Virus record (IMG/VR): IMGVR_UViG_3300032050_000109
Location: 1-64,000 of that record
Strand: one strand, 5' to 3'
Source of the DNA: a virus
DNA: 64,000 bases
Of this stretch, positions 1 through 64,000 are shown in pieces. Numbering within the stretch: position 1 is the stretch's first letter; each line of letters opens with the position of its first letter. Position numbers and translations under genes: made by a program. The notes beneath the pieces were generated by a model, which had not been told where the DNA came from, searched no databases, and worked only from the letters and a program-made list of their open reading frames with translations.

Positions 1-2
1 AT

Positions 3-77
3 CGTAACATTTCTGAAAAAACAAAAACTCTTACTGATTTTATTGATAGAATTAACACAACTTTCGGATCCATTTAA
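3..77 (+). CDS. C-terminal end of a gene cut by the window edge
   Basis: An open frame with no start inside the window ends at a TAA at 75-77 and would give the C-terminus RNISEKTKTLTDFIDRINTTFGSI-like residues (first part beyond the edge). The next plus-strand ATG lies one base after this stop, an arrangement typical of adjacent phage genes. The stretch is short, so this is only a plausible partial gene with no assignable function. Confidence 0.4.
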   Translation, partial: RNISEKTKTLTDFIDRINTTFGSI

Positions 78-78
78 T

Positions 79-552
79 ATGCCATACAATTTCAATCCAA
101 ACTTTAATAAACATATAAATAATAAAAAGGAATCTTATAAAAATATTAAAAGAACCGGAGAAGAAAACCCTTATTCTAATCCCGACGTGCGTTCAATGAA
201 TAATAATTATAACAATTATAAAAGTCCTAAACTAATTAATTTTATTAATAATGATAATTTTGAAGAAGATGTAAAAATTTATAAACTAGAAGATATTGAC
301 CACCCAAATGGATGGGATTTTAAAGAATTGGATATGTTGGGAGAAATGAATTTTCGTATTGATGATGAATACAAAATGTTTAGTGAAATTGAAATTCCAT
401 CAATAAAAATGGAAAATGAAAAAACAAAAGCCTTCGTCTATAAAACTGACGAAGGCTATGTATTAGAAACAAATAGAAAATACGTTTTTGAAACGTTTAA
501 TAAAATGATTGAATTTATTGATTCAATTCCGATGAATCAGTTAAAGACTTAG
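79..552 (+). CDS. Hypothetical protein, Asn/Lys-rich
   Basis: A protein of 157 residues starting at the ATG at 79 (MPYNFNPNF). The frame is open further upstream to a TTG at 43, but the ATG directly after the stop of the preceding plus-strand frame is the more natural start. The first 60 residues are rich in Asn, Lys and Tyr and look disordered. The second half is acidic and more regular, with a segment around KAFVYKTDEGYVLETN that may be a small beta-hairpin. No family is recognised. It is one of only two or three plus-strand genes here, and its 3' end overlaps the convergent minus-strand gene by 38 bp. A terminator for the opposite strand lies inside its coding sequence. Confidence 0.6.
   Translation: MPYNFNPNFNKHINNKKESYKNIKRTGEENPYSNPDVRSMNNNYNNYKSPKLINFINNDNFEEDVKIYKLEDIDHPNGWDFKELDMLGEMNFRIDDEYKMFSEIEIPSIKMENEKTKAFVYKTDEGYVLETNRKYVFETFNKMIEFIDSIPMNQLKT
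417..457 (-). terminator. Rho-independent terminator of the head operon, inside the convergent gene
   Basis: A perfect 10-bp inverted repeat, AGCCTTCGTC and GACGAAGGCT (429-457) with a 9-nt loop. On the minus strand it is followed by TTTTGTTTTTTC (428 down to 417). It would end transcription of the minus-strand protease/scaffold-region genes about 60 nt after the last stop codon, while lying within the coding sequence of the opposing plus-strand gene. Confidence 0.8.
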
Positions 553-940
553 TGTCGGTTGTCGGAGTGATATCCGCAATTTCAAAATATCTTTCCAAAC
601 GACGACCAACTTCTTCATACAACATTTCTAGTTGTTTTTCAATGGATTTCATTTTTTGTGCTTCTTCGTACATTTTAGCGGCATCACGTTTGATTTCTTT
701 CATGTCACGTTCCACCATCTTAGCTTCCATCCAATCGCCACATTCTTTTAAAGCATAACGTTCGGCCAAGTTAACGGCCTCCATTATTTTTTGAGCGGTA
801 GCATATACTCCCTCAGCTTTTAATCCTTTGCGATATTGATTATAAGCCTTGATAGTTTCAACCATATTTTTCTTTTCATATACGGTAAGTGGAGTATATG
901 CGTGTTCAGTCGAATTTTCTAGTAAATGTTTTAATTTCAT
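515..940 (-). CDS. Coiled-coil protein with capsid-targeting-like leader
   Basis: A 141-residue, highly charged, helical protein encoded 12 bp downstream of the prohead protease. Residues 20-120 are almost entirely predicted helix (repeated E/K/R heptads such as EEAQKMKSIEKQLEMLYEEVGRRLERY), consistent with a coiled coil. The N-terminus MKLKHLLENS has the L-x-E signature cleaved by T4-type prohead proteases. In T4 the gene after the protease encodes the main scaffold gp22, so a prohead core or internal head role is reasonable by position, but there is no recognisable gp22 similarity. The last gene of the minus-strand head operon, it runs into the terminator at 417-457. Confidence 0.8.
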   Translation of the reverse strand: MKLKHLLENSTEHAYTPLTVYEKKNMVETIKAYNQYRKGLKAEGVYATAQKIMEAVNLAERYALKECGDWMEAKMVERDMKEIKRDAAKMYEEAQKMKSIEKQLEMLYEEVGRRLERYFEIADITPTTDTKSLTDSSELNQ

Positions 941-944
941 ACTT

Positions 945-952
945 TATAAATA
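945..952 (-). promoter_or_regulatory. TATTTATA octamer, 4 nt before the 515-940 gene
   Basis: Coding-strand TATTTATA ends 4 nt before the ATG at 940. There is no AAAGG-type ribosome site. Confidence 0.5.
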
Positions 953-1558
953 TTATAGTTCTGATAGAATGTTGTGGATAATTCTTTCAACGTTACTATA
1001 AGGATTAATAATTGTTTTTGATTGATCGACACTTTCATTTATTTTTCCTTGTGGATACATAAACGCTCCTTGTGTACTTGGATTGCTAACAAAATCAAAC
1101 GCTATTAAATCAAAATCGTCTTGTACAACATCTGCGTTTTCTCTCATATCTTTTTTAACAGATCCCAGTCCCCGGCTACTAATTCCCAACAAAATACCAG
1201 CCTTAAGAAGATCTTTCAAAATATTACCACTTGGAGTTGGTAAAATTTCAACCGTACCCATCAAATCTTTACCGTCCCATCCCATGTCAATAATATTATG
1301 ACTAACGTTTTTCAAATTTACAACGGAAGATTCGGGGTGGTCTAATTCACCCATGGCACGACGTTGTTTTACGAAATTGTCCATGTATTTCTCCGATTCT
1401 CTTTTTAAAATTTCGGATGGATATACTCTACCATTTTGATTTTTTGCATCAGCACGTTGAAGAACGCCTGTCACTACCATTTTTCCATCTGAATAAGATT
1501 CATTCAATGACGATTTTTTAAACTCAAATGGTAATACGTCTATTAATACTTGTTTCAT
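953..1558 (-). CDS. 21: Prohead core protein protease (T4 gp21-like)
   Basis: A 201-residue serine protease of the T4 gp21 / herpesvirus-assemblin-like fold (family U9/S78-like), close to the 212 residues of T4 gp21. It matures the prohead by cutting scaffold and internal proteins after Glu in L/I-x-E sites. The family signatures are visible: GELDHPESS with the catalytic His at about residue 74, a Ser in GISSRGLGSV (127-128), and the downstream FDLIAFDFVSNPS segment. It lies just downstream of the portal and two uncharacterised genes, the same general position as in T4 (20-67-68-21). Its presence gives meaning to the L-x-E leaders on several proteins in this window. Confidence 0.93.
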   Translation of the reverse strand: MKQVLIDVLPFEFKKSSLNESYSDGKMVVTGVLQRADAKNQNGRVYPSEILKRESEKYMDNFVKQRRAMGELDHPESSVVNLKNVSHNIIDMGWDGKDLMGTVEILPTPSGNILKDLLKAGILLGISSRGLGSVKKDMRENADVVQDDFDLIAFDFVSNPSTQGAFMYPQGKINESVDQSKTIINPYSNVERIIHNILSEL

Positions 1559-1559
1559 A

Positions 1560-2579
1560 TTATACTTTTACTTGTGTAGGAGATTGTTGTTGATTCTTAG
1601 AAGAAGTTTCGTCTGGTGTTTTTGAAGCTTCTTCTTCATCGGAAGTCACCGTATTTGTTGGTGTAGCCGATTGTTGTGGACTTACCAATGCCTGAGACTT
1701 AGCTACCTGATATTTATCTTTAGGTTTAAGCTCCGCTGTGCCTAATATTTTTATTGAAAATCCGGGTTTAATGAAAAACTTAGCAACCTTTTGTTTATTT
1801 TCTTCACGTCCTATTATAATAATAACATATCTATCATAGTAGTAATCTATTGCTACACCTGTAACATTTATTGTATAATCTGTTTCTGGTTGCTTATATC
1901 CTTTGCTAGCTCTTACCACTATTTTTTTACCCAAAATTTTATCTTGAATAGTTTTTTGTAAATTGTTTTTTAAAGATTCTGTGCTACTTTTTAATTTGGT
2001 ATCAAACGACGTGAAATCTGGTAAAACATCATAATTTTTAATATTAACCGACGGTTGAACAGCCGATTGTGTGGGTGGTGTAACAGATTGTTGTTTGAGT
2101 GGTTGAACTGAATTGGTTGGTAAAGACTGTTTAACGTTTTGTTGTAAAGGTTTTTGTCCTTCTTGTTCGTATTTCAATCCATTAAAACCTTCGGTTACAG
2201 GCAGATTGCCTTGTTTATATCCTATTAAATTTGGATCAATGTTGGGATCGTTGTGTTGCACCAATCCATTCTTGTCAAAATATGTATTGGTTGGTTCTAT
2301 ATTAAAAGATGGTGTTGTATATGAAGGTTGACTATAAACTTGATTTTCTAATTTAAAATTTGGACTCTTTTTAATATTTTTTGCTAATTTATAACCCAAT
2401 TGATTATAAGTTGAAGGACGAGTGCCTCTTTTTGAAAATGCAAATGGCGTTCTAGCAGCATCTCCTCCTACCGCAACAGGACCCGATGCTACAGGAGCCG
2501 TACCAGTCATACTAGCTTCGTTTTTAACTTTTAACTTATGTAAAAGTTCTTTAATTTTCTTTTTTAGATGTACCTTCAT
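1560..2579 (-). CDS. Hypothetical head-region protein, Gln/Pro/Ser-rich
   Basis: A 339-residue protein between the protease and the portal-side gene. The N-terminus is a short lysine-rich helix, followed by a low-complexity stretch (residues about 20-190: TGTAPVASGPVAVGG, then many Q, P, N and S) that should be disordered. A compact region at about 190-290 has alternating beta-like segments (GKKIVVRASKGYKQPETDYTI, DRYVIIIIGREENKQKVAKFFIKPG), and the tail is again disordered. It overlaps the upstream gene by 29 bp. Position suggests a head or prohead-core role (the slot of T4 67/68), but no similarity is evident and the function is unknown. Confidence 0.75.
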   Translation of the reverse strand: MKVHLKKKIKELLHKLKVKNEASMTGTAPVASGPVAVGGDAARTPFAFSKRGTRPSTYNQLGYKLAKNIKKSPNFKLENQVYSQPSYTTPSFNIEPTNTYFDKNGLVQHNDPNIDPNLIGYKQGNLPVTEGFNGLKYEQEGQKPLQQNVKQSLPTNSVQPLKQQSVTPPTQSAVQPSVNIKNYDVLPDFTSFDTKLKSSTESLKNNLQKTIQDKILGKKIVVRASKGYKQPETDYTINVTGVAIDYYYDRYVIIIIGREENKQKVAKFFIKPGFSIKILGTAELKPKDKYQVAKSQALVSPQQSATPTNTVTSDEEEASKTPDETSSKNQQQSPTQVKV

Positions 2580-3435
2580 TCTTTAACTTTTCAAGTTCTT
2601 CAACTAATTCGTATGCATTCAACAATGAAGTTAACTGATTTTCTTTTACCACACCCGCAACGTTTTTATTTGAAAACTGATTAACAACTTCTGTTATTTT
2701 AATTTTAACCACATCGGAATTTACAGTTTGTAAATTTTCTTTCAATAAAATGCTTATTCTTTTATACTCTTCATTTACAAATTTAGTAAATTTACTTGAA
2801 TTACTAATATTTGTAATGTATTCTTTAAGTAGTTTCTTTTGTGAAGGTAACAAATTACTATACTTAGTGTTAAAATTTTCAATCAAGAATTTATATGCTA
2901 ACAATCTTACTTCTGCACTCTGACTTCCATAAACATCCAAACTTTCTTCACTATTCTTTTTTTCTTTAGTTAAATTTTCAACGATATATTCTCTGGACTC
3001 GACTAACTCTTTTATATCAAACTTAACTTCACATTCTACTTGATTTTCAAATAGTTTATAAATAGAAGCGTATAATTTATAATTGGGAATCTTGTTCTTC
3101 AAAAATTCATCAATATTGTACTTTTCTTTTATTTCTTTGATTACGTTATATTTTTGTTTGTTCAATTCACGTTCATCTAATTTTGAACGTGTTTGTAAAA
3201 CAACATTTAAAATACGATCTGCGGATGTGGTATCTTTGCTGGTTTGATGCAAAACAAAATTGTATAACTGTGCTTCTTTACCAAGCTCTTTACTTTCGTG
3301 AAAGTATTTAAACATTAAATTTTTAGTAAATGATTCATCTCTACCCGCCAAAATATCTGCAGTAATTTGACGCGTAAGAAGTTCAAACAATATTCCAGCA
3401 TTCTTAAATTTTGAATGTTTTGCTTTCTTATGCAT
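2551..3435 (-). CDS. Hypothetical helical protein next to the portal gene
   Basis: A 294-residue, lysine- and glutamate-rich, largely helical protein beginning MHKKAKHSKFKNAGILFELLTRQ. It has no recognisable enzyme motif or membrane segment. It sits directly downstream of the portal gene and upstream of the protease in the head cluster, so a head-assembly role is likely by context only. The start is set by the ATG at 3435, 15 nt downstream of a TATTTATA octamer, and the 3' end overlaps the next gene by 29 bp. Helices near the C-terminus (LLNAYELVEELEKLKNEG) may form a short coiled coil. Confidence 0.75.
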   Translation of the reverse strand: MHKKAKHSKFKNAGILFELLTRQITADILAGRDESFTKNLMFKYFHESKELGKEAQLYNFVLHQTSKDTTSADRILNVVLQTRSKLDERELNKQKYNVIKEIKEKYNIDEFLKNKIPNYKLYASIYKLFENQVECEVKFDIKELVESREYIVENLTKEKKNSEESLDVYGSQSAEVRLLAYKFLIENFNTKYSNLLPSQKKLLKEYITNISNSSKFTKFVNEEYKRISILLKENLQTVNSDVVKIKITEVVNQFSNKNVAGVVKENQLTSLLNAYELVEELEKLKNEGTSKKEN

Positions 3436-3450
3436 AATATTAATATTATT

Positions 3451-3458
3451 TATAAATA
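3451..3458 (-). promoter_or_regulatory. TATTTATA octamer upstream of the 2551-3435 gene
   Basis: The octamer lies 15 nt before the ATG. The surrounding TATTTATAAATA also contains the canonical T4 late-promoter octamer TATAAATA on the coding strand. Confidence 0.45.
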
Positions 3459-3491
3459 TATAAGAACTATTTAAATATATAGTATTTGTAT

Positions 3492-5435
3492 TTATTCTTT
3501 TATATTTCTTTCATCCATAAAGGATTTTTCGTTTCCCTCTCTTAAAATTTGTTTTTCTTGATCAACTGTATTTAACATATCATTAAGTCCTGACAACGAT
3601 TCCAATGATAATGGAGATTTGTTTTTATATTTGTGTGTTACTGATAGATCACTTCGTCTGTTATTTTCTAGCGTACCCAAGGGATCCTCTCCAAACCGAT
3701 ATTTACGAGCATCTTTTCTACCACTTTGATCTCTTTCGGACAATTTTGGAGGAGTTGACCCCGCAGCTCCAGTTGGTTCTTTAGATGGTTCTTTAGATGG
3801 TTCTTTAGTTGGTTCTTTTTGGGGTTCTTCTTTTTTATTACCTGATAGTTCTGAATTTATATCGGAATCTCCTGTGGGTAATCCACTGTCAGAGGGAGGT
3901 TCATCTCCTCCACCTTCTCCATCCGTTTTTTCTTCACTTGATTGCAAAAACTTAATCGCCGGATCATTACCTTCGTCTTCAATTTGCTTAAATCTATAAG
4001 TACCTTTAGCATCATCGACTAATTGTTTTTGTAACTCTATCATGTTTTGATCACTTAAACCAAACACGTTTTCATAAATCCACTTTTTGCTAAAAAACTT
4101 ATTTTCTTGCATGTCTTTAGATACTTCAACTTTACTCTTCCAAACATCTATTTTTTCTTTTTCAAAAATAGTAGATGGATTGGTCAACTCTAACGTAAAA
4201 TCAACAAGTGATTCATCGCGATATCCTTGACTGTATAAATGAATTAAGGCAATCTTATTTAATTCACTTACAATAATTCTCTGTATACGTTGAATCGTTC
4301 TAGCAAAACGAATATCTTCAGCCGCTAACGTAGCTTTACCACTTAAACTTTCATCGTATCCTAAAAATGCTTTTGGAATCTTAAGTGCGGCCATCATCTT
4401 ATTGCGAAGATATTCAATATCGTCTGTACCTGTCCACTCCAATCCGGGCAAATTATCAATGCTTGTACCACTATCACTACCACGAACTGGCAAGAAGAAA
4501 TCTTCAACCATGTTTTGTAAATTGAAACGTAAATTGTAATCGCCTGTTTGTTGATCTACATATGGAACCTTTTTCATCTGAGTCATAATTCGTTCCATAT
4601 GATTGTCAACTTCATTTGGAGGAATATTGCCGATATCAACTTTGAAGATACGTTTTTCAGGAGCACGCATGATACGATGAATTAACATTGCATCTTCCAT
4701 CAAACTCAATTGTTTCCAAACCCGACGAGCACCTTCCAACATACTCTTACCGTATGGCAAGAAGTTACTATCACTTAATAATCTAAAATGTGCAATTTGA
4801 TAATTTTCAAGATCTTCCATTTTATTGCCATATGGAAGATTAACTTGAAATTTTACAAAATTTTTGTTTTGCAAATGTGCATTTTCAACTCGGGTGACAT
4901 AATAAGTGCTTAACGGTTCAACCATATATACACCGTATTCCGGACTAATATGTAAACGAAGATAAAAATCTCCATATTTAACCATACACCGAGTCCAACT
5001 CCATAGATTAAATTCAATATTTAGAATATCATAAAATAAGTTATGAAGTATGTTTTTAATTTCATCATTACTGGATTTAATTTGTAAAATTTCCCCCATT
5101 TCATCTCGCGTGGTACATTCATCGGCATAGATATCCAAAGCAGATGCTAGAATTGGATCCATGTCCATCGTATCATAGTCACGAAATAGTTCTACACGAC
5201 TGCTTTGATATGATAGATTGAAATCTCTGGTATATTGATTATATGAAGTAGTACGTAATCTATTAAAACGATCTCTTAAACTATTACGATCCGTGGCATA
5301 TTGAATTTCATCGGTATCAACTACCTTTAACTTTTTACCGCCAATGTTTCTAACAATTACATCGTTTGAAAACAAACGTTTCAAACGTGCAAACAATGAA
5401 CGATTTCTTAATTCCTGAAATGATTGATCAGCCAT
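3492..5435 (-). CDS. 20: Portal protein (T4 gp20-like)
   Basis: A 647-residue portal vertex protein. Twelve copies would form the channel through which the terminase packages DNA and to which the neck attaches. Clear gp20-family stretches include ELFRDYDTMDMDPILASALDIYADE (about 83-107), the region LSDSNFLPYGKSMLEGARRVWKQLSLMEDAM, and KIPKAFLGYDESLSGKATLAAED. It is longer than T4 gp20 (524 residues) because of a disordered C-terminal extension from about residue 490, which is acidic and Gly-rich and then carries four KEP[TS]-type repeats (KEPTKEPSKEPSKEPT). The gene lies between terminase and protease, as in T4. The extension is probably flexible and is not needed for the portal fold. Confidence 0.96.
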   Translation of the reverse strand: MADQSFQELRNRSLFARLKRLFSNDVIVRNIGGKKLKVVDTDEIQYATDRNSLRDRFNRLRTTSYNQYTRDFNLSYQSSRVELFRDYDTMDMDPILASALDIYADECTTRDEMGEILQIKSSNDEIKNILHNLFYDILNIEFNLWSWTRCMVKYGDFYLRLHISPEYGVYMVEPLSTYYVTRVENAHLQNKNFVKFQVNLPYGNKMEDLENYQIAHFRLLSDSNFLPYGKSMLEGARRVWKQLSLMEDAMLIHRIMRAPEKRIFKVDIGNIPPNEVDNHMERIMTQMKKVPYVDQQTGDYNLRFNLQNMVEDFFLPVRGSDSGTSIDNLPGLEWTGTDDIEYLRNKMMAALKIPKAFLGYDESLSGKATLAAEDIRFARTIQRIQRIIVSELNKIALIHLYSQGYRDESLVDFTLELTNPSTIFEKEKIDVWKSKVEVSKDMQENKFFSKKWIYENVFGLSDQNMIELQKQLVDDAKGTYRFKQIEDEGNDPAIKFLQSSEEKTDGEGGGDEPPSDSGLPTGDSDINSELSGNKKEEPQKEPTKEPSKEPSKEPTGAAGSTPPKLSERDQSGRKDARKYRFGEDPLGTLENNRRSDLSVTHKYKNKSPLSLESLSGLNDMLNTVDQEKQILREGNEKSFMDERNIKE

Positions 5436-5458
5436 ATATTATTCTATTATATAAGTAT

Positions 5459-6652
5459 TTACAATAACCAAGTTAAACTTTCTTTTTTATCATTAACGGA
5501 AAATTCAAGTGTCTTTTGATAATCCGGTATAGAGCTAATTTCTCTAGGTAATATTACAGGACTTGTTACTTTGGATATTTTAGAAATCATAGCTTTATTA
5601 TATGCAATTTGATCGTTTCTAAGCCTCAAAGCAGTTTCACGAACCCATAATCCTATACCAATAGACATCACCAAATCGTCGTTATAACCTCTCATCGCTT
5701 CGGCTTTCGGTCCGTTCCAAATAAATACATTCAATTCTTCGTATAACCGTTTTGATTTGATTATAACTTGTTTTTGTCTAAAAAATAACTCTAAATTACT
5801 CACTATTAATGGTCTATTTTTACTCGTTGTTGTAAACCCAGCGACTAATTTTTTATCTTGCGCGTGTAATTTATTACTATAAGACTTTTCTACATCTACA
5901 ATAGTAAGATCGGTTGCACTATAAAACGTATTCTGATAGTCTCTATCTATAATCTGTTGAAGAGTTCCCCATCCTACGTTGTTATTTTCTACAACTAACA
6001 ATGCGTTATTATATTCAGTAGCTACACTGACTAATAAATTACCGTAATCTTTAGTGGTTAGTTGACCTTTGTATTCAGCCACTTGTTCCATTGTTTCAAT
6101 GTCAATAACATGAAATGCACTAAAATCTCCACCATCTCCTCTAGCACAATCCGCCGTCAATATGTAGTTTTTGCTGTAATTTGGATAATCCCAGATCCAT
6201 AAATCTTGATTGTTACCACGTTTTTCTATAGGATCTTTTAAATATGTTTGTTTGTAAAACTCAAGAACATCTACACTAACAACTTGATTACCAGAAGTAG
6301 AAAAATCACAATTATGTGAAACAATTCCATCTACATTAAAAATATTACCACCTGATACATTTACTATATCATACAAATCAATCGTGTTTTCAAATTTTTC
6401 TATTGATACAACAACCACCTCTATACCATCAACTCCTGATATTTTTGATCCAATACTGATATCATGAGATCGAACCTCGACGTTGTTGTAAATAAATGAA
6501 TGATTATCCGAACATTTTATTATTTTTCCGTTACTCAATAAAATGGTATAATAACAATCTTTTTTTACTTTTCTGATTCCAAAAAAATCCTGATATCCAG
6601 TCGGAGTCAAAATCTGAAATCTAGTATTTAGTTTAATTTTCGAATGATTCAT
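5459..6652 (-). CDS. 17: Split-intein C-part plus terminase large subunit C-terminal half (nuclease)
   Basis: The 397-residue product has two parts. Residues 1-114 are the C-terminal part of a split intein: a start (KIKLNTRFQILTPTGY), a block-B-like CSDNHSF (His51), and the splice end NVDGIVSHN|C (Asn114, Cys115). From Cys115 on it is the terminase C-terminal extein with the RNase-H-fold nuclease: TADCARGDGGDF (Asp168), an acidic strand LLVVENNNVGWG, and the late NDDLVMSIGIGLWV. The resemblance is to the atypically split TerL inteins such as AceL-TerL, which have a very short N-part and a roughly 100-residue C-part. After trans-splicing with the product of 7411-8256, a 529-residue terminase would result (T4 gp17 is 610). 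The gene overlaps the endonuclease gene by 4 bp. Confidence 0.9.
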   Translation of the reverse strand: MNHSKIKLNTRFQILTPTGYQDFFGIRKVKKDCYYTILLSNGKIIKCSDNHSFIYNNVEVRSHDISIGSKISGVDGIEVVVVSIEKFENTIDLYDIVNVSGGNIFNVDGIVSHNCDFSTSGNQVVSVDVLEFYKQTYLKDPIEKRGNNQDLWIWDYPNYSKNYILTADCARGDGGDFSAFHVIDIETMEQVAEYKGQLTTKDYGNLLVSVATEYNNALLVVENNNVGWGTLQQIIDRDYQNTFYSATDLTIVDVEKSYSNKLHAQDKKLVAGFTTTSKNRPLIVSNLELFFRQKQVIIKSKRLYEELNVFIWNGPKAEAMRGYNDDLVMSIGIGLWVRETALRLRNDQIAYNKAMISKISKVTSPVILPREISSIPDYQKTLEFSVNDKKESLTWLL

Positions 6653-7407
6653 ATGTCAATCGTGAACAATTTACACCCTAATAAATTTTTAATTTCATTT
6701 TCTCGTTGGAAATCTCGTTGTTTCAATTTACCATTTTTATAGTGTCTTTTTTCATATATTTCCAACACGACGTTATTTTTCTCATCATATGCATCCAACC
6801 AATAACCAAGTTCTTTAAGAAAAACCTCACCTCCGTTTTCAGCATGTCTAAATGTATATCCATGTTTATTACCAAATTCCTCTATCAGTTGTATTGATCT
6901 CTTGTTATAACGGGGTATAATTTGTCCTTTTGTTTCTGATAGATACTTTAACGCGGATACTCTCATTTTTTGTTTTGTTTCCGGAGTGTGTGATTTACCG
7001 GTCTGGGTTTTATGATATTCAGGACATCTACGACAATATTTAGTCCATGTTATTTTTTTTCCACATTGACATTTCAATTTTATTAAATCGTAGTTATGTT
7101 CAACAATAAAACGAATTCGGTACGAAAAACTATACCATCCCTTGTAACTTTGTTGTTGTTTAAATGATTTTTCTAGAATCTCCGTATGAAAAAGAATAGA
7201 TTTGTATAATTTTGGATTTTGTTTCATCAAAGTTCTATTCTTTGCACGACCAAATAAAAATTTATAATAATCGTTTTTTAACAATTCGGATTTTGTTTCC
7301 TCGGTTGAATATAAATCTGTTTCACAACTTAATTGTTGTTTGATTTTATTCCATCCTATAGATGCATAATTTTTAGGCATATGCGTATGAGTCGCAATCA
7401 CATTCAT
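6649..7407 (-). CDS. Free-standing homing endonuclease, Vsr-like (EDxHD-type), inside the fractured terminase gene
   Basis: A 252-residue protein inserted exactly between the two terminase halves, 3 bp after the stop of the N-terminal half and overlapping the C-terminal half by 4 bp. A cysteine cluster (CQCGKKITWTKYCRRC, about 128-143) probably binds zinc. It is followed by a NUMOD-like DNA-binding segment (SHTPETKQKMRVSALKYL). The C-terminal domain (GYWLDAYDEKNNVVLEIYEKRHY, then NEIKNLLGCKLFTIDI) resembles the Vsr-like endonuclease fold of homing enzymes found in fractured phage genes. It most likely cuts uninterrupted terminase alleles and spreads the interruption. The family call rests on motif reading. 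Context makes a homing role very likely. Confidence 0.8.
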   Translation of the reverse strand: MNVIATHTHMPKNYASIGWNKIKQQLSCETDLYSTEETKSELLKNDYYKFLFGRAKNRTLMKQNPKLYKSILFHTEILEKSFKQQQSYKGWYSFSYRIRFIVEHNYDLIKLKCQCGKKITWTKYCRRCPEYHKTQTGKSHTPETKQKMRVSALKYLSETKGQIIPRYNKRSIQLIEEFGNKHGYTFRHAENGGEVFLKELGYWLDAYDEKNNVVLEIYEKRHYKNGKLKQRDFQRENEIKNLLGCKLFTIDI

Positions 7408-7410
7408 GTA

Positions 7411-8256
7411 TTATACATATAATTGTAAATCCCCAGAATATAACTTTTCCAAAGAAATATCAAATTCTTTTCCAGACAATTTATCTTTAACTCTAACAAC
7501 AGAGTCTCCCCATAGACAATCACATTCTTGTGCGGCTCCTTTCACACCCGACAATTCTGTTTGTTTATCTCTCCAAGTCTGGTCTCTTTCTGGATGTAAA
7601 TGCCATGGCAATCGTATAGTCTTGAAGTTATTTTTACCTTCTTCAGCTTCAACCCAAGTTTTATGGAAGAAGTTACCAACGCCGTTGGGAGTACTTAATA
7701 TAATAGCTCTACCACCGGTAGATAATGTATATTGAGCAGACAGCCAAATTTCCTCAATACCATCGATAAATGCAGCTTCGTCAATAATTAGTAATGATAG
7801 AGCTGATGAACGACCTGCGGTACCGGCAGATGATACCGCTTTGATTTGAGATCCATTCTTCAATCGTAATGATAATCTATTGTCTTCTACACAAGGAACT
7901 TTCAACCAACTTGGAAGATTATCATTTGCAAATCTTACTTTGGTAACGATTTCTTTTGCGGTTTCTTGAGTAATACTAATACAAAGAATATTCTTATCAT
8001 TGTGGAACGTCATTAACCACAAACTATATGCGGCGGTAAGAGTACTAATACCCATCTGACGACTTTTAAGAACAATGTTTAATTGATTATCAACAAACTC
8101 TTCCAAAGCCTCTTCTTGAAATGGGTATAGTTCAAATCCAACTGTTCCTCTTATAGGATGTTGAATCTTAACGTACTTTTTCATGAAGTATATAGGATCT
8201 TCTATACACTTCTTATACTCACTTTTTATTATTTCTCTGAGATTTTGCTGACTCAT
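7411..8256 (-). CDS. 17: Terminase large subunit N-terminal half (ATPase) plus split-intein N-part
   Basis: 281 residues. Residues 1-246 are the packaging ATPase with a Walker A-like SRQMGIST (65-72), Walker B LLIIDEAAF (155-163), and the coupling motif STPNG (about 188-192). From Cys247 (CLWGDSVVRVKDK) the sequence changes to the first splicing block of an intein and stops after 35 residues. This half therefore lacks the nuclease and depends on protein trans-splicing with the product of 5459-6652. The joined extein would read AAQECD|CDFSTSGN across the splice point. The start overlaps the upstream zinc-finger gene by 38 bp. Both halves retain intact active-site motifs, which argues that splicing works. 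Confidence 0.93.
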   Translation of the reverse strand: MSQQNLREIIKSEYKKCIEDPIYFMKKYVKIQHPIRGTVGFELYPFQEEALEEFVDNQLNIVLKSRQMGISTLTAAYSLWLMTFHNDKNILCISITQETAKEIVTKVRFANDNLPSWLKVPCVEDNRLSLRLKNGSQIKAVSSAGTAGRSSALSLLIIDEAAFIDGIEEIWLSAQYTLSTGGRAIILSTPNGVGNFFHKTWVEAEEGKNNFKTIRLPWHLHPERDQTWRDKQTELSGVKGAAQECDCLWGDSVVRVKDKLSGKEFDISLEKLYSGDLQLYV

Positions 8257-8860
8257 ATTGTTCTTCGTACTCTTTTATTTTGGCATTTAGTTCTTCTAAA
8301 CGTTTATAGAGTAACTCCAAATCTTTATTTAAATCTTCTAGTATTTTATTATAATCTTGAATACCTTCCCATCGTTCAAAAGAACCATCTTCTTCTAAAA
8401 ATTCAACTGGTTTACCTTGATTTTCTTCACAAAATTTTTTGCTTTCTTCAAATTTTTTCTTATAGTCTTCTAAAATACTACGTTCATTCTTCAAATCTTG
8501 AAGTTCGTTGTAAATTTCAAACATACCAATCAATTTCAGATTGGTTTGAAAATTAATATAACAATCGTAACACATGCCCGTTTTTGGCCATACACGATCA
8601 TCTAAATAATTCCCCCACCGAACATCCATATTACATTCTTTACAACGTTGTTCGTTGATAATTTTAGCTTTCTTTGGAACTCTACGTTTTACACCATTTT
8701 TCCAAATCCACTTTCTACCTTGTGAGTCTTCCCACTCTTCACCTTCTTTGCGTTTATTATTGTTTAAATTGGGATCGTAACCAAACTGTACAAATGGACG
8801 GTTGCCTTCGACGTAATCTTTTACAATTGATAGATTACTTTTACCTGATGCTTTTTTCAT
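8219..8860 (-). CDS. Zinc-finger and coiled-coil protein upstream of terminase; candidate small terminase subunit
   Basis: A 213-residue protein. The N-terminal third is basic (SLSIVKDYVEGNRPFVQFGYDPN; EEWEDSQGRKWIWKNG). Then CKEC (about 73-76) and CYDC (about 98-101) form a four-cysteine zinc site. Residues about 110-205 form a long, charged helix typical of a coiled coil (NKDLELLYKRLEELNAKIKEYEEQYE). It lies directly upstream of, and overlaps, the terminase large-subunit gene, the position of T4 gp16. DNA recognition by the zinc domain plus oligomerisation by the coiled coil would fit a small terminase, but there is no clear sequence similarity, so this is inference from context. Confidence 0.7.
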   Translation of the reverse strand: MKKASGKSNLSIVKDYVEGNRPFVQFGYDPNLNNNKRKEGEEWEDSQGRKWIWKNGVKRRVPKKAKIINEQRCKECNMDVRWGNYLDDRVWPKTGMCYDCYINFQTNLKLIGMFEIYNELQDLKNERSILEDYKKKFEESKKFCEENQGKPVEFLEEDGSFERWEGIQDYNKILEDLNKDLELLYKRLEELNAKIKEYEEQYESAKSQRNNKK

Positions 8861-8878
8861 AACAAATACGTATTTATT

Positions 8879-9913
8879 TTATTTCTTAAACTTACTTCCG
8901 AGACCTTTTATAATAAAACTTCCTGTAATTTTAAATGGGTTAGAACTAATACTGGTATCTCTTACAACTATACCTTCATGTTTATCTAGATCTCCGATTT
9001 CACTTGTAGCATTTTTTAATATTTCATCGCCTAATTTAATCGTAGTTAAATAAACAATTGTATCACTTACCACTTTATTTAAATCTTGCCCAGCAAAATT
9101 TTGACTAATATTTCTACTTTCAACCGCTTTCAAAAATTGTTCTCTTGTAATTAGTGGAGTTGTAAACTTCAAACCTTTCAACCAATCCTTCAAAGACTTA
9201 GTTACAGCTTCACCCGTTGGATACAATGTAACTGGTTGAGTTAAAACACTTGCTAGTTTTGGTTCTGATTTGAAAGTAGTATCAACACTACCCAGCACCT
9301 TAAATCCATACTTCATAGCAATCTTATTTAATTTATTTATATAAGATTGCATCGCTATTTTGTCATATGGAATTTCACTGGCTACTCTCGATTTAACACT
9401 TCCATCTTTACCAAATGTTTTTGGCTTAATTTCTTTCAATCCGTGAATAGCTAAAAAGTTTCCTATTTCGCCATAACCCAAAACATTGGTTTGTCCTTCT
9501 ACATATTCTATATTAAACAATATATTTGGATTATCTAACAATCCTAATTTTTTTAATTCTGATTTTGTACTAGGAATTGATTCATCAAAAATATTAATTA
9601 CTTTGGTACCAATATTTATAAATCCGTGGCCTGGTTCAAATCGACTAGGCAAGTCTTCTGGTCGCATTCCTTTGATATCAAGTGGTTTTGCGCTACCACG
9701 ATCCATCACAAATTGTCCATTTACCAAACGAATACTAGCATTTACACCATCTATTTTAACACTGCCAGCGCCTTGTTTTAATGACTTTACAGATTTAGAA
9801 AATACATCCACTAATTTAGCTCCTGTATTTACAAAATCAAATGGATGTGCCATATGGCCTCCAGCGCCGCCTTCTTGTATTACTTCGTTTAATATATTAT
9901 TCAGCTTTATCAT
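8879..9913 (-). CDS. ATP-dependent ligase-like nucleotidyltransferase with packaging-type leader
   Basis: A 344-residue protein with the motif set of covalent nucleotidyltransferases (DNA/RNA ligases, capping enzymes): motif I KIDG at 53-56 with Lys53 the likely AMP-acceptor, a DRGS segment at 71-74, an acidic motif-III-like NILFNIEYVEG (about 130-140), motif IV HEGIVV (about 312-317), and motif V-like FKITGSFIIKG with lysines near 328 and 336. No C-terminal OB-fold is obvious. It might be an RNA or DNA ligase, or a relative with another role. The N-terminus MIKLNNILNE|V has Glu at position 10 in an L-x-E context, like T4 capsid-targeting leaders. It overlaps the flavoprotein gene by 17 bp, so the two are co-expressed. 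Confidence 0.72.
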   Translation of the reverse strand: MIKLNNILNEVIQEGGAGGHMAHPFDFVNTGAKLVDVFSKSVKSLKQGAGSVKIDGVNASIRLVNGQFVMDRGSAKPLDIKGMRPEDLPSRFEPGHGFINIGTKVINIFDESIPSTKSELKKLGLLDNPNILFNIEYVEGQTNVLGYGEIGNFLAIHGLKEIKPKTFGKDGSVKSRVASEIPYDKIAMQSYINKLNKIAMKYGFKVLGSVDTTFKSEPKLASVLTQPVTLYPTGEAVTKSLKDWLKGLKFTTPLITREQFLKAVESRNISQNFAGQDLNKVVSDTIVYLTTIKLGDEILKNATSEIGDLDKHEGIVVRDTSISSNPFKITGSFIIKGLGSKFKK

Positions 9914-10682
9914 ATGGTTTTAAAAATGTTTTATCAAACACTCTAACTGCTTTATCATAAGAACGTTTAGTTTCGTCTGTATCATCTTGTGTAAATTGCC
10001 AATTCCAGAACAATACATCTGATGTTTTGAATTGGTAATAATCGCCTAATACTGCTCTTTGAGTTTCAACAACTTGTTTACCGTGCCAATTTTGTCCAAC
10101 TGCAATAAATCCAGCTTCAATGTCTTTTACAACATTCTTTTCTCCAAGAGTAGAGTGTCTGTTTTCAATCCAAGTTAAACGTTCAATGAGTTTTTGATAA
10201 TAACCATTAGCTTGACCCCATCTAACACTAGCAAAAAATACTACACAATCACTTTCAAACAGTTCTTTGGTAATCTTCCAAAGTTCATCCCCTTTTTCAT
10301 TAAGACTTGCCCAACAACGATGATATCCACTTGGATTCTTTTCTTTATCTTTTAATAATGCTTTTGCAACGCCACAATGATTTCCGTCGTATTTTAAGTT
10401 GCTACTAACATTGCCTTCACACGGAGCTATATTTAAACTGGGTACTTCAATCAATGTGACTTTTTCTTTACCCAATAATTCTTGTATTTTAATTGCTAAT
10501 TGAGTACTCTTTGGAACATCGTCTTTGTGTTGACTCCATCTATTACTGGTAGTTAACAATAGTACTTTGTTCTTGGTACGTAAATAATCTATTGTTTTTT
10601 TGTATTTACGAGCATAAAGATCCATATCTTGCTCGCTTTGAGGAAGTTTGGCTTCTAACAATAGATCGGTTAAACTAATCAT
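9897..10682 (-). CDS. NAD(P)H-dependent FMN reductase-like flavodoxin-fold protein with packaging-type leader
   Basis: A 261-residue protein of the flavodoxin/NAD(P)H-FMN-reductase type. A first beta strand (KVLLLTTSNRWSQHKDD) leads into a helix. The second nucleotide-binding segment is the characteristic DCVVFFASVRWGQANGYYQKLIERLTWIENRH (about residues 144-175; read in two parts as VVFFASVRWGQANG and YYQKLIERLTWIENRH). Four cysteines (in PCEGNVS, NHCGVA, RCWAS and SDCVV) could bind metal or act in redox. The first ten residues, MISLTDLLLE followed by Ala, match the length and L-x-E|A end of the T4 capsid-targeting sequence. It would reduce or transfer electrons with FMN; the substrate is unknown. 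It overlaps the genes on both sides by a few bases. Confidence 0.78.
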   Translation of the reverse strand: MISLTDLLLEAKLPQSEQDMDLYARKYKKTIDYLRTKNKVLLLTTSNRWSQHKDDVPKSTQLAIKIQELLGKEKVTLIEVPSLNIAPCEGNVSSNLKYDGNHCGVAKALLKDKEKNPSGYHRCWASLNEKGDELWKITKELFESDCVVFFASVRWGQANGYYQKLIERLTWIENRHSTLGEKNVVKDIEAGFIAVGQNWHGKQVVETQRAVLGDYYQFKTSDVLFWNWQFTQDDTDETKRSYDKAVRVFDKTFLKPYDKAE

Positions 10683-10981
10683 TTTAAAAGATTTTCCAAC
10701 TCTTTTTGAAAAGTCATTCCTCTAATAACTTCAGGTGTACCTCCGTTATCTCTATTAAAATAACGTTTATAATTATTTAATGCTATTTTTAACTTTTCTT
10801 TATCCAGTGGCTCTTTTGACAAAATATCTTTTATCGTTTTTAAATTGTTAACAACAAGAACGTTTGTGTCATTTATCACTTGATCTATTAACGAAGAATC
10901 TTTTAACAATTGTTCTTTAACTAAATGATTTGTGTCATTTTCTTGTTTGGCCGTAGCAAGTATAGATTTTAACCGTATCAT
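10679..10981 (-). CDS. Small hypothetical protein
   Basis: A 100-residue helical, charged protein beginning MIRLKSILATAKQEN. I place the start at the ATG at 10981 rather than 12 codons upstream because a TATTTATA octamer ends 4 nt before it, the spacing seen at many other starts in this genome. The last codons overlap the flavoprotein gene start by 4 bp, so it heads that small operon. The N-terminus resembles the hydrophobic leaders of its neighbours but lacks the L-x-E end. No function can be assigned. Confidence 0.65.
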   Translation of the reverse strand: MIRLKSILATAKQENDTNHLVKEQLLKDSSLIDQVINDTNVLVVNNLKTIKDILSKEPLDKEKLKIALNNYKRYFNRDNGGTPEVIRGMTFQKELENLLK

Positions 10982-10985
10982 ATTA

Positions 10986-10993
10986 TATAAATA
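10986..10993 (-). promoter_or_regulatory. TATTTATA octamer, 4 nt before the 10679-10981 gene
   Basis: Its position supports the ATG at 10981 as the true start. Confidence 0.5.
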
Positions 10994-10997
10994 TGTA

Positions 10998-11214
10998 TTA
11001 ATTACGTTTCCATTCAAATTTCATATGTCCACAGTCCCATATTCTATCATAACCATTAATTTGCATATTTTGCCATTCACTTAAATTAATATCAAATTTT
11101 TCAAGTTTTTCTTTCAATTGGTACTCCTTTGTTTTTATGAAAATAGTGATATCCAGACGTAGTGTTATCTACAAATGACATACCAATTTGTTTATATAAA
11201 TTAATACAGAGTTA
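10998..11214 (-). pseudogene. Frameshifted remnant of a phage endonuclease-type gene
   Basis: Two overlapping minus-strand frames read like consecutive pieces of the C-terminal domain found on many phage homing endonucleases. The first (11214 down to about 11105) gives LYKQIGMSFVDNTTSGYHYF and stops. The second, in another frame, continues with LSEWQNMQINGYDRIWDCGH and KFEWKRN, stopping at 10998-11000. Known full-length proteins carry similar patterns (LYxKLGFxFxxxTxPNYxYF, then RGYxRIYDCG). No start, catalytic domain or intact frame remains. Alternatively, the second segment could be a tiny gene using a TTG after an AAGGAG site. Confidence 0.45.
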
Positions 11215-11261
11215 ATATGATATTTAATAAATATTAACCGACTAACCAAAAAATTAAAACA

Positions 11262-11291
11262 AAAACCTCGCTTATTTCTAAGCGAGGTTTT
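11262..11291 (-). terminator. Terminator after the tail sheath gene
   Basis: A 13-bp perfect stem (AAAACCTCGCTTA and its complement) closed by a GAAA tetraloop on the minus strand and followed by TTGTTTT. It begins 15 nt after the sheath stop codon. Confidence 0.9.
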
Positions 11292-11306
11292 GTGAATTAT
11301 TTATTA

Positions 11307-14300
11307 TCAAACATTAAAACTAGCCCCTCCTGTAGGAAGTATGTTGAAATCGAGTATAATAAATTCAGCAGTACGAGTTGGTTGAATATAGATTTGACCA
11401 TATAGAATATTTCTATCTATCAAATCGGGTGTATTATTAGTTTCATCCATCTTGACTTGGAATGCGTAAATACCGTTACGTTGTTGTACAGATTCCAAAT
11501 ATGGAGTTACGATACTCAAGAATCTGTTACGTGTAGCAGCTACGTTTTGTTCGAATACCAAGTAGTTGCTTGAGCTCGCGATAAACTTCTTCAAGTTGAT
11601 CAACAAACGACGTACATTGATACGATCCAAAGCACTTGGAGCGATTTGAAGAGTCTTTTGACCCCATACACAGATACCCTGGCCAGGGAATGCTGCGATT
11701 GGATTTACACGACCTTCATAGAGTGTATCACGTTCGCTGTGTGTTACTCTATCAAGTACTTGTACTGCTTGAGGAATACCACCACGGTTTAAACCGGCTG
11801 GAGCGTACCATTCAGCGGCAGCATTATCATTAGCAGCATAAACCGCTGGTAATACAACTGAAGGTGGTACACTAATAATCTTATTGGTATTGGTATCTAG
11901 GATCTTAACCCACGGATAATAAGTACCTACATAATTACTATCAACTGTAGCTACAGTATTTACTGCTGCATCAATCAATCCTACGGTTTGATTGCTTGCT
12001 GGGAACACCACATTATCCATGATATAGAAACAATCTTGGCGAGTTTCACACATATCAATTACCAATTCGGTAACATAACTGTGCATCTCACGGAAGATAC
12101 CAGGTAATACAATCAAGTTGATATCAAATTCATCGGCATTACCTAGAGCAGCAATACATTGTTTATAAGCAATACTACCTGGACTGTTGATATTTGTACA
12201 GTCTAGACCTTGTGTATTACCTGGCGTAATAGCACTACCTACGTTGATAGGAATTGCTGGCCATTGACCATCAAATCCACCTTGGAAACCAACAACGAAC
12301 TTACGTAGTTTAACATACGTACTTTCATTAACGGCGTCATAGGTACTTGGAATACTACCACTTAAACTTGGTGCTAATAAAGAACCTGTACTTGCAGAAG
12401 TACCTTGAGCATAGTATTTAGCAGTACTTGTTCCCCAAACTTTATCTTCTAGATCAAAGTCTATATTTAGACCATTTGAATCTGTATTGCCGTAGTAAGG
12501 TAGTGGATTAAAGTATTGGTGTGTATTATTTTCTACACCGACACCAAATGATGATGTAGGATATAGAGATTGAATTTCATCGTCCGTTTGTGGTACACCT
12601 CCAAACACTGTACCAGAAGGATATTTACCTGGAGCTAAACCATAGATACTTGCCTTACTATATTGAATGTAAGGAACATAAATACTAGCTGTACTATCAA
12701 TCGGAGTACTATATGATTCAAATCCGTATGGTACTGAACTAACCGGATATGAAGTATCGGCCATTTCAATTCTAATATATCTGCTTAAGTTAACAAAATC
12801 TCCAAATTGAATGATTTTACCAGCGTAGGTAATATAAGCATATCTATCGCCTACTTTACGTGCTACATAGTTTGCTGATTCTGGATCCAAATTACAATTT
12901 TGGAAAATTTCAAGATACTTAGGCTTCTTATCGGTATCACTATAAGCACGTACTGCTAATGTGAAACTGCCCCAATCGCTGCCAGGTACGGTACCTGCTA
13001 ATTTAACATTACTAATTTCAATCTTAAATTTTTTATTACTTAATGTACCGTCGCTCAAAGTATGTACTCTGAATAATTGGAATTTTGTTGGTTCCGGAGA
13101 TTCAGCCGCACTACCTTTAAATGGAGCTATCTTCTGTGAATAGATCCAAGGAGTAGTTGCGTTGGTGATACTGAATTGACTATCACCGGCGTTTAAATTT
13201 GTACTATATTGATCTACAAATTTAAGTGGTTCACCCACAATTGTACTTCCGGATATACTATTTGTACCAACTTGCAATTTCCAACCCAAATTACTGGTTT
13301 TTTCAGCAACGAACTTCTTGATACTATCTTCAAATAGAACGTAGTTGTAAGCAGCTTCAACTTTTTGACCAGCAATTTGTTTATCAGGATTACCAACTGT
13401 TGGATCAACTCCAAATACGTCTTTAATATAGTTATTATCATTTTCATTTAGACTGAAATCGTAATATCCGTATGTACCAGAAGAAACGCTGCCATTTGGA
13501 TTTGTAAAGTTATATCTTAAAGCCAAATTATAAACGTTTTCGTTTGGATTGATCAAATTCTTATATGGGAATGTTGAACTAGTTAGTTGTGATAATGTAG
13601 TGTTATTGAATCCATATACCTCGTAATCACTGCTAAATTGAGCAGAAGCATTTTGAGTGTTAGCCAATACTGCCAAAATCATATTTTGACGACCTGAAGT
13701 ATTTGGATTACATGGGTCATTACTATTTGTTCCGTCTGGCGTAAATGTTCCTGTATATTTACCATAATTACCGCTAATTACACCTTTTAACTGTAAACCA
13801 GCAACGCATGTTCCTGATCCACGAACAGAAGCAACACTACCGCTTAGTAATTGAACGTTTCCACTAGAAACATTTAACACGTCTCTATTATATCCAATAC
13901 TAGTATCGTTAAAATAAGAACTACTAAATAATACACTTGTAGCAGTACTTTCAGCGAACGCTGTAGAAATTGCAGTTTCTGCACTTACATCTTGTGCTTG
14001 TACACTTGAAGTTAAATAATAATATGGATATTGTGCATTCGATGGAGCGCCTTTCTTGGTAAATAAAATAGGACCGATTCCGCCTATATTTAATTGTTGG
14101 TCAGCGTATAAAACACTGCCACTTAATGTTCCTGTGCCATCAGTCGATCCAGCATTTACTAAACTTGTAGCTGCTACGGATCCAAATTTCACATTGATTG
14201 AACCGCTAAGAGATATTCTTGAATTATCAACGCGGAATTCATAACTACCTGTAGACTTAGCCAAATTATAATTAGCCGTTGAAAAATTAGTAGTTTGAGA

Positions 14301-15251
14301 TGATGGACATTTAGCAAAAACTAATCCATATACAACGGTATTTCCGATTAATGTATATGAAGCAGTCAAATAACTGTAATACGGATGAGTAGATGATCTA
14401 GGAGCAGTATTTTGAGAACCAGAAATATTACCAAATGTATTTGTATCAAATACCAATGAATACGTAGTTGCGCTAGATGAAATAGATCCTGAAAAACGTG
14501 ATTTTTGGAAATCAAAATTTGCCAAACTATAGTTAGTTGTTTTACCTACCGTAAAATTGCGTCTTTGTACAGAAGCGGTAAATGCATTATAATAATCAGT
14601 GGTGGTGATTTTTAATACTTTACCTAAACTGGCTGAAGTAGCCAAGGAACTTGAAAGTGTTGAATAATATGGCAAACCATTGATATTATTTAATAAAAAT
14701 AAACTAATTTCACTTGTAGTGGCTTTGGTTACTGTAATTTTACCGGATAATCCAATAAAATTATTTTTTCCGACAACTGTATTGTTACTTCCAGAAGATA
14801 TTAATACAGAACTACTTTGTTGATAATTAATATTGGTAGTATAATTTGTATCGTCCAAATACATGAATGATGCGGTTGTAATAGCACCGGCATCTGATCC
14901 ACGATTCCACGTACCTGGTTGTGCATAAACAAGTAATGGATTCTTTTGCCAGTAACCAGTTAAACCACCTACACGAACAACTGTGACAATGCCTTGTTGT
15001 TGTAGATATTCTTTTGCTGTATATGGACCGTAATATACACCGTCAGCAACACCGAAACGATTTTCTAATGTAGCTACATCTGTTAAAGTTGCTGGGAAAA
15101 ATGCGGGCCCGTCAGAAAATGGTGCTACTATAGCACCACCGATGTTAGCGACTCCTTGTGCTAAACCCGACAGATCGTTTTCTCTGGTAAAAACGCCTGG
15201 ACTTACTATATTTTGTGTTGGGGCAAATGTGCCTCCTTCTTGTATTGGCAT
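11307..15251 (-). CDS. 18: Contractile tail sheath protein (T4 gp18-like), very large
   Basis: A 1314-residue tail sheath subunit, about twice the 659 residues of T4 gp18. Family-typical ends are clear. The N-terminus has IVSPGVFTRENDLSGLAQGV and GGAIVAPFSDGPAFFP; the C-terminal polymerisation core has QGICVWGQKTLQIAPSALDR, NVRRLLINLKKFI, and LYGQIYIQPTRTAEFIILDF. The middle (roughly residues 130-900) is a Ser/Thr/Gly/Asn-rich insertion of repeated beta-like segments that would project from the sheath surface. A strong ribosome site, AAAGGA, lies about 9 nt before the ATG. The gene has its own terminator and precedes the glycosylation island in genome order. The insertion could be a host-contact or decoration domain. 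Confidence 0.93.
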   Translation of the reverse strand: MPIQEGGTFAPTQNIVSPGVFTRENDLSGLAQGVANIGGAIVAPFSDGPAFFPATLTDVATLENRFGVADGVYYGPYTAKEYLQQQGIVTVVRVGGLTGYWQKNPLLVYAQPGTWNRGSDAGAITTASFMYLDDTNYTTNINYQQSSSVLISSGSNNTVVGKNNFIGLSGKITVTKATTSEISLFLLNNINGLPYYSTLSSSLATSASLGKVLKITTTDYYNAFTASVQRRNFTVGKTTNYSLANFDFQKSRFSGSISSSATTYSLVFDTNTFGNISGSQNTAPRSSTHPYYSYLTASYTLIGNTVVYGLVFAKCPSSQTTNFSTANYNLAKSTGSYEFRVDNSRISLSGSINVKFGSVAATSLVNAGSTDGTGTLSGSVLYADQQLNIGGIGPILFTKKGAPSNAQYPYYYLTSSVQAQDVSAETAISTAFAESTATSVLFSSSYFNDTSIGYNRDVLNVSSGNVQLLSGSVASVRGSGTCVAGLQLKGVISGNYGKYTGTFTPDGTNSNDPCNPNTSGRQNMILAVLANTQNASAQFSSDYEVYGFNNTTLSQLTSSTFPYKNLINPNENVYNLALRYNFTNPNGSVSSGTYGYYDFSLNENDNNYIKDVFGVDPTVGNPDKQIAGQKVEAAYNYVLFEDSIKKFVAEKTSNLGWKLQVGTNSISGSTIVGEPLKFVDQYSTNLNAGDSQFSITNATTPWIYSQKIAPFKGSAAESPEPTKFQLFRVHTLSDGTLSNKKFKIEISNVKLAGTVPGSDWGSFTLAVRAYSDTDKKPKYLEIFQNCNLDPESANYVARKVGDRYAYITYAGKIIQFGDFVNLSRYIRIEMADTSYPVSSVPYGFESYSTPIDSTASIYVPYIQYSKASIYGLAPGKYPSGTVFGGVPQTDDEIQSLYPTSSFGVGVENNTHQYFNPLPYYGNTDSNGLNIDFDLEDKVWGTSTAKYYAQGTSASTGSLLAPSLSGSIPSTYDAVNESTYVKLRKFVVGFQGGFDGQWPAIPINVGSAITPGNTQGLDCTNINSPGSIAYKQCIAALGNADEFDINLIVLPGIFREMHSYVTELVIDMCETRQDCFYIMDNVVFPASNQTVGLIDAAVNTVATVDSNYVGTYYPWVKILDTNTNKIISVPPSVVLPAVYAANDNAAAEWYAPAGLNRGGIPQAVQVLDRVTHSERDTLYEGRVNPIAAFPGQGICVWGQKTLQIAPSALDRINVRRLLINLKKFIASSSNYLVFEQNVAATRNRFLSIVTPYLESVQQRNGIYAFQVKMDETNNTPDLIDRNILYGQIYIQPTRTAEFIILDFNILPTGGASFNV

Positions 15252-15341
15252 AATGTTAATATCCTTTCAAAAGTTATATTTAATCAATAAATATAAAATA
15301 AAAAAAGGAAGATTAAACTATTTATTATATCTTTTTTTATT

Positions 15342-17465
15342 TTATAACAAATTTTTATCAACCGTTAATTTATTGATTGTATCAATTACTTGATCGGGAG
15401 TTATAGTTTTAGTACATATAAAGTGATCTTTTGTATTTTTATTAACAGGACACCAATTCCAATCTCCTCCGTCTAATTTGTACAAACTATTGTTCCAACA
15501 ACCGTTACAAACCGACTCGTTTATTAATCTATAAGGAGTGGAAAACTCATTGAAAGTTTTAGTAAATCCGCTTATTAAAATTACAGGTTTACGTAATGCC
15601 CAAGCAAGCCAACTAATACCCGAACTCAATCCTATAAAAAATTCGCAGTTATAAAGCCAATTTATCGCATCATTGATATTTTCTGTTTTTGGATGAACCA
15701 CATTATATAAATTTTTTAAATCCATGTAATTTAACGGTTCTTTTTGAATGACAACTACTTTATATCCGATTTTATTCAAATAATCTACAGTTTTTTGCCA
15801 TCCACCGTCATATTGCCAATGTTTACAACCTGACGTTGATGCAGTAGAAATACATACGTATTTTTCATCAAGTTTACGTGTAGTGTTGTTCACAATTATA
15901 CTAGGAGTTATTTCTACGTAATCAAAACCAAGAATATTTGCCGAAATTTCTTGTAAGTTTTGTTCTCTATAATCTTTAGGTGATAAATTTCTGTCGGATG
16001 GGTCAAAACAACCTATTCTATATGTAGCAAAATAATTACTATTTAAATTTTGATTATAATTATAAAAATTTAAATTTGGATATGAGTCTTTAAATATATT
16101 TTTATTTGGTGTGTATATATCAACTATACACTTATGAGTTTTCTGAAATTTATCAATATAAGAAATCCACGATATATAATCTCCAAGTGAAGGAGACTCG
16201 TTTATTATTTTAACATTTTTATTTTCTAAATTAAGATCGTATATAAAAATTTCATTTGTTTCTATATCTTTTATTTCAATTCTCCACGGAATATAATATT
16301 TTTTACTAGCTACACACCACATATTATTGGTGATATCGGTTTCATATAATATTTGACTTGAATTAAGATCTTTCATTTTTATATTATATTTTTTCGTGAT
16401 TGATCCTAATATTTCTACTTTTGGTCCATTATTGAAATCAAAAACAAATTCGTTTTTGATTTCAATCGGATTAATTGGAGACTTATAAGTTATTTCTGTA
16501 TTATTGTATATGTCCACCAATTGTGTAGCCATCGTTTGATTGTTATATATGTTAATTAAATTCATTACAATATTATCCCAACTTTTAATTTTTGATGTAA
16601 ATAAACATTTATTTTTAAATTGTTCATAATTAGCAATGACATAATTGATGCCATTAACAATACAGTCAACGTCTCTTTCAACTTTATACAAACCTTCCAA
16701 TTCGTTATTTTTTTCGTATGTTCCTACTATTGGTAATCCACACCCAATTGATTCCAACAAAGTTAAATTTGGATGACCAGCTTCCAAATCTGATAAATGT
16801 AAAAATATTGAATGTGATTGGTACTCTTTTAATAATTCTTGTTCGTTTAAATTAAATTTTAAAGTTAATTTTTCATAGTCGGAATTGAATTTTTTAAAAA
16901 AATGTTTATTATTTTCTGGACCTGCTATGGTAATAGGTAAATTTAATTTCTCAGCTGCATGTATAGCATATGAAAATCCTTTTCTATCATACGATTTATC
17001 GTGAGCTATACCGTTATTAGCAACACATAACAAACGATGTGTGTTAAAATTATTTTGTGACGGTTTAAAAAATTCGTTATTTACACCGTGACTTAAATAT
17101 AAAACGTTTTTTAAATCAAAATATTCAACCAAATACTTTGCTGGTACAAAAGTCTTCAAAGAATATTTAGCGGCTTCGTAATTTTCTTTAAAAACATTAC
17201 TTTCTTTTGTATACAAAAAAGCGTGGTGATCGTGACATGTAAAAAAATAAGGAATATTTTTATTACGAAGCATAATTGCTAAATTTGCAACGTGTACGTG
17301 TATTACATCATATTTAGATGGATCTATATCATTTAAATATAAAATGTCACATACATGACCCATTTTCTCAAAAGCTTTTTTATATTCCCATATAATTTTT
17401 TCAACCGCCCCCCAACCATTTGGTGGAATTGGTAAAATGCCTGGATGTACTTGTACAATTTTCAT
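15342..17465 (-). CDS. Two-domain glycosyltransferase: GT4-like plus GT9/heptosyltransferase-like
   Basis: About 707 residues from the ATG at 17465 (the frame also extends to a TTG at 17477). Residues 1-300 look like a GT4, GT-B enzyme: MKIVQVHPGILPIPPNGWGA, VIHVHVANLA, FTCHDHHAF, and the sugar-nucleotide segment LSDLEAGHPNLTLLESIGCGLPIVG. A beta-rich linker (about 340-420) follows. From about 430 the sequence resembles GT9 heptosyltransferases of the autotransporter-modifying type: NESPSLGDYISW, CISTASTSGCKHW, GLSSGISWLAWALRKPVILISG, and a Cys-rich end with CNGCWN and WNWCP. It probably glycosylates phage or host surface structures. Donor and acceptor are unknown. Confidence 0.85.
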   Translation of the reverse strand: MKIVQVHPGILPIPPNGWGAVEKIIWEYKKAFEKMGHVCDILYLNDIDPSKYDVIHVHVANLAIMLRNKNIPYFFTCHDHHAFLYTKESNVFKENYEAAKYSLKTFVPAKYLVEYFDLKNVLYLSHGVNNEFFKPSQNNFNTHRLLCVANNGIAHDKSYDRKGFSYAIHAAEKLNLPITIAGPENNKHFFKKFNSDYEKLTLKFNLNEQELLKEYQSHSIFLHLSDLEAGHPNLTLLESIGCGLPIVGTYEKNNELEGLYKVERDVDCIVNGINYVIANYEQFKNKCLFTSKIKSWDNIVMNLINIYNNQTMATQLVDIYNNTEITYKSPINPIEIKNEFVFDFNNGPKVEILGSITKKYNIKMKDLNSSQILYETDITNNMWCVASKKYYIPWRIEIKDIETNEIFIYDLNLENKNVKIINESPSLGDYISWISYIDKFQKTHKCIVDIYTPNKNIFKDSYPNLNFYNYNQNLNSNYFATYRIGCFDPSDRNLSPKDYREQNLQEISANILGFDYVEITPSIIVNNTTRKLDEKYVCISTASTSGCKHWQYDGGWQKTVDYLNKIGYKVVVIQKEPLNYMDLKNLYNVVHPKTENINDAINWLYNCEFFIGLSSGISWLAWALRKPVILISGFTKTFNEFSTPYRLINESVCNGCWNNSLYKLDGGDWNWCPVNKNTKDHFICTKTITPDQVIDTINKLTVDKNLL

Positions 17466-17481
17466 TTTAAATATCAATTTT

Positions 17482-19197
17482 TTAATTTATATAACTACTT
17501 ACATCTTCTGTTTTTTCAGTATACAACAAAATATCGTTTTGATAAACATCTATTTTTTTTGTATTTTTGCTCAAATTATTAAAATTCCAAGCATGTATAC
17601 AAGAAACCGTGTGATTAATATATGTAGTTGTATTATCCGTAAATTCTACTTTTATAAATCTTTTAATTTCGTTGGGTGTATAATTATATGTTAGTAATAT
17701 ATATTCATCTTTGTATTTATACAATCTTGTGGTACATCCTCTATATTTACTGTCGTAATTAGATACCGAGGTTTCAGTATTCCATATGGTATCTTTAAAA
17801 TCATTTTTCATTTGATCTCCACCGGATTTTTTTAAAATTTCATCGTCTTTATTTTTTTTAAGATAATCGTATATAAAAACTTCTACTATTTTAAAATCAT
17901 TATTATTATAAATTTCATGTAAATAATTTTTATAATCTAATTCACATGTTATTTTTTTAATTTTATTTAAAAAATAGTCTATTTCACAATAGAAATAGTG
18001 AAAAGATATGTCCGGTGGATTATTATTATCATTGTAATAAAATAATCCTTTTTTATTTTGAAAAAAACATTCTAATGGAATATTTTTTATATATTTTCTA
18101 GAGTTTGGTCCGTACAAATCGTCAACTTCAAATCTTTGAAAATGTGTATAGCCCAAATTTTTAGCATACATTAAAGAATTAAATAAATTTATTAATACAG
18201 ATAAACCGTGTTTTTGGAGACTATAAGATATATCGTGACATTCCATATTACCAATTAATTTCCAAGTATCTAAATACGGTAAATTAGTATAGGTATCACT
18301 AAACAGGTTATTATTACTATCATATAAATAATATTTAACTCCGTTTATAATGTTTATGTCTATAAGAGTATTAGAAACTAAGAGTACTTCGTGTCCATCT
18401 TCTTTCATCCAATTTAAAGTATTACTTAGTTTATTTTTGATAGCATCGTTATGAACAAAACTATCAATTATAGTAATAGTTTTATTTACATGATGTACAT
18501 ATCTACGTTCTAATTCTCTTTTTATTATTTCATTATTAACATTTTTTTCCTCATCGGTTTTAGTACTAAATACACACGACTCTCTAAACCTATAAATTCC
18601 AACACATTTATCATTATCACAATAACCATCGCCGTTTTTTAAAAGTTCAAAATTAAAAATCCAATCGGGATATGGATAATTCAAAAATTTATCCATTGTA
18701 TTTATTTCTAATCTTCTATACACTCTACCAAAACAAATATAATTTGTTATAAGCAGATCTTTCAATTTAACAATCTTTAAAGAACTACAAACCCAGTGTG
18801 TTTCTGGAAATATTTTATCATTTTGTTTATACTTACATCCAGAAGAATAGACTACATATTGTTTATTATTGTCTAAAAAACTAACGGCTCTTTGAAAATA
18901 ATTTATATCTGTAAGATAATCGTCTCCATCTATATAAAATACGTATTCGCCTTTACATTCTTTATTAAGAATGATTGGATTGTGAGAAACGCCGTAATTA
19001 ACACTGTTATCCAACAATTTCAAATTTTTTAAATGAGAAAATTTACTATGAATAATATTGTAAGTGTTATCATTAGAACCATCATCCCTAACTATTATTT
19101 CATATTCAAAATCAACTTGTTGATTAAGTACAGAATTTACACATTCCTCTATGTACTCTTCAAATTTATAACACGGTATTATTACGCTTAATTTCAT
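17482..19197 (-). CDS. GT2-family glycosyltransferase with C-terminal extension
   Basis: About 571 residues from the ATG at 19197; the longer frame would overlap the upstream gene and lacks a better start. Residues 1-220 are a GT-A, GT2 transferase: MKLSVIIPCYKFEEYIEECV, the nucleotide-binding RDDGSNDNT, and the metal-binding DxD-like YIDGDDYL. The middle and C-terminal two-thirds (NTLIDINIINGVKYYLYDSN onward) are unfamiliar. The region near 300-450 carries many Tyr/Asn residues and FEVDDLYG, possibly a second transferase-like module. The last 80 residues look like a small beta domain. It lies between two other multidomain sugar-modifying genes in a tight array with gaps of 4-16 bp. Confidence 0.85.
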   Translation of the reverse strand: MKLSVIIPCYKFEEYIEECVNSVLNQQVDFEYEIIVRDDGSNDNTYNIIHSKFSHLKNLKLLDNSVNYGVSHNPIILNKECKGEYVFYIDGDDYLTDINYFQRAVSFLDNNKQYVVYSSGCKYKQNDKIFPETHWVCSSLKIVKLKDLLITNYICFGRVYRRLEINTMDKFLNYPYPDWIFNFELLKNGDGYCDNDKCVGIYRFRESCVFSTKTDEEKNVNNEIIKRELERRYVHHVNKTITIIDSFVHNDAIKNKLSNTLNWMKEDGHEVLLVSNTLIDINIINGVKYYLYDSNNNLFSDTYTNLPYLDTWKLIGNMECHDISYSLQKHGLSVLINLFNSLMYAKNLGYTHFQRFEVDDLYGPNSRKYIKNIPLECFFQNKKGLFYYNDNNNPPDISFHYFYCEIDYFLNKIKKITCELDYKNYLHEIYNNNDFKIVEVFIYDYLKKNKDDEILKKSGGDQMKNDFKDTIWNTETSVSNYDSKYRGCTTRLYKYKDEYILLTYNYTPNEIKRFIKVEFTDNTTTYINHTVSCIHAWNFNNLSKNTKKIDVYQNDILLYTEKTEDVSSYIN

Positions 19198-19201
19198 ATG
19201 A

Positions 19202-21841
19202 TTAATTTTTAACAAAAACAATATCGCCCCACTGATGATATGTGTAAAACCAATACTTTTTAATAAAATTAAAGTTTGACAAATATTTAACTATATCTTC
19301 TTCCGAAGCATTTCCTTCATACATATTACCTATGTTTACTTCTGTTTTTATTATCTTTAACGAAGGTGAGTGTAGTAAATCTCCGAATCCTTCTAAAACC
19401 TGTAAATCTGATCCTTGACAATCTACTACTAACATATTAATATCATTCCAATTAAAATCAGTCTGACTATTGACATATGTATCAAATCTTTTTGTCAATA
19501 CCGATATTTTATTATTATAGTGAATGTGTGGATATTGTTTTTTATGTTCTTCTCCTAACTCTAAAACGGAAGAACTTTCTTCGTTATTTGATATATTAAA
19601 ATTTTTAATTATATCATCTTTATTATAAAGAGTAAACGGTAACCAATATTGTTTTTTACCAAACTTAGCCGTATTATTAATTAATTTATTTAATATTAAA
19701 TAATTGGCTTCGACCCAAACCATTGTATCTACATCATTTTTAACATATTCTTTAACTTCAGCTCCTACGTGAGATCCTACATGGCAAATTCCTTTTATAT
19801 TAGCAATTTCTTTTTTAAGGAATTCTATATCAGTAACTAGTAACTCTTTTTTATTTTCTTTTTTTGCATATATAGTTGCATTATCTATATTTAGATAATT
19901 GTCAATTATATCTTCGTTATTTTTACTGTGATTTCTAACTTGTAAAATACTAAATCCATGTGATTCTAATATTTCCACTAGCTTTTTAACACGTTTGTCT
20001 TTATTGTCATGATATTCCAATAAAATTGAATCGGTGATATCATAAATATTTTTGTTTAGATTTTCTAATATAGAATACTCGGCTCCTTCTACGTCTAGTT
20101 TAAGCAGAGATATTTGTTTAATGTTATAATCATTAACTATTTTTTCCAAAGTAGTACAATCTACGGTTTGAGTACAAGTATTAGTATTAGCGTGTTCTTT
20201 ATATAAAGAACTTAACGTAGTACAATCATCGTTTGTATACAAATCAACCGTCCCCACAAAGTCAGAGATAGCTTTATTAATAATTGTAATTCTGTTTTCG
20301 TCGTTAAAAATACTACGTAAGTTTGATAAACAATTTATGTTTGGCTCTATAGCAAAAATTTGTTTTGCGTTTTTATCAAAACACAGTTTAGAAAATAATC
20401 CTGAGTTTGCACCTATATCTATAACTGTAGATAAATTATCTATACCATAACAATCATAATTTTTTTTCACAAACATTTCTAGATAGTTGTGAAATAACAA
20501 ATCAAAAGGATTTATTATATTAAATTTAAATTTATCATTCTTTCTATTTTTATCAATATACAATTCCGTAGACGTTATTATTTTTTTATTTAGATCATAT
20601 ATTTCTATTAAAAATCCACGAAACGTATCTTCTTTTTCAAAATCAAACACGTGTGTTGGAATAGGAATGGTCCAAAATGTCGAATTTTTATAAAAAATAT
20701 TCTTAAAATTATAGATAGGAATATTTGAATCAACATCTTTTATAACAACGTGACATTCTATATTTTTATCGCTTAAATATTCAAAAACAATTTTATTTGA
20801 ATTTTCAAACTTAACGTTGAATAAATTATTAATTTTAACAGATGTATCTAATGTTGTTTTGGGGTCGGTAGACTCATTGATAACGGTATCAGATATGAAA
20901 TTTTTTATTAAAAATAGATTATCTTCCAAATCATTAGTTAACCACGTAATATTTTTATATTTATTGTACATCCCACAGTATACAGGTAGATTATACATCA
21001 ATATAGGCATATTCCAACCAATTGCTTCTCTTAAAACTAAAGGACTTGTTTCTTTATCGTTAGCGTGTCCTCTTGAAGTAAAAATAAAAACATCCATAGC
21101 GTTGTAAAACGTATCAACGTCTCGTCTTTCTCCCCACCATTTACAATTTGCAGGAAAACTTTTCATTAAAGGTTCCCAATAGCTTTTAAAATTATCCGCT
21201 TGGTTACCGACAAAATGAAATTGTACGTTTTTATCTAATAATTTTCTGGCATAATCAATAATTTCAGACTGATTTTTTCTAGAAGTAAACAACCCAACAT
21301 TCAGAAAATGTTTTTTATTAGGATCCAATCCGAGATTTAAAAGTGATTTATTACGATCAGTTTTTACTTTATATGATATAGGATACTCTACCACGTAAGA
21401 TGGTATAGATAACGGTGAAAACATGTTTTTTTGATACTCACTAACAAAAACGAAACTATCAGGAAAAAATTGTTTTTGTGAAATATTAAAACTACTGTCG
21501 TGTGAGGTTTCTATGATCTTATATGATCGTTCATTGGTATATATTTTTTTGGATATTTCTCGGTCACAAAAATATTCGGGCAATTCTTCTAAATGAATTA
21601 TATCCGGATTTATATTTTTTATATGATCGATCAATTCGGTTTTATTATCCGTCAGAGTTATAAGTTTATTACCCAATAATTGTTCTATCTGTGATCTTTG
21701 AACAACCAAAACTCCTCCTGTAATATTTGAATATTCAATACAATAAATTTCGTGGTTATTTATCAATTCTAATATTTTTTTTAAAAGGTATTGAGGAGCT
21801 CCTCCGGTAGATAAGTGAGGTGTTATAAACAAAATTTTCAT
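19202..21841 (-). CDS. Trifunctional GT4 glycosyltransferase plus two FkbM methyltransferase domains
   Basis: An 879-residue fusion. Residues 1-320 are a GT4-like GT-B enzyme: MKILFITPHLSTGGAPQYLL, FLNVGLFTSRKNQSE, FTSRGHANDKETSPLVLREA. A beta-rich linker (about 350-440) resembles the one in the 15342-17465 protein. Residues about 465-655 form an FkbM-type SAM methyltransferase (TVIDIGANSGLFSKLCF, FAIEPNINC, LLKLDVEGAEYSILENL). Residues about 670-879 form a second, divergent one (GICHVGSHVGAEVKEYV, MVWVEANYLI, MLVVDCQGSDLQVLEGFG). Together they could add a sugar and methylate hydroxyl groups on it, a known way to mask glycans. The gene starts 4 bp after the recombination gene stop, so the island sits in the replication transcript. 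Confidence 0.87.
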   Translation of the reverse strand: MKILFITPHLSTGGAPQYLLKKILELINNHEIYCIEYSNITGGVLVVQRSQIEQLLGNKLITLTDNKTELIDHIKNINPDIIHLEELPEYFCDREISKKIYTNERSYKIIETSHDSSFNISQKQFFPDSFVFVSEYQKNMFSPLSIPSYVVEYPISYKVKTDRNKSLLNLGLDPNKKHFLNVGLFTSRKNQSEIIDYARKLLDKNVQFHFVGNQADNFKSYWEPLMKSFPANCKWWGERRDVDTFYNAMDVFIFTSRGHANDKETSPLVLREAIGWNMPILMYNLPVYCGMYNKYKNITWLTNDLEDNLFLIKNFISDTVINESTDPKTTLDTSVKINNLFNVKFENSNKIVFEYLSDKNIECHVVIKDVDSNIPIYNFKNIFYKNSTFWTIPIPTHVFDFEKEDTFRGFLIEIYDLNKKIITSTELYIDKNRKNDKFKFNIINPFDLLFHNYLEMFVKKNYDCYGIDNLSTVIDIGANSGLFSKLCFDKNAKQIFAIEPNINCLSNLRSIFNDENRITIINKAISDFVGTVDLYTNDDCTTLSSLYKEHANTNTCTQTVDCTTLEKIVNDYNIKQISLLKLDVEGAEYSILENLNKNIYDITDSILLEYHDNKDKRVKKLVEILESHGFSILQVRNHSKNNEDIIDNYLNIDNATIYAKKENKKELLVTDIEFLKKEIANIKGICHVGSHVGAEVKEYVKNDVDTMVWVEANYLILNKLINNTAKFGKKQYWLPFTLYNKDDIIKNFNISNNEESSSVLELGEEHKKQYPHIHYNNKISVLTKRFDTYVNSQTDFNWNDINMLVVDCQGSDLQVLEGFGDLLHSPSLKIIKTEVNIGNMYEGNASEEDIVKYLSNFNFIKKYWFYTYHQWGDIVFVKN

Positions 21842-21845
21842 AATA

Positions 21846-24800
21846 TTAAATACATACTACTTTACTATATCCTCCTTCTTTTTTTATTTCCACTCTGGTA
21901 TCCACCATATCACGCATTTGGTCCAAATGGCTGATTATCCATATGAACTCAAATTGATGTTTTAAATAATTAAACAACACGCCCATTTGACCCAAATGAT
22001 CACTGTCAGCACATCCAAATCCTTCGTCTATACAAATAATATTTGGTCTAGGCAAATTACTAATATTAATTAAAGCAACTCTAATTGCTAATCCACTTAC
22101 AAACTTCTCCATGCCACTTGCCATTTCAAGTGGCCAACGTTTATCGTCATAAACTATATTAGTCATAATATTCTTACCATCTGTTTGCATAGTTACTGTA
22201 AACTCAACTAACTGTTGAAGAATATTATTAACTTCTTTTTCAATTTCAGGCAAAGTCTTGGTAATAATTTCATACGGAATTCCATCCCGACTTATAACAT
22301 TGGTATATAGTTTATAAGACTCATACGAATCTTCAAGCTCTTTAACTTTGCTAAGTTGATCGGTAGTATTTTTATACTGCAACTCAAGTCTTCCTTTTTC
22401 CGTAGAAATATTAAACAATTTATTATTCAATGATTTAATCTGAGATTCATAATCTTTGATAGAAGATTTTACAACATCAATTTCTGTTATTAACTTGATG
22501 TTATTTTCAATAATATCTTTATTTTTATAAAAATTTTCAATATTATGAATTACATTACTCAAATCGTTTTGTAATCTGATTTTAAAATTTTCATCACGTA
22601 GTATTGCTGTAGACAAAATCTCTTTGGATTTTTCTAATCTAACCTTTTCAGAATTTACACGTTGACATTCTTTGTAACGAGATTCAATGTCACCAAAAAA
22701 ATCTAACTTAGATTTAATAACATTATATTCTTCTACCAATAATTTTCCTTTGTTTTTATCATGTTCCAGTTCTTCTTTAGTCTTGATAGCATCTTTCACA
22801 AAAACGTTATTTATACAATACGTACAATTAGGATCATATTTGTGTTCTTCTAATTTTTTAAGTTTATCAATTTTATTTTTAACTACTACTTTAAGCTTAT
22901 CAATTTCTGAAGATTTTTTTGATTCTTCATCTTTATAAATTTTATATTGATCATAATCGGTTTCTATATTTTCACAACTTTTTAATGAAGAAGATAAACT
23001 ATATAACTCAGTTTCAATAGATGAAAACTTGGTCTTTTTATCATTGATATCTTTTTCAAATCTATTGATATTAGATTCTAAAGATTTCTTTTCGGATTCT
23101 AGTTTAGTAATGTCAATATCAAACGAAGATGTCTTAATAACATTATTTGATAGTTCTAATAACTTGTTATTATGATCATCTTTTTTAGATTCTAAGTCTT
23201 TTACTTCTAAATTGTATTGTGTAATACTTGTATTATTACTATCAATACTACTGGATACATTTTGTAATTCTTGTAGTAACTGTTCTTTGCTTACATTCTT
23301 TAAAAGTGTATTTGTTTCTTTAAACTTATCATTTGCCAAATTATACAATTGATCAAATACAGTTAATCCCATAAATTGGCACAACAAATCTTTACGTTCA
23401 GTTTGACCCAGATCGATAAAAGATCCGGCCTTACTATTTTGTATACTAAGAACCGTTAAAATAAAATCTTCATACGTGCCTACGTAATCTCTGATTATAT
23501 CATTTGTACTTCGCCGAGCTTCTCCGTTTAATGGTACTTCATTACCGTTTTCTATTTTATAGAACTTAACCTCAACTTTAACATTTCCTTTTTTATCGGA
23601 TTTACCATCACGTTCAATAAAGTAATCAACACCGTTGACCTCAAAATTAAATTTACAACGAAAGCTCATCTTTTGAGTATTTAAAACATGTGATGCTTTG
23701 AACCCTTTACTAAACTTATCAAATACACAAAATGCAAGTGCATCCATGATGCTTGATTTACCACTTGCATTTGGTGCAAATAATCCGATAGTGCCTTTTA
23801 GTTTTGTGAAATCAATTATGTTACCCTCACCATAACTAAACATGTTATCAAACTCAAACATCTTTGGCTTCCATCGAATGTTCTTTGGTGTCTTATCTTT
23901 AGATATCTCTTTGTTTAGAGATTTATTTAACTCTTTAACCTTCTCTATGATATCTTTATCTATGTTCTTAGTTAAGAGATTATCTTCAATAAGTTTATTT
24001 TGATAATCTACATTAAAAATGTTGTGTATGTCAAATATCTGACCAGACTTTAAAGTCAAATCATTAGAAAGTTCATCGCCACGAACATAAGTAGTTTCAA
24101 CTAAAGTACATTTTTCTTTAATTTCACTTACGATTTCCTTTACCTGTGAGGGTATAGATTCCCTACAGATTACTCTTAATGTAACCTTCTTTGGAATTGA
24201 TGAAATATCCGTTACTAGTTTGCCTTTGTTAATTTCAACTGTATAAAACCCATAGTCATTAGATAACTCGTAGTGTTTAAATACTTTACGTTTTAAGTCC
24301 CACATCAAAAATCCATGTCCTCTAAGTTCTTCACCATGATTTTGTTGAATCATGCTTGATGCATATGCAATGACTGGTTTATTTTCCTTTTCATCATATT
24401 CTTGTAGAACTTGATGTTTATGAATATCACCCAACATTGCAATATGATGTCCATCAAACAGTTCGTTTGTGATTGCACGATTGCTCACGGTATATCCAAT
24501 ATCAGTAATTGCATTATTTACTGGGCCGTGAAATAGTGCAATATGATGATCCGTACCAACCAGATACTTTGCGGGTACATCGTCTAATTTTACGTATTTT
24601 TCAGGACTATCAAATACACTGAAATTATTAAATAAGATGTTTTCATATCTAAATACATCACTAGCTTTTAAGTAATAAAGATTTGAATGATTTAAACTGT
24701 CTACGATTGGAGTTAAACAATCTAATCTAGATTTATTAGCTAATGTAGCATCATGATTTCCAGCTATGAGAATTGTAGGAAGACGATCTGCACAGTTCTT

Positions 24801-25031
24801 TAAAAATTCACTTCCAATTTTCACACACTCCGGACTTAGATCGGATTTATTATGAAAAATGTCACCTGCAATTACTAACAATGCATTTAGTGTTTTTGCT
24901 TTATCAAGGGCTGCATAAAACTTTTGAAAAACCGACTTATATTCATCGTGTCTTTGTGTAAGACGAATATGAATATCTGCAATGTGCACTATGCAATTGA
25001 TTTTTTCATCTGTATTTTTTAATACAATCAT
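21846..25031 (-). CDS. Fused SbcD-SbcC / gp47-gp46 recombination nuclease
   Basis: A 1061-residue single-chain Mre11-Rad50 (T4 gp47-gp46) complex. Residues 1-340 carry the metallophosphoesterase motifs HIADIHI (17-23), GDIFH (56-60), GNHD (91-94), FHGPV (168-171) and GDIHKHQ (201-207). After a linker (340-385) the Rad50/SbcC ATPase begins with Walker A FAPNASGKSS (418-427). Long coiled coils flank a zinc hook CTYC at 736-739. The C-terminal lobe has the signature-like EMASGMEKFVSGLAIR, Walker B NIICIDEGFG and the switch His in IISHLDQ. It would process DNA ends for recombination-dependent replication. T4 has two genes of 339 and 560 residues, so the fusion is unusual. Overlaps the primase gene by 4 bp. 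Confidence 0.93.
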   Translation of the reverse strand: MIVLKNTDEKINCIVHIADIHIRLTQRHDEYKSVFQKFYAALDKAKTLNALLVIAGDIFHNKSDLSPECVKIGSEFLKNCADRLPTILIAGNHDATLANKSRLDCLTPIVDSLNHSNLYYLKASDVFRYENILFNNFSVFDSPEKYVKLDDVPAKYLVGTDHHIALFHGPVNNAITDIGYTVSNRAITNELFDGHHIAMLGDIHKHQVLQEYDEKENKPVIAYASSMIQQNHGEELRGHGFLMWDLKRKVFKHYELSNDYGFYTVEINKGKLVTDISSIPKKVTLRVICRESIPSQVKEIVSEIKEKCTLVETTYVRGDELSNDLTLKSGQIFDIHNIFNVDYQNKLIEDNLLTKNIDKDIIEKVKELNKSLNKEISKDKTPKNIRWKPKMFEFDNMFSYGEGNIIDFTKLKGTIGLFAPNASGKSSIMDALAFCVFDKFSKGFKASHVLNTQKMSFRCKFNFEVNGVDYFIERDGKSDKKGNVKVEVKFYKIENGNEVPLNGEARRSTNDIIRDYVGTYEDFILTVLSIQNSKAGSFIDLGQTERKDLLCQFMGLTVFDQLYNLANDKFKETNTLLKNVSKEQLLQELQNVSSSIDSNNTSITQYNLEVKDLESKKDDHNNKLLELSNNVIKTSSFDIDITKLESEKKSLESNINRFEKDINDKKTKFSSIETELYSLSSSLKSCENIETDYDQYKIYKDEESKKSSEIDKLKVVVKNKIDKLKKLEEHKYDPNCTYCINNVFVKDAIKTKEELEHDKNKGKLLVEEYNVIKSKLDFFGDIESRYKECQRVNSEKVRLEKSKEILSTAILRDENFKIRLQNDLSNVIHNIENFYKNKDIIENNIKLITEIDVVKSSIKDYESQIKSLNNKLFNISTEKGRLELQYKNTTDQLSKVKELEDSYESYKLYTNVISRDGIPYEIITKTLPEIEKEVNNILQQLVEFTVTMQTDGKNIMTNIVYDDKRWPLEMASGMEKFVSGLAIRVALINISNLPRPNIICIDEGFGCADSDHLGQMGVLFNYLKHQFEFIWIISHLDQMRDMVDTRVEIKKEGGYSKVVCI

Positions 25032-25945
25032 AATTTATTTGTTAACTTATATCGGTACAATAGACTTTCATCCATTCTAACACTGTTACTGATGGTTTGC
25101 CAAGTTTTTTTGTGACCTATTTCATTTGGATCTTTGCCATCCAACAATACCAAGTGTGTTTCTATATTGTTACTTACTAAAAACTCACAGATTTTGATAC
25201 TTGAAGATAAAGCATCGTTATCCAAAAGAACATTTACTCTAGGTGGTTTATTCACCATCAATTTTATTTTTAATTTTCTTGATAGAGTTTTACCAAATAA
25301 AGGTACGACGTTGTATTTAACCGACAAAGCATCAAACGGTCCTTCTACGATTGTGAGAGGTTGATTAAAGTCTGTAAATAATTCAAAGCCAATTATATCT
25401 TTACTACCATCACACAGTCTGTATTTGAGTTTGCCGCCACAAAAATCTCTACCACAATAAAAGTTTAACTTTCCGTCTTTGTCATATGATGGAATAATTA
25501 CCCTATTAGCAAAATTGCCTTCGGAACAGTATCCAATGTTGTATCTAACAATTTCATGAATTGTAAGATTACGTTGTAAACAATAGTTTAAAGCGTGTTT
25601 ATAAGCAAAGTCTTTATTGGGTTTACACAAAGGTTTAAATTCTTCAGGTAAAACGAGATCTTTTTTATCTTCTTCAATTGTATAAGTTATCTTAACTTTG
25701 TCCTTACACAATACCTTATAAAATTCAGCAGGCGCTTTTACTTTCTTCAACAAAGACGTAAAACTTTTACCACTAAAGCCACATACCCAACACTGATAAT
25801 AACCGGTTGTGGTGTTGATATTTAATTTTCTTTTGTGATGTTTACAATTCGGACAAAAAACTAATATTTCATCTCCACCTTTTTGTATATGAGGCTTTTG
25901 CTTAAACAGTTTTGAAAGCGTTTCTATAACAGAACCATTAGTCAT
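25028..25945 (-). CDS. 61: DnaG-type primase (T4 gp61-like)
   Basis: A 305-residue primase. The N-terminal zinc ribbon uses CPNC (31-34) and CWVC (52-55). The core then follows, with RVIIPSYDKDGKLNFYCGR and a TOPRIM domain: LTIVEGPFDALSV holds the catalytic Glu and VLLDNDALSS the metal-binding acidic pair. The length is slightly below T4 gp61 (342), and no helicase domain is attached, so it would act with a separate helicase encoded elsewhere. It makes RNA primers for lagging-strand synthesis. The gene overlaps the fused recombination nuclease by 4 bp (ATGA-type), so the two are translationally coupled. The RuvC-like gene precedes it by 41 bp. Confidence 0.9.
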   Translation of the reverse strand: MTNGSVIETLSKLFKQKPHIQKGGDEILVFCPNCKHHKRKLNINTTTGYYQCWVCGFSGKSFTSLLKKVKAPAEFYKVLCKDKVKITYTIEEDKKDLVLPEEFKPLCKPNKDFAYKHALNYCLQRNLTIHEIVRYNIGYCSEGNFANRVIIPSYDKDGKLNFYCGRDFCGGKLKYRLCDGSKDIIGFELFTDFNQPLTIVEGPFDALSVKYNVVPLFGKTLSRKLKIKLMVNKPPRVNVLLDNDALSSSIKICEFLVSNNIETHLVLLDGKDPNEIGHKKTWQTISNSVRMDESLLYRYKLTNKL

Positions 25946-25986
25946 TTACTATAGTATATCAAAACATTTAAATTTAATCAAGCACT

Positions 25987-26496
25987 TTAATTTTTATATA
26001 AGCCGGCTACGATAGCGTCATACATATCACAGTTGCGTTCATCCCAATTACCTTTTTTATTCTTAACCGTAAAGTTAACAACGTCTGGTATCAACGATTC
26101 CAACTCTTGCTTAACAAAGTCTTTGGACTTTATTCCTTTGATTCTACATTTACCAAATATTTGCTTACGCATTGTATTTACGCTCAATAGGTTTACTTTC
26201 TTTTTAAAGTGTTCTTCTATTATGTATGCAAAGACCGCGTTGTGTCTTGCGAGTGTAATAATCGTTTGTTGACTAGTAAAACCGCCGGCGAACCCGCTTA
26301 GAGCAGCTTCCAAGTTAATTTGTTCAAATAATTTACAATATTTGTTTGATTCCAACTCTGAAATTACATGAAATGTTTTTTCTTTAGTCGTATCAAATTT
26401 TTTTGTGTCAATAAAGCCAGCATCCAGTATCTTTCCGTTTTCACTGAAAGCCCAACCTGTTACTGATGTCGATGAATCTAATCCTAATATAACCAT
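25987..26496 (-). CDS. RuvC-like Holliday junction resolvase
   Basis: A 169-residue RNase-H-fold nuclease. MVILGLDSSTSVTGWA places the first catalytic Asp at 7 after the first strand, Glu63 sits in INLEAALSG, and the C-terminal CDMYDAIVAGLYKN provides Asp157 and Asp160. This four-acid layout and the length match RuvC and phage RuvC-like resolvases. It would cut branched DNA during replication and before packaging, the job done in T4 by the unrelated gp49. It is co-directional with the primase and the SbcD-SbcC fusion. The assignment to the RuvC fold is firm from motifs; the exact junction specificity is inferred. Confidence 0.85.
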   Translation of the reverse strand: MVILGLDSSTSVTGWAFSENGKILDAGFIDTKKFDTTKEKTFHVISELESNKYCKLFEQINLEAALSGFAGGFTSQQTIITLARHNAVFAYIIEEHFKKKVNLLSVNTMRKQIFGKCRIKGIKSKDFVKQELESLIPDVVNFTVKNKKGNWDERNCDMYDAIVAGLYKN

Positions 26497-26508
26497 TTAG
26501 AATATATA

Positions 26509-26832
26509 TTAACGACCAAAAGATCCGTTAGTATATTTCTTATTATTAAAACCTTTTAAATATATTGACTGTTGTAATGATCGTTGACCATCAACAGCGT
26601 CTTTAAACTCGGTTTGTTGTGTACCTTGTTTAATTTTAAAACCCTTGGTTACAGTATAGTTTGTATCAAAAGTACTACCGCCTAACGAAATTTCATTGGA
26701 CCCAACTGTCTTAACGTTTTTTTGTACTGGCTGATATGCGCCGCCTGCGGATTGACCACTAATGTATCTGTCGGATAGACTTTGATTTAATGATTCACGA
26801 TTAATTTTTTTACTATCAGGTGAGGTTGCCAT
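26509..26832 (-). CDS. Small hypothetical protein, probably structural
   Basis: A 107-residue polar protein rich in Gln, Ser, Gly and Lys (for example YISGQSAGGAYQPVQKN and GSTFDTNYTVTKGFKIKQG), without membrane segment or enzyme motif. It lies between the tail genes upstream and RuvC downstream. It looks like a small virion or tail-associated protein, but that is inferred only from composition and neighbours. Confidence 0.65.
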   Translation of the reverse strand: MATSPDSKKINRESLNQSLSDRYISGQSAGGAYQPVQKNVKTVGSNEISLGGSTFDTNYTVTKGFKIKQGTQQTEFKDAVDGQRSLQQSIYLKGFNNKKYTNGSFGR

Positions 26833-26863
26833 ATTTTTATTGTGTTATATATAATAAATATAA

Positions 26864-29518
26864 TTAAGTATCCCATTTAACAACAATATTAATTGGAATT
26901 TCACTTGTATTTTTAATTGGTTGAGCTAATTTAGCAACCGCGACCAATTCTCCTTGATCGCTGTATAAACCAACCGTTGTAATATATGGGGCTAGATATG
27001 AACCTGTTATATCAATTGAAGAACTATAATTAAAATTAAAAAATTCTTGTTTAATTAGTTTTGTATTAAATTTTCCCGTTTTTTCATTTAAAAATCCAAC
27101 AATATTATCATAATTTGTACGTTTTGCTCGTGGATTTAAATAATTCTGATAATTATTTATTGTCAAATCATTTATAAAATATTTCCATAATATTTCTGCG
27201 TCTTGATTATTTGTAACACCATCGTTGTTAATATCTAAATCGACGTCACAGAACTTATCTTTTATTGTTTGTGTTAGACGATTATCGTCGTAATTCGTAA
27301 ATGAAGATGTGTAATAATTAAACACGGATTCATCTACATCACCGCTCACAAAATTTAACCACCATTTCTCCGAAGAATTATTTGTAATTCTATAATTTAG
27401 ATATCTCATTATAATATCAAGATTATTAAAATCAAACACGTTTTTATTCAGTATATCATATTCAAAGTATGAAGATGTTATTGCAGATGGATTTGTTGAA
27501 ACGTTAAATTCGCCGGGTTCAATTGTACATATATACTGTTTTTCATGTAGAGACATTTGACTTTGATAATCCATATACAAATATGAATTGTTAAAATCGG
27601 TGGGATCAAGTGTCAAATTCTTTAATATACTACCTGTATTATTAATAACAATTTTATTATTATTGTAAAACACATTACCAACGTGATGATTTTTTTGTAA
27701 ATCTTTCATGTCATAGATGTAAGACATGCCGAATATTTGACTTGATACGTATTGAGTATCTCCGTCTTCGTTAACAAATATAATCAGATTGTCACATACA
27801 CCACCAATAGCGCCACTAATAGCGCCACTAATAGGACCGCCAAAATCACAACTAATACATTCTTCGAGTTGATTTAAAACAAAACTAGAAGTTATATAAC
27901 AGTCTTCACTTTGATAAGACGATGTTAATTTATAAAGTGGTTGAGAAGCGCTGCCTGATTCGGTTATTATCAAACTTTGTAGATGAAAATCGTCGTTAAG
28001 TGGTATGGGAGCTCCTATAACTAAATTGTCGTCTGACACAGATACAGAATATCCGAATGCATTGTACGGTTTGCCTAATTCTTTTCGCTTTGAAATAGGA
28101 GTTGTAGTCAGTTGTACTACGTTGGAATTAGTTACATAATATAATAAAGTTTGGCCACAATACGTAGATTCTCCGAAATCGGTTTGATCGAATGTATTAT
28201 CATAAAAATCTATGGAACTTGAAATAAAAATAGAACTAAATGGAAAATATGGTTTTGGCGATCCGATCAAAACTTTATTATTATGTGTGGATACTGAAAA
28301 TCCAAATAAATTATCTTTAAATGTGGATGAGTCTCCGTATACTTTCGTTAACAACGTATAGTTTACTAATAAATTACCACTTATTTCCGAATTGTTACAA
28401 ATATCATCGGTATACAAATAAACGGATCCACGTTGTCTTAATACATTTGATCCAGAATATTCCCAATAAATCAAATCATTTGGTGCACCTACGGCTAGTA
28501 AATTTTTGTGTATTGATACCGAATATCCATATCTAGAATTTATCTGACTGCCACTCGCAACAAAATCAAAGTTTGCGTCGTTTAATTTATAATAGTTAGA
28601 ACTCGTATTTTGACTTAACGTTTGTTTTAGTTGCCAACCATTTGAAGATGATATAAATATATAAACGTTTGATTGTGAAAGTTGATTACTACCTACTACC
28701 AGTGTAGTTTCTGTAGCTTTATCTAAGCATATAGAACTGCCGAAATTATATTGTAATGGATATGTAGTTAAACTACACGACACCGTAGATTGCAGTTGAT
28801 ATATACATTCTGAGTCTACATATTTGTATATATAAACACAGCCTCTTCCTGAATTGTAATTAGGTGCACCAACCGCTAGATAATTATTAGTAATACTTAC
28901 GGTTTTACCGAAATGTTCGGATATAGATCCAGTTATTACACAAACCGGACTATTGTCTAACTGACTATTTGATTCCGAGTCACAATCATTAAACGAAGAC
29001 ATTATGCCGTTAGATGTGTCGTATGTATAATTAGAATTAATTACATAAATATCTACGGAAGCAAACGAAGATGTATAACCTGTATAAAAACTAGCTGTTA
29101 CACCTGTATCTCCTATCGCTAAGAAATAATCACACATGTCAATTGAAGATCCGTAATTTGACTGATATGTGTGTATATTATCATCTTCAATTACTAAATA
29201 ACTACATGATGTGGATGTATCGTTGTAGTAACCGTCATCTTTTGTAAACGATGCTGTAAATGATGTACTACTACTCTGTTCAGTATAATATGTAGGTAAA
29301 TAACCATTTTCAGTAGAAAACTTTTTTGTATACGTTTTGATAACAGGATATTTTGAATTAAACCGATCATTTTTAATTAAAAATACTTGACCTATTCTTG
29401 AAAATCCCTCACATTGTGAGTATTTTTTCCACGGTGGATTGCCTATAGCAATAAAATCACCGTTGGTTACTACGGTTGAACCATAATTTTCATTATAAAT
29501 TGTGTCTAAATTCGCCAT
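26864..29518 (-). CDS. FG-GAP beta-propeller tail protein with dockerin-like segment
   Basis: An 884-residue protein whose first 550 residues are built from integrin-like FG-GAP repeats. Recurrent units read YGSTVVTNGDFIAIGNPP, FGKTVSITNNYLAVGAPN, FGSSICLDKATETTLVVGS, YGYSVSIHKNLLAVGAPND, FGFSVSTHNNKVLIGSPKP and FGYSVSVSDDNLVIGAPIP, about seven blades with the first. At about 752-782, DLDINNDGVTNNQDAEILWKY matches a dockerin/EF-hand calcium loop. The last 45 residues (TTVGLYSDQGELVAVAKLAQP) are shared with the 30307-31416 protein. A calcium-dependent adhesin-like role at the baseplate or fibre is a reasonable inference. The gene lies at the downstream end of the tail cluster. Confidence 0.8.
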   Translation of the reverse strand: MANLDTIYNENYGSTVVTNGDFIAIGNPPWKKYSQCEGFSRIGQVFLIKNDRFNSKYPVIKTYTKKFSTENGYLPTYYTEQSSSTSFTASFTKDDGYYNDTSTSCSYLVIEDDNIHTYQSNYGSSIDMCDYFLAIGDTGVTASFYTGYTSSFASVDIYVINSNYTYDTSNGIMSSFNDCDSESNSQLDNSPVCVITGSISEHFGKTVSITNNYLAVGAPNYNSGRGCVYIYKYVDSECIYQLQSTVSCSLTTYPLQYNFGSSICLDKATETTLVVGSNQLSQSNVYIFISSSNGWQLKQTLSQNTSSNYYKLNDANFDFVASGSQINSRYGYSVSIHKNLLAVGAPNDLIYWEYSGSNVLRQRGSVYLYTDDICNNSEISGNLLVNYTLLTKVYGDSSTFKDNLFGFSVSTHNNKVLIGSPKPYFPFSSIFISSSIDFYDNTFDQTDFGESTYCGQTLLYYVTNSNVVQLTTTPISKRKELGKPYNAFGYSVSVSDDNLVIGAPIPLNDDFHLQSLIITESGSASQPLYKLTSSYQSEDCYITSSFVLNQLEECISCDFGGPISGAISGAIGGVCDNLIIFVNEDGDTQYVSSQIFGMSYIYDMKDLQKNHHVGNVFYNNNKIVINNTGSILKNLTLDPTDFNNSYLYMDYQSQMSLHEKQYICTIEPGEFNVSTNPSAITSSYFEYDILNKNVFDFNNLDIIMRYLNYRITNNSSEKWWLNFVSGDVDESVFNYYTSSFTNYDDNRLTQTIKDKFCDVDLDINNDGVTNNQDAEILWKYFINDLTINNYQNYLNPRAKRTNYDNIVGFLNEKTGKFNTKLIKQEFFNFNYSSSIDITGSYLAPYITTVGLYSDQGELVAVAKLAQPIKNTSEIPINIVVKWDT

Positions 29519-29522
29519 TAAC

Positions 29523-29530
29523 TATAAATA
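29523..29530 (-). promoter_or_regulatory. TATTTATA octamer, 4 nt before the FG-GAP gene
   Basis: Ends 4 nt before the ATG at 29518; no ribosome site visible. Confidence 0.5.
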
Positions 29531-29539
29531 TAATTGTAA

Positions 29540-30274
29540 CTAGTTATTGTTTATCAAATATCTTCCCAAACCACTTTCACCGGTGTTAGTCACAGTATCG
29601 GTTGTATTTGAATATATATTATAGTTATTAACAAAATACGAACCTGACAAATATAAATTATTTAAACCGTCATCTTTAATATCGGCAACTATATCTCCTG
29701 TTTGATTATTAATAACAACACTTTTTTGTCTAATTCTATCTCCACTTTGTGTAACATTTAAAGTATAACTTATAAACTTATCGTCAAGTTGCAACTTAGT
29801 GTTGGAATTATTAAATCCATCAAAGCCGAATATCTGATAAGAATTATTGTAAGTATTATAATACATATTTTTTATAGTATTATATACTTGTACTTGGTAT
29901 GTACCGTCGGAATTTATAGGATTATTTACCGAATTATATTCTGGCGTGCCAATTGGATAAAAAACTGAATCGGCAGACTGTTTGAATCCAAACTGCATAT
30001 TTGGATTATTTTCGTTTAAATTGGGAGAACACGCTAAATATCCGTTAGTATTAATAGTGGAACCATCACACGATGAACTCGCCACGGTAACAAATGAACC
30101 GGTGGCTAAAGTGTTAAAATTATAAACACACTGTTCAACCGGTATTATTAACGGAAAATCATATGTGCCATCGCTTGCTAATAACAAATCGGAAAATAAG
30201 GTATTAGCTATTTTATTTTTAGCAATCGCAAATGTAGTTACCTGAATATCTTGATTTTTTAAAAATTTAACCAT
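29540..30274 (-). CDS. Hypothetical tail protein
   Basis: A 244-residue protein rich in Asn, Ser, Thr and Tyr, starting MVKFLKNQDIQVTTFAIAKNKI. No catalytic or membrane motif is seen. The composition (many beta-like alternations such as GSYFVNNYNIYSNTTDTV) and its position between two genes that share a tail C-terminal module indicate a tail or baseplate component. Only context supports this. Confidence 0.7.
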   Translation of the reverse strand: MVKFLKNQDIQVTTFAIAKNKIANTLFSDLLLASDGTYDFPLIIPVEQCVYNFNTLATGSFVTVASSSCDGSTINTNGYLACSPNLNENNPNMQFGFKQSADSVFYPIGTPEYNSVNNPINSDGTYQVQVYNTIKNMYYNTYNNSYQIFGFDGFNNSNTKLQLDDKFISYTLNVTQSGDRIRQKSVVINNQTGDIVADIKDDGLNNLYLSGSYFVNNYNIYSNTTDTVTNTGESGLGRYLINNN

Positions 30275-30279
30275 CCTAA

Positions 30280-30287
30280 TATAAATA
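30280..30287 (-). promoter_or_regulatory. TATTTATA octamer, 5 nt before the 29540-30274 gene
   Basis: Reads CTATTTATATTAGGATG; a short AGG is also present directly before the ATG. Confidence 0.45.
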
Positions 30288-30306
30288 GGAAAAATTAAAA
30301 ATTATA

Positions 30307-31416
30307 TTAAAAATCTATACGACACTTGATTAACAATTCATTATCAAATGATTTTTGCGTTGGCTTACTTAATTTACCAACTGCTAATAATTCATTGTTA
30401 GAATCGTACAATCCGATTGTAGTAACATAGGTACGTGGATTACTTATTAATTCGGGATAAATTATAGTACCTTGAGTTTTACCATCATTTCCGTTAGAAA
30501 CAAATGTAGGATTGTTGCTGTAGTTAAACTCTTTATTTTTAACTCTTATAAAATAGTTCGTTGATGGTACAAATTCACTTTTACGTACTGCCATATTCTT
30601 ATTTGATCTACGTAAACTTAAGAAAAACTTACGTATCCAATCTCTCCAATAACTCTTAAATTGTGTTGACGTTTGATTACTAGGACGCCCAGTTGCTGTA
30701 ATTTGTGGAGATGCATCTGTAATGCCTACAATTTTATCTAGAGCAACGGCATTCAATATAACAACGCCGTTCGTTGGATAAAATAGACCTGTACCCTGAT
30801 AATATGCTGTTACCGTACCTCCATGTGTATATGGAGTCGGAATTCCATTAATAATTGATCCCGAAATTAAGTTATAAACGTTTTGTTGTTTATTTATAAC
30901 TTGAGAGTCGTCAATATAACTATATTGACCATTTGCACCACTAAAGTTTAATTGAATTTGACCAGGATCTACTTGATCTTGGAATTTATCGGCTGTAAAA
31001 TTTACTACAAAGATAGCAGAACTATCAATTGGTGTATTTATACTACTAGACGCAAAACTAAATAAATTATCTCCTGGTTGTAGAAGAGTGTTTTTGTATT
31101 GTGTGTATATAATTTTTGTTTCATTTGTCAAGACTTGAGTAGTATTGCCGGTCCAGTCAAATTGACTGCTTCCTGAGTTATAATAATCTCCGTAAGCTAT
31201 AGAAAAATATTGATCGGCGCCGCTATATACATCCAAATAATACTGTCCGTTTTTAACGTCATATGGATTTGATCCAGTCAATACGTTTGCTTGAGATGAT
31301 GCTGTTACAAATGTTGATTGTGCCACCGTTAAACTGCCGGTACCAAACATACCCGAGGATACTTGGTTTATTCTGCCTGTTACGATATCGTCTGATGAAA
31401 ATGGAGTAAATATCAT
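30307..31416 (-). CDS. Tail/baseplate protein with shared C-terminal module
   Basis: A 369-residue protein. The N-terminal 250 residues are Ser/Gly/Thr/Tyr-rich. A basic patch follows (SYWRDWIRKFFLSLRRSNKN). The last 50 residues, TYVTTIGLYDSNNELLAVGK onward, are the same module that closes the FG-GAP protein. I recognise this ending from tail proteins of marine T4-like phages but cannot name its function. It lies 6 bp from the next gene, in the baseplate cluster. A structural role is likely. Confidence 0.75.
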   Translation of the reverse strand: MIFTPFSSDDIVTGRINQVSSGMFGTGSLTVAQSTFVTASSQANVLTGSNPYDVKNGQYYLDVYSGADQYFSIAYGDYYNSGSSQFDWTGNTTQVLTNETKIIYTQYKNTLLQPGDNLFSFASSSINTPIDSSAIFVVNFTADKFQDQVDPGQIQLNFSGANGQYSYIDDSQVINKQQNVYNLISGSIINGIPTPYTHGGTVTAYYQGTGLFYPTNGVVILNAVALDKIVGITDASPQITATGRPSNQTSTQFKSYWRDWIRKFFLSLRRSNKNMAVRKSEFVPSTNYFIRVKNKEFNYSNNPTFVSNGNDGKTQGTIIYPELISNPRTYVTTIGLYDSNNELLAVGKLSKPTQKSFDNELLIKCRIDF

Positions 31417-31422
31417 AATAAA

Positions 31423-32061
31423 TTAGGTTGTAGGAACGCTTACAGTAACGGTTATAGATGCACTACCGCCACTTTCATTTCCAATAATTGTAATATTTGT
31501 TGTTGTTGTTGTTGATAAAGAATTGTTTGGTATAAAACGAAACTTATTTCCTATAACAACTTGTGACGATTGTGAAGACAAATCGCCACTAAATGTTGGA
31601 ATAGTAGATGTACTACTATTTAAATTGTTAGTTTCGGTTACAACTAAAGTACCAACGTTCTTATTTGCTAAAATAGCGGTATATCCTAAGTTTACGTTAT
31701 ATGTAGGTGTAGTACTTGGAATTACATCTATCGCCGACGTATATGTACGAGGTATTGAAATTGTTGGTGGTGCTATAGTAATTGTAGGAACGGATGTAAC
31801 GCCGTTATTTAATGTCACTAGTTTATACTTCAACATTTGTGACTCATCCGTAATAGGTTCCATTATAGGAGTATTACGAATGGCAATGTCATAATAAGCA
31901 CTGCCTAGTGGATGTGTTGGATTAAATTGTGTATAATCAATTTCATCGTCAGACAAAGCAAAAGCGGTAATATTTAATCCACCTGTCTTTGCCAACACTT
32001 CACGACCTTTTTTAGTTAAAATAGCGTTAACGGTGAGAACGTTGTTATTTAGATATGCCAT
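31423..32061 (-). CDS. Hypothetical tail protein, Thr-rich
   Basis: A 212-residue protein. The N-terminal 70 residues (NAILTKKGREVLAKTGGLNITAFALSDDEI) are compact and may form an attachment domain; similar starts occur on phage tail proteins. The rest is Thr/Ser/Ile-rich and beta-like (GYTAILANKNVGTLVVTETN, ESGGSASITVTVSVPTT), suggesting an Ig-like or fibrous domain. It is encoded between the large gp7-like protein and another tail protein with short gaps. Function inferred from context. Confidence 0.72.
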   Translation of the reverse strand: MAYLNNNVLTVNAILTKKGREVLAKTGGLNITAFALSDDEIDYTQFNPTHPLGSAYYDIAIRNTPIMEPITDESQMLKYKLVTLNNGVTSVPTITIAPPTISIPRTYTSAIDVIPSTTPTYNVNLGYTAILANKNVGTLVVTETNNLNSSTSTIPTFSGDLSSQSSQVVIGNKFRFIPNNSLSTTTTTNITIIGNESGGSASITVTVSVPTT

Positions 32062-32110
32062 ATATATTTAATAATTATCAATCGTTTTGAGTTTTTAATA
32101 AAAAAATGTA

Positions 32111-35100
32111 TTATAAATTCATAATGTAATTATTCAAACTAGCGCTCGTACACGTAGAACACGTTAACGGCGACTGTATAAATATACTATTTGGCGATCC
32201 TGCCGATCCGGTGAGTGTTCCATATATTGGAAAATTATCACTTTCAATATCAACGCTTAAAAATCCAGGTATTGAAATAATAGGAGAACTTCCGTTAGGC
32301 AATCCTTTACGATTTACAGTTGTAGTATAATCATTTTTACCTTTTGTATAAGAATAGTATTTTATTTTTCCAGCTACTAAAGTAGTTACGCCGTTATTAT
32401 TTGTATAAAAAGAGCCAGACAAAGCTTGTTTTTTGACCCTCGTACCAACTTTTACAAACTTACTCAAATGTCTATTTGAATATCCACTCCCCAAAGATCC
32501 ACTATAAAGATTTTTTAATGAACGACTGCCTGTGATTTGATTAAACGGTAAACCAGAACCAGATCCTAGAGTTTGTACTGAATTATAACTAGAAGTGAAT
32601 GTAATATATGAGTGTGAAACATTATTGGTCATTTGATAATGATCTTCAGTGGGCAAATTAACAACATTTCTAATGTTAAATCCAGTTGTATCTACATAAA
32701 CATACTTTCCTTTGTTAGCAAAAATAAAATCACGATTATCGACGATGTCTTTTATTTCAAACGTTGAATAATTAAAGGTATTGTGGTCAGTTTGAAGATA
32801 ATTTAGATTAATATCAATTGTGGTATTACTTGATGTATCATTTGTGTTTATTAATGACGACGTAAATCTAGTATTTATATTGTAATATAATAAACTACTT
32901 GTATCGTTTGAATCAATTGTATTAAATACAACGTCTTTGTAATTAAATTTAACACGTTCGAAAATTGATGGTTCTAATAATAGACCTGTTTTTAACGCAC
33001 TGCGTGTAGGATTTATTTTTTTAACAAAGTCAAATATTGAAAAATCAATATAAAATTTATAAGTTGTATAAAACTCTTGTGGATATACATACTTTTGATT
33101 TGTTTGTGAAAATTCAAGTTGTCTGTTCTTTAATTCTGGATAACTTCTAGAAGTTAAATATTTAGGATCGCCGATAATATCACTTATACCTTCTTTGCCC
33201 AAAAAGTCTTCAATTTTATTGTTTAAATAGTTATATGGAGAGATATAATATCCTACGAGATTTGAATCGCTACCTAATATATCGGTTGTATATGTAGAAT
33301 ATTCGTATGGTACTAAATTTGAATTGATTTCTTGTGTTATTTTATTAATATTAGCATTTGCTTTATAATTAGGGCCGTATTTATTTGAATTTATTGCTTG
33401 TTTAATATTAAATTTTTCAAACTGATAAGGAAAAATATCAGTTGAGATTGTATCACAATGTGGATATCCTCTAGTTTTTGTATTTCTGTTAAAATTATAA
33501 GCGTAAAAATAGTTGTTGTAACGTGTATTTTGATTGTTAACAATTGCATAACTTGTACCGTACAAATTTACAGGTGTATCAAACGACCATAAATAATATA
33601 AATTTTCATATGTCTGAGATTTATCCGGTATAGAAATAGAATTTAAGTTATAAGAATGTTCATTAAAATCGGAATCGTTCAACGCATATTTTTGTATTTT
33701 TATTTTATCTATATTTCCATAAAATTGAATGGATGATGAATAATTTCCTACATAATAGCTTCCTGATGAAAAATATTGATCTTGTCCATATAAAATGCTC
33801 TTGGTTTTTCTATCGGTAAAGTTTAAAGAACTACCATAATACTGATTTACCGCCAATGTATAATTTTGTGGCGTAAATTTGTTTGAATTTGGATAATATA
33901 CATTGTTAATTGATTGAGTAACATTATAATTTCCATAAAAACCTATAACTTGTGTATTTGAAGATGTTGATTGAAGAGAATCAAATCGTATATTACTATT
34001 TGGTTCTTTTCTTAACATAAACGTATAAAAGTCGCCATTCAAATAAGGTAATTCTATACTTGATATACTGGATGTAGTTAATGATTCAATAGGAGTAAAC
34101 TCAAATATTAATTTGGCAGATTCTTTTTGTTTAGTTTTACTTAAATAAATTTGCCAATCTACATTTTTATTTCTTATTTTTTTAATTAAAGGAATTCTTT
34201 GTTGAAAATTATATTTTTTCCAATTATTGGACCTAAAAGACATTTCTACGGTGGAAACTCCTGTAAAATTTTCTATAAAAGAACGGGTTATATAAATATT
34301 ATCGCCTGTATAACTTCCTGTGTAACTGCCACTAATACTGTCTTGTTTAAAATTGTAAGTATACTCACTACTTGTAAAATTAAATTTTACATATTGATCT
34401 GTGTCGTATTTTGTAGCGTATATAACGTCATCAAAATCATAAAATACATTTTTATTAGCTAATACATCAGGACTACTATATTCCGTTACATTAATTAAAT
34501 CTGAATTTATACCGAATATAGTACGTATTAAATTAAAAGAAGTGGCTGTACCTTTGGTTTTGTAAATGTAATTTAAATTATTAGCAATTCTATTAAATAT
34601 AGATTTTGCATAGTCAAAGTATGATGACGATAAACTACCAGTTGTTTCTTGATTATTAAATAAAAGTTGATTTATATCACTGGTATTAAATTTAAAATTT
34701 GTTACGTCCCAATTAAACGAATTTAACAGTTCTTCAATATAATTTTTTGGATAATGATTATTATCGTTGTAATCAAGAGGATATGATTTTGGAAATTTTT
34801 TAATAAAAACCAATATATTATCAAAAAAATGACCTACCATCGCAGTAAACTTAACATAATCTTCATATGATTGTTGATTTTTTATGTATTGTGGAAGTTG
34901 ATAAAATAAACTGTTATAATTAACTTTATCAAATTCTATACCCAAATCAATTTTATCGTCTATACTTCCTGTATAATAAAACAAATATGATTCATAGTCA
35001 TCAAAACTATTTAATAAAGATATCTGTTGTTCAGTTACAGTTTTTAATTCTTGATTATACGACGCAGATATAGATGAGTTTGAAGTGTTATTTGCGTTGG

Positions 35101-36607
35101 ATTTGATACTGTTGGCTGAATCAACATATGAATTATACTTTAAAATCTTATTTTTTGCAATTTTTGTTCTTAATTCGGCAGATGAAAAATTAATGAAATT
35201 TGAAAAATCGTCATAATTGATTAATAAATCATTGACCTTTGTTTTTAATTTAGATTCAGCCGAAAATACGGTATTATCGTCCACTTCCGTAAACGTTTCA
35301 CTTGCAAGAGTTACTTTTGGTACTCCAACCGTAAAATTTGTACCGTTCAAAAATACTTTTCTAGATATCGGCGCTGTATATAAATTTGTTTTAAAGTATA
35401 ACGGAGATAATGAAATGTTTGAAATCCAACATGTATCTTTTAAACTATATTCAAGCGGCAAAGGTTCATCCAATTTTATTTGAATATTTGCAACGCCGTC
35501 AACTTCGTTAAAATAACTCGTATGTGTTAAAATTTTAACTAAATTTCCATTATCAAAATTTAAAGCGTTTTTATAATAATCGTAAAATTTATTGGTGTAT
35601 TTTTCTAAAAGATTGCTTGTTTTTGGCAACAACCAATCTGTATAAATAATTTTTAAAAATACGTTTAATGTTTCTTGTAAATCTGTATTTAATAAAGTCG
35701 TTCTTTGTAAAATTGCGTCTTGGCACACTTTTCTAACAATAAGTTCAAATGCAGACAATATTTCATTAAATGTAAATTCGGACAAATTATATGTGTAAAC
35801 AAAATTCTTAAGTTGTTCAGACACACCTGTAAATTTTATACTTTCAATTACTACGTCGTCTTCGTTTGATAGATTTAATATTTTATTATAACCGACATAC
35901 GTATCATTAATAAAAGATTGTAATTCCGCCGTTGTTTTAAAACCGAGTAATTGTGTAATTTTATAGTAATTAAAATTATTTTGTTCAATATTAAAATTAT
36001 TAAAAATTGGGTTCGTATCTATTATCGGTACAATTTGATCGATTATTTGTAAAAACAAAAACTTTTTCTCAGCAAATGCTGAAATTTTAATAGCGTCTAA
36101 ATTAGAAGTTAAATTTGTATTTCTATTAAACGCAAAAGACAATCTCAATTCAGTTCTGCTAGGAGAGATTTCTTTTATAAACAGTTTATTTGTAGAATTT
36201 CCAGCTATATTCCGTATAGGATTATATAAAACATAATATAATCCGGGACTAAGTTCGTTAATTTTTAAATCAAATTGCGTATGTAATAACAGGTCGTTAT
36301 TATTTAAAGCATAATTTGTAAATGGATTTGCAACTTGATAAGATTGTTCAACATTGTTTATGTCTTTATATGTTGAATTTATAACACTATAAGTAACTTT
36401 AGGAACAATTCTATTAAATAGAAGTGGTTCTTGATTGTTATTGTAAACTGTAAATTCTATGATGTCGTCGCCTGAATCGCCAAAAAAAGCAGAATCATTT
36501 ACTAATTTTTGTTCATATAAAGATTGCAAATTTTCTGGCAAGTAAGATGCACTTACTATTCCATACGAAAGATCATTGGTGTTTATTGTTAAATAATCGT
36601 AAGGCAT
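32111..36607 (-). CDS. Very large baseplate wedge-like protein (T4 gp7 position)
   Basis: A 1498-residue protein, the second largest structural product here. It begins MPYDYLTINTNDLSYGIVSA. Long helical, Asn/Asp-rich regions occupy the first half. Around residues 760-1010 a stretch such as SSIELPYLNGDFYTFMLRKE and FYGNIDKIKIQKYALNDSDF resembles a concanavalin/LamG-like jelly-roll, a typical carbohydrate-binding fold. In T4 the order 6-7-8 places the 1032-residue gp7 downstream of gp6; here this gene lies two genes after gp6. A gp7-like wedge role is inferred from size and position, not from clear similarity. It is followed after 49 bp by smaller tail genes. Confidence 0.75.
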   Translation of the reverse strand: MPYDYLTINTNDLSYGIVSASYLPENLQSLYEQKLVNDSAFFGDSGDDIIEFTVYNNNQEPLLFNRIVPKVTYSVINSTYKDINNVEQSYQVANPFTNYALNNNDLLLHTQFDLKINELSPGLYYVLYNPIRNIAGNSTNKLFIKEISPSRTELRLSFAFNRNTNLTSNLDAIKISAFAEKKFLFLQIIDQIVPIIDTNPIFNNFNIEQNNFNYYKITQLLGFKTTAELQSFINDTYVGYNKILNLSNEDDVVIESIKFTGVSEQLKNFVYTYNLSEFTFNEILSAFELIVRKVCQDAILQRTTLLNTDLQETLNVFLKIIYTDWLLPKTSNLLEKYTNKFYDYYKNALNFDNGNLVKILTHTSYFNEVDGVANIQIKLDEPLPLEYSLKDTCWISNISLSPLYFKTNLYTAPISRKVFLNGTNFTVGVPKVTLASETFTEVDDNTVFSAESKLKTKVNDLLINYDDFSNFINFSSAELRTKIAKNKILKYNSYVDSANSIKSNANNTSNSSISASYNQELKTVTEQQISLLNSFDDYESYLFYYTGSIDDKIDLGIEFDKVNYNSLFYQLPQYIKNQQSYEDYVKFTAMVGHFFDNILVFIKKFPKSYPLDYNDNNHYPKNYIEELLNSFNWDVTNFKFNTSDINQLLFNNQETTGSLSSSYFDYAKSIFNRIANNLNYIYKTKGTATSFNLIRTIFGINSDLINVTEYSSPDVLANKNVFYDFDDVIYATKYDTDQYVKFNFTSSEYTYNFKQDSISGSYTGSYTGDNIYITRSFIENFTGVSTVEMSFRSNNWKKYNFQQRIPLIKKIRNKNVDWQIYLSKTKQKESAKLIFEFTPIESLTTSSISSIELPYLNGDFYTFMLRKEPNSNIRFDSLQSTSSNTQVIGFYGNYNVTQSINNVYYPNSNKFTPQNYTLAVNQYYGSSLNFTDRKTKSILYGQDQYFSSGSYYVGNYSSSIQFYGNIDKIKIQKYALNDSDFNEHSYNLNSISIPDKSQTYENLYYLWSFDTPVNLYGTSYAIVNNQNTRYNNYFYAYNFNRNTKTRGYPHCDTISTDIFPYQFEKFNIKQAINSNKYGPNYKANANINKITQEINSNLVPYEYSTYTTDILGSDSNLVGYYISPYNYLNNKIEDFLGKEGISDIIGDPKYLTSRSYPELKNRQLEFSQTNQKYVYPQEFYTTYKFYIDFSIFDFVKKINPTRSALKTGLLLEPSIFERVKFNYKDVVFNTIDSNDTSSLLYYNINTRFTSSLINTNDTSSNTTIDINLNYLQTDHNTFNYSTFEIKDIVDNRDFIFANKGKYVYVDTTGFNIRNVVNLPTEDHYQMTNNVSHSYITFTSSYNSVQTLGSGSGLPFNQITGSRSLKNLYSGSLGSGYSNRHLSKFVKVGTRVKKQALSGSFYTNNNGVTTLVAGKIKYYSYTKGKNDYTTTVNRKGLPNGSSPIISIPGFLSVDIESDNFPIYGTLTGSAGSPNSIFIQSPLTCSTCTSASLNNYIMNL

Positions 36608-36608
36608 A

Positions 36609-37085
36609 TTATGAAATTAAAGGTAAAAATGGAAAATCGTCACTAAAATCCGAAGGCACATTTCCCTGACCTAATTTTATTCTTAAATCTATTATTGTAT
36701 TTTTTAAAGCATTTATAACCGATTTATCATCGCTATTTTCATATTTTTCAACAAGTTCATTGACTGTTTGATTTAACAATCTGTTTTCTTCTAAAAGTAC
36801 ATTATATTGTTGTAATATTTCATCTACATTTCTCTTTTCCTCTCCTACAACAGTGGTTAATTCAGAAAAACTTACAGTATTTGCGTCAATTATTTTATTC
36901 TGATTATACTCAAACTTTTTGAGTGGAATTTTTACATAATTTAAATTAGCTTGTACGGATTGTGCTACTAAATAAACCAATTGTATATTTCCAAACGAAT
37001 CCACATTATTATTAAATGTTCCAAATTCTTTAAATTGTGAAACTTCGTCGGTAGCAACATCGTAATTTAATGGAATGTTTGCCAT
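36609..37085 (-). CDS. Hypothetical baseplate protein with coiled coil
   Basis: A 158-residue protein between the DNRLRE-type and the very large baseplate gene, with 1-bp gaps on both sides. The first 80 residues are polar and beta-like (DSFGNIQLVYLVAQSVQ, YVKIPLKKFEYNQNKI). Residues about 85-140 form a clear coiled coil (VDEILQQYNVLLEENRLLNQTVNELVEKY). The acidic end is DFPFLPLIS. Probably a trimeric or dimeric adaptor in the baseplate; no named family recognised. Confidence 0.75.
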   Translation of the reverse strand: MANIPLNYDVATDEVSQFKEFGTFNNNVDSFGNIQLVYLVAQSVQANLNYVKIPLKKFEYNQNKIIDANTVSFSELTTVVGEEKRNVDEILQQYNVLLEENRLLNQTVNELVEKYENSDDKSVINALKNTIIDLRIKLGQGNVPSDFSDDFPFLPLIS

Positions 37086-37086
37086 A

Positions 37087-38979
37087 TTATCTTATTATTT
37101 TAAATACCTTTTGTGTGTCCGTAATGTCTACTATACCGTCCGTATATTCTGTCTTAATAAATATTTTCAAATAACGTTCTTGAGGCAATCCTGTGGTTTG
37201 TAAATCAAAATAATTACCTTGATTTGGATCACAACTTAATTTTGTATATTCATCAAATCCAATTAAAACCTCCTCGGATTCAGCATCTTTTACCATATAG
37301 TAAGAACTTGTGGGCAAATATTTAGGAGTTACCATTGATACTTGTTGATATGATTTTTGAAAGTTCTTCAATGGATATCTGTCTCTAGCAAATACAAATA
37401 TTCTTGGTAAACTACCCGCCTTATATGTATCTTTTAAATAATTCAATGTAATTACATTTTGAACAGATCCAGTAACAGGCGATAAACTGCCCGTATTATA
37501 AACACTATTATCCCAAGCTACATCAATATAAGGAGAATAAATAGTATTTGTATCTCTACTAAAAAATTGTAATAACCCATTGGTTTGTTGTAAAGGTGGT
37601 GTAGATAATTCCAATGAACTTATCAATATTAAACCTTGATTTGGTACACAACCACACAACCACGATCTAACGATTCGTGTAATATCCATGGATATGTCAC
37701 TTTGTTGACCATAATTAAAAGATTGACTACAAATCAAACTTTGATTTACCAATGACGGATACGTATTTGAAGAACATATCCATTTAGGTTTGTTTGTATA
37801 AGAAGGTGGTACTTTATAAAACCAAGTACCTCCTTGATTTTCAAAGCTAGCACTAGAATATGACGCAGACAATAAATAATCAACTTGTTGATAAGCGTTA
37901 GTAGATTCGGATCCATACCACAAACCGTTGCCGTCGTAATTTTTATAATTCCAACTAACACCCAATTGGGATCCCTCGTCTGCATATCTACCGTTACCGT
38001 TATCCCAACTCTGACTTACGGGATAAGCATAAATTTTATAATTTAACGGTAAATTTCTAGATCCACATGATTTTAAGTTTAAAGTAAATTTAATGTTTGA
38101 ACCGCTAATTTTGTTATTAGATATGGATTGACTTAAATCGTTAATGTCAAACTTAATAAGAGTTCTGGAAAATTCTGGATAATTCAAATATGTAGCTGTG
38201 GATGGTCTTGTAAAAGAACCACTATACATTCCTTTGAAATAACCTTTAAAATTTACAACATCCACATAATACAAATTACTTGATGTAAGTGTTTGTACGA
38301 GTCCTTTAAAATTAGATCCACTAAAAGAACCGGTAAAAGATCCTGATGTAAAATTAGTTACTGGTTGATAAAATCCAGGAGTACATGGGATACCTGTATT
38401 TGATTTACCGAGTATTTCTCCTTTTAAATTTTTGTAACTACCGGTACCACTTAACGACGATGTAAGTGGACTTATAGTATAGATTGTAGATCCTAATCTT
38501 AGATTAGAAAATGTAGCCCCTTGTAAAATTGAACCCGAAAAACTACCGGTTGACCAAGAACCTGTAAAATGTGAGTAACTAGTTATATAAATACTGCCGC
38601 TAAAAGAACCCGATGCAAAATTCGACGATCCCGTAATGTACAATTCCTTTTTAGGATTGGTTGTTACATTTGAAAGTCTGCCGTTAAAGTTAGATATAAA
38701 CGATGTAAATGGTATTATTGATGAATTTAAACTAAATGCGTACCATTTGCTTCCTGAATATATACAAAAAGAAGATGTAGTATATGCTAACCAACCCTCA
38801 TTACCATACGATGAAGCTGTGATAGGCGCCGGATGCCAATTTGGATCCGTATATACAGTAGTTGTGCCTTTATTAGAAGCATATATTTCTAACACTTCAT
38901 CCAATCCAAAATTTTTATTAATAAATTTTTCGGAATTATTTATATAAGTGTCTTGAGATGAGTAAATAAATGTATGCAT
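37087..38979 (-). CDS. Baseplate/tail protein with GSFSGS repeats and DNRLRE-like domain
   Basis: A 630-residue protein. It opens with FIYSSQDTYINNS, typical of DNRLRE-type beta domains. Residues about 120-260 contain scattered SGSFSGS motifs like those of the fibre proteins at 47.5-49.8 kb. From about 270 the domain continues (FSRTLIKFDINDLSQSIS, NYKIYAYPVSQSWDNGNGRY, IVRSWLCGCVPNQGLILIS). The final 130 residues (PRIFVFARDRYPLKNFQ, DAESEEVLIGFDEYTKLSCD) appear as a separate module. It sits between gp6 and a coiled-coil protein in the baseplate operon with 1-bp gaps, so it is likely a wedge or fibre-attachment component. Confidence 0.78.
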   Translation of the reverse strand: MHTFIYSSQDTYINNSEKFINKNFGLDEVLEIYASNKGTTTVYTDPNWHPAPITASSYGNEGWLAYTTSSFCIYSGSKWYAFSLNSSIIPFTSFISNFNGRLSNVTTNPKKELYITGSSNFASGSFSGSIYITSYSHFTGSWSTGSFSGSILQGATFSNLRLGSTIYTISPLTSSLSGTGSYKNLKGEILGKSNTGIPCTPGFYQPVTNFTSGSFTGSFSGSNFKGLVQTLTSSNLYYVDVVNFKGYFKGMYSGSFTRPSTATYLNYPEFSRTLIKFDINDLSQSISNNKISGSNIKFTLNLKSCGSRNLPLNYKIYAYPVSQSWDNGNGRYADEGSQLGVSWNYKNYDGNGLWYGSESTNAYQQVDYLLSASYSSASFENQGGTWFYKVPPSYTNKPKWICSSNTYPSLVNQSLICSQSFNYGQQSDISMDITRIVRSWLCGCVPNQGLILISSLELSTPPLQQTNGLLQFFSRDTNTIYSPYIDVAWDNSVYNTGSLSPVTGSVQNVITLNYLKDTYKAGSLPRIFVFARDRYPLKNFQKSYQQVSMVTPKYLPTSSYYMVKDAESEEVLIGFDEYTKLSCDPNQGNYFDLQTTGLPQERYLKIFIKTEYTDGIVDITDTQKVFKIIR

Positions 38980-38980
38980 A

Positions 38981-40960
38981 TTAAACTACGAGTGCTTTTA
39001 TATCACTATCGGGATATTTTATTTCAAATATAGATGGATCTTTTGATGGATAAATTATGTTGTTTTGTGTAGCGATGGTAATATTGTATGCGACGGGAGA
39101 ATAATTACCGTCATCAATAGTTAAATTTTTAACTGTTATATCTACAACAGACTGTACACCTTCGTTTTGCATTATTTCAAAATTAATCTGACTTAAATTT
39201 ATAGGTTGGTTAAAACTCCATTTGTCTATATCAAAAAAGTTTTTAACAGATTGTATACATGCGTTTAACACTTCTGATTTATTGAAACCTTTAAATACAG
39301 ATATTTTGAATTCAACGCCTATATTTATGATATATCCATCTACTATATTTATTCTATCTGTAAGTATTTTGTAGTTTTGTAAATAAGTAACCAAATTTTG
39401 TAATGTCGCTGGGTTAATTTGTGTTAAATTTTTATTTACATCGTAACCCAGAATATATAAATTGTTTGTAAATGGATTATTTGATTGTAAAAATTTACGT
39501 CTATCTAACGGATTTAAAGGTGTCAAATCCAATGTAGAATTATTTGATGTATTTACTACTCCGTTTATTAATCCGTTGTATTGAACTTCTCTTGTTAAAT
39601 TGCTTTCAATATAAGCTTTTGCTATGTTTCCTAATTGTGGAGGTAAAGCATATACTCTTAAAATAAAATCGTCGTCAGTAACCATTCTATTCTGTGCAGA
39701 AAAGTTTAATATAGAATTTTGTCTTATTTCTTCATCACTTTCAGCATCGTCTCCACCCGAAGAAGAATCTGGGTTATTAACTCTCAAAGAATTTTGTATA
39801 TTATTTAACAATATAACTTCGCTGTCAGTTAAAGATGTTACATCATTTAAATATGATACGGCGACAATCTTATTTATCTCACCCGAATTTACATTTGAAT
39901 TTACACCTCCACCAACAATATAACTAATAGTAAGAGTAGTATTTGACGGTGAGGTACCATAACTGTTAGCCTTTAATACATTTGTATTGTCAAGAGATAT
40001 ATTCAAATTTTTAAGATTTGATAATGAAACGCCGATGTTAGTTGGATTTGGTACTATGATAGTGTTATCATAATTTTCAGTATTAGCACCGAATTGTATT
40101 GTTGTTTGGTTATTTTCGTCGATTGTTGTAACAAAACGTTTTTCAGTTCTTAAATATTTTAATATTTTCGGCGTTTCATTTCTATATGAAGATAGTGTTT
40201 GATTATTAAGAGGAACATTATCTATTTCTATAGGAATTGTATCTTGAGCTAAATACTCCACTTCATAATAAGAATTATTATTACTGTCGGTTACACTCAC
40301 AATTTTAAGAACATTAGTTTCGTTTAATTTTATACTAAAAAATGGAGTTTGTTCGCCAACGGAAATTTGTTTAACAATTAACGTTCCAGAATATGCTTTG
40401 GTTGTTTTTTTAATTAAATAAAACTGAGGCGCTCCTGTATTATCACGATTGTATACAGTAATTTCCCGCGGCGAAAATTTTGTATCTTGACTAAAATCTA
40501 CACTTTCTTCAACAATAAAATCTATACCCGATACACTTGTTAATCGTGTAAATGGTTTTAATATTAAACAATAACGTTCGTCAGGAATATATTCGTTGTT
40601 CTCAGTTCGTTTAGCAGGCAATAGTTGAAATAAATCAACACCCGTAGACGACGCAGAGGATACTTTAGGTTTATAACCCAACATTTTAGCACCATTAATG
40701 ATGTTTCTACGATCTTGTGCGAATTGTATAAAACTTTCAAAGAATTGTTGATCTGTATAGTAAGATAATACATCTCCGACATATGCAGCTTGTTCTATAA
40801 AAATTTGACCAGGTGAACTTTCACTAAAATCTTTATAACTTTGTGGGTAATATTGTTTTGTAAAGTCAATTAACTGTTGACGAAGTGACGCAAAATCTCT
40901 ATTAAGATAGTTTATATCTTTTGTATTAGCATCAAATGTTTTATTTATTAATTTTGACAT
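38981..40960 (-). CDS. 6: Baseplate wedge protein (T4 gp6-like)
   Basis: A 659-residue baseplate wedge subunit, essentially the length of T4 gp6 (660). Characteristic N-terminal features include INYLNRDFASLRQQLIDFTK, SSPGQIFIEQAAYVGDVLSY and INGAKMLGYKP. The later region (ESDEEIRQNSILNFSAQNRM, VTDDDFILRVYALPPQLGNI) matches baseplate J/gp6-type proteins. Gp6 dimers form the ring that joins baseplate wedges and shifts during contraction. It lies directly after gp25, with the two overlapping at the ATG/stop, as in T4 where 25 and 6 are linked. The assignment is confident. Confidence 0.93.
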   Translation of the reverse strand: MSKLINKTFDANTKDINYLNRDFASLRQQLIDFTKQYYPQSYKDFSESSPGQIFIEQAAYVGDVLSYYTDQQFFESFIQFAQDRRNIINGAKMLGYKPKVSSASSTGVDLFQLLPAKRTENNEYIPDERYCLILKPFTRLTSVSGIDFIVEESVDFSQDTKFSPREITVYNRDNTGAPQFYLIKKTTKAYSGTLIVKQISVGEQTPFFSIKLNETNVLKIVSVTDSNNNSYYEVEYLAQDTIPIEIDNVPLNNQTLSSYRNETPKILKYLRTEKRFVTTIDENNQTTIQFGANTENYDNTIIVPNPTNIGVSLSNLKNLNISLDNTNVLKANSYGTSPSNTTLTISYIVGGGVNSNVNSGEINKIVAVSYLNDVTSLTDSEVILLNNIQNSLRVNNPDSSSGGDDAESDEEIRQNSILNFSAQNRMVTDDDFILRVYALPPQLGNIAKAYIESNLTREVQYNGLINGVVNTSNNSTLDLTPLNPLDRRKFLQSNNPFTNNLYILGYDVNKNLTQINPATLQNLVTYLQNYKILTDRINIVDGYIINIGVEFKISVFKGFNKSEVLNACIQSVKNFFDIDKWSFNQPINLSQINFEIMQNEGVQSVVDITVKNLTIDDGNYSPVAYNITIATQNNIIYPSKDPSIFEIKYPDSDIKALVV

Positions 40961-41361
40961 TATATTCTATTACCTTCCAAATTTAGTTGTGTTGTGCCTA
41001 TAGTATTGTTATATCTAAACGTAATACTTATAAATATTGAATTTTTATCATTATTTTCCACTTGTTGTTGAGATAATTCTACTTTCAATATAGCTATACC
41101 CTTTAAATACTTATCAATATCTCGTTGAATTACATCCAAAATGATATCATTAGAAACGTCGTTATCAATTGATTGAAAAAGTAAATTATAAAGTCCAGAA
41201 CCAAAACTGTTATTAAATCTACGTTCTCCTGGTATAGTTAATAACATATTTTGTAAATTATCAGCAACTTGTGAAATCGTATCTTTGTTTGTTGCAAAAT
41301 AACCTTCATTACCAAGTTGTATCGGTAGTGATAATCCTATTGCTTTTTTAGGTGTAGCCAT
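40960..41361 (-). CDS. 25: Baseplate wedge protein (T4 gp25-like)
   Basis: A 133-residue gp25/lysozyme-like-fold baseplate subunit, matching T4 gp25 in length (132). The family core is present: QVADNLQNMLLTIPGERRFNN followed by FGSGLYNLLFQSIDNDV, with the EPR-like loop GERRFN. It sits at the base of the sheath and initiates sheath assembly. The stop codon overlaps the gp6 start by one base, indicating coupled translation. Its position upstream of gp6 is conserved in T4-like phages and in related contractile systems. Confidence 0.93.
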   Translation of the reverse strand: MATPKKAIGLSLPIQLGNEGYFATNKDTISQVADNLQNMLLTIPGERRFNNSFGSGLYNLLFQSIDNDVSNDIILDVIQRDIDKYLKGIAILKVELSQQQVENNDKNSIFISITFRYNNTIGTTQLNLEGNRI

Positions 41362-41369
41362 TAGTTACC

Positions 41370-41843
41370 TTATTTTTCACCTTTTTTCTTGCTTACGGCT
41401 TTCATTAATGATCTATAGTCTCTATTGAGAGCCGTATATACACTTTTAACTGGTTCAGAAGCATTTTCTGGTACTTTGGTTTCCGCAATAACTTCTTGAC
41501 TGCCACCACCGCCATATCCGCCCAACATACTTACCATACCACCTTCTTGTGGAACTCCGCCTGTTGTTTGATTAAGAATATCATTCAATAATGGATTATT
41601 TGTGTATTTTACAAACTTTTTGACAGGTTTAACTTCTTCTTCAATCATAGAAGATTCATTCATAGTTTCCAATTCTTTTAAAATTTGTTGTTCTAAATCA
41701 GAATCGGATGATTTTTTCTTTTTCTGACCAACTTCTTTAGAAAATATTTCTGTTAACTGAAGTTTAAGTTCAGACTGAATAACACTACGCACTTCTTGTT
41801 GTACCGTTTTTTTAATGAATTCTTTTAATACTTCTATTTTCAT
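41370..41843 (-). CDS. Hypothetical protein in the baseplate operon
   Basis: A 157-residue protein upstream of gp25 by 8 bp. Residues 1-60 form an amphipathic, charged helix (FIKKTVQQEVRSVIQSELKLQ). A disordered middle has a lysine run. A glycine-rich loop (GGMVSMLGGYGGGGSQE, about 100-116) and a basic tail (YRSLMKAVSKKKGEK) follow. No known family is recognised. The position between the gp5-like hub gene and gp25 suggests a baseplate assembly factor or small structural part. Confidence 0.72.
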   Translation of the reverse strand: MKIEVLKEFIKKTVQQEVRSVIQSELKLQLTEIFSKEVGQKKKKSSDSDLEQQILKELETMNESSMIEEEVKPVKKFVKYTNNPLLNDILNQTTGGVPQEGGMVSMLGGYGGGGSQEVIAETKVPENASEPVKSVYTALNRDYRSLMKAVSKKKGEK

Positions 41844-41860
41844 AATATTATATATAATTA

Positions 41861-42358
41861 TTAACCTAAACTAGATTTAGGTAAATTTAATAAATCTGTT
41901 ACGTCTTTTGAATCAGTCGGTCTTGGTATTTTTATTGTTTTTATACGAGGTGTATTAACTGGTTTAGGCACTTTTGGTTTAGGCAAACCAGCCTGTACTT
42001 CTTTTAGTCTCGTTTCGGATGTTTTTGTTATACCGTTGTTAACTACGTCGTTAGTAGGTTCTGTTTTTGTTGTTTTAGCTAATTCAGCGGTAGATCCTAC
42101 ATTTCCTGTTTTAGGATATACAAATGTATCATTTCCCGAAATAGATTGTGGATTATATTGATTAGGAGTCCAATCTTTACCTATACCATTAGGTTTTATG
42201 GTTGATGTCTCGGACCCGGTCGTTTTAACATCGGACGGATCGTACTGAACTTTTAAATTTTTATTGTCAATAATAGCTGATTTATTTGTTACTCCACTAA
42301 CGGTCTGGGTAGGCGGTCCTGATAATGACGGGGTTGGATCTTTAAAAATGTTGTTCAT
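41861..42358 (-). CDS. Hypothetical Pro/Thr-rich protein after the gp5-like gene
   Basis: A 165-residue protein from the ATG at 42358 (MNNIFKDPTPSLSGPP), chosen because it follows the stop of the gp5-like gene by one base; the frame runs 30 codons further back only through gp5-like coding sequence. It is low in hydrophobic residues and rich in Thr, Pro, Asn and Lys (for example GIGKDWTPNQYNPQSISGND and PKPKVPKPVNTPRIKTIKIP), so probably disordered. Function unknown; likely co-expressed with the hub and wedge proteins. Confidence 0.68.
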   Translation of the reverse strand: MNNIFKDPTPSLSGPPTQTVSGVTNKSAIIDNKNLKVQYDPSDVKTTGSETSTIKPNGIGKDWTPNQYNPQSISGNDTFVYPKTGNVGSTAELAKTTKTEPTNDVVNNGITKTSETRLKEVQAGLPKPKVPKPVNTPRIKTIKIPRPTDSKDVTDLLNLPKSSLG

Positions 42359-42359
42359 A

Positions 42360-44066
42360 TCAATTTTGAAATTCAAATTCAAATTGTACAGGAGCTTCTC
42401 TACGATTTCTACCTTTAAAATCACCGACGACTCCTTGACCCGTAACAATATTTATATTTATTGGATCTTTACATTCAACTCCACTACTCGTTGGTTTTAC
42501 TCCGTTACTACCGGGCGCATATCCACCACCAGTAACGAATACTCGTCTACTTAGTGTCTTATGTAGATTGTCTCTCAATAATTTAAGTTTTATTTGTTGT
42601 ACGGGTATCTGTGTTTGATTTGGTAACGCGTCGTTTGTATTTTCCGAGCTTATTGCACCTGCGTCTTCGTGTCCATGTGGATGTGGATGTACGTGGTGAT
42701 ACCAATGTACGTGATCCAATAACCAATTACACAGATCATACATCCAATCTACTGTTGTTTGACCTAATAAAGCTGGTTCATTTGTCTCACCGTATTGACC
42801 CAGAAATATTTGAGGCGCATTAATACAAGCTACGTTATTTGTGGTAATAACAACATTGTCATTTGCGTCAACCGTATATTCACTGTCGGTAGCTACCGCA
42901 TAACGTTTTTTACTAAAATGAAATGTTTCTGCAAATCTACTACTTAAAATTAATCTATCAGAATTTATTACTATTTGATCACCGTCTAATATAGGAAATT
43001 TAAAGTTGGTTGAACCATTCGGATTAAATCTAGTTTGTTCTTCGGTCGGTTTATTGTCGTCTGTAATACCAAAAACGCTTTTGTACACAGTGGTTTGCCA
43101 TGAACTTATGGTATATCCACTTGTTATTTGTATAGTAGTACCATCGTTGTTAACATCTTCATCTATCTGACCACCATAATTTTTTTCTTTTTCTTTTATG
43201 GAAGGTATTGGTGGAAGTTTTGGATGTAACTGTTGTGATTTATTTTGAGCTATATTACGTTGTCTGTTTCTTATTGTAATTTTTGGATTACCATAACCAC
43301 CTTCTACAGATTCTTTTAATAAATTTCCAACCAAAGCATAAGATGGATATCTACCTTTATCATTTAGTCGGTCATCATCGTATGCACTAAAACGAATAGA
43401 CTGTCCGAATCTACTTTGTATTACTGTATCTCCCTCAAACTGTCTCACTCCCCTAATGTAGGGATTTAGTATAAAATAATTGCCGAAATAACCATTTTTA
43501 TTCAAGCTTAAAAATGATGGATGACTTACATAACTTTTACGATTTTTTGGCTCCAAATACGGTACGGCACTATTTGCATCTTCGCTGTTAGATTTTTCTG
43601 TTATAAATTCTCCATTTGTACCCCATAGATTTACTCTATTAAATGGTTTAGTATAATAATAATTATCTCCAACTTTCAATACCAACACTTGTTCGTTTAG
43701 TAATGGAAATTGTGTAATTGTATTATCCAGTGGTATTGCCCATGGTAGTTTATCATTGGATGTTTGTTTTTCTTCGCTTAAAATGCGAATTTTAGCTCTG
43801 CCAATATACGTGTAATCAACGTTGTTAGCTTCTGGTATTTTATTTTCATAATTGATAGGTATTTGTTGATACCTAATTGTAGGAGCGATTTTAGAATTAT
43901 TATTGTTGGTAGTTTTTCCAAAAAATGGATGTTTATCATCCAATATTACATCAACAACAACGGCTAATTGCAAAAAACTAGTATCTGTTCCTTTTAAAGT
44001 GGAATTTGTTATGGTCGTAGTCGACGGATTTGAATTTCTAACTATTGTAGATATATTTGTACTCAT
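42360..44066 (-). CDS. 5: Baseplate hub/spike protein (T4 gp5-like) with His-rich tip
   Basis: A 568-residue protein (T4 gp5 is 575). An OB-fold-like N-terminal region contains GRAKIRILSEEKQTSNDKLP, INYENKI and a central QSRFGQSIRFSAYDDD. The C-terminal part has the short beta-repeats of spike proteins (DGDQIVINSDRLILSS, NAPQIFLGQYGETNEP) and ends in a striking histidine run, HVHWYHHVHPHPHGHED, that could bind metal at a membrane-piercing tip. No lysozyme catalytic domain is obvious, unlike T4 gp5. It lies at the start of the baseplate cluster, overlapping the preceding gene by one base. Confidence 0.82.
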   Translation of the reverse strand: MSTNISTIVRNSNPSTTTITNSTLKGTDTSFLQLAVVVDVILDDKHPFFGKTTNNNNSKIAPTIRYQQIPINYENKIPEANNVDYTYIGRAKIRILSEEKQTSNDKLPWAIPLDNTITQFPLLNEQVLVLKVGDNYYYTKPFNRVNLWGTNGEFITEKSNSEDANSAVPYLEPKNRKSYVSHPSFLSLNKNGYFGNYFILNPYIRGVRQFEGDTVIQSRFGQSIRFSAYDDDRLNDKGRYPSYALVGNLLKESVEGGYGNPKITIRNRQRNIAQNKSQQLHPKLPPIPSIKEKEKNYGGQIDEDVNNDGTTIQITSGYTISSWQTTVYKSVFGITDDNKPTEEQTRFNPNGSTNFKFPILDGDQIVINSDRLILSSRFAETFHFSKKRYAVATDSEYTVDANDNVVITTNNVACINAPQIFLGQYGETNEPALLGQTTVDWMYDLCNWLLDHVHWYHHVHPHPHGHEDAGAISSENTNDALPNQTQIPVQQIKLKLLRDNLHKTLSRRVFVTGGGYAPGSNGVKPTSSGVECKDPININIVTGQGVVGDFKGRNRREAPVQFEFEFQN

Positions 44067-44413
44067 TACGATTGTTGATTTTTACTGATTATTATAACTT
44101 CATCCATTAATTGTTTTCTCTCTTCCTCACTCAAAACCATAGCAGGACCTTCTCCACTAGTTTCACTTTTAGCTACTAGTCTCTGAACTACAGATGCCAA
44201 TTTAACTAATTGTTCGTCATTTTTGATACCTACATCATAATAATCCTTAATTAATGGCACTATTATTACAGCATCATTAACTGTTTTAATTAATGTACGT
44301 AACTCGGATATCAAAATATCAATTTGATCCTTTTTATTTTCAGAATTTTTAACTATGTCTTTACAGAGACTAGAAAAATTTTTACCTTTATAAATTTCAA
44401 AATTTAAGTCCAT
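44066..44413 (-). CDS. Small hypothetical protein upstream of the gp5-like gene
   Basis: A 115-residue, mainly helical acidic protein (ILISELRTLIKTVNDAVIIV, KLASVVQRLVAKSETSGEG, LSEEERKQLMDEV). No motif or family is recognised. It is the first gene of the baseplate transcript after the terminator at 44430-44455 and overlaps the gp5-like gene by one base, so it is translated together with the hub protein. A chaperone or minor baseplate role is only a guess from position. Confidence 0.7.
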   Translation of the reverse strand: MDLNFEIYKGKNFSSLCKDIVKNSENKKDQIDILISELRTLIKTVNDAVIIVPLIKDYYDVGIKNDEQLVKLASVVQRLVAKSETSGEGPAMVLSEEERKQLMDEVIIISKNQQS

Positions 44414-44419
44414 ATAGCT

Positions 44420-44427
44420 ATAAATAG
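44420..44427 (-). promoter_or_regulatory. TATTTATA octamer at the head of the baseplate operon
   Basis: Lies 6 nt before the ATG at 44413 and directly after the sigma-factor terminator. A promoter here would start the baseplate transcript, because the upstream operon ends at that terminator. Confidence 0.6.
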
Positions 44428-44429
44428 AA

Positions 44430-44455
44430 AAACCACTCTATTTAGAGTGGTTTTA
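44430..44455 (-). terminator. Terminator after the gp55-like gene
   Basis: Stem AAAACCACTCT paired with AGAGTGGTTTT around a 4-nt loop; on the minus strand it is followed by TCTATTTATAG. It separates the sigma-factor gene from the baseplate operon. Symmetric A/T flanks also allow action from the other side. Confidence 0.8.
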
Positions 44456-44470
44456 TTGATTATTTAGATT

Positions 44471-45421
44471 TTATATTATTCCCCGATTTGAATAATTTTT
44501 AGTAACAATATTTTGATAATTTTTCATTTTATTTAAAACCTTAGTAATCTGTTGGGTTTTACAGTCACTTAACTCACGTATATACAAATATAATGTTTTT
44601 TTATTAAAGTTTTCGATTCGTTCACAGTTTCTAAACAATTCAATTACAGCATATGCAATTTTTAAATCTTTTTGTTTATTAAATATTTTTGTAATGTTTT
44701 CTTCCCAATACTTTATGAGTAACTTCATAAATTCTTGATTCTGTACAATTTTATAGTGTTCGTCTTCGGTTTGTAAACATACGGAAGATTCACTCGGAGT
44801 TTCGCTAATATCTACATGTTGATTAAATCTTTTATAATTATTATTATTATGAAAAATTAAATAATTTTTAGCCACTATGCTAAAATAACTAAAAGCTTTT
44901 CCTTTGCCTGCTTGAAATTTGTTAATATTAGTAACCAAGTGAGAAACAGTTTCTTTTTGTATTTCTAAAGGACTATTATCAAAATATGTAAACTTAAACG
45001 TATTGAATATATTTTCTACAAGTTTTTCAAAGCTAAATTTTATTTTTGTTTCGTATATTTCATTTCTTTTAACTACATCTTCCTCAGTATTATACTCTAC
45101 AATAGCATCTTCTGTTTTTTTGGAAAAATATATTTTTTCTTTTTTATTTCTACCACGTCGTTTTTTACGCATTCCATTTTCATCAAAAATAGATTCGTCG
45201 TTAGTTTCTAAAATTTGATCCTCTACGACTTCGTGTTTGACGGTACGAGGCACTTCTATAGTTGAAATTTCTTTTTCAGGCAATAAAACGCCAATATTGA
45301 TTTTATCAATGACTGGCGATTTTTTATTTTTTAATTTTGTTTTGTTACTAACCCTTTTTTTGGCTACAACAGAAACGGTTTTTTTATTAAGTTTTGAAGA
45401 CTTGCGTTTTGTTTTTTTCAT
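44471..45421 (-). CDS. 55: Late-transcription sigma factor (T4 gp55-like)
   Basis: About 316 residues from the ATG at 45421 (a start at 45445 is also possible). Residues 1-100 are a lysine-rich extension absent from T4 gp55 (185 residues). The conserved core starts near YNTEEDVVKRNEIYETKIKF and includes FNTFKFTYFDNSPLEIQKE and the sigma region-2-like GKAFSYFSIVAKNYLIFHNN plus YKRFNQH. It would recruit host RNA polymerase to phage late promoters. It is followed by a terminator and, next, by the baseplate operon with a TATTTATA octamer. The gene overlaps the upstream membrane-protein gene, so expression is coupled. The basic tail could contact DNA or other factors. Confidence 0.87.
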   Translation of the reverse strand: MKKTKRKSSKLNKKTVSVVAKKRVSNKTKLKNKKSPVIDKINIGVLLPEKEISTIEVPRTVKHEVVEDQILETNDESIFDENGMRKKRRGRNKKEKIYFSKKTEDAIVEYNTEEDVVKRNEIYETKIKFSFEKLVENIFNTFKFTYFDNSPLEIQKETVSHLVTNINKFQAGKGKAFSYFSIVAKNYLIFHNNNNYKRFNQHVDISETPSESSVCLQTEDEHYKIVQNQEFMKLLIKYWEENITKIFNKQKDLKIAYAVIELFRNCERIENFNKKTLYLYIRELSDCKTQQITKVLNKMKNYQNIVTKNYSNRGII

Positions 45422-45704
45422 TAATATCGAAGGAGTTATCGTCATCGGTTTGAATTCTTTTATTTGTTAATTTGATAATTTCTAGTAAATCTGTAAATAA
45501 CACACCTACTTCATCATCTTTTTCAAATATACCCTTATCATCAATGGATTTCAACTTATTATATGTATTTTTAATTAAAAATCTAAACTCTACCAACCAG
45601 TCTTCTAATATATCAATTTGATTAAACGATTTCTTTAAAGAGACAACTAAAAAAATATTTGTTATTATAGATAATAATAACAAGAATAATAAAAAAATTA
45701 TCAT
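45387..45704 (-). CDS. Small membrane-anchored protein
   Basis: A 105-residue protein with a single N-terminal membrane segment (IIFLLFLLLLSIITNIFLVV, residues 2-21) followed by a charged helical domain (VEFRFLIKNTYNKLKSIDDK) and an acidic/Asn-rich tail. It is probably an inner-membrane anchor with a cytoplasmic coiled segment. Its start codon overlaps the stop of the 49-residue gene upstream (TAATG), and its 3' end overlaps the sigma-factor gene. Function unknown. Confidence 0.75.
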   Translation of the reverse strand: MIIFLLFLLLLSIITNIFLVVSLKKSFNQIDILEDWLVEFRFLIKNTYNKLKSIDDKGIFEKDDEVGVLFTDLLEIIKLTNKRIQTDDDNSFDINEKNKTQVFKT

Positions 45705-45853
45705 TAGTTTGAGTCGTCAGTTGTTTCTTCACAATCGTCTATATCTATATATTCAGTTACATAGTCTATAGATTCTTGTATCAAATCCCAATCCGAATTT
45801 TTAAATCCGCGTTTTAAAATTTTATATAATTCCAGTATCTCTGTGTCGTCCAT
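45704..45853 (-). CDS. Small acidic protein of 49 residues
   Basis: A short gene read directly from the sequence: ATG at 45853, stop at 45704-45706, product starting MDDTEILELYKILKRGFKNS and ending in an acidic tail. It is helical and highly charged. The stop overlaps the ATG of the next gene by one base, a strong sign of coupled translation and of a real gene. Function unknown. Confidence 0.7.
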   Translation of the reverse strand: MDDTEILELYKILKRGFKNSDWDLIQESIDYVTEYIDIDDCEETTDDSN

Positions 45854-45901
45854 ATACGTATAAGTACGTATAAAACGAAAAAATATTAAATTTATTTTAA
45901 T

Positions 45902-46864
45902 TTAAAAACTAAACATACCTCTTATACCCTTTGATTTTTTTGAAGGTTTTTCTACCACCTTTTCAACAATCTTTTCCACTTCAACTGGTTTTTCTACAGT
46001 AATAATTTTTTCCACTTCAACCGGTTTTTCTACCGTAACAATCTTTTCATGAATATTATCTGTCTTATTCTCAGATTCTTCATTTACATATTTTTTATTT
46101 GATGATATATTATACGCAATCAATAAAATCACAGCAAGTGGATCAAATACGGTTATAAGAACAATTATAAACCATTTTACAACATTTTGAATGGTTGTAT
46201 TGAATTGTTCAGCAACAAATTTAAACGTAGTTATGTCTTTCTTTTGACTATTTTCAACTTTCAATTTAAAAATATCATCGTCTATCCGTGTACGTTTATC
46301 GTCATAACTTTTTAATTTGTTGTTTTCGTCTTCTAATTGTTTATTTAAATCTAATATTTGTTCATTTATTTGATTTTGTATATTTTGTAATTGAATAGGA
46401 TTACGAGAGATTAAAACATTTGTTAAAATCTCATTTAAACGTGATTCTTGTGAACTTCTTAAAATATATATTTTTTCTATAGATTTTTTTGTTGAATCAA
46501 TTTTAAGCACTTCTTCGTTTTTTTGTATCTGTAATGTTGAAATTTTGTTAATAGACAATTCGTTTTCCAAAGAAGATTTTTGAAATGCAGCAGTTAAAAA
46601 TCCATAAATACCGAGTGATGTAATCATCATTAAAGCAAATATAGCTGTTATCATATAAGTTTTTATAAAAAAATTTGCTTTTGACCAATATCTAAATAAC
46701 CACGATGTTGTTACTAATTTGCCTAATTCCAAAGATGATGCCATTATCATAGCAGCAATTGTAGCTCCCGAAAATAACAATCCGATGCCATACACACTAA
46801 AATACGCTGCACATCCGGCGATTAAAAGTGAAGTGCCTATTACTAAATGATTAAATTTGATCAT
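45902..46864 (-). CDS. Multi-pass membrane protein with coiled coil and VEKPVEVEK repeats
   Basis: A 320-residue protein with about four membrane segments: two in residues 6-45 (LVIGTSLLIAGCAAYFSVYG, IGLLFSGATIAAMIMASSL), one at about 70-92 (MITAIFALMMITSLGIYGFL), and one at about 232-254 (WFIIVLITVFDPLAVILLIA). Residues 95-215 form a long coiled coil between the third and fourth segments. The C-terminal tail has near-identical repeats (KIVTVEKPVEVEK, KIITVEKPVEVEK, KIVEKVVEKP) and a basic end. It could assemble at the host inner membrane during lysis control, superinfection exclusion or assembly; none can be preferred from the sequence. Confidence 0.8.
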   Translation of the reverse strand: MIKFNHLVIGTSLLIAGCAAYFSVYGIGLLFSGATIAAMIMASSLELGKLVTTSWLFRYWSKANFFIKTYMITAIFALMMITSLGIYGFLTAAFQKSSLENELSINKISTLQIQKNEEVLKIDSTKKSIEKIYILRSSQESRLNEILTNVLISRNPIQLQNIQNQINEQILDLNKQLEDENNKLKSYDDKRTRIDDDIFKLKVENSQKKDITTFKFVAEQFNTTIQNVVKWFIIVLITVFDPLAVILLIAYNISSNKKYVNEESENKTDNIHEKIVTVEKPVEVEKIITVEKPVEVEKIVEKVVEKPSKKSKGIRGMFSF

Positions 46865-46867
46865 ATC

Positions 46868-46875
46868 TATAAATA
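46868..46875 (-). promoter_or_regulatory. TATTTATA octamer, 3 nt before the membrane-protein gene
   Basis: Reads TATTTATAGATATG; it directly follows the Hsp20 terminator in the direction of transcription. Confidence 0.55.
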
Positions 46876-46888
46876 TATATAAAATAAA

Positions 46889-46916
46889 AACCCACGTTAA
46901 ATTAATAACGTGGGTT
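46889..46916 (-). terminator. Terminator after the hsp20 gene
   Basis: Stem AACCCACGTTA with its complement TAACGTGGGTT, 11 bp, small loop; on the minus strand followed by TTTTTATTTTAT. It lies 20 nt after the Hsp20 stop. Confidence 0.88.
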
Positions 46917-46935
46917 ATATAACCACGATTGAATA

Positions 46936-47421
46936 TTAATCAATCTTTACTTTCTTAGTAGTGGGAATCGTTGGTTTTAACTTATTAAGTGTAACAGTTA
47001 AAAGTCCATTTTCAAATTTAGCAATCGGTTGATCTTTATCAATTATATCACCCAATGTAAAACTGCGTTTAAAACTGCTATGTTTAAGTTCTCTACGAAT
47101 ATATCTACGATCTTGTAGATCTGCATCATTTAACTTACGAACTTTCTGACCACTAATTGTAAGCACGTTTTCTTGTACTTCAACGGTAACTTCATCTTTA
47201 CTTAAACCCGGAATTTCTGCTAGAATTTCAACTCTATCACTATAATCAACCACATCTACACGTGGATAACTTTGTTTTTCAAAAAATCCAACACCTAGTT
47301 CTTTTGTTAATTCTGGAAAGTGATTTGCGAATACTTCATCAAATACACGATCAAACGGAGTTAGAAATTCATCACGATCTACGTGACGCAATGCAAACGG
47401 ACTATATTTAATTACTGACAT
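46936..47421 (-). CDS. hsp20: Small heat shock protein (Hsp20/alpha-crystallin)
   Basis: A 161-residue Hsp20. The alpha-crystallin domain covers about residues 45-150: YPRVDVVDYSDRVEILAEIP, GLSKDEVTVEVQENVLTISG, and the conserved FKRSFTLGDIID, followed by the ANGVLTV-like FENGLLTVTLNK. The C-terminal TIPTTKKVKID contains an I-P-T variant of the I-x-I oligomerisation motif. It holds unfolding proteins and may aid assembly or protect host proteins during infection; Hsp20 genes are common in T4-like phages of aquatic bacteria. It has its own promoter (TTGACA-17-TATATA), an AAAGG ribosome site and its own terminator, so it is a single-gene early unit. Confidence 0.95.
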   Translation of the reverse strand: MSVIKYSPFALRHVDRDEFLTPFDRVFDEVFANHFPELTKELGVGFFEKQSYPRVDVVDYSDRVEILAEIPGLSKDEVTVEVQENVLTISGQKVRKLNDADLQDRRYIRRELKHSSFKRSFTLGDIIDKDQPIAKFENGLLTVTLNKLKPTIPTTKKVKID

Positions 47422-47522
47422 ATATTTACCTTTCTTTTAATAATTCTATTGAACTTATTAACCTAATAGCCTCACTCGAGCACTATAGTAGATAGTGTCT
47501 ATAAGATCACCATCTAACAATA

Positions 47523-47551
47523 TATATAACACAGTTGAAGAAAAATGTCAA
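47523..47551 (-). promoter_or_regulatory. Sigma-70-type promoter of hsp20
   Basis: TTGACA (47546-47551) and TATATA (47523-47528) with a 17-bp spacer on the minus strand. Transcription would start near 47516, leaving a leader of about 95 nt before the ATG at 47421, with GAAAGGT about 10 nt before it. Confidence 0.8.
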
Positions 47552-47555
47552 TGTT

Positions 47556-48722
47556 TTAATAGTAACCAACTGAATATCCTTGGCAACTATACGATCCCGC
47601 CGCCCATAAAAGTAGTATAATTTGTCCTCCCGTATATGATGTAGGAGGAGCACCTTCAATTGTAAAATGAGTTCTTATAGTTCCGCCGTCCGGATTGTAT
47701 GAATATCCGTTTTGCCATCCCCAACTTGAATATATGTTTGACGTAAGTAAAGTTCCATCTCCAACTTCGCCATATAATTTGAAAGTTACGCCATTAAGTA
47801 TTACATAATCATTTTCACCTACATTAAAACTACCTTCTATTTTGAACCATTTTATTTTTTTGCCAGCTTCACCGAAAGCTCCAAAAACGTTTGATGTACC
47901 CGACTTGACAGGTATATTAGCTCCGGTTTTTTGATTATAAGATGCGTTTGCAAATATATCGCCAGCAACACTAACTCCGGCTAAATAACTCGCCGTAAGT
48001 GCATAACTAGCACTTACAGCGTAACTCGATGTACCATTAAATGATACTTTTTTGCCTGTGCCCTTAAAATTAGTAATATTATCAATGCCTCTAAAAGATC
48101 CTGTGATTAACGATCCGTTTGATCCAATTACTTTTCCATAGTGACTGCCACTAAAACTGCCGCTGGCTTTTGTATTTTTGCTCAGTAAACTTCCATAATG
48201 ACTGCCACTAAAACTGCCACTTGCCTTTGTGTTTTTACTCAATAAACTTCCATAAAAACTACCACTAAAACTACCACTAGCTTTTGTGGTTTTGCTAAGT
48301 AAACTGCCATAAAAACTACCACTAAAACTACCACTTATATTACTTTTATTACCATAAAAACTACCAGTAGCTTTTGTATTTTTACTCAATATACTACCAC
48401 TAAAACTACCACTTGTTTTTCCGTTAAAACTACCAGTAGCTTTGGTATTTTTACTAATTACACTTCCCCAGTAACTTCCGCTAAAACTACCACTTGATTT
48501 ACCTTTAAAGCTACCACTAAAACTACCACTAAAACTACCTGTATATGAACCAGTTACATTTCCCAATGCGTCTACTAAATCTCCAAAAGTACTTTTTCTG
48601 GAATATAAACCAGATCCCGATTCTATCGTAAGCAAAAAATCATCAACGTCTATATTTTTATATCTAACAAGTTGACTAACTTTGATAGGAATTACATTTA
48701 AATTGTTACATGGACTTGGCAT
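47556..48722 (-). CDS. GSFSGS-repeat tail fibre-type protein
   Basis: A 388-residue fibre-like protein. The N-terminal 60 residues (KVSQLVRYKNIDVDDFLLTI, then SRKSTFGDLVDALG) match the start of the next two fibre genes and probably attach to the tail. Residues about 55-200 are low-complexity repeats of SGSFSGS and units ending SLLSKNTKA. A conserved joint (FRGIDNITNFKGTGKKVSFN, GTSSYAVSASYALTASYL) leads to a unique C-terminal domain of about 130 residues ending in GQIILLLWAAGSYSCQGYSV, likely the receptor-binding tip. Repeat number could change by recombination with the neighbour. Preceded by TATTTATT, 4 nt before the ATG. Confidence 0.85.
   Translation of the reverse strand: MPSPCNNLNVIPIKVSQLVRYKNIDVDDFLLTIESGSGLYSRKSTFGDLVDALGNVTGSYTGSFSGSFSGSFKGKSSGSFSGSYWGSVISKNTKATGSFNGKTSGSFSGSILSKNTKATGSFYGNKSNISGSFSGSFYGSLLSKTTKASGSFSGSFYGSLLSKNTKASGSFSGSHYGSLLSKNTKASGSFSGSHYGKVIGSNGSLITGSFRGIDNITNFKGTGKKVSFNGTSSYAVSASYALTASYLAGVSVAGDIFANASYNQKTGANIPVKSGTSNVFGAFGEAGKKIKWFKIEGSFNVGENDYVILNGVTFKLYGEVGDGTLLTSNIYSSWGWQNGYSYNPDGGTIRTHFTIEGAPPTSYTGGQIILLLWAAGSYSCQGYSVGYY
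48110..48560. repeat. Tandem repeats encoding SGSFSGS(F/H)YGSLLSKNTKA units
   Basis: Degenerate tandem repeats of roughly 60-63 bp on the coding strand with nearly identical cores (ccactaaaactaccact on the plus strand). At least four units are close copies. They share sequence with the repeat tracts of the neighbouring fibre gene, giving a substrate for recombination. Confidence 0.85.
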
Positions 48723-48740
48723 ATATAATAAATATTAACA

Positions 48741-49796
48741 TTAATATCCGAAGAAAACAAGATTTGCGCCTTCATTTGCTGCAAGATCTACTTCGGTTCT
48801 ATAAACAGAAACTCTAACTTGTGAAGTAGTTTTAGTTGGAACGTATACATTATAACCTGCTGTATGAAACTGGTTGGTTGCGGTAACCATTACGTAATTA
48901 GAATTAGAAAATGGAGTCGGAGACGAAAAATTAACAGTATAATCACCTGTGTCATTTTTTGTTACCGATGAAACATTATATGCGGATATAATTGCTCCTG
49001 TGTTACTAAAGTTTACCCATGCTTTTGTAATAGCAGGATTATATTGTGGATTTACATAACTACTTGTTATGGCATAATCACTTTTAACGGCATGACTACC
49101 GCTTACAGCGTAACTTGAAGTACCATTATAAGATACGTTTTTACCAGTACCTTTAAAATTAGTAATATTATCTATACCTCTAAAGCTGCCTGTTAATAAA
49201 GAATTTTTACTTGTTATTTTACCCAAATAACTTCCACTAAAACTGCCACTCAATTTATTGTTTGTTCCATAAAAACTACCTGTAGCTTTGGTATTTTTGC
49301 TAGTTACACTACCAAAATAACTACCACTAAAACTACCGCTTAGTTTGTTGTTTGTGCCATAAAAACTACCTGTAGCTTTTGTGTTTTTGCTAGTTACACT
49401 ACCAAAATAACTACCACTAAAACTACCACTTGATTTACCTTTAAAGCTACCACTAAAACTACCTGTAGCTTTTGTGTTTTTGCTAGTTACACTACCAAAA
49501 TAACTACCACTAAAACTACCACTCAGTTTGTTGTTTGTGCCATAAAAACTACCTGTAGCTTTGGTATTTTTGCTAACTATTCTACCCCAGTAACTACCAC
49601 TAAAACTACCACTAAAAATTCCTCCGTTGGTGAAATAATCTTTCAAATTAGATAAACTACTTTTTTTGGAAAAATAATTTCCACCACTATATTGTGAAAT
49701 TTGTATTACATCGTTATTTGATAATGTGGATGCATTTGCCAACTGACTTGTTCTCAGAGTTTTTACATTTAAACTGTTACACGAACTTATTGCCAT
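48741..49796 (-). CDS. GSFSGS-repeat tail fibre protein, paralogue of the adjacent gene
   Basis: A 351-residue fibre protein. The same N-terminal plan (SLNVKTLRTSQLANASTLSN, DVIQISQYSGGNYFSKKS) is followed by a repeat tract of about 150 residues with units such as SGSFSGSYFGSVTSKNTKA and SFYGTNNKL. The same joint (FRGIDNITNFKGTGKNVSYN, GTSSYAVSGSHA) leads to a different tip of about 100 residues. That tip has the classic phage fibre ending, NVSSVTKNDTGDYTVNFSSP and YVMVTATNQF, through FFGY at the end. The pair looks like a duplication in which shafts are kept and tips exchanged. Probably determines host range. Confidence 0.87.
   Translation of the reverse strand: MAISSCNSLNVKTLRTSQLANASTLSNNDVIQISQYSGGNYFSKKSSLSNLKDYFTNGGIFSGSFSGSYWGRIVSKNTKATGSFYGTNNKLSGSFSGSYFGSVTSKNTKATGSFSGSFKGKSSGSFSGSYFGSVTSKNTKATGSFYGTNNKLSGSFSGSYFGSVTSKNTKATGSFYGTNNKLSGSFSGSYLGKITSKNSLLTGSFRGIDNITNFKGTGKNVSYNGTSSYAVSGSHAVKSDYAITSSYVNPQYNPAITKAWVNFSNTGAIISAYNVSSVTKNDTGDYTVNFSSPTPFSNSNYVMVTATNQFHTAGYNVYVPTKTTSQVRVSVYRTEVDLAANEGANLVFFGY
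49190..49620. repeat. Tandem repeats of about 87-90 bp in the second fibre gene
   Basis: Three close copies of a unit encoding FYGTNNKLSGSFSGSYFGSV plus TSKNTKATGS; one copy is replaced by a shorter FKGKSSGSFSGS variant. The units are nearly identical at DNA level. Confidence 0.85.
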
Positions 49797-49829
49797 ATAA
49801 TATAAGTATATATTTTTGAAATTTTAAAG

Positions 49830-50156
49830 TTAACAATTTACACCGGAATTTGTTGGTGTGCCCGGACTACTACCAGGAACTCCTTCTCCGACTACAATCG
49901 TAAAACCAGTCGAGTCAAATGGTAAACAGCATGTAATAAGTGCCGAACTCCCTAATGGCGGCAAGCTATATCCTACGTTATTAAACTCGGCTCTTAAAGT
50001 TCCTGGACCAGAACTAGCCGAAGTATAATCATAATAAGCTTCTACAGCGCCGTTCGCAATTACAGGTCCATTTACAGTAGTATATGTTTGAAAAATTTTA
50101 TAATTTACACCAGGTATATCATCAACATTTTTCCAAAATGAAGTTGGGAAATTCAT
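49830..50156 (-). CDS. Small fibre-associated protein
   Basis: A 108-residue protein (MNFPTSFWKNVDDIPGVNYK) between two fibre genes, 3 bp after the upstream one. It is beta-rich and polar (YTTVNGPVIANGAVEAYYDY, SGPGTLRAEFNNVGYSLPPL) and contains three cysteines (two adjacent in TCCLPF). It may be a fibre cap, adhesin or chaperone. No family recognised. Confidence 0.68.
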   Translation of the reverse strand: MNFPTSFWKNVDDIPGVNYKIFQTYTTVNGPVIANGAVEAYYDYTSASSGPGTLRAEFNNVGYSLPPLGSSALITCCLPFDSTGFTIVVGEGVPGSSPGTPTNSGVNC

Positions 50157-50159
50157 AAA

Positions 50160-51581
50160 TTATTGGAAATTATTTATTGCACTACCAAATATTTTATCGT
50201 CAATATTTGTGAAAGTTATAATATCTTTACTTCCTGTTGCCATAGTGATAGACGCGCTTAGTCCATTTTTCCAATAAACCTTTGTAGTTGCGGTAGAACC
50301 TCCGTCTAAACTTCCGGACCACTTTAAGACTTTAAATTTGCCGCTATTATGTACAAACACAGTGGTTGTTTGTCCTTTCAACAAAGACATGGTACAATAA
50401 GCACTGGCACTTAGTTTTAATTTAACAGACGAGTATCTATCACCTCTTATTTTTTTATATTGACTACCACCAGTAACATTTACGGAGTCTGAGTAACCTA
50501 CAAAAGAACCGGTAATGCCGCCTTGTAATTCGCTAACAGTTATTGTTTGACTCGTCAGTCTGCCACCTACACTCACAGGTACAGAAAAATTCCACGTGCC
50601 TCCATAATAACTAAAATTATTTAAATTTTTTAATGTTCTAGCACCATCCCACACAGCCACGTAATCTACTACTCCCACGGTACTTGCTGTAATTGGATTT
50701 GTCCATGTAACTTGATAATCCGAATTTGATGTTTTGGCTAATACTTGATATGTACTTCCGCCTGCGGGCAATCCGTTACCTACTCCTGCAGCTGCATATG
50801 CCGCTGTGAGTGCTTGTGTAGCATAAGACGATGTACCGTAGAAAAATGCTGAGGAGACACCGCCATTTATAGTTGGTGTCGTATTGCCACTTTCCAATAC
50901 TTTTGTTGATGTTGAATTATAAACATCTCCTGTTAAATTACCTACAAATCCAGTATTTGCCGTTATTGTTGTTCCTGTAACAGCTGCTGCGGATGAAGCT
51001 CCTATTACTGTGCCGTCTATAACACCACCATTGACATCTATACTGCTAAAAGTACTTGTGCCTGTAGAAGTTATATTACCTGCAAATCCTGTACTTGCAG
51101 TAATTGTTGTACCAACTATAGTATTTGGAGTCGTACCGCCAATTGGAGAATCATCAATTTCAACACTAACCATCTTACCGTCTGTTATGTTTGCTTTGAT
51201 AAGCTTAGCATCTGAAGCAGTTAATTCTTGTTGTATATAAACATCCATGAATTTACTCAAGGTTGTATCATATACACTTCCCGTTAAATTTCCTGTAATT
51301 TTACCATCAACTGTTAAATTATCTCTAACTCTAACGGTATAAAAATTAGAAGATTTACCTGTTGGATTGTAAAAACTTCCGGTGAATTGGTTATTTGTGT
51401 TAGATAAATTAACTAATCCTGTATACGAACTTAAACTAGAAAATAAACTAGAGGATATATTTGTATATTGTATTCGACGAGTAACTCCATTTGATTGAAT
51501 TAATAGTTCATCGGTACCGGTAATACTCGGTGCAATAGGTAAACTTGAAATTAATCTTCCGTTATTAGATAATACTGCCAT
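50160..51581 (-). CDS. Tail fibre-type protein, repetitive
   Basis: A 473-residue protein. The N-terminus (ISSLPIAPSITGTDELLIQS, then RRIQYTNISSSLFSSL) follows the pattern of the other fibre N-termini, probably a common attachment module. The middle has repeated fibre-shaft segments, TTITASTGFAGNITSTGT and TTITANTGFVGNLTGDVY. A GTSSYATQALTAAYAAAG joint leads to a C-terminal beta-rich region of about 200 residues (SVKLKLSASAYCTMSLLKGQ, KVYWKNGLSASITMATGSKD). It is the first gene of the fibre group, with a TATTTATA octamer 7 nt before its start. Confidence 0.8.
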   Translation of the reverse strand: MAVLSNNGRLISSLPIAPSITGTDELLIQSNGVTRRIQYTNISSSLFSSLSSYTGLVNLSNTNNQFTGSFYNPTGKSSNFYTVRVRDNLTVDGKITGNLTGSVYDTTLSKFMDVYIQQELTASDAKLIKANITDGKMVSVEIDDSPIGGTTPNTIVGTTITASTGFAGNITSTGTSTFSSIDVNGGVIDGTVIGASSAAAVTGTTITANTGFVGNLTGDVYNSTSTKVLESGNTTPTINGGVSSAFFYGTSSYATQALTAAYAAAGVGNGLPAGGSTYQVLAKTSNSDYQVTWTNPITASTVGVVDYVAVWDGARTLKNLNNFSYYGGTWNFSVPVSVGGRLTSQTITVSELQGGITGSFVGYSDSVNVTGGSQYKKIRGDRYSSVKLKLSASAYCTMSLLKGQTTTVFVHNSGKFKVLKWSGSLDGGSTATTKVYWKNGLSASITMATGSKDIITFTNIDDKIFGSAINNFQ

Positions 51582-51588
51582 AATAATA

Positions 51589-51596
51589 TATAAATA
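51589..51596 (-). promoter_or_regulatory. TATTTATA octamer before the fibre group
   Basis: Ends 7 nt before the ATG at 51581; a second TATTAT precedes the ATG. Confidence 0.5.
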
Positions 51597-51599
51597 TAA

Positions 51600-52316
51600 T
51601 TATGACAAAGTTTTAAGTTTTTTTAATATAAATTTAACTAATCCACTTCTTACGATGTCTTCTTCATCAAATCTAAAAACAAAAACGCCGTTATTTTTAC
51701 TTTCAACGTCGTCAAATAAATTAATGATTGGTACAAATCCGCTTTTACCATTAATATCACTTTGATCTGGGTCGCCACATATAAACAATTTACTAAATTC
51801 GCCAACTCTAGTTAATAATGTAACGAGTTCTTTTTTAGTCATGTTTTGTGCTTCATCCGCAACAATACATTTAGCGTTCCAACTCAAACCACGTAGAAAG
51901 TTTATAGGAAACCCATGAATACGTTCTTCTTTTTTAAGTTTATCAATATCATGTTTTGATAACAACTCCTCTAATTTATCAATTAATGGTTGAATGTATG
52001 GACTCATTTTTTCATCCATTTCTCCGGGTAAAAATCCTAATTTACTATCACTGCTTTCAACGATACTACGTACATAAACAATCTCACTTACTCGTTTTTG
52101 ATTTATTAAATACAGTCCTGCCAATATACTTGTAAATGTTTTGGATGTACCTGCCGGACCAGATATGAATACACATTTTGTATTTTTATCTTGTAATATT
52201 TGTAATAAATTTTTTTGCTTTTCTGTTAATTCTCTATCATCTATTATAATAGCATCTTTAATTTTTGGGTTTTGATGAATTTTTGGACTTGTATCGTTTA
52301 AGTTTTTTTTGCTCAT
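51600..52316 (-). CDS. phoH: PhoH-like P-loop ATPase
   Basis: A 238-residue PhoH-family NTPase: Q-motif-like LTEKQKNLLQILQDKN, Walker A FISGPAGTSKTF, the PhoH-typical RSIVESSDSKLGFLPGEMDE, Walker B KCIVADEAQNMTKKEL, and sensor FICGDPDQSD. The PhoH core is complete. PhoH is thought to act on RNA or in phosphate stress and is widespread in phages of aquatic bacteria; its role in infection is not settled. It overlaps the upstream hypothetical gene by 59 bp, an unusually long overlap. Confidence 0.93.
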   Translation of the reverse strand: MSKKNLNDTSPKIHQNPKIKDAIIIDDRELTEKQKNLLQILQDKNTKCVFISGPAGTSKTFTSILAGLYLINQKRVSEIVYVRSIVESSDSKLGFLPGEMDEKMSPYIQPLIDKLEELLSKHDIDKLKKEERIHGFPINFLRGLSWNAKCIVADEAQNMTKKELVTLLTRVGEFSKLFICGDPDQSDINGKSGFVPIINLFDDVESKNNGVFVFRFDEEDIVRSGLVKFILKKLKTLS

Positions 52317-52611
52317 GTTCTTCGATTTGTTTTTTTAATCTCACTAACCGATCACAAAACTCATATTTTTCAGTTTTTATATAAAAATTAAAAATATTAT
52401 TGATATTTTCTTTAAATGACGATTTTTCTAACATCACAATAAAATCTGTATCTTTAAATTTGAAGACTTCAATAGACGAATAATTATTATCAAGCGCGTA
52501 CTGTACGGATGAAACAATTTGTTCTGTTAATTTAACTTTGTTATTCTTTATAAAGAGTTCCATCTCATCATAAACAGATGGCAAAGTCAGTGATTTAAAT
52601 GATTCTGTCAT
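52258..52611 (-). CDS. Hypothetical protein upstream of phoH
   Basis: A 117-residue helical protein, MTESFKSLTLPSVYDEMELF, ending in a basic tail (EEHEQKKLKRYKSKNSSKPK). The central part (SSIEVFKFKDTDFIVMLEKS) may be a small alpha/beta unit. It overlaps phoH by 59 bp, so it is almost certainly co-expressed. No family recognised. The start lies 6 nt after TATTTATT. Confidence 0.7.
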   Translation of the reverse strand: MTESFKSLTLPSVYDEMELFIKNNKVKLTEQIVSSVQYALDNNYSSIEVFKFKDTDFIVMLEKSSFKENINNIFNFYIKTEKYEFCDRLVRLKKQIEEHEQKKLKRYKSKNSSKPKN

Positions 52612-52638
52612 TCAATTAATAAATATCAAAAAAATAAA

Positions 52639-52664
52639 AAAGACGTTATGATAATAACGTCTTT
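52639..52664 (-). terminator. Terminator after the 52687-52899 gene
   Basis: 11-bp stem AAAGACGTTAT/ATAACGTCTTT, 4-nt loop, followed on the minus strand by TTTTATTTTTTTGAT. It ends the small early operon that starts at 53151. Confidence 0.88.
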
Positions 52665-52686
52665 ACTAAAAATGTAAGTATTTAAC

Positions 52687-52899
52687 TTAACGTTTTGATT
52701 TTTTCTTTTCCGATTTGATCGGTTGTTTAGGTTCTTGTGCAGAATCGTTACTTTCTAACTGCGTTATTCTAATTTTTGCAGTTGAAAGCCAAGCACGTTT
52801 AGTAAACGGAGACGCAAATTCAAATGTTTTACTTAACTTTAGTAATTCATCAATTTCTTGTCTTGAATTTGAATGTTTAATTTGTTCTCTAACCCCCAT
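52687..52899 (-). CDS. Small hypothetical protein, early operon
   Basis: A 70-residue protein (MGVREQIKHSNSRQEIDELL) with two charged helices and a lysine-rich tail. Its ribosome site GAAAGG overlaps the end of the preceding 59-residue gene (stop at 52902-52904), so translation is probably coupled. Terminator follows. Function unknown; expression from the TTGACA/TATAAT promoter suggests an early role. Confidence 0.7.
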   Translation of the reverse strand: MGVREQIKHSNSRQEIDELLKLSKTFEFASPFTKRAWLSTAKIRITQLESNDSAQEPKQPIKSEKKKSKR

Positions 52900-52901
52900 A
52901 A

Positions 52902-53081
52902 TTATTTACCTTTCACTTCAACTATTTCAAGTTTACTACCATCTGGCCATCTTTTGATAATGCTAGACCAATGATCGTATTCTACTTTAGCTTCATCCTT
53001 AGTCAAATAGTCTAATTCAGACACTCTTAGACCGTTTCTAATAACAGCAAACTTTGTTATTTGTTCTTTTTTTGTTAACAT
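52902..53081 (-). CDS. Small hypothetical protein of 59 residues, early operon
   Basis: Read directly from the sequence: ATG at 53081, stop at 52902-52904. The product starts MLTKKEQITKFAVIRNGLRV and contains HWSSIIKRWPDGSKLEIVEV. It looks like a small folded domain (helix-turn then beta). It is the first gene after the promoter at 53159-53186 and is followed after 2 bp by the next small gene. Function unknown. Confidence 0.72.
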   Translation of the reverse strand: MLTKKEQITKFAVIRNGLRVSELDYLTKDEAKVEYDHWSSIIKRWPDGSKLEIVEVKGK

Positions 53082-53127
53082 ATATTACAAATATATTTTC
53101 GTTTATTACTCGGTATTTTTTTACAAA

Positions 53128-53148
53128 TTCAAGATTACCGGTCTTGAA
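53128..53148 (-). promoter_or_regulatory. 7-bp hairpin at the 5' end of the early transcript
   Basis: Perfect inverted repeat TTCAAGA-N7-TCTTGAA. It starts about 4 nt after the predicted transcription start and would cap the RNA 5' end, or could be an operator overlapping the start site. Confidence 0.55.
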
Positions 53149-53158
53149 CTATAACTAA

Positions 53159-53186
53159 ATTATACATAGAATAACTCATATGTCAA
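53159..53186 (-). promoter_or_regulatory. Consensus sigma-70-type promoter
   Basis: TTGACA (53181-53186), 16-bp spacer, TATAAT (53159-53164), both perfect. It drives the two small genes at 53081-52687. Confidence 0.85.
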
Positions 53187-53244
53187 TCTTAATTTTAATT
53201 TATAATAACTAACTTTTATTGTATACAACTATGTATATCTACAT

Positions 53245-53523
53245 ATGAGCGATATCGTAAAATTTACAGAAGAAGAAATACAATCAATAGCTAAATTACA
53301 GTCTGATTATCAACAGTCAATTTATACACTCGGTCAATTAGATTTAGAAAAAACTGATTTACAACTTCAATTGGACGAAATTACTAAAAAACGTACTGAG
53401 ATATATGACAACTGGAAAAAACTTCAACAACAAGAAGTCAATATTTTAAATTCGTTGAGTCAAAAATATGGAGATGGAAGTTTAAACTTAAAAGACGGTA
53501 CGTTTAGACGAATATCAAAATAA
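53245..53523 (+). CDS. Small coiled-coil protein on the plus strand
   Basis: A 92-residue protein (MSDIVKFTEEEIQSIAKLQS) with a long helical coiled coil (DLEKTDLQLQLDEITKKRTE) and a short C-terminal beta-like end (GDGSLNLKDGTFRRI). It runs opposite to almost all other genes and is divergent from the early minus-strand operon. It ends in a shared terminator. I have no family name for it, though the last 25 residues resemble endings seen in phage proteins of this type. Confidence 0.72.
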   Translation: MSDIVKFTEEEIQSIAKLQSDYQQSIYTLGQLDLEKTDLQLQLDEITKKRTEIYDNWKKLQQQEVNILNSLSQKYGDGSLNLKDGTFRRISK

Positions 53524-53529
53524 TAAAAA

Positions 53530-53558
53530 ATAAAACCCGGTGTAAAACCGGGTTTTAT
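53530..53558. terminator. Bidirectional terminator between convergent genes
   Basis: 12-bp stem ATAAAACCCGGT/ACCGGGTTTTAT with a 5-nt loop and A/T-runs on both sides, so it can stop both the plus-strand gene at 53245-53523 and the minus-strand genes from 54161. Confidence 0.88.
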
Positions 53559-53559
53559 A

Positions 53560-53751
53560 TTAGTTAATTTTCGTTGGATCTCCAATTGAAGCTTCTTCTA
53601 CAATAGCTTTAATTTCAGATTCAATTTCTTTCATACGTTCTTTATAGCCAGCGGCTACATCTTTAAAATCCTTTTTAACATGTAAAAGATCTTCTGTTAA
53701 TTGATATACTTTTTTCTCAGCTTCTGATTTTGTTAATTTAATATTACTCAT
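53560..53751 (-). CDS. Small helical protein
   Basis: A 63-residue, highly charged helical protein, MSNIKLTKSEAEKKVYQLTE, probably a coiled coil. Its ATG overlaps the stop of the ART-like gene by 4 bp, so both are translated together. Unknown function; as partner of an ART-like effector it could be an accessory protein. Confidence 0.7.
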   Translation of the reverse strand: MSNIKLTKSEAEKKVYQLTEDLLHVKKDFKDVAAGYKERMKEIESEIKAIVEEASIGDPTKIN

Positions 53752-54161
53752 AATGTTTTTAAATTTAAAACTTGCGTTACGGCTTCCTTCGGTATATAAG
53801 TAGTAACATAATTTCCAGGATCTACACTTTTCAAATCAGGTAACTTACTTTTATCAACAGTTACAATTATACCGTTATTTTTATTCCTGAAATTAACTAA
53901 AGCAAAACGTGCCGCTAATTTAAAATCACTAGATAAATAACTGCCGATTATATTTCTAGTATTACCTGTGCCTCTAGATGTTACTTTACCAGTAGTATTT
54001 AAAATATTGTATTCTGCTTCAGACATACCTCTATATAGTTTACTACTATCACTTGAAAATTTGTCAAGTTCATCTGCAATATATTGTAACCTACCAGTAG
54101 GTTCCCATATTAAATAATCATATATGCTACTAGCTTCGTATAGTAAACTGTACTTCTTCAT
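53748..54161 (-). CDS. ADP-ribosyltransferase-like protein with packaging-type leader
   Basis: A 137-residue protein. After a leader MKKYSLLYE|A (L-x-E at 7-9), the body has the layout of small ADP-ribosyltransferases: KLYRGMSEAE with Arg44, then GSYLSSDFKLAARFAL (73-88) in the place of the S-T-S motif and its helix, strand GIIVTVDKS, and IPKEAVTQ with Glu126 as the candidate catalytic glutamate. This R-S-E order is what I see; the ART call is inference without a search. T4 packages the ART Alt in its head by an N-terminal leader cut by gp21, so the combination here is a strong parallel. A TATTTATA octamer ends 4 nt before the ATG. Confidence 0.65.
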   Translation of the reverse strand: MKKYSLLYEASSIYDYLIWEPTGRLQYIADELDKFSSDSSKLYRGMSEAEYNILNTTGKVTSRGTGNTRNIIGSYLSSDFKLAARFALVNFRNKNNGIIVTVDKSKLPDLKSVDPGNYVTTYIPKEAVTQVLNLKTL

Positions 54162-54165
54162 TACT

Positions 54166-54173
54166 TATAAATA
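54166..54173 (-). promoter_or_regulatory. TATTTATA octamer, 4 nt before the ART-like gene
   Basis: Reads TATTTATAAGTAATG. Confidence 0.55.
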
Positions 54174-54200
54174 TATGAATATATATTTATTACACTAAAA

Positions 54201-54583
54201 TGGTGGACATGGGGAGAGTCGAACTCCCGTCTTTAATAGATAATCAATATCAGACTACACGTTTATATATTTTAAGTTGTTAGGAAGTAATAATAAAAAA
54301 TATCTAAAAATATTATCCTTAAGATTTAATAATTTCTCGATCATTTGCATAAATCAAACATTTGATCCAGTCCAATAATTTACACCCAACACAAATATCA
54401 GACTTCAATGTGTAGGATGGCGCGACAACTTAGGCCGCAACGGCTACGTCATCATAAGAGAAGTCGTAGCTGATTACATTATCTTCAGCAGTTAATGTTG
54501 TAATAGATGTTTTAAAGAGGCCAACTATCATCCTCTACGTGCCTAACATTAATGTACTATTAAATCGAAACCAGTACATGCCC
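54201..54583 (-). ncRNA. ssrA: tmRNA (one-piece)
   Basis: Both tRNA-like ends are present. The 5' end GGGCATG (54577-54583) followed by TACTGGTTTCGATT is the classic tmRNA start. The 3' end has a T-arm GGGAGTTCGACTCTCCC, the acceptor strand CATGTCC pairing over 7 bp with the 5' end, and an encoded ACCA. The total is 383 nt. A tag frame resumes at a GCT at 54487-54489 and runs to a TAA at 54430-54432, giving AEDNVISYDFSYDDVAVAA, 19 residues, longer than the 10 of E. coli. It would rescue stalled ribosomes and tag their products for proteolysis during infection. The A-V-A-A end suggests a proteobacterial-type degron. Confidence 0.93.
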
Positions 54584-54589
54584 ATAAAA

Positions 54590-55390
54590 TTATCTAGCTG
54601 AATTGTTTAACTTATAAGCACTAAGTTCAGCGTTGTGACCAGTATGTAATGAGGTAAAATATTTACTCATCATACTTTTATATCCCATGTTTTTCCAACG
54701 TATAGCAAATTCTAACTCTACACTAATTTTAGATCTATCGTATTCTGTAGAAAATTCTCCTACAGATAAAAGTTTATTAACGTTATGTACTCCTGGTCTT
54801 AAAGAAAAATATGGCCAATTTATATAATACATCCATATATCTAATCCAGTGTGCATTGCCATTACATCGTCTAAAAATAAATGATCGTTTATCGGTCTAT
54901 CGTCAAAATAAACAGTTTCCCAAAATTTGCCTATTATTTTTTTCGGAAACATATTTTCGGGAAAATTTTTCCAACTTTGATTATATCCAATATATGCATA
55001 TTCCGGATTTTCTTCCATAATATCAATAGTTTCACCAATGGTAAACATATTATAAAATTGATGATCATCTTCTAAATGAAAAACATAATCACCGGACGAA
55101 TTTATGAGTCCTTGTCTCCAAAAATTTAATATTCTAGCATGTCTATAATTATCAGGAAAAGATTCCTTTTCAAAAAATCTATAACTAATTAACCTGTCCG
55201 GAATATAATTCTTATAATATTCCATAGCAATACTACGTTCTTCATTTGTAGAAGAATCATCGTAATAATGAACTTCATCTATTACGTGTTTATCTGTACA
55301 AAATACGCCAAAACTTTTAATAGCAGCTCTTAATAAGTTAATTCTTTTACAAGCAGTTGTAGTCAATATAACTTTTTTACCTTTGTACAT
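54590..55390 (-). CDS. GT-A fold glycosyltransferase
   Basis: A 266-residue enzyme of GT2/GT-A type: KKVILTTTACKRINLLRAAI, a nucleotide-binding YYDDSSTNEERSI, and a DxD-like FHLEDDHQF (metal site). A C-terminal region with aromatic clusters (MYYINWPYFSLRPGVHNVNK) may bind the acceptor. It lies between the tmRNA and a tRNA-Gly, 7 bp from the tmRNA 5' end. It would transfer a sugar to a phage or host surface target. Separate from the main glycosylation island, it is a sixth sugar-related gene in this window. Confidence 0.82.
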   Translation of the reverse strand: MYKGKKVILTTTACKRINLLRAAIKSFGVFCTDKHVIDEVHYYDDSSTNEERSIAMEYYKNYIPDRLISYRFFEKESFPDNYRHARILNFWRQGLINSSGDYVFHLEDDHQFYNMFTIGETIDIMEENPEYAYIGYNQSWKNFPENMFPKKIIGKFWETVYFDDRPINDHLFLDDVMAMHTGLDIWMYYINWPYFSLRPGVHNVNKLLSVGEFSTEYDRSKISVELEFAIRWKNMGYKSMMSKYFTSLHTGHNAELSAYKLNNSAR

Positions 55391-55406
55391 AAAACATTAT
55401 TTTATA

Positions 55407-55480
55407 TGGAGCGGGTAGCCGGAATCGAACCGGCACATCGACCTTGGCAAGGTTGCAGGCTACCACTACATCATACCCGC
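55407..55480 (-). tRNA. tRNA-Gly (GCC)
   Basis: Acceptor GCGGGTA/TACCCGC, discriminator T, encoded CCA; anticodon loop CTTGCCA; T-loop TTCGATT. Complete cloverleaf. Confidence 0.93.
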
Positions 55481-55534
55481 GCTCTCTGAACATTAATATA
55501 TAGTTGAACATATTCAACAAACATTAATTTAAAA

Positions 55535-55609
55535 TGGTGGACCGTAAGAGAATCGAACTCTTCCCTAAAGCTTGCAAAGCTCCCGTGCTACCACTATCAC
55601 CAACAGCCC
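55535..55609 (-). tRNA. tRNA-Ala (TGC)
   Basis: Acceptor GGGCTGT/ACGGTCC with the G3-U70 pair that defines tRNA-Ala; anticodon loop TTTGCAA; T-loop TTCGATT; CCA encoded. Confidence 0.9.
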
Positions 55610-55619
55610 ATTAAAAGAA

Positions 55620-55646
55620 TTTATACTAACATATAGTTTTTGTCAA
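55620..55646 (-). promoter_or_regulatory. Probable promoter before tRNA-Ala and tRNA-Gly
   Basis: TTGACA (55641-55646) and TATAAA (55620-55625), spacing 15 bp, slightly short. Confidence 0.5.
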
Positions 55647-55770
55647 ACTAAAAATCAAATTGGATGACTACGACTTGCGAATATACGAGGATTTCACTAT
55701 ACTTTGTTCCATATGTCTATCTCGTCAACTTCAGTCTCCTCTACCAGCTAATAGGTAGCATGCTATAATT
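55647..55770 (-). ncRNA. Unassigned structured RNA ending in CCA
   Basis: A roughly 120-nt stretch between an HNH gene and the tRNA-Ala promoter, with no reading frame. The minus strand has a hairpin CTACC-TATTAGCT-GGTAG like a tRNA D-arm, a longer-range GAGGA/TCCTC pairing, and ends TAGTCATCCA before an AT-rich tail, as tRNAs here do. Normal anticodon and T-arms cannot be drawn. It shares GTGAAATCCT near its 3' part with the element at 63650-63800. It may be a stable RNA like T4 RNA C/D or a decayed tRNA. Confidence 0.4.
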
Positions 55771-55784
55771 CTATACACAAATAG

Positions 55785-56324
55785 TCAAATCTTTTTTAAA
55801 AATGTGTTTCGGTATTCTACTACTTTATCGTAAACTAAATGTTTGTATTTGCTGTGCCAATATTGATGATGTGTCGGACACATTGGAATCAAATTTTCTG
55901 GAACATTATTATTTCTGTTCTCATCAAAATGATGTACAGCCACTATATTTTGTTCTCCACAAATTATACATTGTTTTTTATGATGTCTAAAACACAATGT
56001 AGTATAGTGTTTTATGTTATCATCTGTTACTCTTTTTGATGCAAAAAATTTATTAGAACAAGCATGACTACAAGTTTGTTTTCTATTATTCCCCCCAGAT
56101 TGTGTTGTAAACATTTTGTTACAACACGGGCATTTTTCCTCAACAAACGAATATTTTATGTTATGACCTCCACCAGATGATTTAAAATGTGATATATCAA
56201 GATTGTGTTCTTTAACAATTCCATTTATAATCGCACTTGTTTTTCCGTTATAAAATTTATATCCTAAATTTTTAGCAAAATCGCTTTTTGATTTTGAGTG
56301 TTTTACGATGTCTGTATAATCCAT
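55785..56324 (-). CDS. HNH endonuclease in the tRNA array
   Basis: A 179-residue HNH nuclease. The first half has a helix-turn-helix-like region (KSDFAKNLGYKFYNGKTSAI). A zinc ribbon follows (CPCCNKMFTT, QTCSHACSN), then a second, HNH one: QCIICGEQNIVAVHHFDENR with the first His pair, NNNVPENLIPMCPTHHQYWH with the Asn and last His. This fits a free-standing homing endonuclease living between tRNA genes. TATTTATT ends 3 nt before its start. A DNA-degrading role against competitors is also possible. Confidence 0.87.
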   Translation of the reverse strand: MDYTDIVKHSKSKSDFAKNLGYKFYNGKTSAIINGIVKEHNLDISHFKSSGGGHNIKYSFVEEKCPCCNKMFTTQSGGNNRKQTCSHACSNKFFASKRVTDDNIKHYTTLCFRHHKKQCIICGEQNIVAVHHFDENRNNNVPENLIPMCPTHHQYWHSKYKHLVYDKVVEYRNTFLKKI

Positions 56325-56417
56325 ACTAATAAATAGTATTAGTATAGTCTAAACGATTATTTTTGATTCAAGTTCCAAACCAGGCCGTCTACTATTGACA
56401 TTACATTCCGATGAAAT

Positions 56418-56492
56418 TGGCAGGGGATGCTGGAGTCGAACCAACTTCTTCTCGTTCAAAGCGAGACATAATAGCCATTATACTAATCCCCC
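56418..56492 (-). tRNA. tRNA-Gln (TTG)
   Basis: Acceptor GGGGGAT/ATCCCCT with a G1-U72 pair, discriminator G, CCA; anticodon loop CTTTGAA; T-loop TTCGACT. Confidence 0.92.
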
Positions 56493-56499
56493 GTTAAAA

Positions 56500-57183
56500 T
56501 TAACTTATATCGATACCATAACTCTTACACCATTTTCTTACAGCATTATCAGATACATTATATTTTTTTCCTAAATCGACCATAGTATTATTCTTTATTT
56601 CTTGTTCTAATATTTCTTTTGTTGGTCTAGTTACTTTTCTGATATTATATTTAGGATTACTTCTCCAATTAGGATTAATATCCGACGGTCTAATTTTATG
56701 TTTATTTAATGATCTTCCAGCATATGTGTTAGTTTGACTATGACAGTTAGGACATAAAAATGTTAAATTTACAATTCTATTATCATTAGATATTCCATTT
56801 TTATGTTCTAGTTGTAGAGTTAATTTTTTATTACACCAATTACCATCATTTTTACAATTAGAACACTCATATTTTATGATATCATGTTCAACCAACCATT
56901 TTTTTAAATTTGATCTATTACAATTTGAATTAATAGTTAATCGTTCCAGTAATATATTTTTTGTGACTTTTCTAGTAAAATTACTTGAATCTATTCTTTT
57001 TAGAAAATGATTGGTATCAAGATTTAATTTTAAAATTCTTTTTTTACAAGTTTTATAATTACCACCTTTATTTTCCATACCAAAGTGTCTCAACAATTCA
57101 GACATCGTTCTGCTATTTTTTACCAATTTAGTAAATTCAGCATCTGATATTTTCCATATAATACTTGATCGTTTTTTATTCAT
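56500..57183 (-). CDS. HNH endonuclease with recognition extension, in the tRNA array
   Basis: A 227-residue HNH nuclease. An N-terminal helical region (ISDAEFTKLVKNSRTMSELL) is followed by a zinc/HNH core: YECSNCKNDGNWCNKKLTLQ, LEHKNGISNDNRIVNLTFLC and PNCHSQTNTYAGR. The C-terminal 50 residues carry a resolvase-like helix-turn-helix (EILEQEIKNNTMVDLGKKYN, VSDNAVRKWCKSYGIDIS) suitable for site recognition. Different from the other HNH gene 180 bp away, so two separate insertions flank tRNA-Gln. TATTTATG lies 5 nt before the ATG. Confidence 0.88.
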   Translation of the reverse strand: MNKKRSSIIWKISDAEFTKLVKNSRTMSELLRHFGMENKGGNYKTCKKRILKLNLDTNHFLKRIDSSNFTRKVTKNILLERLTINSNCNRSNLKKWLVEHDIIKYECSNCKNDGNWCNKKLTLQLEHKNGISNDNRIVNLTFLCPNCHSQTNTYAGRSLNKHKIRPSDINPNWRSNPKYNIRKVTRPTKEILEQEIKNNTMVDLGKKYNVSDNAVRKWCKSYGIDIS

Positions 57184-57245
57184 ACATACATAAATATGTA
57201 AGAATCAAATGAAAGTTCAATTTTATTTTAATTGATTTAAAAAAT

Positions 57246-57319
57246 TGGAGCGGGTAGAGAAAATCGAATTCTCACATACGCATTGGAAGTGCGTCAGGCT
57301 ACCATTACATCATACCCGC
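57246..57319 (-). tRNA. tRNA-Gly (TCC)
   Basis: Acceptor GCGGGTA/TACCCGC, CCA; anticodon loop CTTCCAA; T-loop TTCGATT. Body nearly identical to the tRNA-Gly (GCC) at 55407-55480, so probably a duplicate with changed anticodon. Confidence 0.92.
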
Positions 57320-57325
57320 GTTATA

Positions 57326-57853
57326 TTACTTTTTACGAAGTCTACTGATCAAATCGTCATATTGAGCATGTCCGCCTATAAAAAACCATTTGATATGTTG
57401 TATATTTGGATCTTTACGATCTTGAATAACTTTTCCTACACTTCTATATGTTTTACCGTCGTGATTACCCGCATTAATCGCTACATATCCTTTTAAGCCA
57501 GGAGCTAAACTATGAAATCTTAATTTTCCTAGTGTAGGATCTTGTAAAAATAAACCGTAATATTCTTTGCTTGTTTGTTTTATTTTTAAAGGTAAGTTAT
57601 TAAAATCTCTTTCAAATCTATCTGTTATATGATTTATATAATTACTAACTTTTCTAGGATCTTTTTTTGTATTTAAATCTGTTTCTGTTATTCCAAAAAA
57701 TGATGTTAACGGCTTAGTTTTATTAAAATCTACATCGTTAGCAATGACATCCCAGTTAACTTTATCTTCCCAATTATTATCATTAACATTTAATGATTCT
57801 AACATTAATTGTTTATGTTTATTAAACGTTCCTTCAAAAATATTATCGTACAT
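57326..57853 (-). CDS. Hypothetical protein between tRNAs
   Basis: A 175-residue protein, MYDNIFEGTFNKHKQLMLES, with a mixed helical/beta body (FRFHSLAPGLKGYVAIN-like residues around 113-130, then HIKWFFIGGHAQYDDLISRL). The ending IKWFFIGGHAQYD resembles toxin-like or RelE-type small domains only superficially. The N-terminal IFE could be a prohead protease site, but this is weak. A TATTTATA octamer ends 4 nt before the ATG, so it is expressed with the same signal as late genes. Function unknown. Confidence 0.68.
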   Translation of the reverse strand: MYDNIFEGTFNKHKQLMLESLNVNDNNWEDKVNWDVIANDVDFNKTKPLTSFFGITETDLNTKKDPRKVSNYINHITDRFERDFNNLPLKIKQTSKEYYGLFLQDPTLGKLRFHSLAPGLKGYVAINAGNHDGKTYRSVGKVIQDRKDPNIQHIKWFFIGGHAQYDDLISRLRKK

Positions 57854-57857
57854 ATTT

Positions 57858-57865
57858 TATAAATA
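57858..57865 (-). promoter_or_regulatory. TATTTATA octamer, 4 nt before the 57326-57853 gene
   Basis: Reads CATATTTATAAAATATG. Confidence 0.5.
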
Positions 57866-57901
57866 TGAAATATTATGTGTATAATTTAATATGTATTCAA
57901 A

Positions 57902-57981
57902 ATTATTAGATGTTCAGTCATCAATTAATTTGATGTGTACTATGAACCACGGACAGGTAATCTAATTTCTCATAGCGCGGA
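57902..57981 (-). repeat. 80-bp identical repeat, copy 1 (3' flank of tRNA-Ser GCT)
   Basis: Identical over 80 bp to 58108-58187, offset 206 bp. Each copy starts at the end of a tRNA-Ser acceptor stem and can fold: outer ATTAGAT/ATCTAAT, inner GTTCA/TGAAC and CATCAA/TTGATG pairings. Confidence 0.92.
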
Positions 57982-58067
57982 GGCGAAGGGTGCTGCCCCC
58001 TCAGTGGCTTTTAGACCACGGCAGTTTAGCAAACTGCTGTAGAAACCTAACTATCTACGTCACCTCC
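57978..58067 (-). tRNA. tRNA-Ser (GCT)
   Basis: Class II tRNA: acceptor GGAGGTG/CGCCTCC, anticodon loop TTGCTAA, variable arm GTGG-TCTAAAA-CCAC. The T-loop GGCAGCA is unusual. No CCA is encoded; the 3' end runs into the 80-bp repeat. Confidence 0.85.
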
Positions 58068-58107
58068 ATAAATCTTTTGACAAACTCCGATTTCTTCAAG
58101 AGACGAT

Positions 58108-58187
58108 ATTATTAGATGTTCAGTCATCAATTAATTTGATGTGTACTATGAACCACGGACAGGTAATCTAATTTCTCATAGCGCGGA
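58108..58187 (-). repeat. 80-bp identical repeat, copy 2 (3' flank of tRNA-Ser TGA)
   Basis: Second copy of the structured repeat, lying between the two tRNA-Ser genes and overlapping the acceptor end of tRNA-Ser (TGA). Confidence 0.92.
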
Positions 58188-58267
58188 AGCAACAGGAATC
58201 GAACCTGTGAGGGTTTATGGCCCCAGCTGTTTTCAAGACAGTTTCCTCGACCTACCGGACTACTTCC
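58184..58267 (-). tRNA. tRNA-Ser (TGA)
   Basis: Acceptor GGAAGTA/TGCTTCC; anticodon loop CTTGAAA; variable arm with GGGG/CCCT; T-loop TTCGATT. No CCA encoded. Confidence 0.9.
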
Positions 58268-58275
58268 ATATAAAT

Positions 58276-58353
58276 TGGTGGACCAGGTGAGAATCGAACT
58301 CACATCAGATTGATTGCAAATCAGTCTCGCTTAGCCTTAGAACATGCCAGCCC
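58276..58353 (-). tRNA. tRNA-Ala (TGC), second copy, divergent
   Basis: Acceptor GGGCTGG/CTGGTCC with G3-U70, CCA; loop TTTGCAA. The anticodon stem has a C-A mismatch and the D-arm is irregular, so the tRNA may be weak or decaying. Confidence 0.7.
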
Positions 58354-58361
58354 ATATAAAT

Positions 58362-58439
58362 TGGTAGCTATGATAGGATTCGAACCTACACTATTCTGTT
58401 TCTAAGACAGACGACTCCTTCCAGTTGGTCTACATAGCC
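58362..58439 (-). tRNA. tRNA with anticodon TAG (nominally Leu), class I body
   Basis: Acceptor GGCTATG/CATAGCT, D-arm with AACTGGAAGG, anticodon stem TCTGT/ACAGA with loop CTTAGAA, 5-nt variable region, T-loop TTCGAAT, CCA. The anticodon reads CUA (Leu) but bacterial tRNA-Leu normally has a long variable arm, which is missing here. The amino acid is therefore uncertain. Confidence 0.75.
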
Positions 58440-58446
58440 GTTAAAA

Positions 58447-58531
58447 TGGTCGGAGTGATAGGACTTGCACCTACAGGTCTTTCGATCCAGTTCCCAAAAC
58501 TGGCCCGCTCCTATTTACGGACTACACTCCG
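58447..58531 (-). tRNA. tRNA-Pro (TGG)
   Basis: Acceptor CGGAGTG/CACTCCG, CCA; anticodon stem CCAGT/ACTGG, loop TTTGGGA; a longer variable region and T-loop TGCAAGT. Confidence 0.88.
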
Positions 58532-58538
58532 ATTAAAA

Positions 58539-58615
58539 TGGTAGGTGGTACAGGATTCAAACCTGTGACGTTTTGCGTGTAAAGCAAATGCTCTATCAGA
58601 CTGAGCTAACCACCC
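58539..58615 (-). tRNA. tRNA-Val (TAC)
   Basis: Acceptor GGGTGGT/ACCACCT, CCA; anticodon stem TTTGC/GCAAA with loop TTTACAC; T-loop TTTGAAT; regular D-arm TAGCTCAG. Confidence 0.93.
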
Positions 58616-58619
58616 ATTT

Positions 58620-58747
58620 AAAAATCGTTATTACTTTTATTCCAATTATCGCCAGTTGGGTTCTCTACGAGGATAACACCCAGTGACCGATCAAATGTTT
58701 TAACTTTCGTTGGGGACATCAGATAGAGTTTCAACCCCGTTCGTTAT
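58620..58747 (-). ncRNA. Structured leader of the tRNA-Val to tRNA-Ser transcript
   Basis: About 125 nt between the promoter at 58754-58781 and tRNA-Val, without a reading frame. Several pairings can be drawn: GGGG/CCCC early, and TGGGTGTT with AGAACCCA around ATCCTCGT. It may be a separate stable RNA processed from the tRNA precursor or simply a structured leader. Confidence 0.4.
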
Positions 58748-58753
58748 ATTTCA

Positions 58754-58781
58754 AATATACCACACATTCTCAATCCGTCAA
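58754..58781 (-). promoter_or_regulatory. Sigma-70-type promoter of the tRNA cluster
   Basis: TTGACG (58776-58781), 16-bp spacer, TATATT (58754-58759). Directly follows the small RNA terminator. Confidence 0.72.
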
Positions 58782-58795
58782 CCACAAAAATCAAA

Positions 58796-58827
58796 AACCC
58801 GTCATTCTTTTTATAGAGTGACGGGTT
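58796..58827 (-). terminator. Terminator of the small RNA
   Basis: 13-bp stem AACCCGTCATTCT with AGAGTGACGGGTT (one G-U), followed on the minus strand by TTTTTGATTTTTG. Confidence 0.88.
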
Positions 58828-58911
58828 GGATCTTTATAGCAAACAACTCCGTCATCAACTTCCCAATGGAAGTTGACTGGCTTGACTAGGTTGTGATAGT
58901 GAAATCATATT
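58796..58911 (-). ncRNA. Candidate stand-alone small RNA, about 115 nt
   Basis: Bounded by its own promoter (58918-58946) and its own strong terminator, with no start codon or frame in between. A first hairpin CAACTTCC-ATTG-GGAAGTTG (58851-58870 area), then about 25 unpaired nt, then the terminator hairpin: the usual build of a small regulatory RNA. No similarity to a known class recognised. Confidence 0.65.
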
Positions 58912-58917
58912 GTTACT

Positions 58918-58946
58918 AATATATAGTATGTAAATTTAGAAAGCAA
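58918..58946 (-). promoter_or_regulatory. Promoter of the small RNA
   Basis: TTGCTT (58941-58946), 17-bp spacer, TATATT (58918-58923); start near 58911, just after the serine protease gene. Confidence 0.62.
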
Positions 58947-58954
58947 CAAAAATT

Positions 58955-59875
58955 TTAATAATTTTTAAATGCACTTAAATCAACCTCATTTACAACATAT
59001 CCACTATTTCTTGTAATATTATTTATCTCCGCAATTTGAGCAGGTAAAAATGTTCCCATACCTGTATTATTGGTCCAGATTTTGTACCAAGCTCCTATTA
59101 ATACCAATTCGTTATTTACTAATGTAAAAATAGGATTGCCACTATCTCCAACGGCAAGCATTTCAAAATATTGTGATAATACGTCATCTGAATGTTTACC
59201 CATTGAAAAATTAATGCCGTCTAGTTGATTATAAACCGTCTGTAATTCCCCAATCAAAGATTTACGTTCTTGATCTGAATAAAAAACAGGAAACATGCTT
59301 GTTAGATATGTTTTATAATTTGAAGGCAATATTTTATATACTTTTAACGAACTATGAACTTCACTATCTAATTCACCAATCAATATATCAGTATTACCTA
59401 GTCGTTTTGTTTTGATCACTTTATATTCATAAGTGTTATTATTGTTATCGACAAAATAAATCAAAAATTGCAATGTTGGATACGGCACATGATTTGCCAA
59501 TAAAACATGTTTACGAGTAATCAATGTTCCGCCACCGACACAACCTAATCCCCATATTCCCATAGATATACCAGTTGTATCCAGATTTCTAGCCCAACAA
59601 TTTACGTTTCGTGTCCATTTTAACGGATTCATAGTAAACCCAGAAACAATATTTTTTTCCTTTTTATCTTTCAACAATATTTGCAATGATAAAGATATAT
59701 GTTCTTTTAAATCTGGTTTTGATATTAAATTGGGTTGTACGTTTGTTAAACTGGAAGTTCCGCTATTTCCAGAAGTTGAAAATTGAGTTGACGACGCTTC
59801 TCTTTTAGCTTCAACTATTATTTTTTGAATTAAACTATTTAATTCAAACTGTAAGCTTTCTAGTGTAGTTGACAT
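58955..59875 (-). CDS. Trypsin-like serine protease (S1 fold)
   Basis: A 306-residue protein with the chymotrypsin-like triad in order: GGTLITRKHVLLANHVP (His at about 134), NTDILIGELDSE (Asp at about 162) and LAVGDSGNPIF (Ser at about 250, GDSGNP loop). Residues 1-70 form a charged helix and a Ser/Thr-rich linker; no signal peptide is seen, so it would act in the cytoplasm or be packaged. The late LIGAWYKIWTNN completes the barrel. A phage trypsin fold is uncommon. The gene has an AGAAAGG ribosome site and a TATTTATA octamer 22 nt upstream. It follows the outer-membrane-type gene, across a terminator. Confidence 0.82.
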   Translation of the reverse strand: MSTTLESLQFELNSLIQKIIVEAKREASSTQFSTSGNSGTSSLTNVQPNLISKPDLKEHISLSLQILLKDKKEKNIVSGFTMNPLKWTRNVNCWARNLDTTGISMGIWGLGCVGGGTLITRKHVLLANHVPYPTLQFLIYFVDNNNNTYEYKVIKTKRLGNTDILIGELDSEVHSSLKVYKILPSNYKTYLTSMFPVFYSDQERKSLIGELQTVYNQLDGINFSMGKHSDDVLSQYFEMLAVGDSGNPIFTLVNNELVLIGAWYKIWTNNTGMGTFLPAQIAEINNITRNSGYVVNEVDLSAFKNY

Positions 59876-59897
59876 AATTATGTACCTTTCTTTCGTT

Positions 59898-59905
59898 TAT
59901 AAATA
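59898..59905 (-). promoter_or_regulatory. TATTTATA octamer 22 nt before the protease gene
   Basis: Here the octamer is followed by a normal leader with AGAAAGGT, unlike the short-spaced cases. Confidence 0.5.
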
Positions 59906-59934
59906 TAAACCCCCTCTTAAAGAGAGGGGGTTTA
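59906..59934 (-). terminator. Terminator after the outer-membrane-type gene
   Basis: 12-bp stem TAAACCCCCTCT/AGAGGGGGTTTA, 5-nt loop; on the minus strand followed by TATTTATAAACG. Confidence 0.85.
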
Positions 59935-59958
59935 TCTAATTACACGTTTTACTTTAAC

Positions 59959-60669
59959 TTAGAAGGTGAATTTCAATCCACCAGTATAGACTAAATCTCC
60001 ACTAAACTCTCTAGTAGCCCAATTGTATTTAGATACATCAAAATTATTGTCGTACCATCCTACACTAGCAAACGGAGTAACTACACCAAACGAACATTCA
60101 AACGGACGACTTAATGTTGCTTTAGCATTTACAGCTGTATAATCACTGGTTGTACCAAATACTCTACCATATTCAACAGCAGGCGTAATTACAAATCCAA
60201 GTGGCAATTTTTGTGCACGTTCAACGCCCACAAATACACCTTCTTGATCCAAATCAATATCAAAAGAACCACGCACATATGGGGTAATCAATTTGTTTGG
60301 AAGAGCCAATTTTACGCCAAACTCAGTACTATTGGGAATGCCAAACCCACCAGCTTGGTGTCGAGTAACAGTAGCATCAGCACGTGCCGAAAATACATCT
60401 TTCCATACTTCAACTTCTTTACCAACACCTAATGTCCAATGTGACTGATCTGAATCTCCTGTAGGTAAAAGAGTACCACCCAAATATACATCCGCATATT
60501 TTAGACTCTTTACAGCACCAACACTAACAAATGCCGCGTCTTCAGCCCGAGCAACACCATTTACGGTATATTGGTTATTGTACCCAGTTTCCACCGAGAT
60601 ATTTGCGTTTTCACCAGCAATTACTGCTAGAGATGTCAATAGTGACAATAATACTAATACTTTCTTCAT
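59959..60669 (-). CDS. Outer-membrane-type beta-barrel with signal peptide
   Basis: A 236-residue protein. A typical Sec signal peptide (MKKVLVLLSLLTSLAVIAGE, cut near residue 18-19) is followed by alternating amphipathic strands (ADVYLGGTLLPTGDSD, FGVKLALPNKLITPYVRGSF, TPAVEYGRVFG). It ends in GGLKFTF, with the terminal Phe that bacterial outer-membrane barrels use for BAM recognition. It would be inserted into the host outer membrane and may alter the surface, for example to block superinfection. Base composition is less AT-rich than its neighbours, suggesting acquisition from a bacterium. An AAAGGA ribosome site precedes the ATG, and a strong terminator follows. Confidence 0.83.
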   Translation of the reverse strand: MKKVLVLLSLLTSLAVIAGENANISVETGYNNQYTVNGVARAEDAAFVSVGAVKSLKYADVYLGGTLLPTGDSDQSHWTLGVGKEVEVWKDVFSARADATVTRHQAGGFGIPNSTEFGVKLALPNKLITPYVRGSFDIDLDQEGVFVGVERAQKLPLGFVITPAVEYGRVFGTTSDYTAVNAKATLSRPFECSFGVVTPFASVGWYDNNFDVSKYNWATREFSGDLVYTGGLKFTF

Positions 60670-60705
60670 ATTTTACTATCCTTTTTGTTTATTTATTTAC
60701 TTGTT

Positions 60706-60758
60706 ACGTTAAGAACAGCTTAACGTTATCCGAAATAATCATAAAAATTCATTATTTC
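60706..60758. repeat. Two inverted repeats upstream of the outer-membrane-type gene
   Basis: ACGTTAAG-AACAG-CTTAACGT (60706-60726) and GAAATAAT-N11-ATTATTTC (60732-60758), both with perfect 8-bp arms and neither followed by a clear U-run. They may be operators of the barrel gene or weak terminators of the upstream gene. Confidence 0.6.
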
Positions 60759-60765
60759 AGAAAAT

Positions 60766-61083
60766 TTAAATTTTTGATTTCTTAAGACGTTTAATTAAAA
60801 CTTTATCTTTTTCAGGTAAATAAACGTAAGATGCCTTTAAACTTTTTTTGTTTTCACTCAATACAGATAACGTATCTTCGTGTACACCCAGAGTTTTAAT
60901 TATTGCGTTTTTAATAAATCTAAAACTATCAGTACCAACTACATCTATACAAATACCATATGACAAATCGTGATATTGTACATCATTAGCACCATATTTA
61001 TCACACAATATGTGTCTTATTTCTGTTTTTTTAGATTCGTCCACAACCAAATTGGCCATGTCAATTTTAGTCAAATTATTCAT
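60766..61083 (-). CDS. Small hypothetical protein, own early promoter
   Basis: A 105-residue alpha/beta protein, MNNLTKIDMANLVVDESKKT, with TEIRHILCDKYGANDVQYHD, SYGICIDVVGTDSFRFIKNA and a basic C-terminus (EKDKVLIKRLKKSKI). No family recognised. A good promoter, TTGACT-17-TATACT, lies so close that the predicted start of transcription is about 4 nt before the ATG, with no room for a ribosome site. It is separated from the FkbM genes by 35 bp. Confidence 0.72.
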   Translation of the reverse strand: MNNLTKIDMANLVVDESKKTEIRHILCDKYGANDVQYHDLSYGICIDVVGTDSFRFIKNAIIKTLGVHEDTLSVLSENKKSLKASYVYLPEKDKVLIKRLKKSKI

Positions 61084-61093
61084 GATGTAATAC

Positions 61094-61122
61094 AGTATAC
61101 TTTATAAAACCACGTAAGTCAA
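61094..61122 (-). promoter_or_regulatory. Sigma-70-type promoter giving a near-leaderless transcript
   Basis: TTGACT (61117-61122), 17-bp spacer, TATACT (61094-61099). The start would be near 61087, with the ATG at 61083. Confidence 0.72.
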
Positions 61123-61763
61123 GAAAATTTTTTATTAACCGCTATAAAATTATCAACTGACATTGCTATTAATTCAAAATTATTTGTGTTTAATTCTTTT
61201 ATTATGTTTTGATTTTGTTGATCGTCTAAAGATTTTTCTATACATATAAGTCTACAATATCTTAATTTTTTATTTAGTTGTTTTAATACTATTAAATCGT
61301 GACCCTCAACATCTATATTTATAAAATCATATTTTTTGTTTTCTAAATTATAAAGACGTTCCAATTCTTCAAATGTGTAAACTATACATTTTATTTCAGA
61401 CCAATTCATATCTATGAAATTTTTTTTATGATTTGGATCCATAGATGATAATATACCAACAGGAGCATTCGTTTGATACCAATCATGTGACTGATAAAAA
61501 GTTACAACTTGTGTAACATCGGATACACCAGCATTAATACATTCGATTTTACCATTTTCACCATGTAATCTTTTTAGTTTCAAAAAAGCTTCTTGTGTAG
61601 GTTCCAAACATACACCTGACCAACCTAATGCTGATAATTTATATGTGTTTGAAAAACTAAAACCATCATTTGCACCTATATCTAAAAAATTAAACGTATT
61701 ATGCAAATCGTTTTTAAAAAAATCAGTAATAAAACTTTCTTCGTTATCAATAATTAATTCCAT
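61119..61763 (-). CDS. FkbM-family SAM-dependent methyltransferase
   Basis: A 214-residue methyltransferase with the FkbM pattern: SAM motif FNFLDIGANDGFSFSNTY (about 26-43), GVCLEPTQEAFLKLK with the acidic SAM-ribose contact, and YDFINIDVEGHDLIVLKQL (the typical D-V-E-G motif). FkbM enzymes O-methylate sugars or polyketides. It lies 3 bp from a second FkbM gene on the same strand, so they form a pair. Likely target: phage- or host-surface glycans made by the glycosyltransferases of this genome. Confidence 0.88.
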   Translation of the reverse strand: MELIIDNEESFITDFFKNDLHNTFNFLDIGANDGFSFSNTYKLSALGWSGVCLEPTQEAFLKLKRLHGENGKIECINAGVSDVTQVVTFYQSHDWYQTNAPVGILSSMDPNHKKNFIDMNWSEIKCIVYTFEELERLYNLENKKYDFINIDVEGHDLIVLKQLNKKLRYCRLICIEKSLDDQQNQNIIKELNTNNFELIAMSVDNFIAVNKKFS

Positions 61764-61766
61764 AAA

Positions 61767-62354
61767 TCATGTCCATTCCGTAAATGATATATTATTTGAT
61801 TTTATATAATCTATAATATTATTTTTACGTGATATTAAATCATACTTCACTGACAACTCATCATTAGCATACTTTTCATGAAACTCAACATAAATTTTAT
61901 GAATTCTATTGATAGTTTCGTTTTTTATTAAAAGTTCCAATACTTCGTACTCAGCACCTTCAATATCAAGTTTTAAATATATCTCAGCATCACATTCTAT
62001 TTGTCGTACAAACTCATCCAAATCTATACATTCTACTTCAATAGAATCCTTGTACATATTTTTATAAATAGAGTTATGAAAATCAATATTTAATGTAGAA
62101 CCTAAAGAGTAGGCGTCATTTGTAGGTATATAAAATTTTACAGTTCCATTTTTATTATAAACCGCCTGATTTTTAATTATTACATTTGACGCGTCAATTT
62201 TTCTTAATAAAATATTGTAACAGTCAATATTAGGTTCAAATATAAAAATTTTATAAAAATTATCAAGATCCAATTCGTTTTTAAAAGTATCATACGATTG
62301 GCCAATATTACCACCACAATCAATTAAAATTTTTTTCATAACCACTGGATACAT
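61767..62354 (-). CDS. FkbM-family SAM-dependent methyltransferase
   Basis: A 195-residue methyltransferase: KKILIDCGGNIGQSYDTFKN (SAM loop), IFIFEPNIDCYNILLRK, and EIYLKLDIEGAEYEVLELLI (D-I-E-G-A-E motif), the closest of the family to the FkbM domain inside the 19202-21841 protein. The ATG at 62339 (MKKILIDCGGN) is an alternative start. It forms a pair with the adjacent FkbM gene but is only distantly similar to it, so the two probably methylate different positions. Confidence 0.88.
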   Translation of the reverse strand: MYPVVMKKILIDCGGNIGQSYDTFKNELDLDNFYKIFIFEPNIDCYNILLRKIDASNVIIKNQAVYNKNGTVKFYIPTNDAYSLGSTLNIDFHNSIYKNMYKDSIEVECIDLDEFVRQIECDAEIYLKLDIEGAEYEVLELLIKNETINRIHKIYVEFHEKYANDELSVKYDLISRKNNIIDYIKSNNISFTEWT

Positions 62355-62378
62355 AGTTAATTTAAATACAGAAACAAA

Positions 62379-62409
62379 AAAAAAGAAAAGCGTTTTGCTT
62401 TTCTTTTTT
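62379..62409 (-). terminator. Terminator upstream of the FkbM pair
   Basis: A/T-heavy 13-bp stem AAAAAAGAAAAGC/GCTTTTCTTTTTT with a 5-nt loop; follows the 62427-62855 gene. Confidence 0.75.
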
Positions 62410-62426
62410 AATTATATAAATTAGAA

Positions 62427-62855
62427 TTATTTCTTTTTATGTTTATTTATTAATTTCTTAAATTTATCAGGTTGATGTGTTTGTAACCATTTGAAATAAT
62501 CTTCTTTTTCTCTACGAGATAGTTCACTGTCTCTATATAATCCAGCGTATTTCTTCACAATGTCTCTAAAAGGATCGCCACTTTCATTTGTTTGTTTTTT
62601 TAGTTTAGCAATTTTTAATTTCAACATCTTTTTATAGTTTTCTATAGAACCATAATCTTTTGCTCTACTAGGATCCGGATTCTTCAAAAGCTTTTCCAGA
62701 TCTTGAATGTTTTTTGATTTTTCATCCTCAGATAAAGTAGATGTTAATTTATCACTCTCAACTTCAGCTTCATGATTTGGTTCACCCTTATAATCTTCAA
62801 ATAAAATTTCTCGGGTCAACTGTTTAATAATTTTTTTAAAATCGTTTTTGGTCAT
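62427..62855 (-). CDS. Hypothetical charged protein with possible packaging leader
   Basis: A 142-residue, highly charged, helical protein. Its N-terminus MTKNDFKKIIKQLTREILFE|D contains L-F-E at 18-20, a possible prohead-protease site, though longer than the T4 leader. The C-terminal part (LYRDSELSRREKEDYFKWLQ, KFKKLINKHKKK) is basic and could bind DNA. The TATTTATA octamer ends 4 nt before the ATG. No family recognised; a head-internal DNA-binding protein is one option. Confidence 0.7.
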   Translation of the reverse strand: MTKNDFKKIIKQLTREILFEDYKGEPNHEAEVESDKLTSTLSEDEKSKNIQDLEKLLKNPDPSRAKDYGSIENYKKMLKLKIAKLKKQTNESGDPFRDIVKKYAGLYRDSELSRREKEDYFKWLQTHQPDKFKKLINKHKKK

Positions 62856-62859
62856 ATGT

Positions 62860-62867
62860 TATAAATA
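62860..62867 (-). promoter_or_regulatory. TATTTATA octamer, 4 nt before the 62427-62855 gene
   Basis: Reads ATATTTATAACATATG. Confidence 0.5.
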
Positions 62868-62873
62868 TAAAAT

Positions 62874-63047
62874 TTATTTATTTTGTTTAATATTTTCACT
62901 CCAACCACGACGATGTTTATTCATCCACTCAATCAATGCTTGTTCAAACCCAATGTCGTTACCTCGTTTTTCACTTTCAATCCATTTGTGTTTTTCTATT
63001 TCATTTTTAATAATTAAAAATTTTTGGTAAAGTGATAGTTTTTCCAT
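62874..63047 (-). CDS. Small hypothetical protein
   Basis: A 57-residue protein from the ATG at 63047, MEKLSLYQKFLIIKNEIEKH, ending RRGWSENIKQNK. The same frame extends 23 codons upstream into the tRNA-Cys gene, which I reject as coding. A TATTTATT lies 5 nt before the chosen ATG, in line with the other starts. Basic and helical; function unknown. Confidence 0.65.
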   Translation of the reverse strand: MEKLSLYQKFLIIKNEIEKHKWIESEKRGNDIGFEQALIEWMNKHRRGWSENIKQNK

Positions 63048-63069
63048 ACAAAAATAAATAGTAAAAATA

Positions 63070-63160
63070 TGGAGCACGATCAAGGTTACGCTCCTTGCAT
63101 ATGTATTTTCATACAACGATGTTTTGCAGACATCTCAGTTCACTAGCTCTGTCATCGTGC
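63070..63160 (-). tRNA. tRNA-Cys (GCA) with long variable arm
   Basis: Acceptor GCACGAT/ATCGTGC, discriminator T (U73, the Cys identity base), CCA; anticodon stem GATGT/ACATC, loop CTGCAAA. A hairpin TGTAT-GAAA-ATACA forms a class II variable arm, and the T-loop is AGCGTAA instead of TTCRANY. Ordinary tRNA-Cys has a short variable region. Confidence 0.8.
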
Positions 63161-63168
63161 TTTAAAAT

Positions 63169-63242
63169 TGGAGCCTGTTACAGGAATCGAGCCTGTGATA
63201 GCTGTTTACGAAACAGCTGTTTTGCCACTAAACTAAACAGGC
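63169..63242 (-). tRNA. tRNA-Thr (CGT)
   Basis: Acceptor GCCTGTT/AACAGGC, CCA; anticodon stem GCTGT/ACAGC, loop TTCGTAA; T-loop CTCGATT. Confidence 0.85.
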
Positions 63243-63248
63243 ACTAAA

Positions 63249-63325
63249 TGGAGCCTCATTCCAGACTTGCACTGGATTCTCAAGTTTACCGAACTTGAAT
63301 AATAAACTACTTATACGAATGAGGC
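63249..63325 (-). tRNA. tRNA-Thr (GGT), atypical anticodon loop
   Basis: Acceptor GCCTCAT/ATGAGGC, CCA; anticodon stem CAAGT/ACTTG with loop TCGGTAA. This gives anticodon GGT but places C rather than the near-universal U at position 33. T-loop TGCAAGT. An alternative register would give CGG (Pro) with a poorer stem. Confidence 0.65.
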
Positions 63326-63329
63326 AAAA

Positions 63330-63406
63330 TGGCACACCCGGAGGGACTCTAACCCCCAACCTTTCCGGTAGAAACGGATGGCTCTATACAATTGAGCTAC
63401 GAGTGC
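63330..63406 (-). tRNA. tRNA-Arg (TCT)
   Basis: Acceptor GCACTCG/CGGGTGT, discriminator G, CCA; anticodon loop TTTCTAC; regular D-arm TAGCTCAATTG; T-loop TTAGAGT. Confidence 0.87.
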
Positions 63407-63413
63407 ATTAAAA

Positions 63414-63491
63414 TGGTTGTCCCGATTGGATTTGAACCAACGACCTTTGTGTTATCAACACACTGCTCTAAACCAACTGAGCTACGGGACA
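63414..63491 (-). tRNA. tRNA-Ile (GAT)
   Basis: Acceptor TGTCCCG/CGGGACA, CCA; anticodon stem GTGTG/CACAA with one mismatch, loop TTGATAA; T-loop TTCAAAT. Confidence 0.88.
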
Positions 63492-63498
63492 ATTAAAA

Positions 63499-63577
63499 TG
63501 GCGAGGGTAGCCGGATTCGAACCGAGCAAGTCTGCACAGTGACAGTGTGCTATGTTAGCCAATTACACTATACCCCC
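63499..63577 (-). tRNA. tRNA-Asp (GTC)
   Basis: Acceptor GGGGGTA/TACCCTC, discriminator G, CCA; anticodon stem GCACA/TGTGC, loop CTGTCAC; T-loop TTCGAAT. Confidence 0.92.
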
Positions 63578-63649
63578 ATATTATGTATTTGATTTTTTTG
63601 CCACGGAAGCTTTTCACACCGTGAATATTATATCAAACACATAACTAAA

Positions 63650-63805
63650 TTGGATTTTTCGAAGGATTTCACGTAAAATTACGTTCTACATTCATTGAGG
63701 GATCGCACCTCAAGCCTCCGGCTACATCGCCGGTGTTCTTCTCTTAAACTACATTCGTATCTATCTTCAAGGAAAGAGTATCGGGAGCGACCCAATACAA
63801 ACCTT
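63650..63805 (-). ncRNA. Unassigned structured RNA with tRNA-like core
   Basis: Between tRNA-Asp and tRNA-Lys, no reading frame. From 5' on the minus strand: a hairpin TATTGGG-TCGCT-CCCGATA, then a tRNA-like core with a D-arm-like TAGTTTAAGAGAAGAAC, a CCGGC-GATGTA-GCCGG stem-loop in the anticodon place, and a good T-arm TGAGG-TGCGATC-CCTCA. The flanks of the core are a direct repeat (GAATGTAG on both sides) and cannot form an acceptor stem. A palindromic ACGTAATTTTACGT hairpin follows, and the 3' end is AAATCCA. It could be a stable RNA with tRNA mimicry or a rearranged tRNA. Confidence 0.45.
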
Positions 63806-63833
63806 TTTGACTAGCTTTGTCAAATAACTAAAT

Positions 63834-63908
63834 TGGTAGGGCTCCACGGTAACGATCCGTGTTCTACTGGTTAAAAGCCAGTTGCTTCACCGTTAAAGCT
63901 TGAACCCC
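63834..63908 (-). tRNA. tRNA-Lys (TTT)
   Basis: Acceptor GGGGTTC/GAGCCCT with a G1-U72 pair, CCA; anticodon stem ACTGG/CCAGT, loop CTTTTAA; T-stem CACGG/CCGTG with an unusual loop ATCGTTA. Confidence 0.88.
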
Positions 63909-63916
63909 ATTGAAAT

Positions 63917-64000
63917 TGGTGCTGTGCTCTCCACGCCGTCTCTGTGTTTTACTGATTGTACCGGTCAGCAGTCACTTATGGGGTCAGTTACCCATTATTA
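63917..64000 (-). other. CCA-ended RNA element cut by the window edge
   Basis: The minus strand ends GCACAGCACCA just like the tRNA genes before it, so an RNA 3' end is likely here. A regular T-arm cannot be drawn, and a CTGAC-CGGTACA-ATCAG stem-loop lacks U33. The 5' acceptor strand would lie beyond the window. Class not determined. Confidence 0.35.

Follow-up and report, generated by a model that had tools for sequence, protein, structure and literature searches.

The closest described system is the capsid-targeting sequence (CTS) of phage T4, a short N-terminal peptide that is carried as a propeptide by IPI, IPII, IPIII and Alt. It has hydrophobic residues at positions 4 and 7 and ends in L/I-x-E; residues 4 and 7 matter for targeting, and residues 8 and 10 for cutting. 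The mature proteins behind it are unrelated, and the same genome encodes the S77 protease gp21. A T4 review says that the CTS may allow T4-like phages to package varied proteins. The DarB protein of phage P1 also has an N-terminal signal, which suffices to carry a reporter to the capsid, but this signal is 30 residues long, and PMC9024508 reports no consensus among the Dar N-termini. Head proteins of phiKZ and SPN3US carry propeptides for the prohead protease, a diverged enzyme of the gp21 type that cleaves after Glu (PMC9026906). Packing into the head is also predicted for polyvalent proteins, which are multidomain proteins of phages (PMC5512222).

We analysed a 64,000-nucleotide stretch of an IMG/VR virus record (IMGVR_UViG_3300032050_000109, positions 1 to 64,000; the window). 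Like T4, it combines short N-terminal peptides with hydrophobic residues at 4 and 7, an L/I-x-E end, unrelated mature proteins and an S77 protease. It differs from T4 in the consensus (MIKLxxLLxE in the window group, MKTYQEFIAE in T4), in cargo candidates that include flavoprotein-like and RNA-ligase-like proteins, and in a protease with a leader-like C-terminal tail. Judged from sequence, this uncultured phage of the T4 superfamily quite likely has a capsid-targeting system of the T4 type, with new cargo, to which these leaders belong. By analogy with T4, it may load its head with enzymes and inject them, and a flavoprotein and an RNA-ligase-like enzyme are perhaps among these.

A leader of 8–10 residues (20 in one protein), with the pattern M-x(n)-Φ-x-x-Φ-(Φ)-x-E, would use its hydrophobic positions to bind the prohead core during assembly, in the way that residues 4 and 7 act in T4. 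The S77 protease would cut after the Glu of L/I-x-E and free the protein within the head, and the freed protein would go into the host along with the DNA. The candidate cargo comprises the flavoprotein, the RNA-ligase-like enzyme, an ADP-ribosyltransferase (ART)-like protein and the protein encoded at 62427–62855. If this is true, a tag of about 10 residues makes it possible to read from sequence what uncultured T4-like phages carry in their virions, and the injected proteins of T4-like phages beyond Alt and the internal proteins become a testable list. That list would hold enzyme classes that our literature search did not find described as T4-type head cargo, namely a flavin redox enzyme and an RNA-ligase-like enzyme, and also the kinase/NMNAT-like/ligase-like polyprotein of distant relatives.

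Leader-bearing proteins of the window

All features of the window given here with a coordinate range lie on the minus strand, and a slash marks the predicted cut. A preliminary description had reported four leaders and a gp21-type protease. The N-termini MKLKHLLE/N, MIKLNNILNE/V, MISLTDLLLE/A and MKKYSLLYE/A are exactly as claimed when checked at their positions. The protease (953–1558) was confirmed as an S77 enzyme by PF03420 (E=1.6e-28) and by PHROG 207, head maturation protease (5.1e-54). Two leader families in the window had been overlooked, at 62427–62855 and 10679–10981. An N-terminal peptide ending in L/I-x-E was found on the flavoprotein, the ligase-like protein, the coiled-coil protein, the ART-like protein and the 62427–62855 protein. 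The window copy of the 10679–10981 protein, the first gene of the flavoprotein–ligase operon, begins MIRLKSIL without the E; its relatives carry MI[RL]LT[RQK]I[IV]E/D, with the Glu present. The missing Glu counts against a CTS, as does an Asp instead of Glu at position 87708 of the relative G005.

The flavodoxin-fold, NADPH:FMN-reductase-like protein (9897–10682) begins with MISLTDLLLE (10653–10682), cut before A. The RNA-ligase-like nucleotidyltransferase (8879–9913; motif I KIDG) begins with MIKLNNILNE and has tandem L/I-x-E sites, LNE/V at residue 10 and IQE/GG at residue 14 (9872–9913). In sequence, both leaders match the T4 positions exactly: 4 and 7 (targeting), 8 and 10 (processing). 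In the coiled-coil (MKLKHLLE, 917–940) and ART-like (MKKYSLLYE, 54135–54161) leaders, which have 8–9 residues, the positions are shifted relative to T4. The leader of the ART-like protein (53748–54161) also deviates in spacing (Φ-x-Φ-Φ-x-E), which speaks against a CTS. The leader of the 62427–62855 protein, MTKNDFKKIIKQLTREILFE/D (62796–62855), has 20 residues, and two relatives keep its L-x-E with different middle residues (LVE, LNE).

The four proteins had been described as unrelated folds behind alike leaders. The shared leader stands, and the coiled-coil protein (515–940) is probably a prohead core component rather than a cargo enzyme. This head-module protein is encoded right after gp21, several relatives begin MIKLKHLVE, and an orthologue occupies the same location in Microcystis phage Mel-JY01 (hhalign 98.5%). 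Such a placement, like that of a core protein, also fits a rival account, in which prohead targeting is real but the proteins serve head assembly or remain in the head and are not delivered to the host. The C-terminal domain that the 62427–62855 protein shares with a head-module protein of relatives fits it too, as does the position of the ligase-like gene, which both in the window and in Mel-JY01 precedes the terminase by a few genes. A flavodoxin-like protein and a ligase-like protein with a conserved motif I would be unexpected as structural parts, however, and the ejected Alt and internal proteins of T4 set a precedent for delivery. We regard this account as rather unlikely.

Two other proteins were considered as leader cases. 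The one at 58955, trypsin-like by eye, reads IIVE/A in the window and was dropped, since its relative in G002 reads IIDQ. The N-terminus at 57326 cannot be judged because only its G005 copy matched.

Genomic context and the S77 protease

The portal gene (gp20-like; 3492–5435) lies in the head module and was identified by tblastn against annotated T4-superfamily portals; the first of the 40 matches listed was Mel-JY01 (55.6% over 74%). A late-promoter-like element, TATTTATA, precedes the coiled-coil gene (945–952) and the flavoprotein–ligase operon (10986–10993). Of 62 ORFs, 12 have it in the 40 bases ahead of their start, against 0.5 expected. A second such element, TATATTTATA, precedes the ART-like gene (54166–54175) and the 62427–62855 gene (62860–62869). 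Genes with leaders are concentrated around the terminase and head genes in Flavobacterium phage immuto (p=6e-5), in G002 (p=0.0017), and in G005, Mel-JY01 and G013 (p=0.019, 0.027 and 0.029), with the regions picked by eye. The value for G022 was left unused because its region was picked after the matches had been viewed.

In the examined set, the S77 protease was present in 20/20 long contigs that bear the flavoprotein or the ligase. It was seen in only 6 of 10 contigs picked for the ART-like gene, all of which may be fragments. It was not found in the 115-kb record of G022, though G022 supplies much of the leader enrichment given below. Both results count against a CTS. The clustering, the late-promoter-like elements and the co-occurrence with S77 support the reading of these peptides as capsid-targeting leaders.

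The window protease itself ends in IIHNILSE/L (956–982), with Φ-x-x-Φ-Φ-x-E as in the cargo leaders, a likeness that favours the targeting reading. Among distinct window-type proteases, 15/16 end in SEL after N/D-I-[LI]; the other, L174, has SDL. Tails elsewhere read LIRDILGE/I in G013, ISKIICE/I near the end in Mel-JY01 and INNILRA in immuto. The tail pattern occurs in the last 12 residues of 20/1261 proteins generally. A leader-like protease tail was not seen in T4, Va3, ACG-2014d or phiN3, which counts against a CTS.

Conservation of the leaders

Across orthologues, the leaders are kept as amino acids while the codons vary. For the ligase, 28 distinct sequences were extracted without requiring the motif. 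L4 is present in 27/28, written with five Leu codons, and L8 and E10 in 28/28, whereas x9 is variable. E10 and E14 are invariant in the 12/12 aligned orthologues, and the [LIM]xE/GG site is found in 127/129. Against this, two of the 129 begin MIKISKLLVSLFEN and lack the E/GG site, and one further ligase ORF starts downstream of the leader.

In the flavoprotein, I2, L4, D6, L7, L8, E10 and A11 are invariant (8/8 aligned), and the leader was seen in 85/85 ORFs. This listing and the alignment are the unbiased evidence here, because the flavoprotein codon set was pulled with a pattern that already required most leader residues. The ART-like leader is conserved in 9 of 10 aligned members, the window included. 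The exception is L241, a leader-less homologue that we count in favour of the targeting reading. The conservation of the positions that function in T4, and the sharing of the leader by unrelated proteins, support the targeting reading.

Enrichment at protein starts

All counts use the output of a simple ORF finder, independent of annotation, and internal Met residues of the same proteins as controls. The likeness to the T4 CTS, as it had been claimed from the window alone, is not above chance under a loose rule (about 8–11 residues ending in L/I-x-E): 4/57 starts against 7/162 internal Met (p=0.31). The observation was rescued by the relatives, because these show conservation and enrichment of the leader. 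An unbiased pairwise comparison of N-termini recovers the T4 internal-protein leader and the immuto leaders. At scores ≥20 it is negative for the window, with 1 pair where the controls average 0.9, and gives no clear excess in the close relatives G005 (5 and 4.3), G013 (2 and 1.0) and G002 (7 and 2.4, control maximum 6).

A stricter pattern, leader-A (M-I-K-L-x-x-L-L-x-E), is found at 3/57 window starts and 0/162 internal Met (p=0.017). In the window together with four relatives (G002, G013, G023 and G022), it is found at 20/460 starts and 2/1476 internal Met (Mantel–Haenszel z=7.4). When families were clustered on protein bodies without the first 25 residues, leader-A fell on 19 of 551 families of the window group, some of them false positives, so that unrelated mature proteins share the leader. 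Six genomes (window, G002, G005, G013, Mel-JY01 and immuto) had been viewed before the pattern was written, which makes the held-out count the fair measure: 7/442 families against 1/1934 internal Met (p=5e-5) in G021, G022 and G023, after removal of 12 known families. A few of these seven matches, for example a helicase, look like false positives.

These controls bear on the notion that the N-termini arise by chance or base composition, as proteins of AT-rich phages often start with K, I, L and E. The loose rule and the pairwise comparison in the window would agree with it. The internal Met controls and the conservation among orthologues largely refute it, except perhaps for the ART-like protein on its own, and we consider it very improbable.

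Motif R1 was built from the published T4 positions, though composed after the leaders had been viewed. In T4 it marks 3/9 known gp21 substrates and 7/237 other genes (p=0.0036); nine of the ten named substrates were counted because gp67 was not among the ORFs found. Seven S77-positive isolates give 41/1710 against 29/5686 (OR 4.7, z=7.0). Three phages without a PF03420 match show no enrichment (8/731 against 18/2553, OR 1.4, z=0.8); phiKZ is among these controls, though according to a review it has a gp21 relative, one too diverged for PF03420 to pick up. On the held-out families R1 is weaker than leader-A (11/442 against 18/1934, p=0.011), and in the window alone it is weak (2/57 against 0/159, p=0.069). 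None of ACG-2014d, phiN3, Acinetobacter phage 133 and Va3 is significantly enriched for R1 when taken singly. Nor is phiKZ (p=0.097), whose cut motif is different from L/I-x-E.

The N-termini might instead form an amphipathic helix that recurs for some other purpose, for example to dock onto a complex of the phage or the host or to couple translation, and L/I-x-E would then be incidental. Phage K, which has no PF03420 match, also shows shared N-terminal words, and leader-A is absent from T4 (0/246 starts). Yet the Glu ranks among the best-conserved residues and its predecessor varies, selection acts on the amino acids of the leader and not on its codons, and R1 enrichment tracks the presence of S77. 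We therefore hold such a helix to be unlikely.

Fold assignments and distant fusions

The fold names are less secure than the preliminary description made them. The flavoprotein matches FMN_red (PF03358) below the cut-off (E=0.0054; 16.7 bits, cut-off 24). Two of eight orthologues match at E≤0.05, and a PDB profile search with the alignment returned a single weak chain (E=0.089). A pattern scan of cellular genomes found no relative; this is no proof of absence because the scan detects close relatives only. For the ART-like protein, neither Pfam nor the PDB profile search supports an ART domain. The sole Pfam match is TreTu_C, which 3/10 members hit with a best E of 0.006; the window protein scores 16.3 bits against a cut-off of 27, and the AF2 model (pLDDT 43.7) was unusable and left out of the fold search. 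A Glu that we assumed to be catalytic is Gln in the homologue L236.

The ligase-like protein likewise matches RNA ligase (PF09414) below the cut-off (E=0.046; 14.3 bits, cut-off 27), as do 4/12 orthologues, and motif I (KxDG) is invariant. Foldseek with the model (pLDDT 62) gave RNA ligases as top matches, though weak ones (best E=0.068), and zero matches at E≤0.001. None of the ligase, ART-like and distant-ligase alignments gave a match when searched as profiles against the PDB. The homologous domain of distant relatives matches RNA_ligase in 14/17 cases at E≤0.1 (best 0.0081).

In these distant relatives, the ligase-like domain is the C-terminal end of a fusion of 1000–1400 residues, in which a kinase and an NMNAT-like part come first. 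The fusion begins with a leader, and in most cases an [LI]-x-E/GG site precedes the ligase part. Unlike polyvalent proteins as described in the relevant part of PMC5512222, the fusion has an L/I-x-E leader and site. The leader pattern stands at the polypeptide N-terminus, and the ligase domain at the C-terminus, in Mel-JY01 and in 11/15 distinct fusion N-termini with an ORF that no contig end truncates; we count this in favour of the targeting reading. The motif lies in the first 22 residues of 11/47 fusion ORFs (internal windows, 1.7%); we do not read this as a rate, since the true start is missing from many of the 47. LLLM/GG replaces the site in 7/80 distant ligase domains, against a CTS.

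We tentatively suggest, as a less probable extension, a wide T4 superfamily with one cargo code, Φ-x-x-Φ-Φ-x-E, for packing into the head, release by the S77 protease and injection. In this clade the code would deliver an RNA-repair machine. The distant polyprotein would be cut inside the head at its leader and internal L/I-x-E sites into separate kinase, NMNAT-like and RNA-ligase-like enzymes; the window phage would deliver just the ligase part, next to a redox enzyme. Such a phage could repair tRNAs that host defences have cleaved, right from the onset of infection. Profile comparison ruled out immuto gp088, annotated as NadR-like, as a homologue of the ligase. The S77 protease is present in 13/13 contigs above 20 kb that bear the distant ligase relatives.

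The four N-termini likened in the preliminary description to the T4 capsid-targeting sequence, and the gp21-type (S77, PF03420) prohead protease at 953–1558, were recovered exactly as described. The leaders belong to a coiled-coil protein (515–940), a ligase-like protein (8879–9913), a flavoprotein (9897–10682) and an ART-like protein (53748–54161), all on the minus strand. Although the leaders are present, the criterion then applied, an L/I-x-E end, is not above chance in the window alone (4/57 starts against 7/162 internal Met, p=0.31). An unbiased all-vs-all comparison of N-terminal 12-mers of non-homologous proteins recovered no shared leader in the window; comparisons of the same type picked up the leader of the T4 internal proteins, as well as several in Flavobacterium phage immuto. 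The case for the window leaders is decided by sequence comparison with relatives.

The window derives from an uncultured T4-superfamily phage (virus record of 65,683 bases), with terminase, portal, S77 protease and tail genes all on the minus strand. The portal matched 2473 records of the phage collection, with Microcystis phage Mel-JY01 first among the 40 listed (55.6% identity); the best matches of the protease were Mel-JY01 (58.2%) and immuto (53.6%). Neither the flavoprotein nor the ligase-like protein had a tblastn match in this collection at E≤1e-5. Pattern scans of IMG/VR found their relatives in 133 and 171 stretches, respectively, of which 80 each were taken further. By eye, the terminase large subunit (5459–8256) is interrupted by an intein-like insert and, separately, by a homing-endonuclease-like ORF (6649–7407), and three large glycosyltransferase-like ORFs lie between the sheath and recombination genes (15342–21841). 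The phage also encodes a tmRNA (tag AEDNVISYDFSYDDVAVAA) and 15 tRNAs (54201–54583 and 55407–63908).

The flavoprotein leader, MI[SK]LxD[LI]L x(1,2) E, is found in 85/85 ORFs among those listed (8 aligned). The ligase leader, MI[KRT][LF]xx[IL]LxE[VM][ILM]xE↓GG (the arrow marks the predicted cut position), is found in all but three of 129 listed ORFs; two of these begin MIKISKLLVSLFEN and one starts past the leader. E10 and E14 are invariant in the 12 aligned orthologues, with a second site, [ILM]-x-E↓GG. Leader codons vary where the residues stay constant. Among distinct ligase sequences, whose extraction did not require the motif, 27/28 have Leu at position 4, written in five Leu codons; positions 8 and 10 are Leu and Glu in 28/28 each, and position 9 is variable (N, S, T, Y, L). 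The coiled-coil protein starts MKLKHLLE↓N or MIKLKHLVE↓N; the diverged homologue of a related genome (G013) starts MIKLTEIAE↓A, with an 18-residue insertion directly after the leader. The N-terminus of the ART-like protein reads MK[RKS]Y[SR]LLYE or MRIYSLLYE. A leaderless ART-like homologue (L241) begins at the post-leader residues, its ATG overlapping a TAA, on an 8.6-kb contig with no PF03420 match. Two further families had been overlooked. The product of 62427–62855 starts MTKNDFKKIIKQLTREILFE↓D in the window and EILVE↓D and EVLNE↓D in two relatives, that is, L-x-E with variable x; its C-terminal domain recurs in a protease-adjacent protein of relatives (start e.g. MKKLLKE↓SGDPF). The family of 10679–10981 starts MI[RL]LT[RQK]I[IV]E↓D, the window copy being without the Glu.

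The stricter pattern leader-A, M-I-K-L-x-x-L-L-x-E, occurs at 40/1397 starts against 6/3531 internal Met in eight window-group genomes (19/551 families). Per genome, with one start per ORF and internal Met as control, we counted 3/57 vs 0/162 in the window and, in its relatives, 6/102 vs 0/256 (G005), 6/115 vs 2/452 (G002), 6/114 vs 3/475 (G003), 2/56 vs 0/192 (G013), 4/76 vs 0/406 (G023), 4/346 vs 1/1302 (G021) and 5/156 vs 0/286 (G022, a 115-kb record in which no S77 gene was seen). The counts were 3/220 vs 1/852 in Mel-JY01, 4/214 vs 1/686 in immuto, 1/248 vs 0/817 in phiN3 and 2/243 vs 2/829 in Acinetobacter phage 133; T4, ACG-2014d, SPO1 and K each had 0 at starts. Because some window-group genomes are closely related, a five-genome subset (window, G002, G013, G023, G022) was also counted, giving 20/460 vs 2/1476 (z=7.4). 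In the held-out set, G021–G023 minus the discovery families, 7/442 families matched against 1/1934 internal Met (p=5e-5).

According to the T4 review PMC9026906, the first ten residues of T4 IPIII are sufficient, residues 4 and 7 govern targeting and 8 and 10 processing, Asp at position 10 blocks cutting with targeting kept, and cuts follow L/I-x-E. From these positions we derived a rule, R1: M-x(1-5)-Phi-x-x-Phi-[LI]-x-E. Pooled over seven S77-positive isolates, R1 is enriched (41/1710 vs 29/5686, OR 4.7, z=7.0); no such excess is seen in SPO1, K and phiKZ taken together, where PF03420 gave no match (8/731 vs 18/2553, OR 1.4, z=0.8). phiKZ is an imperfect negative control because of a diverged gp21 relative, noted in the same review. 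The signal is uneven, carried by T4 (p=8.5e-5), immuto (2.7e-7) and Mel-JY01 (0.007); Acinetobacter phage 133, Va3, ACG-2014d and phiN3 singly are below significance. In T4, R1 picks IPII, IPIII and gp24, 3/9 listed substrates, against 7/237 other genes (p=0.0036). In phage K (records L335–L342) three proteins have shared N-termini (MDFNQFINNEAS, MDFNDFINSESD and MDFYQFLNHENV), possibly a leader of another kind, and the R1 contrast with S77 is to be read with caution on their account.

The protease itself carries similar sites. In the window group, [SA]L[NT]E↓S lies close to the N-terminus of gp21, and 15/16 distinct window-type sequences end like IIHNILSE↓L (L174 has SDL). The G013 protein has LIRDILGE↓IK at the C-terminus and that of Mel-JY01 ISKIICE↓I near the end; immuto has INNILRA, and such a tail is absent from T4, Va3, ACG-2014d and phiN3. 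In general, the tail pattern falls in the last 12 residues of 20/1261 proteins. The T4 review (PMC9026906) suggests that gp21 propeptides may work as a capsid targeting sequence.

In Mel-JY01 the ligase-like domain forms the C-terminus of a protein of 639 aa whose N-terminus reads MGKLINILLSE↓L and which has a CTP-transferase/NMNAT-like domain barely above the Pfam cut-off. Relatives of this domain were followed in 80 of 304 IMG/VR stretches; in 60 the ORF runs off the contig, and in the other 20 the domain lies in ORFs of about 1050–1420 aa. The leader pattern is present in 11/15 distinct N-termini of these fusions (e.g. VKPFLKE↓D). Four of five scanned have a P-loop kinase/Zeta-toxin-like match above cut-off and an NMNAT-like (CTP transferase) match, the latter above cut-off in three; the fifth gave no domain match. 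An internal Phi-x-x-Phi-L-x-E site separates the NMNAT-like and ligase parts in 3/6 fusions examined; L389:938–4795, L416:899–4033 and L425:542–4810, fusions of 1045–1423 aa, combine kinase, NMNAT-like and RNA-ligase-like parts and have both a leader and an L/I-x-E site in their interior. Ahead of the ligase-like domain stands [LI]-x-E↓GG in 72/80, LLLM↓GG in 7/80 and one sequence cut off. An S77 protease gene is present on 13/13 of these contigs longer than 20 kb. Homology between the window domain and the distant one spans about 140 columns (hhalign 96.4%, E=1.4e-9). The RNA ligase function is putative, based on motif I, sub-threshold Pfam matches and weak fold matches.

Within 40 bases upstream, 12/62 window ORFs carry TATTTATA (0.5 expected), often only a few bases ahead of the start codon. 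It or a near variant precedes the coiled-coil gene (element at 945–952), the gene at 10679, first of the flavoprotein–ligase operon (10986–10993), the ART-like gene (54166–54175), the gene at 62427 (62860–62869) and further ORFs, including one head-module gene and genes among the tail/fibre-like ORFs. From its resemblance to the T4 late promoter, it is a putative late promoter; acting as one so near the start codon, it would leave the mRNAs almost leaderless. Leader genes cluster by terminase/head genes in immuto (8/13 matches within 31/214 genes, p=6e-5) and G002 (5/7 within 20/115, p=0.0017), and more weakly in G005, G013 and Mel-JY01 (p=0.019–0.029).

The best account is a T4-type targeting system with different leader letters and different cargo. 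The comparisons establish the leader and its predicted cut site; core binding, cutting, packaging and injection would follow by analogy with T4, and redox and RNA-repair roles of the cargo are guesses from weak family matches. In titles and abstract openings we found nothing on such leaders in these phages, and no T4-type head cargo described as a flavoprotein or an RNA ligase; the literature base comprised parts of PMC3012670, PMC9026906, PMC9024508, PMC5512222, PMC9503650 and PMC7824862.

Other leader-like N-termini were also seen. In immuto (L247–L250), MENFDLKKFLVEN, MKKSQLRxII and MKKQILSEQFxRMQxLAGIITES recur on different proteins; each of four immuto records has 4 matches to a 24-residue form of MENFDLKKFLVEN, which no other record matches at E≤1. 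A CCA-adding-enzyme-like protein (L278:5450–6889; PolyA_pol 8.4e-21, HD) starts MITFKNLLVE↓G.
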